DNA from: Nioella sp. MMSF_3534
GTDB taxonomy: Bacteria; Pseudomonadota; Alphaproteobacteria; Rhodobacterales; Rhodobacteraceae
Length of the DNA stretch: 45,004 nucleotides
NCBI RefSeq assembly: GCF_030732985.1
Contig: NZ_JASHJX010000038.1
Coordinates: 1-45,004 of the forward strand
Direction: 5' to 3'
The notes beneath the pieces were generated by a model. The model had not been told where the DNA came from. It did no database searches and saw nothing but the letters and a program-made list of their open reading frames with translations. A program made the translations under genes and the position numbers. Positions 1 through 45,004 of the stretch are shown here, in pieces. The stretch's first letter is position 1; every line of letters starts with the position of its first letter.

Positions 1-80
1 CCACCCCCCAACCGGTCCCGCGCAAGGGCAGCAGCGAGGATGAGACGCCCGCCACCTTCCGGGACTGGGCCAGCATCTGA
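1..80 (+). CDS. C-terminal end of an unidentified protein (partial)
   Basis: An open frame enters from the left edge (codons from position 3) and stops at TGA 78-80. The 25 visible residues are polar and end in FRDWASI. There are too few residues to name a family. It runs in the same direction as the next gene and stops 36 bp before it, so the two may share a transcript. Codon use is GC-rich like the neighbours, which supports a real gene end, but this is inference. Confidence 0.5.
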   Translation, partial: TPQPVPRKGSSEDETPATFRDWASI

Positions 81-116
81 TAGGATCCGGGCCGACCCCT
101 GACCGGAGCCGCGCCC

Positions 117-446
117 ATGCCCACCCCTCTGACCGAAATCAGAAACATCGGCCCCGCCATGGCCGAAGACCTGAAACGCGCCGGTATCCCGGATGCCGAG
201 AGCCTGCGCAGGGCAGGTCCCGATGCGGCCTATGCGGCGATGCTGCGTGCCGGCAGCCGCCCGCATTTCATCGCCTATTACGTGCTGCATATGGGGCTGC
301 AGGGGCGCCCCTGGAACGATTGCCAGGGAGATGAGAAAGCAGCGCTGCGCAGGCGCTTCGATCAGATCAAGGCCGAGTGCGTCGACGCGGACCGCTCCGC
401 CTTCGAAGCGATGATGAATGAGCTTGGTGTGGGGGCGCGCCGCTGA
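117..446 (+). CDS. TfoX C-terminal domain-like helix-hairpin-helix protein
   Basis: A 109-residue protein. Residues 5-45 contain a helix-hairpin-helix-like pattern (LTEIRNIGPAMAEDLKRAGI, then a second helix), typical of the TfoX/Sxy C-terminal domain (PF04994). The middle carries the family's AYYVLHMGLQGRPWND stretch. The N-terminal TfoX domain of the competence regulator is absent, so this is the stand-alone C-terminal type that is common in alphaproteobacteria. Its role is not established; a DNA- or protein-binding regulator is the usual guess. The ATG at 117 has a GGAG-like site 10 bp upstream. Three tandem palindromes follow directly after the stop. Confidence 0.8.
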   Translation: MPTPLTEIRNIGPAMAEDLKRAGIPDAESLRRAGPDAAYAAMLRAGSRPHFIAYYVLHMGLQGRPWNDCQGDEKAALRRRFDQIKAECVDADRSAFEAMMNELGVGARR

Positions 447-451
447 GCGAA

Positions 452-537
452 GAAGAATTTTGGATCAAAATTCTTCAGGCCAGAAATTTCTTCTGGAAGA
501 AATTTGTAACGCGGAAAAATCTTCCCGAAGATTTTTC
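452..537. repeat. Three consecutive AT-rich palindromes
   Basis: Three near-perfect inverted repeats follow one another within 86 bp. 452-462/466-476 has arms GAAGAATTTTG and CAAAATTCTTC. 484-493/496-505 has arms AAATTTCTTC and GAAGAAATTT. 514-524/527-537 has arms GAAAAATCTTC and GAAGATTTTTC. All share a GAAG/CTTC edge and an A/T core, quite unlike the GC-rich surroundings. They lie between the stop of the TfoX-like gene and the ndk terminator. They may act as stacked bidirectional terminators or be members of a dispersed palindromic repeat family. Confidence 0.85.
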
Positions 538-550
538 AGGGCCTGAACAG

Positions 551-580
551 AAAACGGGCCGCCCAGTTCAGAGCGGCCCG
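551..580 (-). terminator. Rho-independent terminator of ndk
   Basis: Read on the minus strand, an 8-bp perfect stem (CGGGCCGC, 573-580, pairing with GCGGCCCG, 555-562) with a 10-nt loop is followed by TTTT and a T-rich tail. It lies 27 bp past the ndk stop codon. Confidence 0.85.
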
Positions 581-606
581 CAAATCATGTTAGGTCAGGT
601 TTGACC

Positions 607-1029
607 TCAGCCGACCAGCTCGAGTCCAGCGAAGAAATAGGCGATCTCTTCAGCCGCGGTTTCCGGCGCGTCGGAGCCATGGACCGAGTTTTCGCCTTTG
701 GACAGGGCGAAGTCCTTGCGGATGGTGCCGTCGGCGGCTTCGGCCGGATCGGTGGCGCCCATCACTTCGCGGTAGGCGGCAATGGCGTTCTCGCCTTCCA
801 GAACCTGCACGACGACCGGCTCGGATGCCATGAATTCGCACAGTTCACCGTAGAAGGGACGTTCCTTGTGCACGGCATAGAAGACGCCAGCCTGCGCGGG
901 GGTCAGGTGAATGCGCTTCTGGGCGATGATGCGCAGGCCGGCGGCCTCGATCTTGGCATTGATCGCGCCAGTCAGGTTGCGCTTGGTGGCATCGGGTTTG
1001 ATGATCGAGAAGGTGCGTTGAACCGCCAT
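607..1029 (-). CDS. ndk: Nucleoside diphosphate kinase
   Basis: Transfers the terminal phosphate from ATP to other nucleoside diphosphates through a phosphohistidine, keeping NTP pools balanced in the cytosol. The 140-residue protein begins [18 protein letters not shown] (the classic NDK N-terminus) and carries the active-site block [17 protein letters not shown] near residues 114-130, with its histidine. Length matches the family (about 140). The frame is open further upstream to 1101, but the ATG at 1029 has GGAGA at the right distance and starts exactly where the family starts. It is divergent from the ABC-F gene across about 110 bp, which should hold both promoters, and ends in its own terminator. 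Confidence 0.97.
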
Positions 1030-1137
1030 GGGGGATCTCCGAAAAAGGGGTTGGTTTGGCGCGGCTGCTAGCACGCAGCGCCTGTAAAGAAAACCCGCCA
1101 ATTGACAGTGCCGCGCGACCGGGTCACACCCGCGCCC

Positions 1138-2985
1138 ATGCTACGGATTTCAGACATCTCCTATTCCATCGCGGGCCGCCCCTTACTGGAGCACGCCACC
1201 GCCACCATCCCCGAGGGCCACAAGGTGGGAATCGTGGGGCGCAATGGCAGTGGCAAGACCACGCTGTTCCGGCTGATCCGCGGCGAGCTGACGCTCGATA
1301 CGGGTGAAATCACCCTGCCCCCCCGGTCCCGCATCGGCGGTGTGGCGCAGGAAGTGCCGTCTTCCGAGACCTCGCTGATCGACACCGTTCTGGCCGCCGA
1401 TACCGAGCGCGCGTCGCTGATGGCCGAACAGACGCAGGACCCGACCCGCATTGCCGATATCCAGACCCGGCTTGCCGATATCGACGCCTGGTCCGCCGAG
1501 GCACGCGCCGCGACCATCCTGCGCGGGCTCGGCTTCACGCCCGAGGAACAGCTGATGCCCTGTTCCGCCTTCTCGGGCGGCTGGCGGATGCGTGTGGCAC
1601 TGGCGGCGGTGCTGTTCTCGGCGCCGGACCTCCTGCTGCTCGACGAACCGACGAACTATCTCGACCTCGAAGGCGCGCTCTGGCTGGAAAGCTACCTGGC
1701 GAAATACCCGCATACGGTGCTGGTGATCAGCCACGACCGGGGGCTTCTGAACCGCGCCGTGGGCCATATCCTCCATCTGGAGGACCGGCAGCTGACGCTT
1801 TACCAGGGTGGCTATGACACCTTCGCGCAGACCCGCGCGGCCCGGATCGCCGTGGCGCAGGCGGAATCGAAAAAGCAGGAGGCGCGCCGCGCCCATCTGC
1901 AAAGCTTCGTCGACCGGTTCCGCGCCAAGGCCACCAAGGCCCGGCAAGCGCAATCGCGGCTGAAGATGCTGGAAAAGATGCAGCCGATCACCGCGCCCTC
2001 CGAACGTGCGTTCCGCAAGTTCAGCTTCCCCGAACCCGAGCAGCTGTCGCCGCCCATCGTACAGATGGACGGGGCCGCCGTGGGCTATGACGGTGTGCCG
2101 GTTCTCAAACGGCTGAACCTGCGCATCGACCAGGATGACCGCATCGCGCTGCTTGGCCGCAATGGCGAGGGTAAATCGACGCTCTCGAAGCTGCTGGCCG
2201 ACAAGCTCCTCACGCTGGAGGGGAGGATCACCAAATCCTCCAAACTGCGGGTGGGATATTTCGCGCAGCATCAGGTGGATGAGCTGCATATCGACGAAAC
2301 ACCCCTGCAACATCTGCGCAGGATGCGGCCCGAAGAGGCCCCGGCGAAGCTGCGCGCCCGGCTGGCAGGCTTCGGCCTGGGGGCCGATCAGGCGGAAACC
2401 GTGGTCGGCAAGCTGTCCGGGGGACAAAAGGCGCGGCTGTCGCTCTTGCTGGCCACGCTCGATGCGCCGCATATGCTGATCCTCGACGAACCCACCAACC
2501 ACCTCGATATCGAAAGCCGGGAGGCACTGGTCGAAGCGCTGACCGCCTATAGCGGCGCGGTCATTCTTGTCAGCCACGACATGCATCTGCTGGAAATGAC
2601 CGCCGATCGGCTGTGGCTGGTCAAGGATGGCACCGTGACACCCTATGACGAAGACCTCGCGGCCTATCGCAAGATGCTGTTGGCGGGCGAGGCGGCGACG
2701 TCGAAGCCGAAGCCCGAAAAGCCCAGGCCCAAACGCGCCAGCCGCGACCAGATCCTCGAACTGCGCAGCGAGGTGCGCAAATGCGAGGAACGGGTGGAGA
2801 AGCTGAACGCCATGCGCGACAAGCTAGCCGCGAAACTGGCGGACCCGGAGTTGTATGAATCGGGAAACACCGGCGAAATCGAGGTCTGGCAGAAGAAATA
2901 CGCCGAAGTCATGAACGGTCTCGACCGGGCCGAGGCAATGTGGCTCAAGGCACTGGAAAAACTGGAGGAGGCCGAAGCGCTATGA
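1138..2985 (+). CDS. ABC-F family ATPase (Uup/YheS type)
   Basis: A 615-residue soluble protein with two ATP-binding cassettes and no membrane domain, the ABC-F layout of ribosome-associated translation factors. Cassette 1 has Walker [10 protein letters not shown] near residue 38 and signature [11 protein letters not shown], with Walker [14 protein letters not shown]. Cassette 2 has [21 protein letters not shown] and [13 protein letters not shown] charged linker (about residues 230-300) separates them, and the basic, coiled-coil C-terminus resembles the DNA/RNA-binding tail of Uup. The ATG at 1138 is preferred over a TTG at 1102 because the conserved N-terminus begins there. The stop overlaps the next start as ATGA, so the two genes are translationally coupled. 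The exact ABC-F subgroup is uncertain. Confidence 0.93.
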
Positions 2986-3596
2986 CCATGGCCGAGGCAA
3001 TCACCGTCTTCGTGGCGCTGTTCGTGGTCATTGACCCGATCGGCCTGTCGCCGATGTTCATCGCCATCACCCGCGGCATGAGCACCCGGGCGCGCCGTGC
3101 CATCGCTATCCGGTCCTGTGTCGTTGCCGTGGGGCTTCTGACCGTGTTCGGCCTGGCCGGAGAGGCGGTTCTGGGCTTTCTCGGCATATCGCTGTCCGCC
3201 TTCCGCATCGCGGGTGGCATCCTTCTGTTCCTGACCGCGCTCGACATGCTGTTTGAACGGCGCACGCAGCGCCGTCAGGGTCAGGCCGATGCACCCCATG
3301 CGGATGATCCGTCCGTCTTTCCGCTGGCCATGCCGCTGATTGCCGGTCCGGGCGCCATTGCCACGATGATCCTGCTGACCGGCTCTGCCGGGTCTGCCTC
3401 GGGCATCGCCATGGTGCATGGGGTGATGCTGGCGGTGATCCTCGTCGTGTTCCTGCTGTTTCTTCTGGCCGGGCCGATGGAAAAGATGCTGGGGCCCGTG
3501 GGCATCAACGTGGTCACGCGGCTGCTTGGCATGCTGCTGGCGGCACTCTCTGTCCAGTTCGTGATCGACGGCATTCGCGATCTGCAGGTGTTTTAG
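2982..3596 (+). CDS. MarC family integral membrane protein
   Basis: A 204-residue, very hydrophobic protein with about six membrane spans. It has the MarC family hallmarks VVIDPIGLSPMFIAIT near the start and PLIAGPGAIATMILLT in the middle (PF01914). The first half runs from FVALFVVIDPIG; the second half repeats the fold after a polar loop at about residues 90-105. Function is not firmly known; the older link with multiple antibiotic resistance was withdrawn for the E. coli protein. It starts inside the ABC-F stop codon (ATGA), with another ATG two codons later. Confidence 0.9.
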   Translation: MTMAEAITVFVALFVVIDPIGLSPMFIAITRGMSTRARRAIAIRSCVVAVGLLTVFGLAGEAVLGFLGISLSAFRIAGGILLFLTALDMLFERRTQRRQGQADAPHADDPSVFPLAMPLIAGPGAIATMILLTGSAGSASGIAMVHGVMLAVILVVFLLFLLAGPMEKMLGPVGINVVTRLLGMLLAALSVQFVIDGIRDLQVF

Positions 3597-3646
3597 GCGG
3601 CCCCCTGCCCTATATTGGCCTCAGGATCAACGTTCAGACCGGCCCG

Positions 3647-4228
3647 ATGAAAGACACCGACATCGCCTCGATCATCTATCTCAGCCTGCTTGCCATCGCG
3701 CTGACGGGGTCGATCATCTCGGCCAATCGGCATCAGATCGGCAAGGTCGCGCGCTATGCGGTGGTCTGGGGGGCTCTGATCCTGGGCGGCTTCGTCGCTG
3801 TGGGCGTCTGGCCGGAACTGCGAAACGGTGTGCTGCCCCAGCAATCGGTCGTGACCGGAACCGGCGAAGTCACGGTGCCGCGCAGTTTCGACGGTCATTA
3901 CTACCTGACACTGGAGATCAACGGCGCGCCCATCCGCTTTGTCGTGGATACGGGCGCGACCGACATGGTGCTGACCCCGCAGGACGCCGCCCGCGCCGGT
4001 CTGGACACCGCCACCCTGCGCTATACAAGCCGCGCCATGACCGCCAATGGCATGGTCCAGACCGCCCCCGTGCGGCTCGACCGGGTGGAGCTTGGCCCGA
4101 TCACCGACCGCCGCGTGCCCGCCGTGGTCAATGGCTCGCCCATGCAGGAAAGCCTGCTTGGTATGTCCTACCTCAACCTCTTCGACCGGATCGCCATTGA
4201 AGACGGACAGATGGTGCTGACGCGATAG
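3647..4228 (+). CDS. Membrane-anchored retropepsin-like aspartic protease (TIGR02281 type)
   Basis: A 193-residue protein with two N-terminal hydrophobic segments (about residues 8-22 and 37-55) followed by a single-lobe aspartyl protease domain. The active-site motif is FVVDTGATDMVLT, and the flap and C-terminal LLGMSYLNLFDR are as in clan AA proteases (PF13975). One aspartate per chain means it should work as a dimer, probably facing the periplasm. The family is common in alphaproteobacteria, with unknown substrates. The 50-bp gap to marC suggests a separate start, though readthrough is possible. Confidence 0.88.
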   Translation: MKDTDIASIIYLSLLAIALTGSIISANRHQIGKVARYAVVWGALILGGFVAVGVWPELRNGVLPQQSVVTGTGEVTVPRSFDGHYYLTLEINGAPIRFVVDTGATDMVLTPQDAARAGLDTATLRYTSRAMTANGMVQTAPVRLDRVELGPITDRRVPAVVNGSPMQESLLGMSYLNLFDRIAIEDGQMVLTR

Positions 4229-4404
4229 GGCATTCGCTGCATTGGGTGCCGCATTGACGTCTTTTCAGTGACAAAGGCATCTATCGGGAGGAACGGTTGA
4301 CGGGCCGCGAAGGACTCTGTCACATACAACAATCAAGTTACCAAGATGCGCCGGGCGAACCTTTGAAATGGGGGGGGTGACCTGGACGCTTTTCCCCCAA
4401 TGGC

Positions 4405-4447
<43 letters not shown>

Positions 4448-4467
4448 AATATTGTAAGGAAAATACC

Positions 4468-5349
4468 GTGCCTTTCACAGCAACCTATTCCCAGTATCTC
4501 TATATCGGTGCCTCGCTTCCGAACGCCGGAACGACCTATCCCAACGTTGCACCAACCGTCACTTCCACCACATTATCGGATACACTGGATGGCAATGACA
4601 ACGGCTCAATTGGACCGGGACAACAAATTGCCTGGAGCGCAGCGGGCGGCACCGTCCAGCTGGTCGGAACGACCGGGACCGGCGATCCGGTCGTCTGGGT
4701 CGTCGGGCCAAATTCCTACTATGTGCTGAGCAACTCCGCATTCCCCAGCTTCAGCCCGATGGGATTCACCCAATCCACTTACATCATGTGTTTCGCCAAA
4801 GGCACGCTGATAGCCACACCAAAGGGTGAGGTCGCGGTCGAGGCATTGCAGGTCGGCGATCCGGTCGTAACGGATGGCGGCGTTGTTCCGATCAAGTGGA
4901 TCGGGCGGCAGACGATCTCAACCCGCTTCGGCCCTGCAGAGCGGTTGACACCGGTGCGCTTTGCGGCGGGTTCCTTGGGCGATGGCCTGCCGCATACCGA
5001 CCTGACGGTGACCGCCGACCACGGGATGCTGGTGGATGGTGTGATCTGCCACGCGGGCGCTTTGGTGAATGGCGAGAGCATCACGCGGGTGCCGCTTGCC
5101 GAGATGGGAGAGACGTATACCGTCTATCACATCGAAACCGAAGCGCATGAGATCATCCTGGCCAATGGCACGCCTGCCGAGACCTTCATCGACAATGTCT
5201 CGCGCCGGGTCTTTGACAATTATGCCGAGTTCGAAGCGCTCTACGGAGACGTGCCGGAGATGGAAGAACTGCCTTACCCTCGAGCGATGAGCGCGCGGCA
5301 GGTGCCGGAAAGGCTCAGGGCAAAGCTGGCTGGAAAGGCCGTGGCCTGA
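4468..5349 (+). CDS. Hint-domain (hedgehog/intein-like) protein
   Basis: A 293-residue protein. Residues 1-105 are a Gly/Thr/Ser-rich region resembling secreted beta-structured proteins. Residues 108-250 form a Hint_2 domain (PF13403) beginning CFAKGTLIATPKGEVAVE, with C108 as the self-splicing-type nucleophile, then LQVGD, TVTADHGMLVDG (block-B-like histidine) and HEIILANGTPAETF. Such proteins are widespread in Rhodobacterales and are thought to be exported and self-processed, but few have been tested. The start is GTG 4468, with AAGGA seven bases upstream. The CAACAG repeat sits just before this ribosome-binding site, so repeat number could alter expression. Confidence 0.88.
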   Translation: MPFTATYSQYLYIGASLPNAGTTYPNVAPTVTSTTLSDTLDGNDNGSIGPGQQIAWSAAGGTVQLVGTTGTGDPVVWVVGPNSYYVLSNSAFPSFSPMGFTQSTYIMCFAKGTLIATPKGEVAVEALQVGDPVVTDGGVVPIKWIGRQTISTRFGPAERLTPVRFAAGSLGDGLPHTDLTVTADHGMLVDGVICHAGALVNGESITRVPLAEMGETYTVYHIETEAHEIILANGTPAETFIDNVSRRVFDNYAEFEALYGDVPEMEELPYPRAMSARQVPERLRAKLAGKAVA

Positions 5350-5386
5350 CACGGAGCCTGAAGGATCAAAGACGCGCCCCTCTGCG

Positions 5387-5848
5387 TCAGCCTGTTTCCG
5401 CCTTCTTCTCCCACTTGCCACCCTCTTCCGACCAGTATTGCGCGGCACAGCCCGCGCCTGTCAGCGCTTTCCATTGGGTGCGGGCATGGGCCACGGCATC
5501 GCCATTGGCGCCATCGAAGAGGATGCAGACCCGGTCGAGGCTCTGCACCTCTTCGGGGCTGACCTCGGCGCCCTCCACACTCATCAGGCAGGCCGCCCCG
5601 TTGGGGATATCTGCCCCGCTGCACAGCAATACCGGCTGATCGGCATCATGCGGCCCGCCCGCGCGGCCATGGGGCAGGAAGCCATCCTCGGGGCGCAGCC
5701 ATAGAAGCTCATCCAGACGGTCCAGAAACCCGTCCGTTCGGCCCCGGACCACCACCCGCCAGCCCGCCTGAAGCGACTTGCCAATCAAGGATTGTAAGGT
5801 CGCTTCGGCGCTGGACCGGGTCAGATGGTAGAAAAAGGCTGCGCCCAT
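5387..5848 (-). CDS. holC: DNA polymerase III chi subunit
   Basis: A 153-residue protein starting MGAAFFYHLTRSSAEATL, with the HolC family pattern throughout (PF04364), including LLWLRPEDGFLPHG and PVLLC. Chi links the clamp-loader complex to single-strand binding protein during replication. It begins 6 bp after the pepA stop, the same pepA-holC order seen in many proteobacteria, so the two are co-transcribed. It converges with the Hint gene across 37 bp. Confidence 0.92.
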   Translation of the reverse strand: MGAAFFYHLTRSSAEATLQSLIGKSLQAGWRVVVRGRTDGFLDRLDELLWLRPEDGFLPHGRAGGPHDADQPVLLCSGADIPNGAACLMSVEGAEVSPEEVQSLDRVCILFDGANGDAVAHARTQWKALTGAGCAAQYWSEEGGKWEKKAETG

Positions 5849-5854
5849 AAGGGG

Positions 5855-7324
5855 TTACTCCGCCTCGTAGCCATCGCGGATCATCCGGTCGAGCGCCATC
5901 ACGCCCCAACCGGTCGCGCCCTTCGGGGCCAGTGCGGTATCCGCCTTGACGCTGGCCACCCCCGCGATGTCGAGATGAATCCACGGTGTCCCGTCCTTGA
6001 CGAAGCGTTTCAGGAACTGCGCCGCGGTGATCGAGCCCGCAGGACGGCCGCCCACATTCTTCATATCCGCCACATGGGATTTCAGCATCTTGTCATAGGC
6101 GTCGCCGAGAGGCATGCGCCAAGCGCCCTCTCCTTCCGCGCCGGCAGCCTTGAGGAAGCTGTTGCAGAACCCGTCATCATTGGAAAACACGCCCGCGTTT
6201 TCATGCCCCAACCCGATGATGATCGCGCCGGTGAGCGTGGCGAGATCCACCATGCCGGCAGGCTGGAAGCGGTCCTGCGCGTACCACATGATATCGCACA
6301 GGACGAGCCGGCCTTCGGCGTCCGTATTGATCACCTCGATCGTGTCGCCCTTCATCGAGCGAACCACGTCACCGGGCCGTTGCGCCCGCCCGTCGGGCAT
6401 GTTTTCGACCAGCCCGACAATACCGACGACATTGGCCCTGGCCTTGCGCAGCGCCAGTGCCCGCATGACACCGGACACAACGCCCGCGCCGCCCATATCC
6501 ATGGTCATGTCTTCCATGCCGCCCGCCGGTTTCAGGCTGATGCCGCCGGTGTCGAAGACAACGCCCTTACCGATCAAAGCCAGCGGGGGCTCGTCCCCGC
6601 CGCCCTTCCAGTGCATGACCACGACCTTCGATGGGCTTTCGGACCCCTGCCCCACGGCCAGCAGCGCCCGCATGCCGAGTGTTTCCAGCTCCGCTTCGTC
6701 GAGGATCTCCACCTCCAGCCCCAGATCCGCCATTGCGGCGAGACGCGCGGCGAACTCTTCGGTGGTCAGCACGTTGGACGGCTCGCTCACCAGATCGCGA
6801 GTGAAAAAGACGCCCTCGGCCACGGCGGTCATGGGCGCGGCTTCGGCAGACACCTCCTCGGGCTTGCTGACAAGGAACACGGCCCCTTCGCCGATGGAAG
6901 GGTCACCGGTCATGTGATCGGTGAATTCATAGGCCCGCATCGCCAGCCCGAAGGACAGATCCGCCGCCCGGTGGAACGCCCCGGCGGCCACGGTCAGCGC
7001 CGCCTTGCCCTTGGCCTTGGCCAGTTCGGCCCCGGCGCGACGTGCCTCTTCGACACTGACCCGGCGGGGAAGCTTGACGACCAGCAACGCCTCGGCGGCG
7101 AGGCCTGTCGGGAAGCCCAGAGAAACGCAATCGCCCGTCTTGGCCTTGTCCCAGGCGTCCGACTCGGCCAGACGCACCAAAGCCCCCTTGGTCAGCCGGT
7201 TCACCCGGCGCGCAGACTGGTCGAGCTTGCCATCGGGGGTGACGATCACCGCCAGCTTGCCTTCGGCGCCTGCCAGCGCATCGAGGTCGGTTTCAGAGAA
7301 GGAAATGGCAATCGGCGTGGTCAT
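5855..7324 (-). CDS. pepA: Leucyl aminopeptidase (M17 family)
   Basis: A 489-residue cytosolic metallopeptidase that removes N-terminal residues from peptides using two metal ions. The C-terminal catalytic half has the M17 blocks in order: GKGVVFDTGGISLKP (metal-binding Lys and Asp), MDMGGAGVV, and the family signature NTDAEGRLVL. The N-terminal macro-like domain spans about residues 1-165. Length is normal for the family. The ATG at 7324 has AGAGG upstream. It leads the pepA-holC operon and is divergent from lptF across 138 bp, which contains two small palindromes (7348-7357 and 7357-7370). Confidence 0.97.
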   Translation of the reverse strand: MTTPIAISFSETDLDALAGAEGKLAVIVTPDGKLDQSARRVNRLTKGALVRLAESDAWDKAKTGDCVSLGFPTGLAAEALLVVKLPRRVSVEEARRAGAELAKAKGKAALTVAAGAFHRAADLSFGLAMRAYEFTDHMTGDPSIGEGAVFLVSKPEEVSAEAAPMTAVAEGVFFTRDLVSEPSNVLTTEEFAARLAAMADLGLEVEILDEAELETLGMRALLAVGQGSESPSKVVVMHWKGGGDEPPLALIGKGVVFDTGGISLKPAGGMEDMTMDMGGAGVVSGVMRALALRKARANVVGIVGLVENMPDGRAQRPGDVVRSMKGDTIEVINTDAEGRLVLCDIMWYAQDRFQPAGMVDLATLTGAIIIGLGHENAGVFSNDDGFCNSFLKAAGAEGEGAWRMPLGDAYDKMLKSHVADMKNVGGRPAGSITAAQFLKRFVKDGTPWIHLDIAGVASVKADTALAPKGATGWGVMALDRMIRDGYEAE

Positions 7325-7462
7325 GTGGGAACCTCTGGAATTGGATGTTGTTGCAACACTAGAACTAGTGGGCAGGCTTGACCAGATATGCCTGTCCTTG
7401 TGGCTGCGATTGGATTAAGACCTTGGTTACTGGGGTTGTTAAGAGCTTGATTTCGGGGGGCG

Positions 7463-8593
7463 ATGAACGTGGGACGCTATGACCGGTATATCCTGTCACA
7501 GCTTCTGGCGCTGTTCAGCTTCTTCAGCCTTGTGCTGGTCTCGGTCTACTGGGTCAACCGGGCCGTGGGCCTGTTCGACAGGCTGATCGGCGACGGGCAG
7601 TCCTTGCGGGTTTTCCTAGAGTTTTCCGCCCTTTCCCTGCCACAGATCATCTTTCTCGTGCTGCCGGTTTCGGCCTTTGTGGCGGCGATCTATGTCACCA
7701 ACCGGATGATCTCGGAAAGTGAGCTTGTGGTGATGCAGACCGCGGGTTGCTCGGCCCTGCGGCTTCTGCGTCCGGTCTGGGTGTTCGGTGTCGTGGCCGC
7801 GCTGCTTCTGGCGATTCTGGCGCATTACCTTGTGCCCGCCGCCCGTGGCCAGCTCATGAACCGGTCGGTGGAGGTGTCTCAGGACATGACCGGCAGGCTT
7901 CTGCGGGAAGGCGAGTTCATCCACCCCACGGACGGGCTGACCGTCTATATCCGCGAAATCACCGAACTGGGCGAGTTTCGCGACGTGTTCCTGCAAGACA
8001 GGTCCACGCCCGACGTGGAAACGACCTATACCGCCCGGCGCGCGCTGCTGGTCTCGTCAGAGGCCGGCCCCCGACTGGTGATGTTCGAGGGGGTGGCGCA
8101 GACCGTGCAGGCCGAGGGGCAGCGCCTGTCCATCGTCGAATTCGACGATTTCACCTATGATATTGCCGGGCTGATCGAAACGCCGGAGACACGCACGCTG
8201 CATATCCGGGAACTGTCCACCCCGGTGCTGCTGTTTGCGCCGCGTGCCTTTGCAGAGGCGCAGGGCTCGACGCTTGCCGAGTTCCGCTTTTCGGGTCACG
8301 ACCGGCTTGCCCGCCCCATCTTCGCGCTGTTCGTGCCGGTGATCGCAGCTGCGACCCTGATGCTCGGCGCGTTCTCGCGCTTTGGCATCTGGCCGCAGAT
8401 TCTTTTGGCCATCGCGTTGATCATTCCCCTGCAGATGATCTGGAACGTGGCTGAAAGCGTCGGGATGCGGCAGGACGGCATGGCTTGGCTGGCCTATCTG
8501 CAACCGGCAGCGGCCGGAGCCATTGCCGCGCTGATGATCGCGCTGGCCCTGCGAGGCCACCGGCGCCCGCGCCGACAGGAGGCCGCGGCGTGA
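7463..8593 (+). CDS. lptF: LPS export ABC transporter permease LptF
   Basis: A 376-residue inner-membrane permease of the LptB2FG complex that extracts lipopolysaccharide and drives it across the periplasm. Three hydrophobic spans lie in the first 120 residues (after RYDRYILSQLLALFSFFS). A periplasmic beta-jellyroll region follows (about 120-265), then three more spans to the C-terminus (PF03739). The ATG at 7463 follows a G-rich site. The stop overlaps the lptG start (GTGA), so the pair is coupled. This is the first gene of a six-gene envelope operon. Confidence 0.95.
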   Translation: MNVGRYDRYILSQLLALFSFFSLVLVSVYWVNRAVGLFDRLIGDGQSLRVFLEFSALSLPQIIFLVLPVSAFVAAIYVTNRMISESELVVMQTAGCSALRLLRPVWVFGVVAALLLAILAHYLVPAARGQLMNRSVEVSQDMTGRLLREGEFIHPTDGLTVYIREITELGEFRDVFLQDRSTPDVETTYTARRALLVSSEAGPRLVMFEGVAQTVQAEGQRLSIVEFDDFTYDIAGLIETPETRTLHIRELSTPVLLFAPRAFAEAQGSTLAEFRFSGHDRLARPIFALFVPVIAAATLMLGAFSRFGIWPQILLAIALIIPLQMIWNVAESVGMRQDGMAWLAYLQPAAAGAIAALMIALALRGHRRPRRQEAAA

Positions 8594-9684
8594 TCCTGCA
8601 TCTGTATATCGCCCGCAGGTTCCTGCGCTCTTTCCTGATCGTGCTGGCGGTCTTTGTCGCCATTCTGCTGCCGATCGACCTTGCCGAACAGCTGCGTGCC
8701 ATCGGGGAAAGCAATGCAGGGCTCGGCGCGGCGTTCAATCTGGCGCTGCTGAACCTGCCCGGAACGCTTTACCGGATGTTGCCGCTGTTCATCATTCTGG
8801 CAACGCTCGTTCTGTTCCTGTCCCTGGCGCGCACCTCCGAGCTTGTGGTCATAAGGGCCTCGGGCCGGTCTGCCCTGCATTCGGCCCTGTCGCCGGTGAT
8901 GATGTCGCTTGTGATCGGCATCCTCGGACTGCTGGTCATCAATCCGCTCGTCGCCGCAACCGAGCGGCAATACGAGATCTCCATGTCGCGCTACCAGAGC
9001 GGCGAAAACCGGACCCTGTCCGTGTCTGGTGAAGGGCTGTGGCTGCGCCAGGGCAGCCAGTTCGGCCAGACCGTGATCCGCGCGGCGCGTGCCAATTCCG
9101 ATGGCACGTCGCTTTTCGAAACCAGTTTCTTCGTCTTCGACCCCGACGGATTGGCGCAAAGTCGCATTGACGCGGACTCCGCTATTCTGACGGATGGGGC
9201 CTGGACGCTGACCGATGCCAAGCTCTGGCCGCTAGGACAGGCAAACCCCGAAGCGGAGGCCACCAGCCACGAAACCTTCACCCTGCCATCCACCCTGACC
9301 CGCGATCAGATCCGCGACAGTTTCGGCCGCCCCACGACGATTCCGATCTACGAACTGCCCCGGTTCATCTCGCAACTGCGCACGGCGGGCTTTGCCGCCC
9401 TGCAACATCGCATGTGGTTCATGAGCGAACTGGCCAATCCCCTGCTTCTTGCCGCGATGGTTCTGATTGGCGCGAGCTTCACGATGAGGCATACACGTTT
9501 TGGGAAAACGGGGATGATGGTGCTATTCGCATTGCTGGTGGGATTCGGGCTGTTCTTCCTGCGCAATTTCGCGCAGGTTCTGGGGGAAACCGGCCAGTTG
9601 CCGGTGGCCGTCGCGGCATGGACTCCACCGATCGCGGCGATTCTGCTGTCGCTTGGCATTCTCTTGCATACGGAGGACGGATGA
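8590..9684 (+). CDS. lptG: LPS export ABC transporter permease LptG
   Basis: A 364-residue partner of LptF with the same layout: spans near the N-terminus (LYIARRFLRSFLIVLAVFV), a periplasmic domain in the middle and three C-terminal spans. The start is GTG 8590, inside the lptF stop codon. An earlier in-frame start at 8485 would overlap lptF by 100 bp and adds no conserved sequence. It ends in an ATGA overlap with lptD. The ATPase LptB is not in this window and is normally encoded elsewhere. Confidence 0.94.
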   Translation: MILHLYIARRFLRSFLIVLAVFVAILLPIDLAEQLRAIGESNAGLGAAFNLALLNLPGTLYRMLPLFIILATLVLFLSLARTSELVVIRASGRSALHSALSPVMMSLVIGILGLLVINPLVAATERQYEISMSRYQSGENRTLSVSGEGLWLRQGSQFGQTVIRAARANSDGTSLFETSFFVFDPDGLAQSRIDADSAILTDGAWTLTDAKLWPLGQANPEAEATSHETFTLPSTLTRDQIRDSFGRPTTIPIYELPRFISQLRTAGFAALQHRMWFMSELANPLLLAAMVLIGASFTMRHTRFGKTGMMVLFALLVGFGLFFLRNFAQVLGETGQLPVAVAAWTPPIAAILLSLGILLHTEDG

Positions 9685-11810
9685 TGCGGATCGGCGCGTT
9701 TCTTCTGTCCGTGATCCTGCTGGCTGGCCCGCTGGCCGCGCAAACGCGCGCCATTCCCGCGACGCTGATCGCCGACGACATCCGCTTTTCCCGCGCAACC
9801 ACGTCGGTCACCGCCAGCGGCAATGTCGAGATCTTCTACAACGGGGTCAGGCTGCGCGCGGGCCGGATCGTCTATGATGGCACCGCTGATCGCGTGACCG
9901 TCGAAGGCCCGATCACCCTGACCGAAGACAACGGAAGCAGCATCCTCTTCGCCGATTTCGCCGAGCTTTCGGCCGATCTGCAAAACGGTGTGCTGCAATC
10001 CGCCCGGCTGGTTCTGGACCGGCAGTTGCAGATTGCCGCGACCCAGATCAACCGGGTCGACGGGCGCTATACGCAGATGTACCAGACCGTTGCGTCGTCC
10101 TGCGAGGTCTGCGCCGCCAACCCGGTGCCGCTGTGGCAGATCCGGGCGCGTCGGATCATTCATGATCAGCAGGAACAACAGCTCTATTTCGAAGATGCCC
10201 AGTTCCGCGCGCTCGGTGTGCCGATTGCATGGTTCCCGCGTCTGCGTCTGCCCGATCCGACGCTGGAACGCGCCACCGGCTTTCTGACCCCGACCATTCG
10301 CGCGTCGAACCAGTTGGGCACCGGCATTCGCCTGCCCTATTTCATCGAGTTGGGCGACCATGCGGACCTGACCGTCACGCCCTATATCACCGCAGGCGAC
10401 AGCCAGACGCTCGAGGCCCGCTTTCGCCGCGCGTTCGAGAACGGATTTGTCGAACTGAACGGGGCTGTCAGCTGGGATGACCTGTCGGTAGACTCCTCCC
10501 GATCCTACGTCTTTGCCGAGGGGTGGTTCGACCTGCCGCGCGATTTCCGGCTGGAGTTCACCTACGAAACCGTCTCGGACCCGGATTACCTGCTAACCTA
10601 CGGCTATGGCGAGGAAGACAGCCTGAACACGGGCGTGACCCTCAGCCGGGCCGATCGCAACGAATATATCGGCATTTCCGCCAACCGGTTCCGGTCCCTG
10701 CGGGAAGGCGACAACAATTTCACCCTGCCGACCCTGACCCTTGATGCGGAGGTGACGGAACGCTTCAGCCCCGCCGGGCTTGGGGGCATTGCCACGGTCG
10801 GCATGTCCACGCACAGCCATGCCCGCCGGTCGGATGCCGATATCGACGGGCGCGATGTGGCGCGGCTCAGCTTCGATGCCAATTGGCGGCGCGACTGGAT
10901 CTTGCCCGCCGGCATCCTGGCGGCGGTCGAAGCGCAATGGCAGGGGGATGTCTACAATATCAGCCAGGACTCCACCTATGACGACACCATCACACGCTCG
11001 ACGCCCTATCTTGCGGCCGAGCTGCGCTGGCCCCTGGCGCGGGCGAATTCGGCGGGGGTGACGCATCTGCTGGAACCGGTGCTGCAATATGTTTGGGCCC
11101 CTGACACGCAGCCTGCCCTGCCCAATGAAGACGGGCGCGTGGTGGAATTCGACGAGGGCAACCTGTTCTCGCTCAACCGCTTTCCCGGCGCCGACGGTCA
11201 GGAACTGGGGCCGCGCCTTGCCTATGGGCTGTCCTATACCCGCAACGATCCGCTTGGCTGGTCGCTTGGGGTGACAATCGGGCAGGTCTTGCGCGAACGC
11301 GATCATGCACAATTTACCCAAGGATCGGGGCTGGACGGGACGCAATCCGATTTCATGCTGTCCACCAGCCTCGGGATCGGCAATTCGCTGACCCTGATGA
11401 ACCGCGCCCTTTTCAGCGAGTCCTTCAACATAAGCTCGAATGAATTCGCCCTGATGTGGGAGGAGGATCAGTTCGATCTTGCCTCGTCCATCACCTGGCT
11501 GGAAGCAGATCCCGCCGAGGGCCGTCCTCAGGACATGGCGGAATGGGCCTTTGATGCCAGCTATGATTTCGACAATGCCTGGGCCGCAACAGTGGACTGG
11601 CGCTATGATTTCGAGGCCAACGAGCCCACGAGGGCGGGATTGAGCCTGATCTACGCAACCGAGTGCGTGGACGTGGAGTTTTCTCTCTCGCGTCGGTTCA
11701 CGACCTCGGCTACGTTGCCCTCAGCCACCGATATCGGATTGACTGTGGCATTGAACGGTTTCGGCGCGTCCCGCGACGGGCGCAGCTATGACCGAAGCTG
11801 CCACAGGTGA
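9681..11810 (+). CDS. lptD: LPS-assembly outer-membrane protein LptD
   Basis: A 709-residue protein with a signal peptide (MMRIGAFLLSVILLAGPLAAQ, cut near TRAIP). An OstA/LptA-like beta-jellyroll domain follows at about residues 25-140 (IRFSRATTSVTASGNVEIFYNG), then the LptD C-terminal beta-barrel (PF04453). It inserts LPS into the outer leaflet of the outer membrane. Cysteines in SSCEVCAAN near residue 140 are the type that form disulfides in LptD. GGAGG at 9672-9676 precedes the ATG, which overlaps the lptG stop. SurA, the chaperone that helps fold LptD, is encoded immediately downstream. Confidence 0.96.
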   Translation: MMRIGAFLLSVILLAGPLAAQTRAIPATLIADDIRFSRATTSVTASGNVEIFYNGVRLRAGRIVYDGTADRVTVEGPITLTEDNGSSILFADFAELSADLQNGVLQSARLVLDRQLQIAATQINRVDGRYTQMYQTVASSCEVCAANPVPLWQIRARRIIHDQQEQQLYFEDAQFRALGVPIAWFPRLRLPDPTLERATGFLTPTIRASNQLGTGIRLPYFIELGDHADLTVTPYITAGDSQTLEARFRRAFENGFVELNGAVSWDDLSVDSSRSYVFAEGWFDLPRDFRLEFTYETVSDPDYLLTYGYGEEDSLNTGVTLSRADRNEYIGISANRFRSLREGDNNFTLPTLTLDAEVTERFSPAGLGGIATVGMSTHSHARRSDADIDGRDVARLSFDANWRRDWILPAGILAAVEAQWQGDVYNISQDSTYDDTITRSTPYLAAELRWPLARANSAGVTHLLEPVLQYVWAPDTQPALPNEDGRVVEFDEGNLFSLNRFPGADGQELGPRLAYGLSYTRNDPLGWSLGVTIGQVLRERDHAQFTQGSGLDGTQSDFMLSTSLGIGNSLTLMNRALFSESFNISSNEFALMWEEDQFDLASSITWLEADPAEGRPQDMAEWAFDASYDFDNAWAATVDWRYDFEANEPTRAGLSLIYATECVDVEFSLSRRFTTSATLPSATDIGLTVALNGFGASRDGRSYDRSCHR

Positions 11811-11830
11811 CCGGAACGCCGGACGAAAGA

Positions 11831-13084
11831 ATGACGCATATGACCATGACGACCCAAGCAGACAGACCCCGCATCGCAGGCCCCCTGAAAACCCTGACCG
11901 CAGCGCTTGCCCTGTCCCTTGTCCCGTTGACACCGGCCACGGCGCAAAGCCCGTTTTCGGCCGCTGTGACCGTGAATGACCAGATCGTCACGCATTACGA
12001 AATCACGCAGCGGGTGTTGTTTCTCGAAGTTCTGAACGCTCCGGGTGACTTGCAGGAAGAGGCGCGCGAAGCCCTGATCAACGAACGCCTGCAACGCGAA
12101 GTCGGCGAGCGGTTCGGCATGCTCGCCAGCATTGACGATATCGAAGAGGGCATGGCCGAGTTCGCGGGCCGTGCCAACATGAACACCGAGGCGTTTCTCG
12201 GGGCCTTGCAGAACGAAGGAATTTCGCCGGAAACCTTCCGCGATTTCGTGGCGGCCGGGATCACCTGGCGCAATATCGTGCGCGCCCGTTTTGGGCCCCG
12301 CGCGCAGGTCACCGAGGAAGAGATCGACCGGGCGCTGACCCTGTCCGCATCCGATGGCGGCGCACAGATCAATGTCGCCGAGCTCGTGGTGCCGGTCACC
12401 CCGGAAAACGCCGATCAGATCCGTGCCGACATTGCCCGCCTTGCGCGGGAACTCGACGGCTCGATCGGGGCCTTTTCGGAAGCCGCCCGCGCCTATTCCG
12501 CTGCGGCGACAGGCCGTCAGGGCGGCGGGCTTGGCTGGCGCCCCCTGTCCGCGATCCCGCCGCAACTGCGCGCGATCCTGCTGCCGATGAATGTGGGCGA
12601 CGTGACCGACCCGGTGCCGCTTGGACCTGCCATCGCGATTTTCCAGCTGCGCGGGCTGGACGAGACCGGGTTCGTATCGCCAGAGGTGATGGCGGTCGAA
12701 TATGCCGAGGTGCTGATCCCCGGCGGCCACAGCGCCGAGGCATTGGCCGAGGCGCAGGATCTGCGCGACAGCATCGACACCTGTGACGATCTGAACGGTG
12801 TGCGTCCGGGCGGCTTTGAACTCGTTTCCCTGCCGATCGCGGATGTGCCTGGTGATATCTCGCTCGAGCTGACCCGTCTGGATGCCAACGAGGTCTCGAC
12901 CGGGCTGACCCGCGCGAACGGGACGCAGCTTCTGTTCCTGATGCTCTGCGGCCGGTCCACGGAACTGCCCGAAGGTGGACGCGACGAAGTCCGGCAGGCC
13001 CTGTTCCAGCAGCGGCTGGAAAGCTATGCGCAGGGCTATCTGGCCGAACTGCGCGCCGATGCGATCATCGACGAAAACCCATGA
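11831..13084 (+). CDS. surA: Periplasmic peptidyl-prolyl isomerase / chaperone SurA
   Basis: A protein of about 417 residues with a long basic N-region and a hydrophobic signal segment ending PATAQ, so it is exported. A SurA N-terminal helical domain follows (VTVNDQIVTHYEITQR), then a parvulin-type rotamase domain (INVAELVVPV ... GGGLGWRPLSAIPPQL). It escorts outer-membrane proteins such as LptD through the periplasm. The frame is open from GTG 11807, overlapping the lptD stop; ATG 11831 is chosen because a GGA-rich stretch precedes it, but the start is not certain. The stop overlaps pdxA (ATGA). Confidence 0.93.
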   Translation: MTHMTMTTQADRPRIAGPLKTLTAALALSLVPLTPATAQSPFSAAVTVNDQIVTHYEITQRVLFLEVLNAPGDLQEEAREALINERLQREVGERFGMLASIDDIEEGMAEFAGRANMNTEAFLGALQNEGISPETFRDFVAAGITWRNIVRARFGPRAQVTEEEIDRALTLSASDGGAQINVAELVVPVTPENADQIRADIARLARELDGSIGAFSEAARAYSAAATGRQGGGLGWRPLSAIPPQLRAILLPMNVGDVTDPVPLGPAIAIFQLRGLDETGFVSPEVMAVEYAEVLIPGGHSAEALAEAQDLRDSIDTCDDLNGVRPGGFELVSLPIADVPGDISLELTRLDANEVSTGLTRANGTQLLFLMLCGRSTELPEGGRDEVRQALFQQRLESYAQGYLAELRADAIIDENP

Positions 13085-14073
13085 CCGCGCAGACACTGCC
13101 CCCCGTGGCCGTCAGCTGCGGGGAGCCGTCCGGGATCGGCCCGGAAATCATCGTCAAGGCACGTGCCGCGCTTGGGGTGGATCTGCCCTTCTTCGCGATT
13201 GGGGATCGGCGTCATTTCGAAGCCTATGGGGCCGTTGACCTGATCTCGGCCCCCGCGGACGCATTGGATGTGCCACCCGGACGCCTGCCGCTCCTGGCCC
13301 ATGATTTTGCCGCAGATGCCGCACCCGGCCAGCCCGACCCGCGAAACGCGCAAGGCGTGATCGACGTGATCGGGAAAGGTGTCGATCTGGTTCGATCGGG
13401 CCAGGCTTCGGCGATCTGTACCGCACCCATCCACAAGAAGGCGCTGAAGGACGGGGCAGGCTTCGCCTTTCCCGGACATACGGAGTTCCTGGCCCATCTT
13501 GCGGGGGTCGAGCGTGTGGTCATGATGCTGGCCTGTGACGTGCTGCGGGTGGTGCCGGTGACGATCCACATTCCACTGACGGAGGTGCCTGCCGCTCTGA
13601 CACCAGAGCTGCTGGCCGAGACAATCCGCATCACACATGCGGCGCTGATCCGCGATTTCGGGCTGGAGGCCCCGCGATTGTCGGTAGCGGGTCTCAATCC
13701 CCATGCGGGCGAAGGCGGCACCATGGGGGTCGAGGAGATGGCGGTCATCACCCCTGTTCTGGATATGCTGCGCGCCGAAGGGATGCGGATTGCGGGGCCT
13801 GCCTCTGCCGACACCATGTTCCACGCGGGCGCGCGGGCGGGCTATGATGCGGCGATTGCCATGTATCACGATCAGGCGCTGATTCCGATCAAGACGCTGG
13901 ATTTCGCGGGCGGCGTGAATGTGACGCTCGGCCTGCCTTTCATCCGCACCTCACCCGATCACGGGACCGCCTTTGACATTGCCGGGCGCGGTATAGCCGA
14001 TCCGAGCAGCATGATCGCGGCGCTGCGTATGGCGCAGGATATGGCGCTTGCCAGGACCGGAGGCGCAGGATGA
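13081..14073 (+). CDS. pdxA: 4-hydroxythreonine-4-phosphate dehydrogenase
   Basis: A 330-residue NAD-dependent enzyme of pyridoxal 5'-phosphate synthesis (DXP-dependent route). Family blocks include AVSCGEPSGIGPEIIVKA at the start, the metal-binding PGHTEFLAHL, LNPHAGEGG, and MYHDQALIPIKTL near the end. Length is typical. It starts inside the surA stop codon. The surA-pdxA-rsmA order is an old conserved arrangement also seen in enterobacteria. A palindromic repeat separates it from rsmA. Confidence 0.96.
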   Translation: MTAQTLPPVAVSCGEPSGIGPEIIVKARAALGVDLPFFAIGDRRHFEAYGAVDLISAPADALDVPPGRLPLLAHDFAADAAPGQPDPRNAQGVIDVIGKGVDLVRSGQASAICTAPIHKKALKDGAGFAFPGHTEFLAHLAGVERVVMMLACDVLRVVPVTIHIPLTEVPAALTPELLAETIRITHAALIRDFGLEAPRLSVAGLNPHAGEGGTMGVEEMAVITPVLDMLRAEGMRIAGPASADTMFHAGARAGYDAAIAMYHDQALIPIKTLDFAGGVNVTLGLPFIRTSPDHGTAFDIAGRGIADPSSMIAALRMAQDMALARTGGAG

Positions 14074-14084
14074 CAGAGGTCGGA

Positions 14085-14145
14085 GGGGGCGCTGCCCCCG
14101 TCGCTACGCGACTCCCCCGAGGTATTTTTGCCAAGCTGAAAGGGG
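14085..14145. repeat. Rhodobacteraceae-type palindromic intergenic repeat
   Basis: Between pdxA and rsmA lie two adjacent hairpins: GGGGGC-N3-GCCCCC at 14085-14099 and GTCGC-N3-GCGAC at 14100-14112. They are followed by CCCCCGAGGTATTTTTGCCA and an AAGCTGAAAG tail. From memory, very similar elements ending in CCCGAGGTATTTTT...AAGATGAAAG recur in gaps of Rhodobacteraceae genomes. The hairpin followed by a T5 run could also reduce transcription into rsmA. Confidence 0.75.
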
Positions 14146-14175
14146 GCGCGCGCGTTAACCTTAATGGAGTGTTGC

Positions 14176-15018
14176 ATGGCCACGATTGACGGGCTGCCGC
14201 CGCTGCGCGAGGTCATTGCGACCCATGGGTTGAGTGCCCGCAAGGCGCTTGGGCAGAACTTCCTGCTGGATCTGAACCTGACCGCGAAGATTGCGCGGGC
14301 TGCCGGGGATCTGAGCGGCTGCGATGTGCTGGAGGTGGGGCCCGGCCCCGGCGGCCTGACACGCGGCTTGCTGGCCGAAGGCGCGCGGCGGGTTGTGGCC
14401 ATCGAGAAGGATGCGCGGTGTTTGCCGGCGCTGGCCGAGATTTCCGCGGCCTATCCCGGTCAGCTGGAGGTTTTGAACGAAGACGCGTTGCAGGTCGATT
14501 GGGCCGCCCATCTGACCCCGCCGATCAAGGTTGTCGCCAACCTGCCCTATAATGTGGGCACGGAATTGCTGGTGCGCTGGCTGACCCCGAAGCTCTGGCC
14601 GCCTGAGTGGCAAAGCCTGACCCTTATGTTTCAGCGCGAAGTAGCGGAGCGGATCGTGGCGCAGCCCGGCGGCAAGGCCTATGGGCGTCTGGCGGTTCTG
14701 GCGCAATGGCGTTGCAGCGCGAAGATCGCCCTGACATTACCGCCCGAAGCGTTCACCCCGCCGCCCAAGGTGCGCTCCGCCGTTGTGCATCTGGAGGCAT
14801 TGCCGGAGCCGCGCTTTGCCGCTGATCCCAAGGTTCTGGAACGCGTCGTCGCCGCCGGGTTCAACCAGCGGCGCAAGATGTTGCGGGCGGCCCTGAAGGG
14901 GGTTGCTCCGGATATCGAGGATCGCATCCTCGCGGCGGGGCTGAAACCCACCGACCGGGCCGAGCAGGTCCCGATCGAGGGGTTCTGTGCGCTCGCCCGC
15001 CAGGTGGCGGCGGGCTGA
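14176..15018 (+). CDS. rsmA: 16S rRNA (adenine1518-N6/adenine1519-N6)-dimethyltransferase
   Basis: A 280-residue SAM-dependent enzyme that dimethylates two adjacent adenines near the 3' end of 16S rRNA during 30S maturation; its loss gives kasugamycin resistance. It has [18 protein letters not shown], the SAM motif [15 protein letters not shown], and the catalytic [11 protein letters not shown] near residue 125. The ATG at 14176 has GGAG six bases upstream and gives the expected N-terminus; another ATG at 14164 lacks a site. It is the last gene of the lptF-rsmA run and converges with the DUF4167 gene across 3 bp. Confidence 0.96.
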
Positions 15019-15021
15019 GGC

Positions 15022-15594
15022 TTATTCGGCGGCCTGCGGGCCTTCTTCCGGAGAGTTCGGCGCGTCACCCTGCCCCTCTGACGGGGCTTCTGCCGTTTTC
15101 TTCGGCGCACGGCGGGTGCGGGGGCGCTTGGGCTTGGGCGCGCTTTCGGGCGTGCTGACCAGGCCGCTGTCGCCCGATGCGGGCACGTCGATTACCTCGC
15201 CGAAGGACTTCTGTTCCGGCTTGCTGTCGGGCATGTCTGCGGGCTGGTCCTGCGCGGCCTCATCTTCGCGCGCCTGACGCGCTTCTCGGGCCTGCTGCTG
15301 TTGCTGCTGCTGCGCTTCCTGCTCGGCGCGGCGGGCGTCCTGTTCGCGCTGCGCTTCCCCCAGCATCCGCGCGTAATGCTCCGCATGCTGCTGGAAGTTC
15401 TCAGCGGCCACCCTGTCATTGGCAAGCTGCGCATCGCGGGTCAGCTGATTGTATTTGTCAATAATCTGCTGCGGCGTTCCACGGACCTTGCCCTCGGGGC
15501 CGGAACTGTCGAACACGCGGTTGACGATGTTGCCCATGGAGCGGTTGTTGTTGCGATTGCCCTTGGACCGCGAACGGTTTTTAGATGATCTCAT
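15022..15594 (-). CDS. DUF4167 domain-containing protein
   Basis: A 190-residue protein. The basic, low-complexity N-terminus (MRSSKNRSRSKGNRNNNR) leads into the DUF4167 region (PF13763; about residues 18-80, VNRVFDSSGPEGKVRGTPQQIIDKY and QQHAEHYARML). A Gln/Glu-rich coiled-coil-like stretch with QQQQQQQ and an acidic/Pro-rich disordered tail ending in a basic KPKRPRTRRAPKK patch complete it. The family is conserved in alphaproteobacteria and often lies next to prmC-prfA, as here. The charge pattern suggests RNA or ribosome association, but the function is unknown. Confidence 0.88.
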   Translation of the reverse strand: MRSSKNRSRSKGNRNNNRSMGNIVNRVFDSSGPEGKVRGTPQQIIDKYNQLTRDAQLANDRVAAENFQQHAEHYARMLGEAQREQDARRAEQEAQQQQQQQAREARQAREDEAAQDQPADMPDSKPEQKSFGEVIDVPASGDSGLVSTPESAPKPKRPRTRRAPKKTAEAPSEGQGDAPNSPEEGPQAAE

Positions 15595-15890
15595 GTGTCT
15601 GTATCTGTTCCAGTTGTCCTGGTGTCATTGGGATGCGGGACATGCGATGGTCAGGCAATCGGGCCTGTCCGGCTGGACGTTGCAGCTTGCCCCTGCTGTT
15701 GCGGTTATCCCTGCTGTTTTCGTCTCGTCTGAGGGTGAACCGCGGGGGCATGGCCTGATGTCCATTCCGCATCCGCTGCCCCTGTGTAACCACGGGTTTC
15801 CCGGCAAAACAAGGGCAAACTGGCCCTTATGCGGCGTTTTCCGCCGGGGTTGGCGGAAATATCGCGCAAATTGACGCCATGCGTGCCCGA
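15595..15890. other. Gene-free stretch between prmC and the DUF4167 gene
   Basis: About 296 bp without a convincing gene. On the minus strand it must hold the end of prmC and the promoter of the DUF4167 gene. A perfect 8-bp inverted repeat (TTTCCGCC at 15838-15845 and GGCGGAAA at 15852-15859, 6-nt loop) lies about 30 bp after the prmC stop and may act as its terminator, although no T-run follows. Confidence 0.5.
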
Positions 15891-16732
15891 TCAGGCAGGT
15901 TTTCTGCCCAGAACCACGCGATCCCTGCCATCAAGATCGGGTCGGACCTGCACCTCTTCAAGCCCTGCCTTGCGGAACATGGCGGCCACGGCATGCCCTT
16001 GGGTGGGGCCGATCTCGACCATCAGCCGACCGCCGGGTCTGAGATGCGCAGGCGCGTCGCGGGTGATGATGCGGTAGGCGGACAGCCCGTCCCCTTCATC
16101 GGTCAGCGCCATCCTTGGTTCGTGATGCACCTCGGCGGAGAGGCCCGGCATCTCGTCAAGCGCGATATAGGGCGGGTTGGAGACGATCAGATCGAACTGC
16201 CCCCCCACGATTTCCAGCCAGTTGCTGCACAGAAAGGCAACGCGCGGCAGGACACCGTGTTTCTCGGCATTGGCCTCGGCCACTTCCAGCGCGTCGGTAG
16301 AGAGATCTGTTGCGATCCCCGTCGCCTGAGGCCGTTCCGCCAGAAGCGTGATCAGGATACAGCCCGATCCGGTGCCGAGGTCCAACACCTCTGAAAAGGG
16401 CTCGCTCAGGGCAAGTTCGATCAGGGCCTCCGTGTCCGGGCGCGGGTCCAGAACCTTGTCGGTCACGGTAAAGCGCCGGCCATAGAAATCGCGGTAGCCG
16501 CGGATATGGGACATGGGCACACCGAAGGAGCGACGGAAGTAGAGGCGCCGCGCCTCTTCGAAGACCTCTTGCGCCACCTCGTCCTGCGCCATCAGGGTCA
16601 GGCGCGCAGGATCTGCCCCCATGGCATGGGCCAGCAGCATCCGCAGTTCGGACATGGGCAGGTCGGCGCCATCATACTCCATCTCGGATTTCAGCGCGCG
16701 AAGGGCGGTGGTCACGGTCAGAGGGGCGTCGC

Positions 16733-16736
<4 letters not shown>
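15891..16736 (-). CDS. prmC: Peptide chain release factor N5-glutamine methyltransferase
   Basis: A 281-residue SAM-dependent enzyme that methylates the glutamine of the GGQ motif in release factors. It has the N-terminal helical domain, [14 protein letters not shown], the SAM loop [15 protein letters not shown], and the catalytic [11 protein letters not shown]. The start is GTG 16736, overlapping the prfA stop codon, so the enzyme is coupled to its own substrate RF1, the usual bacterial arrangement. Confidence 0.95.
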
Positions 16737-17788
<1,052 letters not shown>

Positions 17789-17820
17789 GACAGGCGGTGT
17801 GGCGCGGGGCGCGCGCGCCG

Positions 17821-18276
17821 TCAAGGGGCTAGCGCTGCCTCCAGCCGCTCCATCCAGCGGCTGACACGGGCCGCATTCACCCCGGCATCGCCATAGCCGA
17901 AGCGGGACCGGGAAAACACCTCGACCCGCGTTCCATCCCCTTCCGGGCTCAGCCGGATGGAAATGGCATCGGGATAGCCCATGATCCGGCTGCGCTGCAC
18001 ATAGGTTACCAGCCCCTCCTCTGCCCTGCCCGCAAGGCGCGACACGCGCGGGGCCATGGCCAGGACGCGGTCCAGGGCATCTGCGACGGCTTCGGGGGAT
18101 GCTTGCAGCATCAACGCCGGGGCGTCCCCGTCGCTGCCCCTCAGAAGATAGGCATTGGGGGTGCGGGGCCGTTCCGCCGTTGACGGGTCCACATGCCACC
18201 GCTCGACCGACATGGGGGAGAGCCGGATATAGAGCAGCAAGGCAACGGGCAGCAGGAGCAATAGAAGGTAACGCAT
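17821..18276 (-). CDS. DUF1499 family membrane-anchored protein
   Basis: A 151-residue protein beginning [19 protein letters not shown], a single N-terminal membrane anchor or uncleaved signal. A DUF1499 domain (PF07386) follows, with the pattern [19 protein letters not shown] and [21 protein letters not shown]. The domain would lie in the periplasm; function is unknown. The ATG at 18276 is chosen because it puts the hydrophobic segment at the N-terminus. It stops 32 bp before prfA and may be co-transcribed with it. Confidence 0.85.
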
Positions 18277-18391
18277 CTGCCATAGATGGGGCGGCACGCC
18301 GAATTTGCAAAGGTGACGCGGCACAAGCTGCGCCCTGATTTCAGGGCTCTTCCCGCGCGGTGCTGACGACCCTCGAAGACCAACGCATTAA

Positions 18392-18448
18392 GGTTTACAC
18401 CGGTTAAGGTTAACGCCGGTTAGGGTTAATGCCGGTTAGGATTAACGC
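18392..18448. repeat. 16-bp tandem repeat GGTTAACGCCGGTTAG
   Basis: Three and a half head-to-tail copies (18392-18407, 18408-18423, 18424-18439, partial 18440-18448) of GGTTAAcGCCGGTTAG with one to three changes each. They lie in the 303-bp gap between the ackA stop and the DUF1499 start, which otherwise shows no gene. Each unit contains GTTAA/TTAAC steps and a CCGG core. The repeat sits just upstream of DUF1499-prfA-prmC on the minus strand. Confidence 0.9.
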
Positions 18449-18579
18449 TTTTTGAAGCGCGGTCCCAAGATGGGTCAGACTGCGCGTCAAAAACGAGGGT
18501 TGGCAGCGGGCGGTGTCAAACGGGCCAGCTTCGGGAAAGCAACCCCCGCTGCAGGCCGAAACAGCGGACCGGTCTCTGG

Positions 18580-19740
18580 TCACTCAGCAATCAACGCCTT
18601 GGTTGACCGGGCGATTACGCTTTCTTCATCGGTCGGCAGGACCAGGACCGGCACCCGACCGGCATCAATCACGGTCGCATTGGCCGCATTGGCGTCGGGG
18701 TCGAGCTCCAGCCCCAGAAACCCGAGCCCCTCCAGCGCACGCGCCCGGATCGGGGCCGCGTTTTCACCCACGCCCCCCGTGAACACCAACGCATCCACCC
18801 CGCCAAGTACAGCCGCCATTGCCCCGATTTCCCGCGCCAGCCGGGCACAGTAATAGGCAATCGCCTCCTCCGCCTCCGGCACATCCGAGGCCAAGAGTTC
18901 CCGCATGTCATGGCTGATCCCGGACAGACCCAGCATCCCGCTTTCCTTGTAAAGAAGCCGGGTCAGGTCGTCATAGCCCATCCCCTCTTCCTTCATCAGG
19001 TAGAGCAGAACGCCCGGATCGACCTGCCCGGGCCGCGTTCCCATGCACAGCCCCTCCAGCGCTGAAAACCCCATGGTGGACGAGATCGAGCGCCCGTTTT
19101 CGATGCCGCACAGCGAAGCGCCATTTCCCAGATGGGCAACGATCACCTTGCCTCTGGCCAGATCCGGGTAATCACGTGCCATCTTGCCCGCGATGAAATC
19201 GTAACTCAGCCCGTGGAACCCATAGCGGCGCACGCCCTGATCGTAGTAGCGGCGCGGAAGGGCAAAGAGGTCATGCACCCGCGGATGCCCCCGATGGAAG
19301 GCAGTGTCGAAGGCCCCCACCTGCACCGCATCCGGGAAGGCCGCGCGGGCCGCGCGGACGGCCGCGAGGTTATGGGGTTGATGCAGCGGGGCGAGCGGTT
19401 TCAGCGTTTCCAGATGGTCCAGCAGGGCGGCATCCAGCACGCGAGGGCCGTCGATCTCGGGTCCCCCATGGACAATACGATGACCGACCCCGAGGACAGG
19501 CCGGCTGGCCAGCAACGGCTCCAACGCGGTCAGGATGGCAGAGACCCCCGCGACATGGTCGGTCTTGCCGAGCGCGGTGCTGATTTTCTCGCCGCCTTCC
19601 GGTTTCAGCACCAGCCGGGCATCCGGGCCGATGGCGTCGACCATGCCGGAGGCTTCCAGAGCTGGTGCCGCCACCGCCCCGTAAAGCGCGAATTTGATCG
19701 AGCTGGACCCGGCATTGAGGGTCAGGATCACGCCGGTCAT
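18580..19740 (-). CDS. ackA: Acetate kinase (acetate/butyrate kinase family)
   Basis: A 386-residue enzyme interconverting acetyl phosphate plus ADP with acetate plus ATP. Family blocks: ILTLNAGSSSIKFALY at the start, GHRIVHGG, FDTAFH, RRYGFHGLSYDFI (ATP/acetate site), VIVAHLGNGASLC, and FTGGVGENA near the end. It starts inside the stop codon of the upstream phosphotransacylase fusion (ATGA), so the pair is a coupled acyl-CoA to acyl-phosphate to acid module. Use with short acyl groups other than acetyl is possible given the partner. Confidence 0.95.
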   Translation of the reverse strand: MTGVILTLNAGSSSIKFALYGAVAAPALEASGMVDAIGPDARLVLKPEGGEKISTALGKTDHVAGVSAILTALEPLLASRPVLGVGHRIVHGGPEIDGPRVLDAALLDHLETLKPLAPLHQPHNLAAVRAARAAFPDAVQVGAFDTAFHRGHPRVHDLFALPRRYYDQGVRRYGFHGLSYDFIAGKMARDYPDLARGKVIVAHLGNGASLCGIENGRSISSTMGFSALEGLCMGTRPGQVDPGVLLYLMKEEGMGYDDLTRLLYKESGMLGLSGISHDMRELLASDVPEAEEAIAYYCARLAREIGAMAAVLGGVDALVFTGGVGENAAPIRARALEGLGFLGLELDPDANAANATVIDAGRVPVLVLPTDEESVIARSTKALIAE

Positions 19741-21113
19741 GTCAGGCTTTCTGCGTAGAGCGCGGCCACGGCGCAGGAGGCCAGCCGCGCCTTGTCGTCA
19801 TCGGCGCGGGAGTTGAGGATCACCGGCACCTGCGCGCCCATGACCACGCCCGCAGCCTCTGCATGGGCGAGGAAGCTCAGCTCCTTGGCGATCATGTTCC
19901 CCGCTTCGAGATTGGGGGCCAGCAGGATATCGGCATGTCCCGCCACCAGCCCGGTGATCCCCTTGGTGCGTGCCGCCTCCAGATCAATCGCGTTGTCCAT
20001 GGCCAGGGGCCCATCGACCAGCCCGCCGGTGATCTGGCCCCGGTCGGCCATCTTGGACAGCACTGCCGCATCCAGCGTCGAGGGGATGGAGGGCGTCACC
20101 GTTTCCACCGCCGACAACACCCCCACTTTGGGCTGCGTAATGCCGAGCGACAGGGCAAGATCAATCGCGTTCTGGCAGATCGAGACCTTGCAATCGAGAT
20201 CGGGCGCGATGTTGATCGCCGCGTCGGTCACGAACAGAAGATGATCGAGCCCCGGCACATCCATCACGAACACATGGCTGAGGCGGCGGTTGGTGCGCAG
20301 CCCGCCCTCTTTTTTCAGGATCGCGTGCAGCAGTTGGTCAGTGTGCAGATGCCCCTTCATCAGCGCCTTGGCCCGGCCCTCATGGATCAGCGCCACAGCG
20401 CGCAAAGCGGCGGCGCGGTTGTCGGGGATGTCGATGATCTCGATGCCGGTCAGATCCGCGCCAAGCTCCTCCGCGGCTGCGGCGATCTTCTTCGCGCATC
20501 CGACAAAGACGGGATCAATCAGCGTATGATCGCGCGCCAGAAGCGCCCCGTTCAGCGCATCGGGCTTTTCCGGGGCCACAACCGCGGTGGCCAGCGCGGG
20601 CAACGGGGCGGCCAGTTCCAGCAGGCGGTCGAAATGAACATGACGCTGCACCGTCAGCGCGGGCACGTCCATGTCATCGAAGCTCATCGGGCGGTCCGGG
20701 GCGATCACCTCGGCCCGCCCCTCGCAGATGCGAAGCCCGTCATCGCGTTCCACCCAGGTGTCGAAACACACGACATTGCCCGGCAGCTTTTCCGCCACCC
20801 GCACCTTGGCCACCAGCGTTTCGCCCGCATGGGCGCGGTCGAGGAAGGTTAGCGTCTGGCGTTTGTACAGCGCCCCCGGTCCCGGCAGCTGGTTGCCCAG
20901 AACGGACGAGATCAGCGCCCCCACCCACATGCCCGGCGCAATCGCCTCGGGCCGTCCATCGCCGTCACCATCCTCTCGCGGCAGATGCATCGGATTATGA
21001 TTGCCGCTGGAATTGGCGAAGACATAGAGATCATCCGCCGTGACCAGCCGGGGGGAGGCAGCCTCCATTCCCACCTTGAGCGACTCGTAAGGGGTGTTGG
21101 AGAGCGTGGTCAT
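19737..21113 (-). CDS. Fused MaoC-type hotdog domain / phosphate acyl-transferase
   Basis: A 458-residue protein with two domains. Residues 1-145 are a MaoC-like (R)-hydratase fold (SSGNHNPMHLPREDGDGDG ... PGMWVGALISSVLGNQLPGPG, with the Asn-His pair where the hydratase motif has Asp-His). Residues 160-458 are a phosphotransacetylase/phosphotransbutyrylase domain (PF01515; KALMKGHLHTDQLLHAILKKEGG, DAAINIAPDL, GHADILLAPNLEAGNM). The fusion is annotated in many genomes as bifunctional enoyl-CoA hydratase/phosphate acetyltransferase. Coupling to ackA supports formation of acyl phosphate from acyl-CoA. The true acyl substrate is not shown by sequence. Confidence 0.9.
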   Translation of the reverse strand: MTTLSNTPYESLKVGMEAASPRLVTADDLYVFANSSGNHNPMHLPREDGDGDGRPEAIAPGMWVGALISSVLGNQLPGPGALYKRQTLTFLDRAHAGETLVAKVRVAEKLPGNVVCFDTWVERDDGLRICEGRAEVIAPDRPMSFDDMDVPALTVQRHVHFDRLLELAAPLPALATAVVAPEKPDALNGALLARDHTLIDPVFVGCAKKIAAAAEELGADLTGIEIIDIPDNRAAALRAVALIHEGRAKALMKGHLHTDQLLHAILKKEGGLRTNRRLSHVFVMDVPGLDHLLFVTDAAINIAPDLDCKVSICQNAIDLALSLGITQPKVGVLSAVETVTPSIPSTLDAAVLSKMADRGQITGGLVDGPLAMDNAIDLEAARTKGITGLVAGHADILLAPNLEAGNMIAKELSFLAHAEAAGVVMGAQVPVILNSRADDDKARLASCAVAALYAESLT

Positions 21114-21228
21114 GGGGCTGACCTCCGGGCAGATGCGCGCACGAGGAGGGGAGCCTCGCGACTCAGGCGCGGGTTAACGGTATGGCGGGCATGAAACAGG
21201 ATCATGACGCAAGGCGACAGGGCCAGAC

Positions 21229-21993
21229 TCATGCCCCCACTGGGGCCAGTTTGACGCCCTCGGCTTCCAACCCGGCACGCACCGCACGGGCAATTTGCAG
21301 CGCGGTCTCGTTGTCGCCATGCAGGCAGATCGTATCGACGCGCGACGGGATCACCTTGCCCGATTCCGCGATGATCGCGCCTGCCTTGACCATCTCGACC
21401 ATGCGTTTGGCCGCCCGGTCCGCGTCATGGATCACCGCGCCGGGCAGGCTGCGGTCCACAAGGGTGGCGTCGTCATTATAGGCCCGATCGGCAAAGATCT
21501 CGCCCGCGTAGGTCGCGCCCAAAGCCTTCACCGCCGGTTCCTGCGCGGTCGAGGCCAGAACGAAGATGATCACGTCGGGATCGACCGACAGCGCCGCCTC
21601 ATAACAGGCGCGGGCCATCTCCTCATCCTCGGAGCACATATTGGACAGCGCCCCGTGCAGCTTGAAATGCCGCACCTCGGCGCCAAGCGCGCGGGCCATG
21701 CCCCTGATCGCCCCGAACTGGTAGCGGATCGCGTTTTGCAGGTCCTCGCGCCCCATCTGCATGCGTCGGCGTCCAAAGCCCTGAAGGTCGGGAAAGCCCG
21801 GATGCGCGCCGATGCCGACGCCATTGGCCTGTGCCACCTTGATCGTCTCGGCCATCACGCTCGGGTCGCCCGCGTGAAAACCGCAAGCCACATTGGCCGA
21901 TGTCACGACCTTCAGCACCTCGGCATCATTGCCCATGGGCCAGGGACCGAAGCTTTCGCCCATATCGGCGTTCAGATCGACGCGGATGGTCAT
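21229..21993 (-). CDS. pxpA: 5-oxoprolinase subunit A (LamB/YcsF family)
   Basis: A 254-residue protein starting MTIRVDLNADMGESFGPWPMGND, the diagnostic LamB/YcsF N-terminus (PF03746), with SANVACGFHAGDP, GAHPGFPDLQGFGRR and CLHGDN. With PxpB and PxpC it hydrolyses 5-oxoproline (pyroglutamate) to glutamate using ATP, clearing a damage product of glutamine and glutathione. It starts 3 bp after the pxpC stop with AGGAGAC as ribosome-binding site, forming the operon pxpB-pxpC-pxpA. Confidence 0.95.
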   Translation of the reverse strand: MTIRVDLNADMGESFGPWPMGNDAEVLKVVTSANVACGFHAGDPSVMAETIKVAQANGVGIGAHPGFPDLQGFGRRRMQMGREDLQNAIRYQFGAIRGMARALGAEVRHFKLHGALSNMCSEDEEMARACYEAALSVDPDVIIFVLASTAQEPAVKALGATYAGEIFADRAYNDDATLVDRSLPGAVIHDADRAAKRMVEMVKAGAIIAESGKVIPSRVDTICLHGDNETALQIARAVRAGLEAEGVKLAPVGA

Positions 21994-21996
21994 GGC

Positions 21997-23025
21997 TCAA
22001 GTCTCCTGTTCATGGGGGTCATGATGGGCGGAAATCACGCCGCTCACCAGTTGATAGGATAGAAGGTCAGGTATGTCACCGGGATGGCGCACGCGGGGTT
22101 CAACACGGGAGGGGAGTAATTTCAGATACTTATCGAGCGACGTTCGCGCGGATAGCGCCTCTGCCAGCGTCACGAAACGAAACCGGATCGGGCTGCCGGG
22201 CGCCGCTTGCGCGACCTTGGTCAGATCGGCGCTGATCACCGTCGCGATGCGGGGATAGCCCCCCATGGACTGGCATTCGTTGAGCAGCACGAAAGGCGAG
22301 CCATCGCCGATCACCTGCACATCGCCGGGCACGATGATCTCGGACAGGATCGCCAGATGCGCATCCGAGGAAAAGCCCGGGCCATCATGGCCCATCCGCG
22401 CGCCCATGCGGCTGGCACGGGCATCCTTGTGAAAGGCGGTCGTTTCCAGACGGGCGAGCGTATCGGTGGCGAATTGATCGGTCTGCACCGAGGGGAGGAT
22501 ACGGATTTCACCGCCAGAAAAGCGATCATCGGCGGCAATCATCATGCCCCCCGCATCCGGTGCAGGACGGCAGGTCAGCCGGTCGCCGGCCTGAAAACGC
22601 CCGCCGATCCCGCCAGAGATATGGGCGGACCGTGCACCGAGGATCTCTGCCGCATCCAATCCCGACACGTTGAGATAGCCATAGCTGCCCTTCAGCGCCC
22701 CGCCGATCTTCAGCGTCGCGCCGCGCGGCAACACATGGCTGCCAGACCAGTGCAGTCGGGCCCCATCAATCTCTGCGGTCATCGGCGCACCGGTCAGGGC
22801 AATCAGCAGATCCGCGCCCTCGGCCCGGAAGGTGCCCCCTGCCCCGGCCATCTCGATGGCCAGCGCCCGGCCCGGATCGGATCGCAGGAGCGCCGCCCCT
22901 TCCGCCAGCGCCAGCGGGTCCATCGCACCGCCGCGCGACAATCCCTTGGACAGAAGCCCCGGACGGCCCGCATCCTGCAAGGACAGCCCCGGCCCGGCGG
23001 ACAGGATCTGCAGGACCGCGCTCAT
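21997..23025 (-). CDS. pxpC: 5-oxoprolinase subunit C (KipA / biotin-dependent carboxylase-like)
   Basis: A 342-residue protein of the AHS2/KipA family (PF02626): GLSLQDAGRPGLLSKGLSRGGAMD at the start, SYGYLNVSGLDA, and LNECQSMGGYPRIATV. It forms the PxpBC complex that phosphorylates 5-oxoproline. The ATG at 23025 overlaps the pxpB stop (ATGA); an upstream in-frame start at 23040 would lie inside pxpB and is less likely. Confidence 0.94.
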   Translation of the reverse strand: MSAVLQILSAGPGLSLQDAGRPGLLSKGLSRGGAMDPLALAEGAALLRSDPGRALAIEMAGAGGTFRAEGADLLIALTGAPMTAEIDGARLHWSGSHVLPRGATLKIGGALKGSYGYLNVSGLDAAEILGARSAHISGGIGGRFQAGDRLTCRPAPDAGGMMIAADDRFSGGEIRILPSVQTDQFATDTLARLETTAFHKDARASRMGARMGHDGPGFSSDAHLAILSEIIVPGDVQVIGDGSPFVLLNECQSMGGYPRIATVISADLTKVAQAAPGSPIRFRFVTLAEALSARTSLDKYLKLLPSRVEPRVRHPGDIPDLLSYQLVSGVISAHHDPHEQET

Positions 23026-23777
23026 GGCAGGGCCTCGCAACTTGCCATCATCCGACCGGCTTCCACCCCGGCCCAGGCATCTTCGAAGGCCGATTCCGTG
23101 ACCGGCTGAAACAGGATCTCATCGCCCGCGGTCAGGGGAAAGGGCTGCTCTGCCTGCTGGCCGAACACGTCAATCGCCGCCCGTCCGATCCAGCGCCAGC
23201 CGGTCTGGGTGCCGACAGGAAACAGCACCAACTGGCGGATCGCCAAGGCCAGACCGCCCGCCGGAACATGTGGATTCAACTCGGTTTTCCGAGGGATATC
23301 AAACATCTCCGGCAATCGGCCCAGATAGGGCATCCCCGGTGAGAATCCGATGGTCAGCACCCGGACCGGAGTCCGGGAAATCTGCGCGACCGCATCATCC
23401 GGCGACAGCTTGGCCATGCTGGCCGCTTCTTCCAGCTGTGGGCCATGATCGCCTCCGAACACCGTCGGCACACGCCACAGCTTGCGTCCACGGGGCAAGG
23501 GCACGCCATACCAGTCACGGCTTCGCAACAGATCCTTCAGAGCGGCTTCGAGCGCTTCATGGCTCAGCCGGACCGGGTCGAAGCGAAGGAACACCGATTT
23601 CAGCGAGGTGGCGCTTTCCTCGACACCGTCCCAGGCGGCGGCCTCGACGGCCGCCCGGAATGCCAGCGTCGCGGCATTGACGGCCATTGACAGGCGATCC
23701 CCGAATTCGACCAGCAGACCCGCCTCGCCCATCCGGTGAAGCCGGGGAAACCCGCTATCCTGTTCTGTGCCACCCAT
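23022..23777 (-). CDS. pxpB: 5-oxoprolinase subunit B (KipI / AHS1 family)
   Basis: A 251-residue protein of the AHS1/KipI family (PF02682), with GEAGLLVEFGDRLSMAVN at the start and the conserved block IGFSPGMPYLGRLPEM followed by PRKTELNPHVPAGGLAL. It is the first gene of the 5-oxoprolinase operon. The ATG at 23777 is followed by a short polar lead of 15 residues before the conserved part. The operon promoter must lie in the 157-bp gap before the tRNA gene. Confidence 0.94.
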   Translation of the reverse strand: MGGTEQDSGFPRLHRMGEAGLLVEFGDRLSMAVNAATLAFRAAVEAAAWDGVEESATSLKSVFLRFDPVRLSHEALEAALKDLLRSRDWYGVPLPRGRKLWRVPTVFGGDHGPQLEEAASMAKLSPDDAVAQISRTPVRVLTIGFSPGMPYLGRLPEMFDIPRKTELNPHVPAGGLALAIRQLVLFPVGTQTGWRWIGRAAIDVFGQQAEQPFPLTAGDEILFQPVTESAFEDAWAGVEAGRMMASCEALP

Positions 23778-23934
23778 GGCCTGCCTGTCCCTCTTGGTCC
23801 GGTGCCATGGTGCGGCCCCTGCGGAGTGGTTGCAAGGCCCGGACGGGTGATTTTCCTGCCGCGCGGCACCCGGCCCTCGACCAGGCGCATTCGCTCTTGT
23901 ATCCGGCCCTGCAATTTCATATCGAATGCCCCGA

Positions 23935-24010
23935 GCCGGTCTAGCTCAGCTGGTAGAGCGTCTGATTTGTAATCAGGGGGTCGGGGGTTCGAGTCCCTCG
24001 ACCGGCACCA
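23935..24010 (+). tRNA. tRNA-Thr (anticodon TGT)
   Basis: A 76-nt cloverleaf. Acceptor GCCGGTC pairs with GACCGGC; the D arm is GCTC/GAGC; the anticodon stem TCTGA/TCAGG encloses the loop TTTGTAA, giving anticodon TGT that reads ACA (Thr). The T arm has the TTCGAGT loop. The CCA end is encoded (24008-24010). A decayed integrase gene begins 62 bp downstream, the classic arrangement for an element integrated at the 3' end of a tRNA gene. Confidence 0.97.
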
Positions 24011-24071
24011 CTTCCCGAGCTAACTCATTGGTTTCGATTCAGCTTTTAGCCACCGCTAGGAGCCGCAGACC

Positions 24072-24590
24072 ATGTCAGAGACCATTTCACCAACGGTCAC
24101 CTTCGTGAAAGACGGGGTCTTCCACTTCAGCCGTCGAATCCCGAAAGAGCTAAAACGCCACTGTACTTCTCCCCGGATCGCATACTCACTCCGCATTAAA
24201 GCCCTGAGGATCGTAGAATCCACGGCCAGACGAGCAGCCGATCAACTGCACGAGTATTGGTACCACCTGCGGTGCCAGGCCACAGACCTTCCGGGCAAGC
24301 ACATGCTGCGGCTGCAGGTGGCTACTCGCCCTGATGGTCCCGAGCAGCAGCCCATGTCATCGGCCTCGATCAAGCTGTCAGAAGCTGGATCATATATCTA
24401 CAGCTCACCTGTGACCTTTCACAGGGCAGCTGAGAGGGCCTGTGGCTACGGCATCGACGCATGTGGCGACAAAGACCTCCAAGCCTACACCAAGGCGGAC
24501 GCAAACGCGTTCTGCGTTATTTCTTCAAAGAGCACAGAGGCCTCTCGTCAGTCCCGGGCACAAGATCGAACATGCTGTGCCCAGTCATGT
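24072..24590 (+). pseudogene. Decayed tyrosine recombinase (phage/ICE integrase) gene
   Basis: Translation from ATG 24072 begins MSETISPTVTFVKDGVFHFS and continues RRIPKELKRHC, the N-terminal region typical of DUF6538-type site-specific integrases. Family-like sequence is still seen near 24475-24515 (DLQAYTKADANAF), then continues in another frame (RYFFKEHRGLSS). The catalytic R...HxxR...Y region is not found. The gene is therefore frameshifted and cut off. It lies next to a tRNA-Thr and marks the edge of the catabolic island. Confidence 0.75.
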
Positions 24591-24710
24591 CCTTCGCCGG
24601 AACCAAAAAAGGCACCACGCGTCGACGATGGTTGCCCCATCGGGAAGGGGCCCATTCTTCCGCGCCGGACCTCAGCCGTTGTTTGTCAAAGCCGCCCCCG
24701 GCGCATTTTG

Positions 24711-24851
24711 CTACGACGCGACGGTCAGCACCTTGGTGCCCGCTTTCTCGATCCCGTCAATTAGCCGCTCGGGGATGCCATGGAGCCCCCCCGGCGGCGA
24801 TCCGCATGCCGTCGCGAGCGCCTCGTCGGCGAAACCATATGCATTCTTCAT
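24711..24851 (-). pseudogene. Truncated 3-oxoacid CoA-transferase subunit A remnant
   Basis: A 46-residue frame starting ATG 24851 inside the BKACE stop codon (ATGA) and ending at TAG 24711-24713. It reads MKNAYGFADEAL, then GLHGIPERLIDGIEKAG and TKVLTVAS. This matches the usual start of CoA-transferase subunit A (GIPE.LI...G...LT..SNN), but the glycine-rich segment is degraded and the gene stops after about one fifth of its normal length. A shifted frame beyond the stop continues with an AGGGFDKQRL-like stretch. It is probably the relic of a CoA-transferase that was once translationally coupled to BKACE. The family call comes from short motifs. Confidence 0.6.
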
Positions 24852-25708
24852 GCGGCTTGGCCTTTCCTGGTCTGTTCAGGCAGGCGCAGACCGAGAATGC
24901 GGCGCGCCTCTTGCCAACGCGCCACGGGGCGATTGTTGCTGTCGCAGATGTCCACGACACGGCGCACCAATGCGGCATTGCTGGGGGCAAGCCGGTCACG
25001 GTCGAGGCGGACATTGTCCTCGAGCCCGGTGCGGGCATGGCCACCCGCTGCGATGGCCCATTCGTTCAGTCTGAGCTGATTGGCACCGATGCCCGCGGCA
25101 CACCAGGGCGTTTCTTCGCCGAAGAGGCGGCGGACGGTGTGGATGTAGTAGTCGAACACATCCCGGTCGACCGGCATGGCGTTTTTCACGCCCATCACGA
25201 ACTGGATATAGGGTGTCCCGGCAAGCTGCCCCTTGTCGACCATGTCCTTCGCTTTCAGGATATGGCTCAGGTCAAAGGCCTCGATTTCCGGCTTGATCTC
25301 GTGCAGAAGCATTTCGCTGGCAAGCCAGTCGACAAGAGCCGGCGGGTTCTCGTAGACGCGGGTCGGGAAGTTGTTCGACCCAACCGACAGGGACGCCATG
25401 TCAGGGCGCAGAAGCAGCATTCCGCCCCGCGTCTGGCCGGCGCCCGACCGTCCGCCGGTCGAAAACTGGATGATCATGCCGGGGCAGTGTTTCTCGATCC
25501 CGTCCTTCAGCGCGGCGAATTTCTCGGGGTCGGACGATGGCGTTTCATCGTCATTTCGCACATGGGCATGAACAATGGTGGCGCCTGCCTCAAACGCCTC
25601 GTGAGTCGACTCCACTTGTTCCGACACAGTTATCGGAACGGCGGGGTTGTTGGCTTTCGTAGGCAGGCTGCCCGTGATCGCCACACAGATGATGCAAGGC
25701 TTGGTCAT
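24848..25708 (-). CDS. Beta-keto acid cleavage enzyme (BKACE, DUF849; 3-keto-5-aminohexanoate cleavage type)
   Basis: A 286-residue TIM-barrel enzyme of PF05853. BKACEs condense a beta-keto acid with acetyl-CoA and split it into acetoacetate and a new acyl-CoA. Start MTKPCIICVAITGS is typical; the Zn site shows as IVHAHVRND (H47, H49) and LNEWAIAAGGHARTGLEDN (E230), positions close to those known for Kce. Here it lies in an operon with an alpha/beta hydrolase inside a benzoate/catechol island, so 3-oxoadipate is a fitting substrate, giving acetoacetate and succinyl-CoA. The substrate is inference. It overlaps a CoA-transferase remnant downstream. Confidence 0.9.
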   Translation of the reverse strand: MTKPCIICVAITGSLPTKANNPAVPITVSEQVESTHEAFEAGATIVHAHVRNDDETPSSDPEKFAALKDGIEKHCPGMIIQFSTGGRSGAGQTRGGMLLLRPDMASLSVGSNNFPTRVYENPPALVDWLASEMLLHEIKPEIEAFDLSHILKAKDMVDKGQLAGTPYIQFVMGVKNAMPVDRDVFDYYIHTVRRLFGEETPWCAAGIGANQLRLNEWAIAAGGHARTGLEDNVRLDRDRLAPSNAALVRRVVDICDSNNRPVARWQEARRILGLRLPEQTRKGQAA

Positions 25709-25768
25709 GATTTCATTCCGAATTGTGCACTCCGGTCAGATTACCGAAGTGCCCTGGTTTTTCAGTGT

Positions 25769-25912
25769 TCAGGATCGCAGATTTGAAAGGGGCGGATGCT
25801 TGCTCGCTGCCTCAAGGGTCTGACGTTCTTCATCGGTGAAGAACATCCAGACGGCATCGTCCCTGTTGTGCTTCTTGCATCCTGGGCATGGGGTATTGGC
25901 GTTCTTGCACAT
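25769..25912 (-). CDS. 47-residue cysteine-rich small protein
   Basis: A short frame with a very strong ribosome-binding site (GGAGGAGGAG) just before ATG 25912, in the same direction as and between the alpha/beta hydrolase (30 bp upstream) and BKACE (60 bp downstream). It begins MCKNANTPCPGCKKH, giving C2, C9, C12 and H15, a CxxC-type pattern suited to binding Zn or another metal. An amphipathic helix follows (FTDEERQTLEAASK). I do not recognise a family. Position inside the operon and the strong start signal support a real gene. Confidence 0.6.
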   Translation of the reverse strand: MCKNANTPCPGCKKHNRDDAVWMFFTDEERQTLEAASKHPPLSNLRS

Positions 25913-25942
25913 GGCTCCTCCTCCCGTGCGGCGGTTGATCTG

Positions 25943-26800
25943 TCAGGCGGCTTTGGCGGCGGTTCCCGGCATCTTTTCCAGCGCGTCCACGAAGAATGGG
26001 CGGAACACCTCCGGGTGCTCGCTCATCGGGAAGTGACCAAGCTCATCCATGACGGCCAGGGTTGCACCGGGAATGGCCTTGGCGGTCCGTTCAGCGTCGT
26101 CAGGCGTGCAGGTCAGATCATAGGCACCGACGATGATGTGAACCGGGGTCGCCCCCGTATCAATGGTCGGCAGGCGCGGGATCAGGCTGTCATCCTTGGT
26201 GTAGAAGCTCAGATCACCCCGGAATACGCCCGGACCGCTTTGCATGAACATCCACAGCGTGTTCCAGCGCTCGGCATTGGGTGCGTAGGGAGAGATATTG
26301 GCGGACACCAATGCAGCCCCCATCTCGCCGCCATGCGCGTCGGGGCGGTGGAACCAGTCGATATCGTACCAGGCGGGCTGGAAATCCGAGGCCTCGATGG
26401 CAATGAAGCCGCTGAACCTGTCGGGGTGAAGCGCCGCCAGTTGCAGCGCGATGCGCCCGCCCATGGAACAGCCCGCCAGAACGGGCCGGTCCAGACCGAG
26501 GCCCTCGATCACGGCCAGAACGGTTTCGATATAGGCCTCGGTCGTCAGCAGGTATTCCTGAGTTTCGAAGCCCTCGGGCGGCAGGGATTTGCCGTGCCAG
26601 GGCATGTCGAAGGCGATCAGGCGGTTCGATTCGGTGATCTCGGCATCGTTCATCAGGTGACGCCACTGACGGGTATCGGCGCCTGCGGTATGCAAACAGA
26701 CGACAGGGCGTCCCTGCCCGGCCTCTTCGAAATAAATGCGGCGTGCTGCGCCCTCGATGGTGACTGTCAGGTAACGACCGGTGATGGGCTCGATGCTCAT
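25943..26800 (-). CDS. Alpha/beta hydrolase (possible 3-oxoadipate enol-lactonase)
   Basis: A 285-residue alpha/beta hydrolase. Catalytic triad: S112 in LAGCSMGGR, D228 in VGAYDLTC, H256 in ELGHFPMS; oxyanion-loop region VCLHTAGAD. A cap region spans about residues 135-200. In a catechol island the expected hydrolase is CatD/PcaD, which opens 3-oxoadipate enol-lactone, and size and motifs allow this. Other ester or C-C hydrolases cannot be excluded by sequence alone. Its start overlaps the stop of the SCP2-like gene (ATGA), and BKACE follows, suggesting product hand-over from hydrolase to BKACE. Confidence 0.85.
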   Translation of the reverse strand: MSIEPITGRYLTVTIEGAARRIYFEEAGQGRPVVCLHTAGADTRQWRHLMNDAEITESNRLIAFDMPWHGKSLPPEGFETQEYLLTTEAYIETVLAVIEGLGLDRPVLAGCSMGGRIALQLAALHPDRFSGFIAIEASDFQPAWYDIDWFHRPDAHGGEMGAALVSANISPYAPNAERWNTLWMFMQSGPGVFRGDLSFYTKDDSLIPRLPTIDTGATPVHIIVGAYDLTCTPDDAERTAKAIPGATLAVMDELGHFPMSEHPEVFRPFFVDALEKMPGTAAKAA

Positions 26801-27240
26801 GCCGCAAACTCCTCTTTGCCGCGGGCCAGTCCCAGAACGTCCTTGAAGAAAAGAAGGTTTTTCACGAGGCTCAGGATGTCGCCGTCGATTCGGCCGCGGC
26901 CGATCTTCACCAGTCCGAAAACATCGTGGAATCCGGGTTCAGGACGCGCTTGCCAGAACTTCTGCAGCGCTTCCGCATCCGTCCGCAGCGCAAAGCGCCA
27001 CGGTGTCTTGCGACTTGGACCTTCGACAACAGAGACGATGCGGCCTTTTTCGAACGACAGGTAAAACTCGGTCCCGTCGATCTCGATCAGAACCGTTTCG
27101 GAAAACAGTCGGCCGAGTCGCTGCAAATGCGGCGTTGCCTCTAGGCGCGTTTGAATTTGCTTGAAGGTATCGATCACCCTGGCCTCCCATGCGTTCGTAA
27201 GCTGGACCATAGCTGCCACGATCAGCTGCACCGGGGCCAT
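26797..27240 (-). CDS. SCP2 sterol-carrier-like protein
   Basis: About 147 residues. The C-terminal 100 residues show the SCP2-like pattern (VLIEIDGTEFYLSFEKGRIVSVVEGP ... LVKIGRGRIDGDILSLV). This fold makes a hydrophobic pocket for lipids or aromatic acyl groups. It is the first gene of the operon SCP2-hydrolase-small protein-BKACE and is divergent from catA. The start is uncertain: TTG 27261, ATG 27240 and ATG 27210 are all in frame and none has a clear ribosome-binding site. Its role in the pathway is unknown. The muconolactone isomerase step lacks a gene, but nothing in this sequence looks like CatC. Confidence 0.7.
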   Translation of the reverse strand: MAPVQLIVAAMVQLTNAWEARVIDTFKQIQTRLEATPHLQRLGRLFSETVLIEIDGTEFYLSFEKGRIVSVVEGPSRKTPWRFALRTDAEALQKFWQARPEPGFHDVFGLVKIGRGRIDGDILSLVKNLLFFKDVLGLARGKEEFAA

Positions 27241-27318
27241 GCCAGCAGGGGTATGGGTCAATACTCTGACCTGCAGATCGCAGGGACTTCATAGTTCTGC
27301 CAGGGCCAGCCCGCCGCT

Positions 27319-27334
27319 GGTATCACCCGATACC
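27319..27334. promoter_or_regulatory. Operator GGTATC-N4-GATACC (catA/SCP2 divergent region)
   Basis: Perfect inverted repeat GGTATC ACCC GATACC in the middle of the roughly 200-bp gap between the divergent SCP2-like gene and catA. The identical 12 bases with the same 4-bp spacing recur in the marR/hipO divergent region at 36771-36786, and a 10/12 version lies upstream of catB. It is well placed to control both directions. Confidence 0.75.
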
Positions 27335-27443
27335 GCCACGGGCATTGGGTAAGCACGGGGATTCGGCGAAGTCTGTTTTATGGCGGGCAGCATTGAAGCA
27401 ACTCGCACTCAGATATTCAGACTGCCAGGAGGAGGAAATACCC

Positions 27444-28319
27444 ATGGGCATCGTCAACCAAGACAACATCACCGAGGTCGTGATCGACAGCCTCGGCAAG
27501 CATGGCGACATCACCGGCCGCCAGCGCGAACTCGCGACCGGCTTGGTCAAGCATCTGCACGCCTTCATCAAGGACGTGAAACTGCAGCATGACGAATTCC
27601 TGTTCGTCTGCGACTACCTCGCCCGCGCTGGCAAGCTCTGCAATGACAACCGCCAGGAGTTCATTCTACTGGGCGACATCCTTGGCGTTGAAGTGCTGGT
27701 CGACATGATGACCAACCCCGTCGAAGGCAACGAGAGCGAATCCACCGTTCTGGGGCCGTTCTATCGCGAAAACCCGCCGGTTCTGCCCAAGGGTGCGTCG
27801 ACCATCCAGAAACATTATGACAACGAAGAAACCGCCTATTTCGAAGGCTACATCAAGGATGAAAACGGCAATGGCATCGCCGGTGTGACGCTCGACGTCT
27901 GGGAAGACGCGCCGAACGGCATCTATGAAAACCTGGACCCCGATCAGCCGGAATACAACCTGCGCGGCCGGTTCGAGACCGACGAAAACGGCCACTACGC
28001 CTTTGTCGCGGTGCGCCCCGTCCCCTACCCGATCCCGGACGATGAAACCGCCGGTGAACTGCTGCGCTTCATGGGTCATCACCCGAACCGCCCCGGCCAC
28101 ATGCACTTCATCATTTCGCGCGAAGGCTATCGCCCGTTGATCAGCCAGATCTACGACGCGGACAGCGCGTGGCTTGAGGATGACAGCGTGTTCGCCGTGA
28201 AGGAGAGCCTGATCGGCAAGTTCAAACCCGCCGCGAAAGACCTCGGCACGGACCTGCACTTCGAATTCGACTTCGTTCTTAAGGCCGAAGCCGATGAAAA
28301 GGCCGTCGCCGCCGAATAA
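27444..28319 (+). CDS. catA: Catechol 1,2-dioxygenase (intradiol ring-cleavage)
   Basis: A 291-residue non-haem Fe(III) enzyme that opens catechol between its hydroxyls to cis,cis-muconate. An N-terminal dimerisation domain (about residues 1-105, PF04444) precedes the catalytic domain (PF00775; TVLGPFYRENPP, YFEGYIKDENGNGIAGVTLDVWE). Iron ligands are Y161, Y195 (PVPYPIPDD), H219 and H221 (RPGHMHF), with spacing very close to that in characterised CatA. Hydroxyquinol dioxygenases share these residues, so the preferred ring is uncertain; ben and catB in the same island favour catechol. ATG 27444 follows a strong AGGAGGAGG site. A terminator follows the gene. Confidence 0.9.
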   Translation: MGIVNQDNITEVVIDSLGKHGDITGRQRELATGLVKHLHAFIKDVKLQHDEFLFVCDYLARAGKLCNDNRQEFILLGDILGVEVLVDMMTNPVEGNESESTVLGPFYRENPPVLPKGASTIQKHYDNEETAYFEGYIKDENGNGIAGVTLDVWEDAPNGIYENLDPDQPEYNLRGRFETDENGHYAFVAVRPVPYPIPDDETAGELLRFMGHHPNRPGHMHFIISREGYRPLISQIYDADSAWLEDDSVFAVKESLIGKFKPAAKDLGTDLHFEFDFVLKAEADEKAVAAE

Positions 28320-28342
28320 TCCGACATTCCTCCCTGAAGACT

Positions 28343-28370
28343 GGCCCCCGCTTGTTCGGGGGCCTTTTTT
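28343..28370 (+). terminator. Rho-independent terminator after catA
   Basis: Perfect 8-bp stem GGCCCCCG/CGGGGGCC with a 6-nt loop, followed by TTTTTT, 24 bp after the catA stop. It separates catA from the LysR gene. Confidence 0.93.
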
Positions 28371-28416
28371 CAGTTTGAGGGATCGCTTAACGTGACATCC
28401 TGGGAGGGCGGCAAAG

Positions 28417-29307
28417 ATGAACTTCAAACAGCTGGCCTATTTCATCGCAGTTGCCGAGGAACTGCACTTCGGGCGTGCCGCCGAAAGGCTGGACATGGCG
28501 CAACCCCCGCTCAGCCGGTCGATAAAGCAGCTGGAAGAAGAGCTTCAGGCTGTCTTGTTCAATCGGGGCCGCAGTGCAATCACCCTGACTCAGGCAGGCG
28601 AGCGGTTGCTGAAGCGCGGCAGGTCAATCATCGCGCAGCTTGATGACACCAAGCTGGAAGTCCGCCGTCTTGGCCAGGGCTCCGAAGGTCGGCTCAGAAT
28701 CGGCTTTGTTGGATCGGCCACCTTCGGCATCCTGCCCAACATCATACGATCCTACCGGGCGAATTTCCCCGAGGTGAACCTCAGCCTCAATCCCATGAAC
28801 AATGCCGAGCTGCACAGGGCGCTTGTGTCACGCGAGCTCGATGTTGTGTTCGCGAGACCGACGCTCAAGGATCCGGAATTCCTGTCCAAACACCTTATCG
28901 AGGAAAAGCTGATCCTTGCGTTGCCGGACATCGTGGATACCGGGTCACGCTCTGTGGCCAAGCTCGAACGGCTGATGACCCACAACCTGATCCTCTACCC
29001 GGAACGACCACGGCCAAGTTATGCCGACATGGTGCTGAACGCGATCGAAGAGGCCGGGTTCGAGGCCCCGTTGCGGATCTGGTGCATGGATCTGCAAACC
29101 GCGCTCGGGCTTGTGGCCGTTGGCGAAGGCGTCTGCGTTGTGCCGGAGTCGGTGGCCAATGCGCCCAGGAAAGGGATGAAGTTCCTGAAGATCGAACCGG
29201 AGATCGCCAGAACGGAGCTTTCGGTGAATTACCGGCTCGACGATCAGGGGGTCCATGTGAAGAACTTCGTCACCATCGCCCAGAAGGTGGCGCGGAAAGT
29301 GATCTAG
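28417..29307 (+). CDS. LysR-family transcriptional regulator
   Basis: A 296-residue LTTR. The winged-helix DNA-binding domain is at residues 1-60 (MNFKQLAYFIAVAEELHFGRAAERLDMAQPPLSRSIKQLEEEL) and the effector-binding domain at about 90-295 (GRLRIGFVGSATFGILP, the CatM/BenM-like start). The N-terminal wording LHFGRAAERLDMAQPPLSR is typical of regulators of aromatic catabolism (BenM, CatR, CbnR). GGGAGG precedes ATG 28417. It lies downstream of catA rather than divergent from its target, which is unusual. Muconate or benzoate would be the expected signal, by analogy only. Confidence 0.9.
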   Translation: MNFKQLAYFIAVAEELHFGRAAERLDMAQPPLSRSIKQLEEELQAVLFNRGRSAITLTQAGERLLKRGRSIIAQLDDTKLEVRRLGQGSEGRLRIGFVGSATFGILPNIIRSYRANFPEVNLSLNPMNNAELHRALVSRELDVVFARPTLKDPEFLSKHLIEEKLILALPDIVDTGSRSVAKLERLMTHNLILYPERPRPSYADMVLNAIEEAGFEAPLRIWCMDLQTALGLVAVGEGVCVVPESVANAPRKGMKFLKIEPEIARTELSVNYRLDDQGVHVKNFVTIAQKVARKVI

Positions 29308-29312
29308 CGGGT

Positions 29313-29345
29313 CGGCCCGGCGGCCCCAAGGGCGCAGCCGGGCCG
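29313..29345. terminator. Hairpin between convergent lysR and benD
   Basis: 9-bp perfect inverted repeat CGGCCCGGC (29313-29321) and GCCGGGCCG (29337-29345) with a 15-nt loop, in the 61-bp gap between two convergent genes. Neither side has a clear T-run, so termination is a guess from position. Confidence 0.45.
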
Positions 29346-29368
29346 GTTAAGCGGACAGATCGCCCGTG

Positions 29369-30148
29369 TCAGCCCAGGTCTCCGCCTCCCACGGGCAGGG
29401 TCACGCCTGTGATGTAAGAGGCGTCATCCGACGCCAGGAACAGGATCGGTCCTGCCTGTTCGTCGAGTGTTCCATAGCGTTTCATCAGCGAGGACTGGAT
29501 CGTCTGATCGACGATGGTCTGGTACCAGTCTTCACGCTGCTCCTCCTCCGCATTGGGGTTGCGCGGCACGATGCGCGGCGGGGCCTCGGTGCCGCCCGGC
29601 GCGGTCGCGACCACGCGGATGCCGCGTTCGGCCACTTCCCAGGCGAGGCTTGCCGTGATCGCGTTCACCCCGCCCTTGGCCGCCGCATAAGGCACGCGGT
29701 TCAGCCCGCGCGTGGCGATGGACGAGACGTTGACGATCACGCCGCTTTCGCGCGGCAGCATGTGCTCGATGGCCGCCCGGCAGCAGTAGAGTGTGGGGAA
29801 GAGCGAGCGGCGCAGCTCGGCGTCGATCTGCCTGGGTTCATAGTTTTCATATGGCTTGGCCCAGATGGTGCCGCCGACGTTGTTCACAAGGATGTCGATG
29901 CGCCCCCAGAGCTCCACGGCCTTCTGCATGGCCTTCTCGCAGCCCGCCCAGGTTTCGAGATTGACCGAGATCGCCTCGGCCATGCCCCCTGCCCCCCGGA
30001 TCGTGGCGACCACGTCCTTTCGGGCGGGTGAGCGGTCGACGATCAGCACGCGGGCGCCTTCGGCGGCGGCGCGCTCGGCCACCAGGCGGCCAATTCCCTG
30101 CGCCGCGCCGGTGACGACCATCACCTTATCGTCGAACCGCCGGGTCAT
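29369..30148 (-). CDS. benD: cis-1,2-dihydroxycyclohexa-3,5-diene-1-carboxylate dehydrogenase
   Basis: A 259-residue short-chain dehydrogenase that oxidises benzoate cis-diol to catechol with loss of CO2. NAD motif TGAAQGIG (residues 13-20), NNVGG (89-93), catalytic S142/S143, Y154 and K158 (YAAAKGG). The stretches GGTIWAKPYENYEP, AELRRSLFPTLYCCRA and APGGTEAPPR are diagnostic for BenD/XylL rather than for general SDRs. The start is ATG 30148, overlapping the benC stop; an open frame extends to 30265 but lies inside benC. Confidence 0.95.
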   Translation of the reverse strand: MTRRFDDKVMVVTGAAQGIGRLVAERAAAEGARVLIVDRSPARKDVVATIRGAGGMAEAISVNLETWAGCEKAMQKAVELWGRIDILVNNVGGTIWAKPYENYEPRQIDAELRRSLFPTLYCCRAAIEHMLPRESGVIVNVSSIATRGLNRVPYAAAKGGVNAITASLAWEVAERGIRVVATAPGGTEAPPRIVPRNPNAEEEQREDWYQTIVDQTIQSSLMKRYGTLDEQAGPILFLASDDASYITGVTLPVGGGDLG

Positions 30149-31167
30149 GCTGCAGCCGCCTCCGCCTCGGTCGGGTTGAACTTCTCGAAGTAGAAATTCG
30201 CGGGATCGACCCCCAGTTTGGCGAAATGCGCGCGCACCGCATCGACCATCGGCGGAGGACCGCACAGGTAGACATCGGCATCGCCTGCATTCAGATCGTC
30301 GGCGGTCACGTGATCGGTGACGAAGCCCTTGCGGTCATGCGCTTCCTCCTCGGCGGCGAGGATGGTGATGACCGTCACATTGCCGATCCTGTCGGCCAGT
30401 TCGCGGACCCGCTCCAGTTCCACCAGATCGGCGGCGCGGGTGACGGCATAGTAGAGCGTGATGGGGTGATCCGCGCCCTGCTCCGCCACCTGTTCCAGCA
30501 TCGACAGGAACGGGGCCAGCCCCGTGCCACCGGCCAGCCAGAGCTGCGGGCGCTCGACGGGGCGCAGGTAGAAGGCCCCCATGGGACCGGTGAGCGTGAC
30601 GGCATCGCCCGCCTGAGCGCGTTCGCCAAGATAGCTGCTCATCACCCCACCGGGCAGATTGCGGATCAGGAAAGTGGCCTCCTCGGCGCCGGGGGCCGAC
30701 GAGAAGGAATAGGACCGGTGCACGCCCGTTCCGGGCACGGTCACGTTCACGTATTGACCGGGGAGGAACCCGATGGGCTTGGCCAGCTTGACGCGCAGGC
30801 CGAAGGAGGTTTCCGACAGGCGATCGACGCCCAGAACCTCGCCCTCGACCGCCTCGGGCGCGGTCTTGCACAGGGCAGACGAGGCCGGGACGCGCAGCAC
30901 GCAATCGCTTTCGGGGATCATCTGGCAGGTCAGGACATAGCCCTGTTCCGCCTCCTCGTCCGACATGGACTCGTCCATGTAGAATTCCAGCTCGTACTCG
31001 CCCTTTTCGGCAAAGCACTTGCAGGTGCCACAGACGCCATCGCGGCAATCCATCGGCAGGTTGATCTTCTGGCGGAAGGCGGCATCGGTCACCTTTTCGT
31101 CGTCATCGCACTGGATGACACGGGTGACACCGTCTTCGAAGTTCAGGGCAACGTTGTAGGTCGTCAT
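30145..31167 (-). CDS. benC: Benzoate 1,2-dioxygenase reductase component
   Basis: A 340-residue electron-transfer flavoprotein feeding NADH electrons to BenAB. The N-terminal plant-type [2Fe-2S] ferredoxin domain has cysteines C41, C46, C49 (CRDGVCGTCKC) and C81. The FAD-binding domain has RSYSFSSAPG, and the NAD domain has LAGGTGLAPFLSML and YLCGPPPMVDAV near the C-terminus. Domain order matches BenC. It lies between benB (73-bp gap) and benD (ATGA overlap). Confidence 0.95.
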   Translation of the reverse strand: MTTYNVALNFEDGVTRVIQCDDDEKVTDAAFRQKINLPMDCRDGVCGTCKCFAEKGEYELEFYMDESMSDEEAEQGYVLTCQMIPESDCVLRVPASSALCKTAPEAVEGEVLGVDRLSETSFGLRVKLAKPIGFLPGQYVNVTVPGTGVHRSYSFSSAPGAEEATFLIRNLPGGVMSSYLGERAQAGDAVTLTGPMGAFYLRPVERPQLWLAGGTGLAPFLSMLEQVAEQGADHPITLYYAVTRAADLVELERVRELADRIGNVTVITILAAEEEAHDRKGFVTDHVTADDLNAGDADVYLCGPPPMVDAVRAHFAKLGVDPANFYFEKFNPTEAEAAAA

Positions 31168-31240
31168 GGGCCAAGCTCCTCCCTTGGCCGCGCGCCATGA
31201 GCGGGCGCGCGGGGTCTGTTGCGATCCGGTTGAACAGGGA

Positions 31241-31768
31241 TCAGACGTGGTAGACGTCGATCACGTGGTGGATGTGATCGTTCTTCAGGACCACCTTCTT
31301 CGACGTGATCAGCAGCTTCGGCCCGCTGGTGTCGATGGTGTAGAAGGACGTGCCCCAGTGCTGGTCGGTGTCGCCGTAGCGATAGCTCAGCGTGTGCCAG
31401 TTGAAGCGCAGCTTGAGTTGCGACCCCTCCTGGCTCAGCACCTCGATATTCGCGATGTTGTGGTTCGTCCGGGGTTCCGGCAGCGACGTGGCCGAGGACC
31501 GGTCGGTCTTGATCCGGAACACGCGGTCCTCGATGCCCTGCTTGTTGGGGTAGTACATCAGCGACATCTCGTTTGCCGGATCTTCCGTGAGCGTGTCGTA
31601 GTCGTCCCATGCCGGCATCCAGAACGGGCAGTCCTTGTGATAGAAGGTCAGCCAGGTGTCCCAATCGCGATCATCGAGCGCGCGGACCTCTGCATGAAGG
31701 AAGGCCTGGATCTCGGCGAAGCTCAGTTCCGTGTCGGTGGCGGGGCGTTCAAGCGTTGCGATGCTCAT
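31241..31768 (-). CDS. benB: Benzoate 1,2-dioxygenase small (beta) subunit
   Basis: A 175-residue structural subunit of the Rieske dioxygenase hexamer, of the NTF2-like ring-hydroxylating beta family (PF00866). Typical blocks are FLHAEVRALDDRDWDTWLTFYHKDCPFWMPAWDDYD, EMSLMYYPNKQGIEDRVFRI and RTNHNIANIEV. It starts 12 bp after the benA stop. Confidence 0.95.
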   Translation of the reverse strand: MSIATLERPATDTELSFAEIQAFLHAEVRALDDRDWDTWLTFYHKDCPFWMPAWDDYDTLTEDPANEMSLMYYPNKQGIEDRVFRIKTDRSSATSLPEPRTNHNIANIEVLSQEGSQLKLRFNWHTLSYRYGDTDQHWGTSFYTIDTSGPKLLITSKKVVLKNDHIHHVIDVYHV

Positions 31769-31780
31769 CTCTCTGTCTCC

Positions 31781-33169
31781 TCACTCGGCCGCGGTGCGGG
31801 CTGCGGACGCCGTGGCGCGTTCCTTGGCGATGGCCTCACCCATACGGTCGGACCAGTTGCTGTGCTGGATGACGAAGAGCCCTTCGTCCTCGGTGCGCGC
31901 GCCCGACAGGACAGCCTCGATCCCGAGCGCTTTGGCGTCCTCGTCGGCGCCCTTGATCCACTGGGTCGCGCCACGGGTCAGGTCGTTCCACTGGGCGTGG
32001 GCCGCCCCGGCATAGCCGCGCTGCGTGGCGCGGAATTCCTCGGTGTCATCCGGCGTCGCCATGCCGGAGGCGTTGAAGAAATCCTCGTATTGGCGGATGC
32101 GACGCGTGCGCGCTTCCTGGCTCTCACCCTTGGGGGCAATGCAGTAGATCGTGACCTCGGTCTTGTCGACGCTGATCGGGCGGAACACCCGGATCTGGCT
32201 GGAAAACTGGTCCATCAGGAAGACGTTGGGATAGAGGCAGAGGTTGCGCAGAACGCCCACCATCCAATCCGCCTTGGTCTTGCCGAAGCGCTCGGTCCAT
32301 TCCTCAAGACGCGGATAACCCGGGCGGTTGGTCGGGTCGGCCCATTCCGTCCACAGCAGGATGTGACCGTTCTCATAGGCGTGGAACCCGCCGCGCTGCT
32401 TGGCCCATTTGGAGGCATCGGTCGCCTTGATATTGTCTTCCTTGCCGTCGTCGGTGCGGTGCGCCGTGGTGGCGACGTAGTTCCAGTGCACGGCGGACAC
32501 GTGATAGCCATCGGCGCCGTTTTCGGCCTGAAGCTTCCAGTTGCCGTCATAGGTGTAGGTCGAAGACCCGCGCAGCACCTCCAGCCCGTCGTCGGCCTGA
32601 TCGACGATCATGTCGATCATCTTGCGCGCTTCGCCGAGGTAATCCTCCAGCGGCTGCACGTCGGCGTTGAGCGAGCCGAAGAGGAAGCCGCGATAATTCT
32701 CGAACCTGGCCACCTTGGTCAGATCGTGGCTGCCGTCGGTGTTGAACTGCTCGGGATAGCCCGCGCCCTTGGGGTCCTTCACTTTCAGCAGCTTGCCGGT
32801 GTTCGAGAAGGTCCAGCCGTGGAACGGGCAGGTGAAGGTCTTCTGGTTGCGGCGCTTGAAGCGGCAGAGCTGCGCGCCCCGGTGCGAACAGGCGTTGACC
32901 AGCGCGTGCAGCTCACCATCCTTGTCGCGGGTGATGACCACGGGCGTGCGGCCCATGTGCAGCGTGAAATAGTCGCCCGGTTCCTGGATCTGGCTTTCAT
33001 GCGCCATGTAGATCCAGTTGCCTTCGAAGATGTGCTTGATCTCCAGTTCGAACAGTTCTTCATCGGTGAAGATGTCCCGTCGGCAGCGGAAGACGCCGTT
33101 TTCGGGATCGTCCTGGATCGCACCGTCGAGGCGGGCCTCGAATTCATCGAGATTGGATTGGGTGAACAT
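31781..33169 (-). CDS. benA: Benzoate 1,2-dioxygenase large (alpha) subunit
   Basis: A 462-residue catalytic subunit that adds O2 across C1-C2 of benzoate. The Rieske centre is C94-x-H96 and C114-xx-H117 ([16 protein letters not shown]). The mononuclear iron region is at residues 216-228 ([14 protein letters not shown]), with D220 as electron bridge and H223 and H228 as ligands. Close agreement with BenA/XylX across the chain, for example [22 protein letters not shown] 33169 is preceded by GGAGGA. It follows catB by 72 bp on the same strand, so catB-benABCD is probably one transcript. Confidence 0.95.
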
Positions 33170-33241
33170 GTGTGGTCCTCCTCCTGACTGCCTTGGCACC
33201 CTGTTGCGCGCTTCGGCTGGTTTTGACGTGGTGTCGCGGGC

Positions 33242-34390
33242 CTATTCGCCGGCGACGGCTTTCATGGTCCGCCCGCCATCGCGGCGGAAGAAATCAACCT
33301 TGTCGGGATCAAGCGTTGCGCCGATGCCGGTGCCCTTGGGGATCTCGACGCAGAAGTCGCGGTAGACGATTGGGTCAGCCAGAATGTCCTCGGTCAGAAG
33401 AAGCGGGCCAAAAAGCTCGGTGCCCCAGGTCAGATCTTCGACGGTCGAAAACAACTGCAACGCGGCGGCGGTGCTCAGCCCGGTTTCCAGCATCGTGCCG
33501 CCATAGAGGCCAAGACCCGCCGCCTGCCCGATGGCAATGACTTCCGATGCACGCTTGAGACCGCCGGACTGCCCGATCTTTACGGCAAACACATCTGCCG
33601 CGCGCGCGGCCGCGACTTCCAAAGCGTCTTCGGGGCCATTCAGCGCCTCGTCCGCCATCACGGCGATCTCGTAGCCTCTGGTCAGCTCCGCCATTGCACG
33701 GCGATAGCGGGCGGGAACCGGTTGCTCGACCAGTTCGCAGCCTGCATCCTGAAGGCCCTTGAGACCCCAGCGCGCGTCCTGAAGGGACCATGCCGTGTTC
33801 ACGTCGACGCGCACGCTTGCAGCGTCGCCAACAGCCTCCTTGATCCGCGCCACATGCGCCACGTCCTCGCGCACAGAGCGCTTGCCGATCTTCAGTTTGA
33901 AGATGTTGTGACGGCGGGTTTCGATCATTTCGTGGGCTTCGGCGATATCGGTGTCCGAATTGCCCGAAGCCAGGGTCCAGGCGACCGGCAGACGCTCGTG
34001 CACCGACCCGCCGAAGAGTTGCGACACCGGCACGCCCAACCGCTTGCCCAGCCCGTCCCAGAGGGCGATCTCGACCGCTGTCTTGGCGATGCGATTGGCC
34101 TTGACCAGCTTGTCGATCAGCTGGATCGCGCCATTCACATCATCCGCGTTCCGCCCGATCAGCGCTGGCGCGATATAGGTGTCTATCGCCGACAGGATGC
34201 CTTCGGGGCTTTCCGGTCCGTAGCTCAGCCCGCCGATCGTCGTGCCTTCGCCAATACCTTCGGAGCCGTCCGAGAACTTGACCCTGACCAGCACGGCGGT
34301 TTGCGTCCGCATCGTGGCCATGGACAGCACGTGACCGCGAATGGTCGGGATGTCGAGGATCATGGTCTCGATCTGGTCAATCTTGGTCAC
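33242..34390 (-). CDS. catB: Muconate cycloisomerase
   Basis: A 382-residue enolase-superfamily enzyme that turns cis,cis-muconate into muconolactone. Catalytic lysines are K165 and K167 (FKLKIGKR); metal ligands are D196 (RVDVNTAW), E222 (VEQPVP) and D247 (ADEAL). These sit two positions before those of Pseudomonas CatB throughout. WTLASGNSDTDIAEA is characteristic of the subfamily. It heads the minus-strand run catB-benA-benB-benC-benD. No catC gene follows, which is unusual. Confidence 0.95.
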   Translation of the reverse strand: MTKIDQIETMILDIPTIRGHVLSMATMRTQTAVLVRVKFSDGSEGIGEGTTIGGLSYGPESPEGILSAIDTYIAPALIGRNADDVNGAIQLIDKLVKANRIAKTAVEIALWDGLGKRLGVPVSQLFGGSVHERLPVAWTLASGNSDTDIAEAHEMIETRRHNIFKLKIGKRSVREDVAHVARIKEAVGDAASVRVDVNTAWSLQDARWGLKGLQDAGCELVEQPVPARYRRAMAELTRGYEIAVMADEALNGPEDALEVAAARAADVFAVKIGQSGGLKRASEVIAIGQAAGLGLYGGTMLETGLSTAAALQLFSTVEDLTWGTELFGPLLLTEDILADPIVYRDFCVEIPKGTGIGATLDPDKVDFFRRDGGRTMKAVAGE

Positions 34391-34466
34391 TGGGGCTCAC
34401 CGCAACTGCAAGTTTCGATTGGATGCAGATTGCCTGCCCGGGCCGGATTCTGTCGATGATTGGGGG

Positions 34467-34482
34467 GGTCTTGGGTGATACC
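34467..34482. promoter_or_regulatory. Probable degenerate operator upstream of catB
   Basis: GGTCTT GGGT GATACC lies 77-92 bp before the catB start codon. It matches 10 of the 12 defined bases of GGTATC-N4-GATACC, with the right half perfect. Found by comparison with the two perfect copies at 27319 and 36771. Confidence 0.5.
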
Positions 34483-34610
34483 CTGACGAGATGCATGCCG
34501 GTTGCGACAGCTCGAATACCAAAACAGGCGCCACGAATTGTGACGCCTGATCTGGACCGTCAACATGGGTGGCGGCGGACGAGAACGCAATCTCTATAGC
34601 GACGCCGCGC

Positions 34611-34745
34611 TCAACGGCGAGGTTGACGACCGCGGCAGCGACAGCAAGGTCTTGCAGGCCGACACCCGCACCGGTGTTCGGCGGATATGCGCGCGATCCG
34701 GTCCTGCGCGGCAAGCATGTCGTCGTATGAAGGGATATAGATCAC
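34611..34745 (-). pseudogene. Truncated gene coupled to the amino-acid dehydrogenase
   Basis: A GTG at 34745 overlaps the stop of the upstream FAD dehydrogenase and opens a frame VIYIPSYDDMLAAQDRIARI. This resembles the start of threonine-dehydratase-like PLP enzymes, but the frame is lost and stops at 34611. In another frame the same stretch continues as GVGLQDLAVAAAVVNLAVERG, reminiscent of ornithine-cyclodeaminase-type C-termini. This looks like a deletion relic of one or two amino-acid-degrading genes. Family calls rest on short motifs only. The whole gap between catB and the dehydrogenase (about 350 bp) otherwise holds only the catB promoter region. Confidence 0.4.
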
Positions 34746-36025
34746 ATGGCCCCCTGTGTTCTCAGAGCGGTAGAGGTGCCCAAAGATTCACCGCACGACC
34801 CGTTTACCGTGCGGGATTCCGAGACAGTTTCTGCCACCATCTCGGCCGTCACGGCGGACAAGGTCCAACCCAGATGTCCATGCCCGGTATTGTAGAACAC
34901 CCGGTCCCGAACACCCTGCCCCACCTTGGGCATCATGTTCGGCATCATCGGGCGCAGGCCCGCCCAGGGAATGGCGTGTTCCGTGCTGACGCCCGGGAAG
35001 AAACGTTCGCACCACTTGACCAGCGGGCGGATGCGGTCATCCCGGATATCGAGGTTATAGCCATTGAACTCCGCCGTTCCGGCAATCCGGAACCGGTCCT
35101 TGCCAAGGCGGCTGGTGACCACCTTGGCCTCGTCATCAAGCAAGCTGATCCAGGGCGCCGCGCGCTGGCTTTCCTCGTCATCGAGGCGAACGGTGATGGA
35201 ATAGCCCTTCACCGGGTAGACATTCACCCGGTCACCAAGCTGCGCTGCGATGGCCCGGCTTTCGACACCGGCACAGACTACAATGCCGTCAAAGGTCTCG
35301 ACCTGGCTTTCGGTGTTCCGGCTCCAGGTGATGCGCACCTCTTTGTCATCGGCGCGGATATCTTCCACATCCGTTCCGAAACGCAACACCGCGCCGCTCG
35401 CTTCAATGGATTTGGCAAGACCCGTCGTGTAGCGGTGAATGTCGCCGGTGAAATCGCTTTCCGTGTAGTACCCGCCGTAGAACTCCCCGCTCAGCGCCGG
35501 TTCGATCTGGCGCATTTCTTCCGGGGCGACGGCGCGGCGCGTGAGCCCGCCTTCGGCCAGCAGCCTGTTGACCTCGGTGGCGTGGTCGAACTCGGCCTTG
35601 TCGGTGTAGATATGCAGGATGCCCCGGTTTTCGCAGTCGAAGTCGAAGCCGAACCGGTCGGCCTTTTCGCGCAGCAAACCCCTTGCGGCAATCGCCATGC
35701 GGGCGGTTTCCACGGTGTTGGCCCGGTATTGCGGGATCGCGGCGATGAATTCGGCCATCCAGCTGTACTTGTGCCAACTCGGGCGCGGGTTGATCAGAAG
35801 CGGCGCGCCCCGTGTCATCATCCACTTCATGCCCTTGAAGACGGTGGACAGCCGGTTCCAGGTTTCGGCATTCGACGCGGACAATTGCCCGCCATTGGCG
35901 AAGGACGTCTGCATCGCCGCATAACGGTTGCGGTCGAAAAGCGTCACCTCGTAGCCCCGGTCCATGAGGCTGGAAGCAGTCGTCACGCCGGTGATTCCGG
36001 CGCCAATTACGGCAATTCTGGTCAT
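34742..36025 (-). CDS. FAD-dependent D-amino-acid dehydrogenase / glycine oxidase-like (DadA family)
   Basis: A 427-residue DAO-fold flavoprotein (PF01266). The FAD-binding N-terminus is RIAVIGAGITGVTTASSLMDRG, followed by DadA-type SFANGGQLSASNAETWN and, near the C-terminus, WAGLRPMMPNMMPKVG and YNTGHGHLGWTLS. It would oxidise a D-amino acid or glycine to the keto acid (glyoxylate) and ammonia at the membrane. A glycine riboswitch in its leader points to glycine as signal and probable substrate. Of two ATGs, 36025 is chosen because GGAGG is 5 bp upstream; the one at 36028 is too close. Confidence 0.88.
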   Translation of the reverse strand: MTRIAVIGAGITGVTTASSLMDRGYEVTLFDRNRYAAMQTSFANGGQLSASNAETWNRLSTVFKGMKWMMTRGAPLLINPRPSWHKYSWMAEFIAAIPQYRANTVETARMAIAARGLLREKADRFGFDFDCENRGILHIYTDKAEFDHATEVNRLLAEGGLTRRAVAPEEMRQIEPALSGEFYGGYYTESDFTGDIHRYTTGLAKSIEASGAVLRFGTDVEDIRADDKEVRITWSRNTESQVETFDGIVVCAGVESRAIAAQLGDRVNVYPVKGYSITVRLDDEESQRAAPWISLLDDEAKVVTSRLGKDRFRIAGTAEFNGYNLDIRDDRIRPLVKWCERFFPGVSTEHAIPWAGLRPMMPNMMPKVGQGVRDRVFYNTGHGHLGWTLSAVTAEMVAETVSESRTVNGSCGESLGTSTALRTQGAM

Positions 36026-36107
36026 CATGTCCTCCGCGACCAAAGGTTAGGTTCCGCCGTTCGGCGGGCTCATCCCCTCTGTCGCGGGCGGCACCACGCT
36101 TCAGATT

Positions 36108-36197
36108 GCCTGTCCGATCACAGTCCTTTTGCCTGAGAGGTTCCGGGGGGTTGCTCCTTCGGCGCCGGCATGTTGGCCAGCCTCTCCTGTCTCGGCT
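36108..36197 (-). promoter_or_regulatory. Glycine riboswitch aptamer
   Basis: On the minus strand, in the leader of the FAD dehydrogenase, the sequence shows the glycine-aptamer landmarks in order: GGAGAG (36187-36182), then GGCGCCGAAGGAGCAA, then CCTCTCAGGCAAAAGGAC. The GGAGAG pairs with CTCTC, and flanking CCGA/TCGG can close P1. It seems to be a single aptamer; no full second copy follows. About 80 nt remain to the start codon, including a GC hairpin (CCGCC-N4-GGCGG) that may form the expression platform. Whether glycine turns the gene on or off is not shown; an ON switch for catabolism is usual. Confidence 0.93.
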
Positions 36198-36211
36198 TCG
36201 TTGGCAGAGTG

Positions 36212-36258
36212 GTGATAGTCGATATTTATTCTCATATCAAGACTATCTTTTCTTGATA
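36212..36258 (-). promoter_or_regulatory. Probable promoter and inverted repeat upstream of the glycine riboswitch
   Basis: Reading the minus strand, TTGATA (36240-36235) and TATCAC (36217-36212) are separated by 17 bp, a fair sigma-70-type promoter whose start would fall just before the riboswitch. The -35 box is part of a perfect inverted repeat, TATCAAGA-N8-TCTTGATA (36235-36258), a candidate regulator site. Its outer edge also forms one GGTATC half-site. Confidence 0.5.
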
Positions 36259-36259
36259 C

Positions 36260-36739
36260 CTATGTTGCACAGGCGTCGCGCAGAGAGTCCTTGTATTCCG
36301 GAGAGGTGACCCAACGCCCCAACCGCAGCAGCAGCCCGTTCAATTGCGCCATCTCATCCGCACTCAGCGGCTCGGTCAGAATTACCTCAAGCCGGTCCGA
36401 CAGGTCCCTTGCGATCCGGCGCACCTGCTTTCCTTTTTCGGTCGTTCGGAGGAAGAAAACGCGTGCATCCTCGGGGGAGTTTTCGCGATAGATCAGGTCA
36501 GCACCCAGGAGGCTTTGGATAATCCTTGAGGTCAGGCTGCGTTCGAGTCCGGTTGACTTCAATATCTCTGCAAACGTCGTTCCCGGAGAATCGTCAACCA
36601 GACGCAAAACCCTCAGCTCCCGGATTCGGCAGCCGGTTTCTCGCAGGAAGATGGCATCGTTTGCCCGGATCGCCTCTTGCGCGACGATATCGAGACGGTA
36701 GGTCAACCGCTCGTTTTGAAAGGTTTTTTTCTCCAGCAT
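36260..36739 (-). CDS. MarR-family transcriptional regulator
   Basis: A 159-residue winged-helix regulator (PF12802/PF01047): RIRELRVLRLVDDSPGTTFAEILKSTGLERSLTSRIIQSLLGADLIYRE is the DNA-binding domain with its recognition helix, then EDARVFFLRTTEKGKQVRR forms the wing. Terminal helices give the dimer. It is divergent from the amidohydrolase gene across about 140 bp. The perfect 18-bp palindrome 31-48 bp before its start codon is the natural site for autorepression. Members of this family often sense aromatic acids or CoA thioesters, so benzoate, hippurate or a derivative is a reasonable ligand guess. Confidence 0.9.
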   Translation of the reverse strand: MLEKKTFQNERLTYRLDIVAQEAIRANDAIFLRETGCRIRELRVLRLVDDSPGTTFAEILKSTGLERSLTSRIIQSLLGADLIYRENSPEDARVFFLRTTEKGKQVRRIARDLSDRLEVILTEPLSADEMAQLNGLLLRLGRWVTSPEYKDSLRDACAT

Positions 36740-36769
36740 TTTGGCCCTGCCCTTCCGTTCATACTCAAA

Positions 36770-36787
36770 AGGTATCGCACGATACCT
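36770..36787. promoter_or_regulatory. Palindromic operator AGGTATCG-CA-CGATACCT (marR/hipO region)
   Basis: Perfect 8-bp inverted repeat with a 2-bp centre, located between the divergent marR and amidohydrolase genes. Its core, GGTATC GCAC GATACC, is the same 12-base, 4-bp-spaced motif as at 27319-27334. A TTGACC box on the minus strand lies about 10 bp upstream of it toward the hydrolase, so a repressor bound here would block marR transcription. Confidence 0.8.
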
Positions 36788-36881
36788 GTTGGGTGGTCAA
36801 TTTATTCTCAGCTTGAAACCTTTTTGGGATACAAGTCTCAACATGCAACCATCTCACCCTGAGAATCAAGGGAAAGCCGAC

Positions 36882-38072
36882 ATGTTCGACACCTGGTATG
36901 ACACGCAGCGCGACACATCGCTGGCCTGGCTTCAGGACTTGCATGCCCACCCCGAGACCGGGTTCGAAGAGGTCCGTACCGCCGCCTTTGTTGCCGCGCG
37001 CCTGGCCGATTTCGGCTTCGAGGTCGCCACCGGCATCGGCGGAACAGGCGTTGTCGGCACGTTGTATGGCCGCGACGCCAGCCCCGAACGCCCTGGCCGC
37101 TGCATCGCCTTCCGGGCCGAACTGGACGCGCTGCCGATGGAAGAAAAGGCCGATGTCGCCTACCGCTCCACGGATGCGGCACGCTTTCACGGCTGCGGCC
37201 ATGACGGGCACACGGTCACGTCGCTGACCGCCGCCGCCTACCTGGCACAGCACCGCGACTTCGACGGCACGATCCGTTTCATTTTCCAGCCCGCCGAAGA
37301 GCTTCTGACCGGGGCGCGCGCCATGCTGGCTGACGGGCTGTTCGGGCGCTTCCCATGTGACGAGATCTACGCCCTGCACAATCTGCCGGGCCTGCCGGAG
37401 GGGGCCGTCGCGGTTCCCGCATCGTCTGCGCTGGCATCGGCTGACAATATCGACGTGACGATCCGCGCGAACGGTGCCCATGGCGCGATGCCGCATACCG
37501 GCGAGGACGCGATGCTCGCCGCCGCCAGTTTCCTGACCTCTGTCCAGCAGGCCGCGACGCGCGCTTTCGATGCCCGCGACGCGGGCGTGATTTCCTTCGG
37601 CACTTTGCGCGGCGGCACCGCCCGCAACATCCTGCCCGAGGAAATCCGGCTCGAAGGCACCATGCGCACGACCGCAACCTCGGTCCGCGACCGCCTGGAA
37701 ACGCTCCTGACCGACACCGCCCGCGCGACCGACGCGATCTTCGGCGTCACGACAACCGTTTCCGTGGAAAAGGTCGCGCCAGTGACCATGAACCACCCCG
37801 CCGCCGTGGCCGCCGTCGTGACGTCGGCCAGCCGCGTCATCGGCCCCGACAAGGTGATCGAGAACGCCCGCAGCCTGATGGCCTCCGAGGATTTCTCGGA
37901 ATTCAGCGCGCGCGTTCCGGGTGCCTATTTCTTCGTCGGCCAGTCGGGCCGCGCGCCCCACCACCCCGAATATGTCTTCGACCCCGAGATCATCCCCGTC
38001 GGCGCGGCAATCTTTGCCGATCTCGCCCGAACGCGGACGAGCCGTTCGCTCAACGCGCAAGCGAACACCTGA
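36882..38072 (+). CDS. M20D amidohydrolase, probable hippurate hydrolase
   Basis: A 396-residue metal-dependent enzyme of the HipO / aminoacylase family (PF01546). Metal-site residues are C105, H107 and H110 in FHGCGHDGHT, and E139-E140 in FQPAEELL; the dimerisation domain has ANGAHGAMPHTGEDAM; and EDFSEF lies near the C-terminus. Family members cleave N-acyl amino acids, with hippurate (benzoylglycine) the classical substrate. Neighbours support this: the products benzoate and glycine each have dedicated genes in the island. ATG 36882 follows AAGGG at good distance and gives the family N-terminus. Other N-acyl amino acids remain possible. Confidence 0.88.
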   Translation: MFDTWYDTQRDTSLAWLQDLHAHPETGFEEVRTAAFVAARLADFGFEVATGIGGTGVVGTLYGRDASPERPGRCIAFRAELDALPMEEKADVAYRSTDAARFHGCGHDGHTVTSLTAAAYLAQHRDFDGTIRFIFQPAEELLTGARAMLADGLFGRFPCDEIYALHNLPGLPEGAVAVPASSALASADNIDVTIRANGAHGAMPHTGEDAMLAAASFLTSVQQAATRAFDARDAGVISFGTLRGGTARNILPEEIRLEGTMRTTATSVRDRLETLLTDTARATDAIFGVTTTVSVEKVAPVTMNHPAAVAAVVTSASRVIGPDKVIENARSLMASEDFSEFSARVPGAYFFVGQSGRAPHHPEYVFDPEIIPVGAAIFADLARTRTSRSLNAQANT

Positions 38073-38101
38073 AACACACCGTCATCAAAGGGAGGTTCCA
38101 G

Positions 38102-39151
38102 ATGACCTACTTCACCACCAAAACCCTCAAGGCGTCGGTCGCCGCCATCGCGATTGTCGCAAGCACCCAGGCTGCAAGCGCCGAAGTGCTGACCATGTCG
38201 TCCTGGGTTCCGCCGACCCATTTCGTACACACCGACATCCTCGTGCCCTTCACCGAGCGCGTGGCCGAGGCCACCGAGGGCCGCGTCACCATCATGATCC
38301 TGCCCGCGCCGCTGGCCAGCCCGCCGCAACACTGGGAACTGGCGCGCAATGGCGTGGCCGACATCACCTGGGGCAACTTCACCTACGAGCCCGAGCGCTT
38401 CGTTTCGATGTGGTTCTCGGAATTCCCGAACTCCGGCACCAATGCCGAAGCGCAAAGCGTTGCCCTGTGGCGCACCTTTGACACCTATCTTGCCGACAAC
38501 GCGGCGTTCGACGGCGTTGAAGTTCTGGGCGTCGGCCTCTTCGGTGGCGGTCAGCTTCACCACGGCTCCACCACCATTTCCGCGCCCGAGGACATGGAAG
38601 GGCAAAAGTTCCGCATGGGTGGCCCGATCCAGGAACAGCTGCTGACCGCGCTCGGATCGGTTCCCGTAGCCTCGCCCGCAACCCGCGCCTACGAGATGCT
38701 GGAAAGCGGCGTCATCGACGGCTCGCTGCACACGATGGAATCCGTGGTCAACTTTCGCCTCGACGAAAGCCTGACCCACCACACCGTGTTTCCGGGCGGC
38801 TTTTACGACGCGAGCTTCTTCATCGCCATGAACGGCGCCCGTTGGGACGGCCTGAGCGACGCAGACCGCGCCGCGATCGAAGAGATCTCGGGCGAGGCCC
38901 TGTCGGCGGCCTGGGGGGCGACCTTCGACATCCAGAACGCCGCCGCGTTCGAAACCCTGTCCGGCGAAGGCCACGAGATCGTGGAAGCCTCGCCCGAACT
39001 GGTCGCAGCGGTCGATGCCATCACCGACGACATGATCGCCGAATGGATCACCGCCGCCACCGCCGCCGGGGTCGAGGATCCGGCCGCCGTTCTGGAGTTC
39101 TACACCCGAACCTACACGGACCTCGTCAACGCAGAGGCCTCCGGCAGCTGA
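38102..39151 (+). CDS. TRAP transporter substrate-binding protein (DctP type)
   Basis: A 349-residue periplasmic binding protein with signal peptide (KTLKASVAAIAIVASTQAASA, cut before EVLTM). DctP fold (PF03480): STTISAPEDMEGQKFRMGG, with the arginine that usually binds a substrate carboxylate, and GVIDGSLHTMESVVNF. It would deliver an organic acid to the DctQM permease. Position right after the amidohydrolase (29-bp gap, GGGAGG site) suggests the hydrolase's substrate, hippurate or a related acid. The signal-peptide start and ATG 38102 are clear. Confidence 0.93.
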   Translation: MTYFTTKTLKASVAAIAIVASTQAASAEVLTMSSWVPPTHFVHTDILVPFTERVAEATEGRVTIMILPAPLASPPQHWELARNGVADITWGNFTYEPERFVSMWFSEFPNSGTNAEAQSVALWRTFDTYLADNAAFDGVEVLGVGLFGGGQLHHGSTTISAPEDMEGQKFRMGGPIQEQLLTALGSVPVASPATRAYEMLESGVIDGSLHTMESVVNFRLDESLTHHTVFPGGFYDASFFIAMNGARWDGLSDADRAAIEEISGEALSAAWGATFDIQNAAAFETLSGEGHEIVEASPELVAAVDAITDDMIAEWITAATAAGVEDPAAVLEFYTRTYTDLVNAEASGS

Positions 39152-39207
39152 TCGGCAGGACCGGGGGCAGCCCGCCTGCCTCCGGCCACAAAAGGGGAGG
39201 AGAAAAC

Positions 39208-39708
39208 ATGCGAAACCTGACATGGAAGATCCGGCATGCCGTCGAAACGGTGATGGCCCTGTTCCTTCTGTCCATGGTGGCCCTGACCTTCGCAGACGTC
39301 ATCGGCAGGCGCATCTTCGGCGCGCCGATCTACGGCTCGAACGACATCACCGAACACCTCATGGCGCTGGTCGTCTTTTCCGGCCTGCCGCTGGTGACCG
39401 CCGCCGGCGCCCACCTGACTATCGACTTGTTCGACAAGCTGATCTCCAGCCCCCGGATGGGCTGGTGGCGGGTGCTGATCTCGGTCCTTGTCACCGCCGT
39501 TCTGGCGATGATGGCCTGGCTCTTCGTCAAGCACGGGCTGAACGCCTCGCAGATTTCCGAGGTCAGCCAAGCCCTGCGGGTGCCGCGCGCACCGCTCTAC
39601 TTCGTCATGTCCGCAAGCCTCGGCCTCTCGGCCCTCGCCGCGCTGATCATCGCCCTCGCCGGGCCGATGGTCGATCCCGAAGACACCCACCAGGAGGAAG
39701 CCCTATGA
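39208..39708 (+). CDS. TRAP transporter small permease (DctQ type)
   Basis: A 166-residue protein with four membrane spans (PF04290): RHAVETVMALFLLSMVALTFADVIGRRIF at the start, then SNDITEHLMALVVFSGLP, the DctQ hallmark region. ATG 39208 has GGGAGGAG upstream. It ends in an ATGA overlap with dctM. It is the small membrane partner that couples the binding protein to the large permease. Confidence 0.93.
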   Translation: MRNLTWKIRHAVETVMALFLLSMVALTFADVIGRRIFGAPIYGSNDITEHLMALVVFSGLPLVTAAGAHLTIDLFDKLISSPRMGWWRVLISVLVTAVLAMMAWLFVKHGLNASQISEVSQALRVPRAPLYFVMSASLGLSALAALIIALAGPMVDPEDTHQEEAL

Positions 39709-40997
39709 TCGTCGGTTCCATCGCGATGGCCTCGGCCATCATCCTCGCCTTCCTGCGCGTTCCGCTTGCCTTCGCCCTTCTGGCGGTCTCGGTGGCCGGG
39801 ATCGGCTTCGCCATCAACTGGAACATCGCCTTCCAGCTGATCCCGCTCACCATCGCCGACGCGGTTCTGTCCTATGACCTTGCCGTGGTGCCGATGTTCA
39901 TCCTGATGGGCAACGTCATTTCCAAAACCGGTATCGCACAGGATCTGTTCCGCGCCGCCTACGCCTTCGTCGGCAATGTGCGCGGGGGGCTGGCGCTCTC
40001 GACCATGGTGGCCTGTTCCGGGTTCTCGGCGGTCTGCGGATCGAGCTACGCCACTGCCGCGACCATGGCCAAGGTCTCCTACCCCAGCATGAAGAAATAC
40101 CGCTATTCCGATGAACTGGCGGCAGGCACCATCGCAGCGGGTGGCACCCTGGGCATTCTGATCCCACCGTCGATCATCATGGTGATCTACGGCATCCTGA
40201 CCCAGACCAATATCGGCGACCTGTTCATCGCGGGCGTGGTGCCCGGCCTGCTCGGCCTCGCCATGTACATGCTGGCGATCCGCCTTGTCGCCGCGCGCAA
40301 GCCCGAACACGCCCCGCAGGGCGAACGCACCCCCTGGCCCGAGAAACTGCGCGCCCTGTCCGGTGTCTGGCCCTTCCTGCTGCTCTTTGGGCTCATCATC
40401 GGCGGGCTCTACGCCCGGCTCTTCACGCCCACGGAAGCGGCGGGCATGGGCGCGGGCCTTGCGATCCTGATCGCCACGCTGCACGGACGCCTGAACTGGG
40501 CCACTCTGCGCAGGATCATCGTCGACACCGCCTATACCTCGGTCTCGCTCTACACGGTGCTTTTCGGCGCGCTGATGCTGTCGAAACTGCTGACCCTGTC
40601 GGGCCTTGCGGCGGGCGTTCTGGGCCTCGTGCAATCGACCGGGCTGGAGGGCACGATGCTGATCCTCGCGATCATGCTGGTCTTCCTCGTGCTCGGCTGC
40701 GTGATGGACTCGATGGCGATCATCCTGATCTTCGTGCCGCTTTTTGCCCCGATCGTGGTGGCGCAGGGGTTCGACCTGGTCTGGTTCGGGATCATCGTCA
40801 TCGTCGTGACCGAGATCGCGTTGATCACGCCACCGGTTGGCATGAACGTCTTCGTCCTGAAGGCGGTGCTGCCAGAGGTGCCCGTGGTGCGGATCTTCAA
40901 GGGGCTCGTGCCCTTCATCGCAGCGGATGTCCTGCGGCTGGCTGCTCTGATCGCCTTCCCCGCGATCACGCTTTGGCTGGGCAGTACGATCGGTTGA
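39705..40997 (+). CDS. TRAP transporter large permease (DctM type)
   Basis: A 430-residue protein with about 12 membrane spans (PF06808). Typical blocks: VPLAFALLAVSVAGIG, VVPMFILMGNVISKTGIAQDLF, STMVACSGFSAVCGSSYATAATM, TLGILIPPSIIMVIYG, FTPTEAAGMGA, and TPPVGMNVFVLKAV near the end. It carries out Na+-driven uptake of the substrate captured by DctP. It starts inside the dctQ stop codon. It is the last gene of the hydrolase-dctP-dctQ-dctM unit. Confidence 0.95.
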   Translation: MIVGSIAMASAIILAFLRVPLAFALLAVSVAGIGFAINWNIAFQLIPLTIADAVLSYDLAVVPMFILMGNVISKTGIAQDLFRAAYAFVGNVRGGLALSTMVACSGFSAVCGSSYATAATMAKVSYPSMKKYRYSDELAAGTIAAGGTLGILIPPSIIMVIYGILTQTNIGDLFIAGVVPGLLGLAMYMLAIRLVAARKPEHAPQGERTPWPEKLRALSGVWPFLLLFGLIIGGLYARLFTPTEAAGMGAGLAILIATLHGRLNWATLRRIIVDTAYTSVSLYTVLFGALMLSKLLTLSGLAAGVLGLVQSTGLEGTMLILAIMLVFLVLGCVMDSMAIILIFVPLFAPIVVAQGFDLVWFGIIVIVVTEIALITPPVGMNVFVLKAVLPEVPVVRIFKGLVPFIAADVLRLAALIAFPAITLWLGSTIG

Positions 40998-41033
40998 CCA
41001 GGTGCAAAGCCTCTGCATCTGGCAGATCCGGTC

Positions 41034-41054
41034 GAGCAGGAATCGTTCCTGCTC
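41034..41054 (+). terminator. Hairpin after the TRAP operon
   Basis: Perfect 9-bp stem GAGCAGGAA-TCG-TTCCTGCTC, 37 bp after the dctM stop. No T-run follows, so it is a possible rather than a clear terminator. The rest of the 228-bp gap to 41225 shows no gene I can support. Confidence 0.45.
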
Positions 41055-41225
41055 TTCAGGACATGCTTGGGCTGATGCCGTGACTTGCCGAGCAAAGCCC
41101 CTGCCGTTTCGGTGGCCTGCCTGTCGATGTCGAGGCCCGCGGCCACCGCATGGCGCATGACGATGCGGCGCCCATTACTCCGGCCCCCTGCGCCCCGACC
41201 GACGGCGATCAAAACCGCGCGGCTG

Positions 41226-41537
41226 CTATTCCTCGAACCCGAACCGTTCCAGCAATTCTTCGCGCGTGAAGACCTCGGGCTGTTCCCAGGGCGGGCGGCG
41301 CCTGACGAGCTGATAGCGCCCGTCTGGCATCCGCTCATACCAGGCGATCCCGATGGTCCCAAGGTCCTGCAGATGCGCCAGATAGGCATCCAGCGTGGTG
41401 AATTCTCGACCCTCGGCATGGGGCAGCGCATCGCCAGCGCCTGTCCCGTTGCCAAATGAGCTGTCCGCGACCATCGTCAGGCCTCCTGCCATCAGAAGCC
41501 CGGCCAGATTTACCATGTGGCCAAGCTTGAATTTCAT
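41226..41537 (-). CDS. Small exported protein of unknown function
   Basis: A 103-residue protein. A hydrophobic N-terminus (VNLAGLLMAGGLTMVADSSFG) after MKFKLGHM looks like a signal peptide or anchor. The mature part is polar, with DAYLAHLQDLGTIGIAWYERMPDGRYQL and an acidic end (TREELLERFGFEE). I do not recognise a family. It is divergent from the serralysin gene across 236 bp that hold no other visible gene, so the two share an upstream region; a link with the protease, such as a periplasmic inhibitor, is only a position-based guess. Confidence 0.6.
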   Translation of the reverse strand: MKFKLGHMVNLAGLLMAGGLTMVADSSFGNGTGAGDALPHAEGREFTTLDAYLAHLQDLGTIGIAWYERMPDGRYQLVRRRPPWEQPEVFTREELLERFGFEE

Positions 41538-41773
41538 CCTAAATCTCCGTTAAGTATTCGTGGTGGTTGCGTTCTTTCGGGGGAGATGCCTGGCAGCCAC
41601 CGCGTTTTGCCCGGTCTTGCAGCTTTCTTCGACGCGCTTTTGGCAGAACGTACCAGTCCCCGAAGACTATTCAAAGCGGCCTTTGGCTGTGCAAATGAAT
41701 GATGTCCCGTCGGGGGTCCGCCGCCTCCTGCCCTTGGATGCAACAGCCGGGACGCAACATGGAGAGACCAGAT

Positions 41774-44398
41774 ATGTGTTTGACCTGCGCCATATTCAAT
41801 CCTTTCAAAACCGATGGCGACTGGCTGCATGACACTGGCAGCGAAAACGCGCTGACCATCTCCGAAACCTCCGATGCAGCTGGAAATTCCAGCACTGTTT
41901 ACGGCATGTCTTCGGGCGATTCCTTCGTTGGCACGCTTGGCTTTGACAACGATTGGGACTGGGTCGAAGTGAATCTCACGGCGGGCGTGACCTATACCTT
42001 CACGATGACCGCTGGCTCGATGACGGATCCGTATCTCTATCTCTATGACGGGGCCTCAAACCCGGTGCGGAGCAATGACGATATCGGGTCTGGCAACCTG
42101 AACTCCCAGATCGTCTACACCGCAGCATCGAGCGGCACCTACTACATCGCCGCTGACAGCTACTACAACAGCCCCGGCTATACCGGCAGCACGGTCGATA
42201 CAGGCACCTACACCCTGACCATGAGCGGCGGAGGCACCAACCCGCCGCCGCCCTCCGGCAACGACCTGCTGGACTCGATCACCTGGGGCTATACGGCCCC
42301 CAGCTCCATCAATGTCTACTTCGTGCCCGGCGGCGTCAGCTTCGATGACCCCTTTGACACGCCACAGACCACCTCGACCTGGAGCACTTACGAACAGCAG
42401 CAGGCGATGCTGGCCTTCGAGACCTTCGAGAACGTGGCCAACGTGACTTTCAACGTGGTCACGAACCCCAACCAGGCCGATTTCTTCATGGTCGAATCCA
42501 CCGACCCGGACTCCTCCCTCGGCTATTGGGGCGTTGGCGGCACCTCGGTGACGATCAACGGCACCTCCTACAACAACCTCGACGGCCACGGCGTGTTCTA
42601 CAATGGCGGCCAGGGCTGGACGACTCTCGGCCAGGCTCAGGGTGGCTACGGGTTTATCACCATGATCCACGAGATCGGGCACGGCATGGGCCTGTCTCAC
42701 CCCCATGACACCGGCGGCACGTCTTCCATCATGGACGGCGTGACCGGGCCTTTCGGCAGCCTGGGCGATTTCGACCTGAACCAGGGCATCTACACGACGA
42801 TGTCCTATAACGATGGCTGGCAGACCGCCCCGCACGGGGCCAGCCCGTCGGACAATTACGGCTGGCAAGGCACGCCGATGGCCATGGATATCGCGGTTCT
42901 TCAGTCGCTCTACGGGGCAAACACCACCTTCAACAACGGCAACGACACCTACGAACTGTTCACGGTCAATCAGACAGCCTTTTCCCACGCCTACTACTCG
43001 ACGATCTGGGATACCGGCGGCATTGACACGATCGTCAACCCCGGCCTGCTGTCCTCCATAATCGACCTGCGCGAGGCCCCGCTGACCTATTCGGCGAATG
43101 GCGGAGGCTATGTCTCTTATGTCACCGGGGTGCATGGCGGCTTCACCATCGCTGCCGGGGCCGTCATCGAGAATGCGACCGGCGGTCGGGGAAATGACAC
43201 GATCATCGGCAATGACGTGGCCAACGTGCTCGATGGCAACCTCGGCAATGACACCCTGACCGGAGGTGCCGCGGTCGATACGTTCATCTATTCCGGCGGA
43301 CAGGACGTCATCACGGACTTCAACGGGGACTTTATTCGGCTCAACCTGACCTCATGGTTTGGCGATGTCAGCTCGCTGCTGGCCTCGGCAGTCGTCCAAA
43401 GTGGCAATCTCGTGCTCGACTTCGGCGGCGGTTACACGCTGACACTCAACGGTGTGACCAGCACCGCAGGCCTCGCAGGGCGCATCCGTGTCGGCGACAG
43501 CGACCCCGAAAGCGACCTGACCGGCGATGGAACGTCGGACATTCTGTGGCGCAACGGCACGACGGGTCAGTACGGCATGTTCGACATGGCTGGCGGCACG
43601 CCCACCTGGAGCGTTCTGGGCGGCGAGAGCACCGCCTGGCAGATCGGCGGGCTCGGGGATTTCGACGGGGATGGGACCGACGACATTCTGTGGCGCAACG
43701 ATACCTCCGGCGGCATCGGCTTCTCGGCCATGGGCACCGGCAGCCCGGTCTGGAACGCGCTCGGCACCGCCGGGGCGGAATGGCAGATCATGGGCGTCGG
43801 CGATTTCAACGGCGACGGTACCGACGATATCCTCTGGCAGAACAGCAACAATGGCGGCGTGGGCATGTTCGCCATGTCGGGCGGCACGGCGACCTGGCAG
43901 ACGATCGGCGGTTCATCTGCGCCGTGGGAGATCGTGGCGACGGGCGACATCACCGGCGACGGCATCGACGACATCATCTGGCGGAACTCCACGACCGGCC
44001 AGGTGGGCCAGTTCGAGATGTCCGGCGCGGGTACACCAACCTGGAGCGTCGTGGCCAATGTCTCCAACGACTGGCGGTTGGTTGGGACCGGCGATCTGGA
44101 CGGCGACGGGACGGATGACCTCTTGTGGCGGCACGAGAGCTCGGGCGCTGTGGGCTACTACGCCATGGGCTCCGGTTCGCCGGTCTGGCAGGGCCTCGGT
44201 CAGGCCAGCTTCGATTGGGATATCGTGGGCACCGGCGACTACAATGGCGACGGCACGGACGACATCCTGTGGCGGAACGTCAATACCGGCACGGTCGGCA
44301 TGTACGACATGGATGGCGGGCCAAGCTGGCAGACCATCGGCCAGGCCGCACTGGCATGGGACGTCGAGGGGCAGTTCGTGGATGAGTTCGTGTTCTGA
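41774..44398 (+). CDS. Secreted serralysin-type metalloprotease with RTX and FG-GAP-like repeats
   Basis: An 874-residue protein without a Sec signal, as expected for type I secretion. The N-terminal MCLTCAIFNPF resembles other rhodobacteral serralysins. A PPC domain follows (about 35-145). The M10 catalytic domain has H299-E-I-G-H303-xx-G-xx-H309 (HEIGHGMGLSHP) and the Met-turn TTMSYND with M343. RTX-type Ca2+-binding repeats GGRGNDTI and GNLGNDTLTGG lie at about 468-495. Six repeats of about 48 residues fill 578-874, each starting D-x-x-GDG-x-DD-[IL]-[IL]-W-[RQ], likely Ca2+-binding propeller-like blades. ATG 41774 has GGAGAG 7 bp upstream. The C-terminus ends VDEFVF, a hydrophobic/acidic tail as in type I substrates. 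Confidence 0.93.
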   Translation: MCLTCAIFNPFKTDGDWLHDTGSENALTISETSDAAGNSSTVYGMSSGDSFVGTLGFDNDWDWVEVNLTAGVTYTFTMTAGSMTDPYLYLYDGASNPVRSNDDIGSGNLNSQIVYTAASSGTYYIAADSYYNSPGYTGSTVDTGTYTLTMSGGGTNPPPPSGNDLLDSITWGYTAPSSINVYFVPGGVSFDDPFDTPQTTSTWSTYEQQQAMLAFETFENVANVTFNVVTNPNQADFFMVESTDPDSSLGYWGVGGTSVTINGTSYNNLDGHGVFYNGGQGWTTLGQAQGGYGFITMIHEIGHGMGLSHPHDTGGTSSIMDGVTGPFGSLGDFDLNQGIYTTMSYNDGWQTAPHGASPSDNYGWQGTPMAMDIAVLQSLYGANTTFNNGNDTYELFTVNQTAFSHAYYSTIWDTGGIDTIVNPGLLSSIIDLREAPLTYSANGGGYVSYVTGVHGGFTIAAGAVIENATGGRGNDTIIGNDVANVLDGNLGNDTLTGGAAVDTFIYSGGQDVITDFNGDFIRLNLTSWFGDVSSLLASAVVQSGNLVLDFGGGYTLTLNGVTSTAGLAGRIRVGDSDPESDLTGDGTSDILWRNGTTGQYGMFDMAGGTPTWSVLGGESTAWQIGGLGDFDGDGTDDILWRNDTSGGIGFSAMGTGSPVWNALGTAGAEWQIMGVGDFNGDGTDDILWQNSNNGGVGMFAMSGGTATWQTIGGSSAPWEIVATGDITGDGIDDIIWRNSTTGQVGQFEMSGAGTPTWSVVANVSNDWRLVGTGDLDGDGTDDLLWRHESSGAVGYYAMGSGSPVWQGLGQASFDWDIVGTGDYNGDGTDDILWRNVNTGTVGMYDMDGGPSWQTIGQAALAWDVEGQFVDEFVF

Positions 44399-44875
44399 CG
44401 GGGGCGGGCCAGCCGACACCGGCTTCAGGACCGGCGGATGACTGTATAATTGCTTCGCTGTGGGCGATTGCCGCTGAATTGTGGATACGTGAGACCCGAG
44501 ATTGGGTAAGTATCATGCCGGGATTTCAGCCCATTGCCCGCAGCTTGTAGGATGGTCCCTGCCTCCGTCAGCACATGCCATTGAGCAAATGCGATCTTTG
44601 GAATGAACTGGCGTGGTCCAGCTTAGTAGGGCGTAGAAAGCGGTTCTGCAGACCATTTCGGAACGCGCTACAGCCCTCGATTGTCGCCTCGGGTGCTCTT
44701 CCGAAGGGACAAGCCGGGAAAGAATTTGGCAAAATGGTCAGGAAGGCTAACGCCTATATCGAGATGCTCAGGCCAGTTGCCATCTGCCGCAACCGCCATT
44801 CTATCAAGAACAGAGCAGGCAGATGACCATCCTGTCATCTGCCTGCTCCGAATCTCCATCCAGGCTTATTTCCGT
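44399..44875. other. Gap between two convergent protease genes
   Basis: 477 bp with lower coding character than the surroundings. One short open frame (44575-44826) has no ribosome-binding site and no recognisable protein pattern. The only clear structure is the perfect hairpin at 44813-44848. I see no tRNA, insertion sequence or promoter that I can defend. Confidence 0.6.
44813..44848 (-). terminator. Perfect 15-bp hairpin, probable terminator of the right-edge gene
   Basis: GAGCAGGCAGATGAC (44813-44827) and its exact reverse complement (44834-44848) enclose a 6-nt loop. On the minus strand it lies 27 bp after the stop of the partial protease paralogue and is followed by TGTTCTTGAT, a weakly T-rich tail. 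It may also stop transcripts from the plus-strand protease. Confidence 0.7.
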
Positions 44876-45004
44876 TCAGAACACGAACTCGTCCACGAAT
44901 TGCCCTTCGACGTCCCATGCCAGCGCGGCCTGGCCGATGGTCTGCCAGCTTGGCCCGCCATCCATGTCGTACATGCCGACAGTCCCGGTATTGACGTTCC
45001 GCCA
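44876..45004 (-). CDS. C-terminal end of a second serralysin/FG-GAP repeat protein (partial)
   Basis: The minus strand from the window edge to TGA 44876-44878 encodes 42 residues, from WRNVNTGTVGMYDMDGG to GQFVDEFVF. They are identical to the last 42 residues of the plus-strand protease. At DNA level 123 of 129 bases match, and all six differences are silent third-position changes. It is therefore a convergent paralogue whose C-terminal secretion/repeat region is the same. The catalytic part lies outside the window, so whether it is also a protease cannot be told. Confidence 0.93.
   Translation of the reverse strand, partial: WRNVNTGTVGMYDMDGGPSWQTIGQAALAWDVEGQFVDEFVF

Follow-up and report, generated by a model that had tools for sequence, protein, structure and literature searches.

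The locus considered here raises the question of whether transport, amidohydrolase, benzoate and glycine genes lying side by side in Nioella sp. MMSF_3534 (Rhodobacterales) form one dedicated route for hippurate (N-benzoylglycine), an abundant excretion product of animals. The window, i.e. the whole stretch of DNA that was analysed, is 45004 nt long and corresponds to the entire contig. Domain and family searches recovered all the genes that an earlier note on this DNA had listed (Table 1). The cluster is probably dedicated to the catabolism of hippurate, including a gene pair that would replace CatC and PcaD and an arm for glycine. Globally, it is real and conserved and brings together enzyme types that are already known; no description of this combination was found in the literature searched, and one of its proteins is a candidate new isomerase.

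Table 1. Features of the locus (positions in the window)
Feature	Position	Strand	Evidence
tRNA-Thr(TGT), left border	23935..24010	+	ARAGORN; Rfam 69.6 bits
Open frame, DUF6538 in first 67 residues, probable integrase fragment	24072..24764	+	Pfam PF20172, E 2.9e-10
BKACE, 3-oxoadipate:acetyl-CoA acetyltransferase type	24848..25708	-	NCBIfam NF053568, 489.7 bits (cut-off 350)
Alpha/beta hydrolase, proposed enol-lactonase, partner of orf126	25943..26800	-	Pfam Abhydrolase_1; GxSxG present
orf126 (126 aa), proposed CatC stand-in	26797..27177	-	Pairing with hydrolase; predicted SCP2-like fold
catA, intradiol catechol dioxygenase	27444..28319	+	Pfam Dioxygenase_C, Dioxygenase_N
LysR-family regulator	28417..29307	+	Pfam HTH_1, LysR_substrate
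benD	29369..30148	-	NCBIfam NF040811, 434.2 bits (cut-off 380)
benC	30145..31167	-	Pfam alone: Fer2, FAD_binding_6, NAD_binding_1
benB	31241..31768	-	TIGR03232, 248.8 bits (cut-off 225.55)
benA (start set by length annotated in relatives)	31781..33169	-	TIGR03229, 793 bits (cut-off 780.95)
catB, muconate cycloisomerase	33242..34390	-	TIGR02534, 504.7 bits (cut-off 334.95)
Scar, bhcB start fused to bhcD end near 34666	34580..34746	-	blastn
DadA-type FAD dehydrogenase, proposed glycine dehydrogenase	34742..36025	-	NF009074, 702.3 bits (cut-off 494)
Glycine riboswitch aptamer	36111..36199	-	RF00504, 57.8 bits (gathering score 32)
MarR regulator, divergent from M20D	36260..36739	-	Pfam alone: MarR_2, MarR
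M20D amidohydrolase, proposed hippurate hydrolase	about 36879..38072	+	TIGR01891, 310.2 bits (cut-off 153.75); metal-site motifs
DctP, TRAP solute-binding protein	38102..39151	+	Family from Pfam alone (DctP); Foldseek nearest: aromatic-acid TRAP proteins
DctQ	39208..39708	+	Pfam DctQ
DctM	39705..40997	+	Pfam DctM; TIGR00786

Borders and conservation of the cluster

The locus had been described as a tRNA-linked integrase island. The tRNA-Thr gene and the DUF6538 N-terminus are indeed present, but a mobile island is not demonstrated: a search of the window for a second tRNA 3' end, as a far attachment site, gave one match, the tRNA itself, and as the contig stops at 45004 the far end may lie outside. 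The gene of 126 codons (orf126), the lack of catC and the bhcB/bhcD scar were absent from the earlier note.

Among the 292 genomes of the order that were searched, MarR, M20D and DctPQM occur together in all seven that carry a close M20D, and dadA, catB and benA adjoin this module in six of them; genome G099 provides the seventh complete cluster. The MarR-M20D-TRAP module lies beside riboswitch-dadA and catB-benABCD in the window and in six other genomes, with the same gene order kept in these seven genomes of six genera. The block is thus not due to chance, since it recurs in other genera. Against one dedicated route, the N. sediminis cluster has lost catA and the LysR gene, and no other catA was found there at E values up to 1e-20.

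Proposed uptake and cleavage of the substrate

The DctPQM transporter may take up an aromatic acid, as the solved structures nearest to DctP (Foldseek) are mostly TRAP proteins that bind aromatic acids such as cinnamate and coumarate. The M20D enzyme, an M20 amidohydrolase above its NCBIfam cut-off, would then split hippurate into benzoate and glycine. It carries the motifs CGHDGH, PAEE, HNLPG and HHP, aligned with those of YxeP and ILL2, which we take to be the metal ligands (Cys/His/Glu/His). The M20 amidohydrolases are a broad group (418 plasmid records at E up to 1e-60, 1 of these above 60% identity), and among solved structures the window enzyme is closest to YxeP and to a plant IAA-amino acid hydrolase. 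We infer hippurate itself as the substrate, as well as the signals of both regulators: MarR probably senses hippurate or benzoate, and LysR would probably respond to an intermediate of the ben/cat branch. The latter could not be assigned to BenM or CatM, its scores being under the cut-offs (NF040709, 145.1 versus 600 bits; NF040710, 141.8 versus 580 bits).

The benzoate branch and the missing CatC

BenABCD, CatA and CatB belong to families that convert benzoate to muconolactone, and BKACE to one that would convert 3-oxoadipate to succinyl-CoA and acetoacetate. CatA lies below every NCBIfam cut-off (140.8 versus 392 and 135.3 versus 404.4 bits for the catechol dioxygenase equivalogs). Between these steps, the muconolactone isomerase CatC (PF02426) has 0 matches in the Nioella genome, the Corynebacterium glutamicum control being positive. 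As no catC is present, the benzoate branch is therefore complete only if the pair formed by orf126 and the alpha/beta hydrolase fills the gap. We infer that this pair replaces CatC and PcaD and would lead from muconolactone to 3-oxoadipate; the hydrolase itself scores under the PcaD cut-off (TIGR02427, 73.2 versus 255.85 bits). A CatC encoded near the cluster was rejected, since a profile of six PF02426-family proteins finds none in 80 loci. The positives of this profile in four control loci are its own source genes and show only that the search ran, the independent test being the whole-genome Pfam searches.

A spurious frame was likewise rejected for orf126, which is 62-98% identical in 43 other sequences of the alignment and is an annotated protein on plasmids. 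It is paired with an alpha/beta hydrolase in 80 of the 80 loci examined. None of the loci read has orf126 alone, without this hydrolase, so that it is required for the function of the pair, whichever this may be. Only nine of the 149 genomes of the family carry a catA of the close clade; all nine have orf126, and eight of them are devoid of PF02426. The protein has no Pfam sequence match and no PDB sequence relative (best E 0.94). Its predicted model (pLDDT 91.2) has as best structural matches SCP2 proteins, including sterol-carrier ones (TM 0.73 with 2cx7 and 0.70 with 1wfr; E 1.6e-5 and 3.6e-6). In 18 orf126 sequences, only eight positions are invariant (G22, G45, F62, F74, P79, P81, G99 and N107), and none is an obvious acid-base residue. 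Furthermore, the pair is also found away from catechol genes, and the remote pairs of Rhodococcus and Peribacillus adjoin a succinate-semialdehyde dehydrogenase.

These data leave evenly balanced chances that orf126 only assists the hydrolase or carries its ligand, isomerisation being catalysed by the hydrolase or by an enzyme not recognised as such, or proceeding non-enzymatically. Its structural likeness to SCP2 proteins and not to isomerases, the non-catechol surroundings of some pairs and the nature of the invariant positions all argue for such a role; the presence of orf126 in every family genome with a close catA, nearly all without PF02426, and its constant association with the hydrolase argue against it. 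Somewhat more tentatively, orf126 may be a new muconolactone (butenolide) isomerase with an SCP2-like fold, unrelated to CatC. With the hydrolase, it would convert butenolides to 4-oxo acids, taking the place of CatC and PcaD in the catechol branch of the Rhodobacterales examined, and the Rhodococcus and Peribacillus pairs would convert a smaller butenolide to succinate semialdehyde.

The proposed glycine branch

The riboswitch, once bound by glycine, would presumably turn dadA on, and DadA would oxidise some of the glycine to glyoxylate. The family that DadA matches with the highest score is named D-amino acid dehydrogenase, and it is the riboswitch that points to glycine as its probable substrate. 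This element precedes dadA in all seven complete clusters. It lies upstream of all 17 DadA relatives (E up to 1e-120) found in the 149 family genomes, a count for which the negative control is weak, namely a single other DadA paralogue (G099, 32% identity) without riboswitch. The leader has a fold z of -2.77, and no expression platform could be read from it.

Intact bhcBCD genes lie between dadA and catB in 3 of the 7 clusters, the window not being among them. The copy tested scores over the NCBIfam cut-offs, and BhcC and BhcD match 6qkb and 6rqa. These genes follow the riboswitch-controlled dadA and so would be fed by glycine: in the three relatives, BhcC, BhcB and BhcD from the cluster would join glyoxylate and further glycine, toward aspartate. 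The window has no intact bhcB, bhcC or bhcD and keeps only the fused scar, as does N. sediminis. In blastn against locus L163, the bhcB start aligns at 78% over 82 nt, and the bhcD end through to catB at 79% over 284 nt. With the bhcBCD of the cluster deleted, a set elsewhere in the Nioella genome would have to serve, the only other bhcBCD being on another contig.

The earlier note had proposed a self-contained route in which an N-aroyl glycine is taken up and cleaved, with benzoate entering ben/cat and a separate riboswitch for glycine. Uptake, cleavage and the fate of both halves are supported, being in line with the conserved block, the relatives of DctP, the riboswitch before dadA and the bhcBCD of three relatives, but the route is not self-contained, given the missing catC and the loss of bhcBCD from the cluster.

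Alternative readings of the cluster

The module does not always keep the same company. In G261, MarR-M20D-TRAP is present with no dadA or ben within 20 kb; in Leisingera caerulea, two FAD aromatic monooxygenases lie between the module and a ben/cat cluster, with no dadA in 32 kb. Together with the solved relatives of M20D and the several aromatic acids bound by DctP relatives, these cases favour a module for another N-acyl or N-aroyl amino acid (e.g. hydroxybenzoyl-, phenylacetyl- or indoleacetyl-glycine), hippurate being at most one of several substrates. This is nevertheless unlikely, as ben and glycine genes adjoin the intact module in 7 of 9 sources, in agreement with a substrate made of benzoyl and glycine. 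It is far less probable still that benzoate genes and an independent amino-acid module came to lie side by side by chance and do not form one route. Clusters of ben/cat genes without M20D are common, M20D having been seen in 1 of the 80 loci of the orf126 pair (an undercount, with flanks of at most 10 kb, many of them cut). Chance neighbours are rejected: seven genomes from six genera share the order, although the close catA clade is so rare in the family. A cluster dedicated to hippurate is the preferred reading.

Comparison with known systems

With the ben-cat branch of the beta-ketoadipate pathway, the window shares the BenABCD, CatA and CatB families and a LysR regulator. It differs by the lack of CatC, by orf126 and a hydrolase below the PcaD cut-off, by BKACE in place of PcaIJ and PcaF, and by being coupled to genes that would take up and cleave an N-acyl amino acid. 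HipO, the hippurate hydrolase of Campylobacter, belongs like the window M20D to the M20 amidohydrolase family (a likeness by family name), but the latter is encoded among catabolic genes, next to a transporter of its own. The beta-hydroxyaspartate cycle is encoded by bhcABCD in Paracoccus denitrificans; the clusters of three relatives carry BhcB, BhcC and BhcD orthologues, but place their genes after a riboswitch-controlled dadA, and Nioella keeps only a scar. The aptamer belongs to the same family as the riboswitches of gcvT operons. The Nioella genome itself has a tandem aptamer upstream of gcvT and gcvP, whereas that of the window is single and precedes the gene of a DadA-type dehydrogenase.

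Another close system is that of a published relative, Sulfitobacter D7, which grows on benzoate and in which its authors found no CatC (PMC9873259). Its plasmid shares catB-benABCD, LysR, catA, orf126 and the hydrolase with the window but differs by having only MarR and a broken M20D remnant, with no TRAP or dadA match in 28 kb. Hippurate has 0 occurrences in that paper (PMC9873259), and no described gene system for marine hippurate use was found in searches of listings of open-access papers.

Biological significance

For the CatC gap reported in a benzoate-growing Sulfitobacter (PMC9873259), the orf126 pair provides a concrete candidate. From their riboswitch, the DadA-type enzymes of one clade can be designated as probable glycine dehydrogenases, and the cluster would put beta-hydroxyaspartate genes to use for glycine. 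As a whole, the cluster offers a testable route by which both halves of hippurate would be used.

Gene content and limits of the cluster

The host genome (4.15 Mb) is rated 100% complete, and the window corresponds to the whole of one of its contigs, C37 (45,004 bases). The gene identities named in the earlier note are borne out by reading frames, Pfam and NCBIfam. BenA, BenB, BenD, CatB, the D-amino acid dehydrogenase and the M20 amidohydrolase exceed curated NCBIfam cut-offs, as does BKACE as a 3-oxoadipate:acetyl-CoA enzyme; CatA carries intradiol dioxygenase domains and stays below every cut-off in the NCBIfam search of the window proteins. The gene families, their order and conservation, the riboswitch, the bhcB/bhcD scar and the lack of a CatC match are facts at the sequence level. 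Hippurate would be both the cargo and the substrate of the system, and the targets sensed by MarR and LysR are putative.

The note had described a self-contained hippurate route on an island. "Self-contained" is too strong, because the use of glyoxylate and acetoacetate relies on genes located elsewhere and the isomerase step is putative. The island is a putative one, proposed from a tRNA and an integrase-like fragment. No such hippurate gene system was found among the listed papers of an open-access library, from which subscription papers are mostly missing, so that this is weak evidence.

A 129-nt inverted repeat (95% complementary) touches the end of the contig, and the assembly probably broke there. 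The window also encodes a large protein with matches to M10-peptidase and FG-GAP repeat, whose gene includes six repeat copies spaced by about 144 nt.

Features and their coordinates in the window and in stretches of relatives (L handles)
Feature	Stretch	Position	Strand
Alpha/beta hydrolase gene	window	25943-26800	-
orf126 (126-aa protein)	window	26797-27177	-
catA and LysR, missing from N. sediminis	window; L052	27477-29365; 14306-14561	
Extra benD-LysR stretch of N. ostreopsis	window; L061	29365; 3239-7870	
bhcB/bhcD scar	window	near 34666	
M10-peptidase/FG-GAP protein gene	window	41699-44398	
129-nt inverted repeat	window	44270-44398 and 44876-45004	
Two FAD aromatic monooxygenases, Leisingera caerulea	L039	13328-17321	
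MarR and broken M20D remnant, Sulfitobacter D7	L184	19176-20098	
Pairs before succinate-semialdehyde dehydrogenase, Rhodococcus and Peribacillus	L043; L044	7986-10878; 7974-10889	

Conservation of the proposed hippurate module

Relatives of the M20D amidohydrolase (E up to 1e-120, 60-100% identity) occur in 7 of 292 genomes of the order, namely the host, N. sediminis (G344, listed in the same genus), Loktanella sp. IMCC34160 (G381), Marivita geojedonensis (G216), Gemmobacter aestuarii (G197), G253 and G261. In the stretches read, MarR, M20D and DctPQM are grouped in all seven and are joined by dadA, catB and benA in six, these three genes being absent beside the module of G261. The same block of cluster genes was reached through a dadA search in Primorskyibacter aestuariivivens (G099), which brings the complete clusters to seven, across six genera. 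In the Loktanella, Marivita and Gemmobacter genomes, in G253 and also in G099, M20D shares its contig with a close catA no more than about 17 kb away. The N. sediminis cluster is devoid of catA and LysR, and a search at E up to 1e-20 found no other catA in this genome; its route should end at catechol unless the assembly is faulty. In N. ostreopsis, about 4.6 kb missing from the window separate benD from LysR and include a branched-chain type ABC binding protein.

On a Leisingera caerulea plasmid, MarR, M20D and TRAP genes (71-88% identity) are followed farther along by a ben/cat cluster, with no dadA match within the 32 kb shown. The two FAD aromatic monooxygenases encoded between module and cluster may point to hydroxylated hippurates in this bacterium. 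Sulfitobacter D7 has, close to the ben/cat cluster of its plasmid, a MarR gene and the remnant of a broken M20D; therefore, the ancestor of this benzoate plasmid probably carried the hippurate module.

Cargo of the TRAP transporter

The structure of the binding protein DctP was predicted from an alignment of no more than seven sequences (mean pLDDT 80.0). The best structural match of this model is 4p56, which holds mandelate; next come TarP structures whose titles name coumarate, cinnamate, ferulate, caffeate and 4-hydroxyphenylacetate. Other matches are marine binding proteins described in their titles as "specific for aromatic acid ligands", and the first 22 matches include 5im2, whose visible title names no ligand. 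The sequence search returned the same top proteins. An aromatic acid as cargo is well supported, with hippurate in particular as a candidate.

Proposed fate of the glycine half

The glycine aptamer is on the dadA strand, with its end 85 nt upstream of the gene start, and presumably acts as an on-switch. Relatives of DadA (E up to 1e-120) were found in 17 of 149 family genomes, with a glycine riboswitch just upstream in every case (L146-L162). These loci include the host and G099 clusters; among the other 15, four were checked with wider flanks, and dadA was the sole cluster gene there, barring one 54-residue benD-like match. Five further relatives with dadA all have the riboswitch, and none precedes the one control, another DadA-like gene of G099 (32% identity). 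The only other glycine riboswitch locus of the host genome is a tandem preceding gcvT and gcvP. The best NCBIfam name of DadA is D-amino acid dehydrogenase, and its nearest solved structures are remote glycine oxidases (E 1.9e-17 and 5.2e-14). Since its members always follow a glycine riboswitch, even without a hippurate cluster in the wider surroundings checked, this clade probably consists of glycine dehydrogenases, and the DadA of the cluster would act on glycine. No paper joining a glycine riboswitch with a D-amino acid dehydrogenase was found in the open-access literature.

The interval from dadA to catB holds three genes in G099, G253 and G197. Those of G099 score above the NCBIfam cut-offs set for BhcB, BhcC and BhcD, and the BhcC and BhcD products correspond to enzymes of solved structure (6qkb and 6rqa). 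These proteins belong to the beta-hydroxyaspartate cycle, in which glycine and glyoxylate yield hydroxyaspartate, then iminosuccinate and aspartate. If DadA converts glycine into glyoxylate, two glycines could, with BhcBCD, yield one aspartate. What remains in the window and in N. sediminis is a scar that joins the beginning of bhcB to the end of bhcD; the dadA-catB stretches of G381 and G216 have no bhc match. Away from the cluster, each of the seven cluster genomes has a bhcC that adjoins bhcB and bhcD; none was found in G261 (search at E up to 1e-80).

A catechol branch devoid of CatC

The CatC profile PF02426 has no match in the host genome, nor in any of the six further genomes carrying the M20D module. 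Among the 149 family genomes, 14 carry orf126 and nine match PF02426 (eight over the cut-off), the two occurring together only in G130. This genome has two catC, the best of which sits in a canonical benABCD-catA-catC-catB cluster of its own, where CatA shares only 27% identity with that of the window. A catA at least 57% identical to the window's is found in nine of the 149, all within the 14 orf126 carriers; the remaining catA matches (39-45% identity) were left out of this pairing. The genome contig scan gave 228 orf126 relatives. In the best 80 of these, some at loci cut by contig ends, orf126 is followed by the hydrolase gene in every case, with catA nearby in 75, LysR in 76 and BKACE in 55, and a profile search, with the profile's own source genes as positive controls, found no CatC.

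Sulfitobacter D7 can use benzoate as its only carbon source, and the authors of that study identified the catechol-branch genes, CatC excepted (PMC9873259). In the plasmid cluster of this strain, orf126 is annotated as a hypothetical protein and stands immediately upstream of the hydrolase gene.

On the simplest reading, orf126 and the hydrolase together perform the CatC and PcaD steps. Searches of NCBIfam, Pfam and PDB gave no sequence match to the orf126 protein, and its predicted model (mean pLDDT 91.2) shows an SCP2-like fold, with TM values of 0.70-0.73 against the closest structures. It could be the isomerase itself; that it is a helper is about as likely. The hydrolase adjoins orf126 in the window and all 13 stretches fetched from the family sample (catA near in 8 of the 13), in 7/7 of the plasmid regions read (34 plasmid records matched), and in all 10 stretches fetched for 12 further matches in a phylum sample of 398 genomes. 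The remote pairs of Rhodococcus and Peribacillus plasmids precede a succinate-semialdehyde dehydrogenase, and others lie near transporters, CoA-transferase, molybdopterin oxidoreductase or M20 peptidase. Such varied non-catechol settings weaken the argument from catechol context alone: the pair is a more general catabolic unit.
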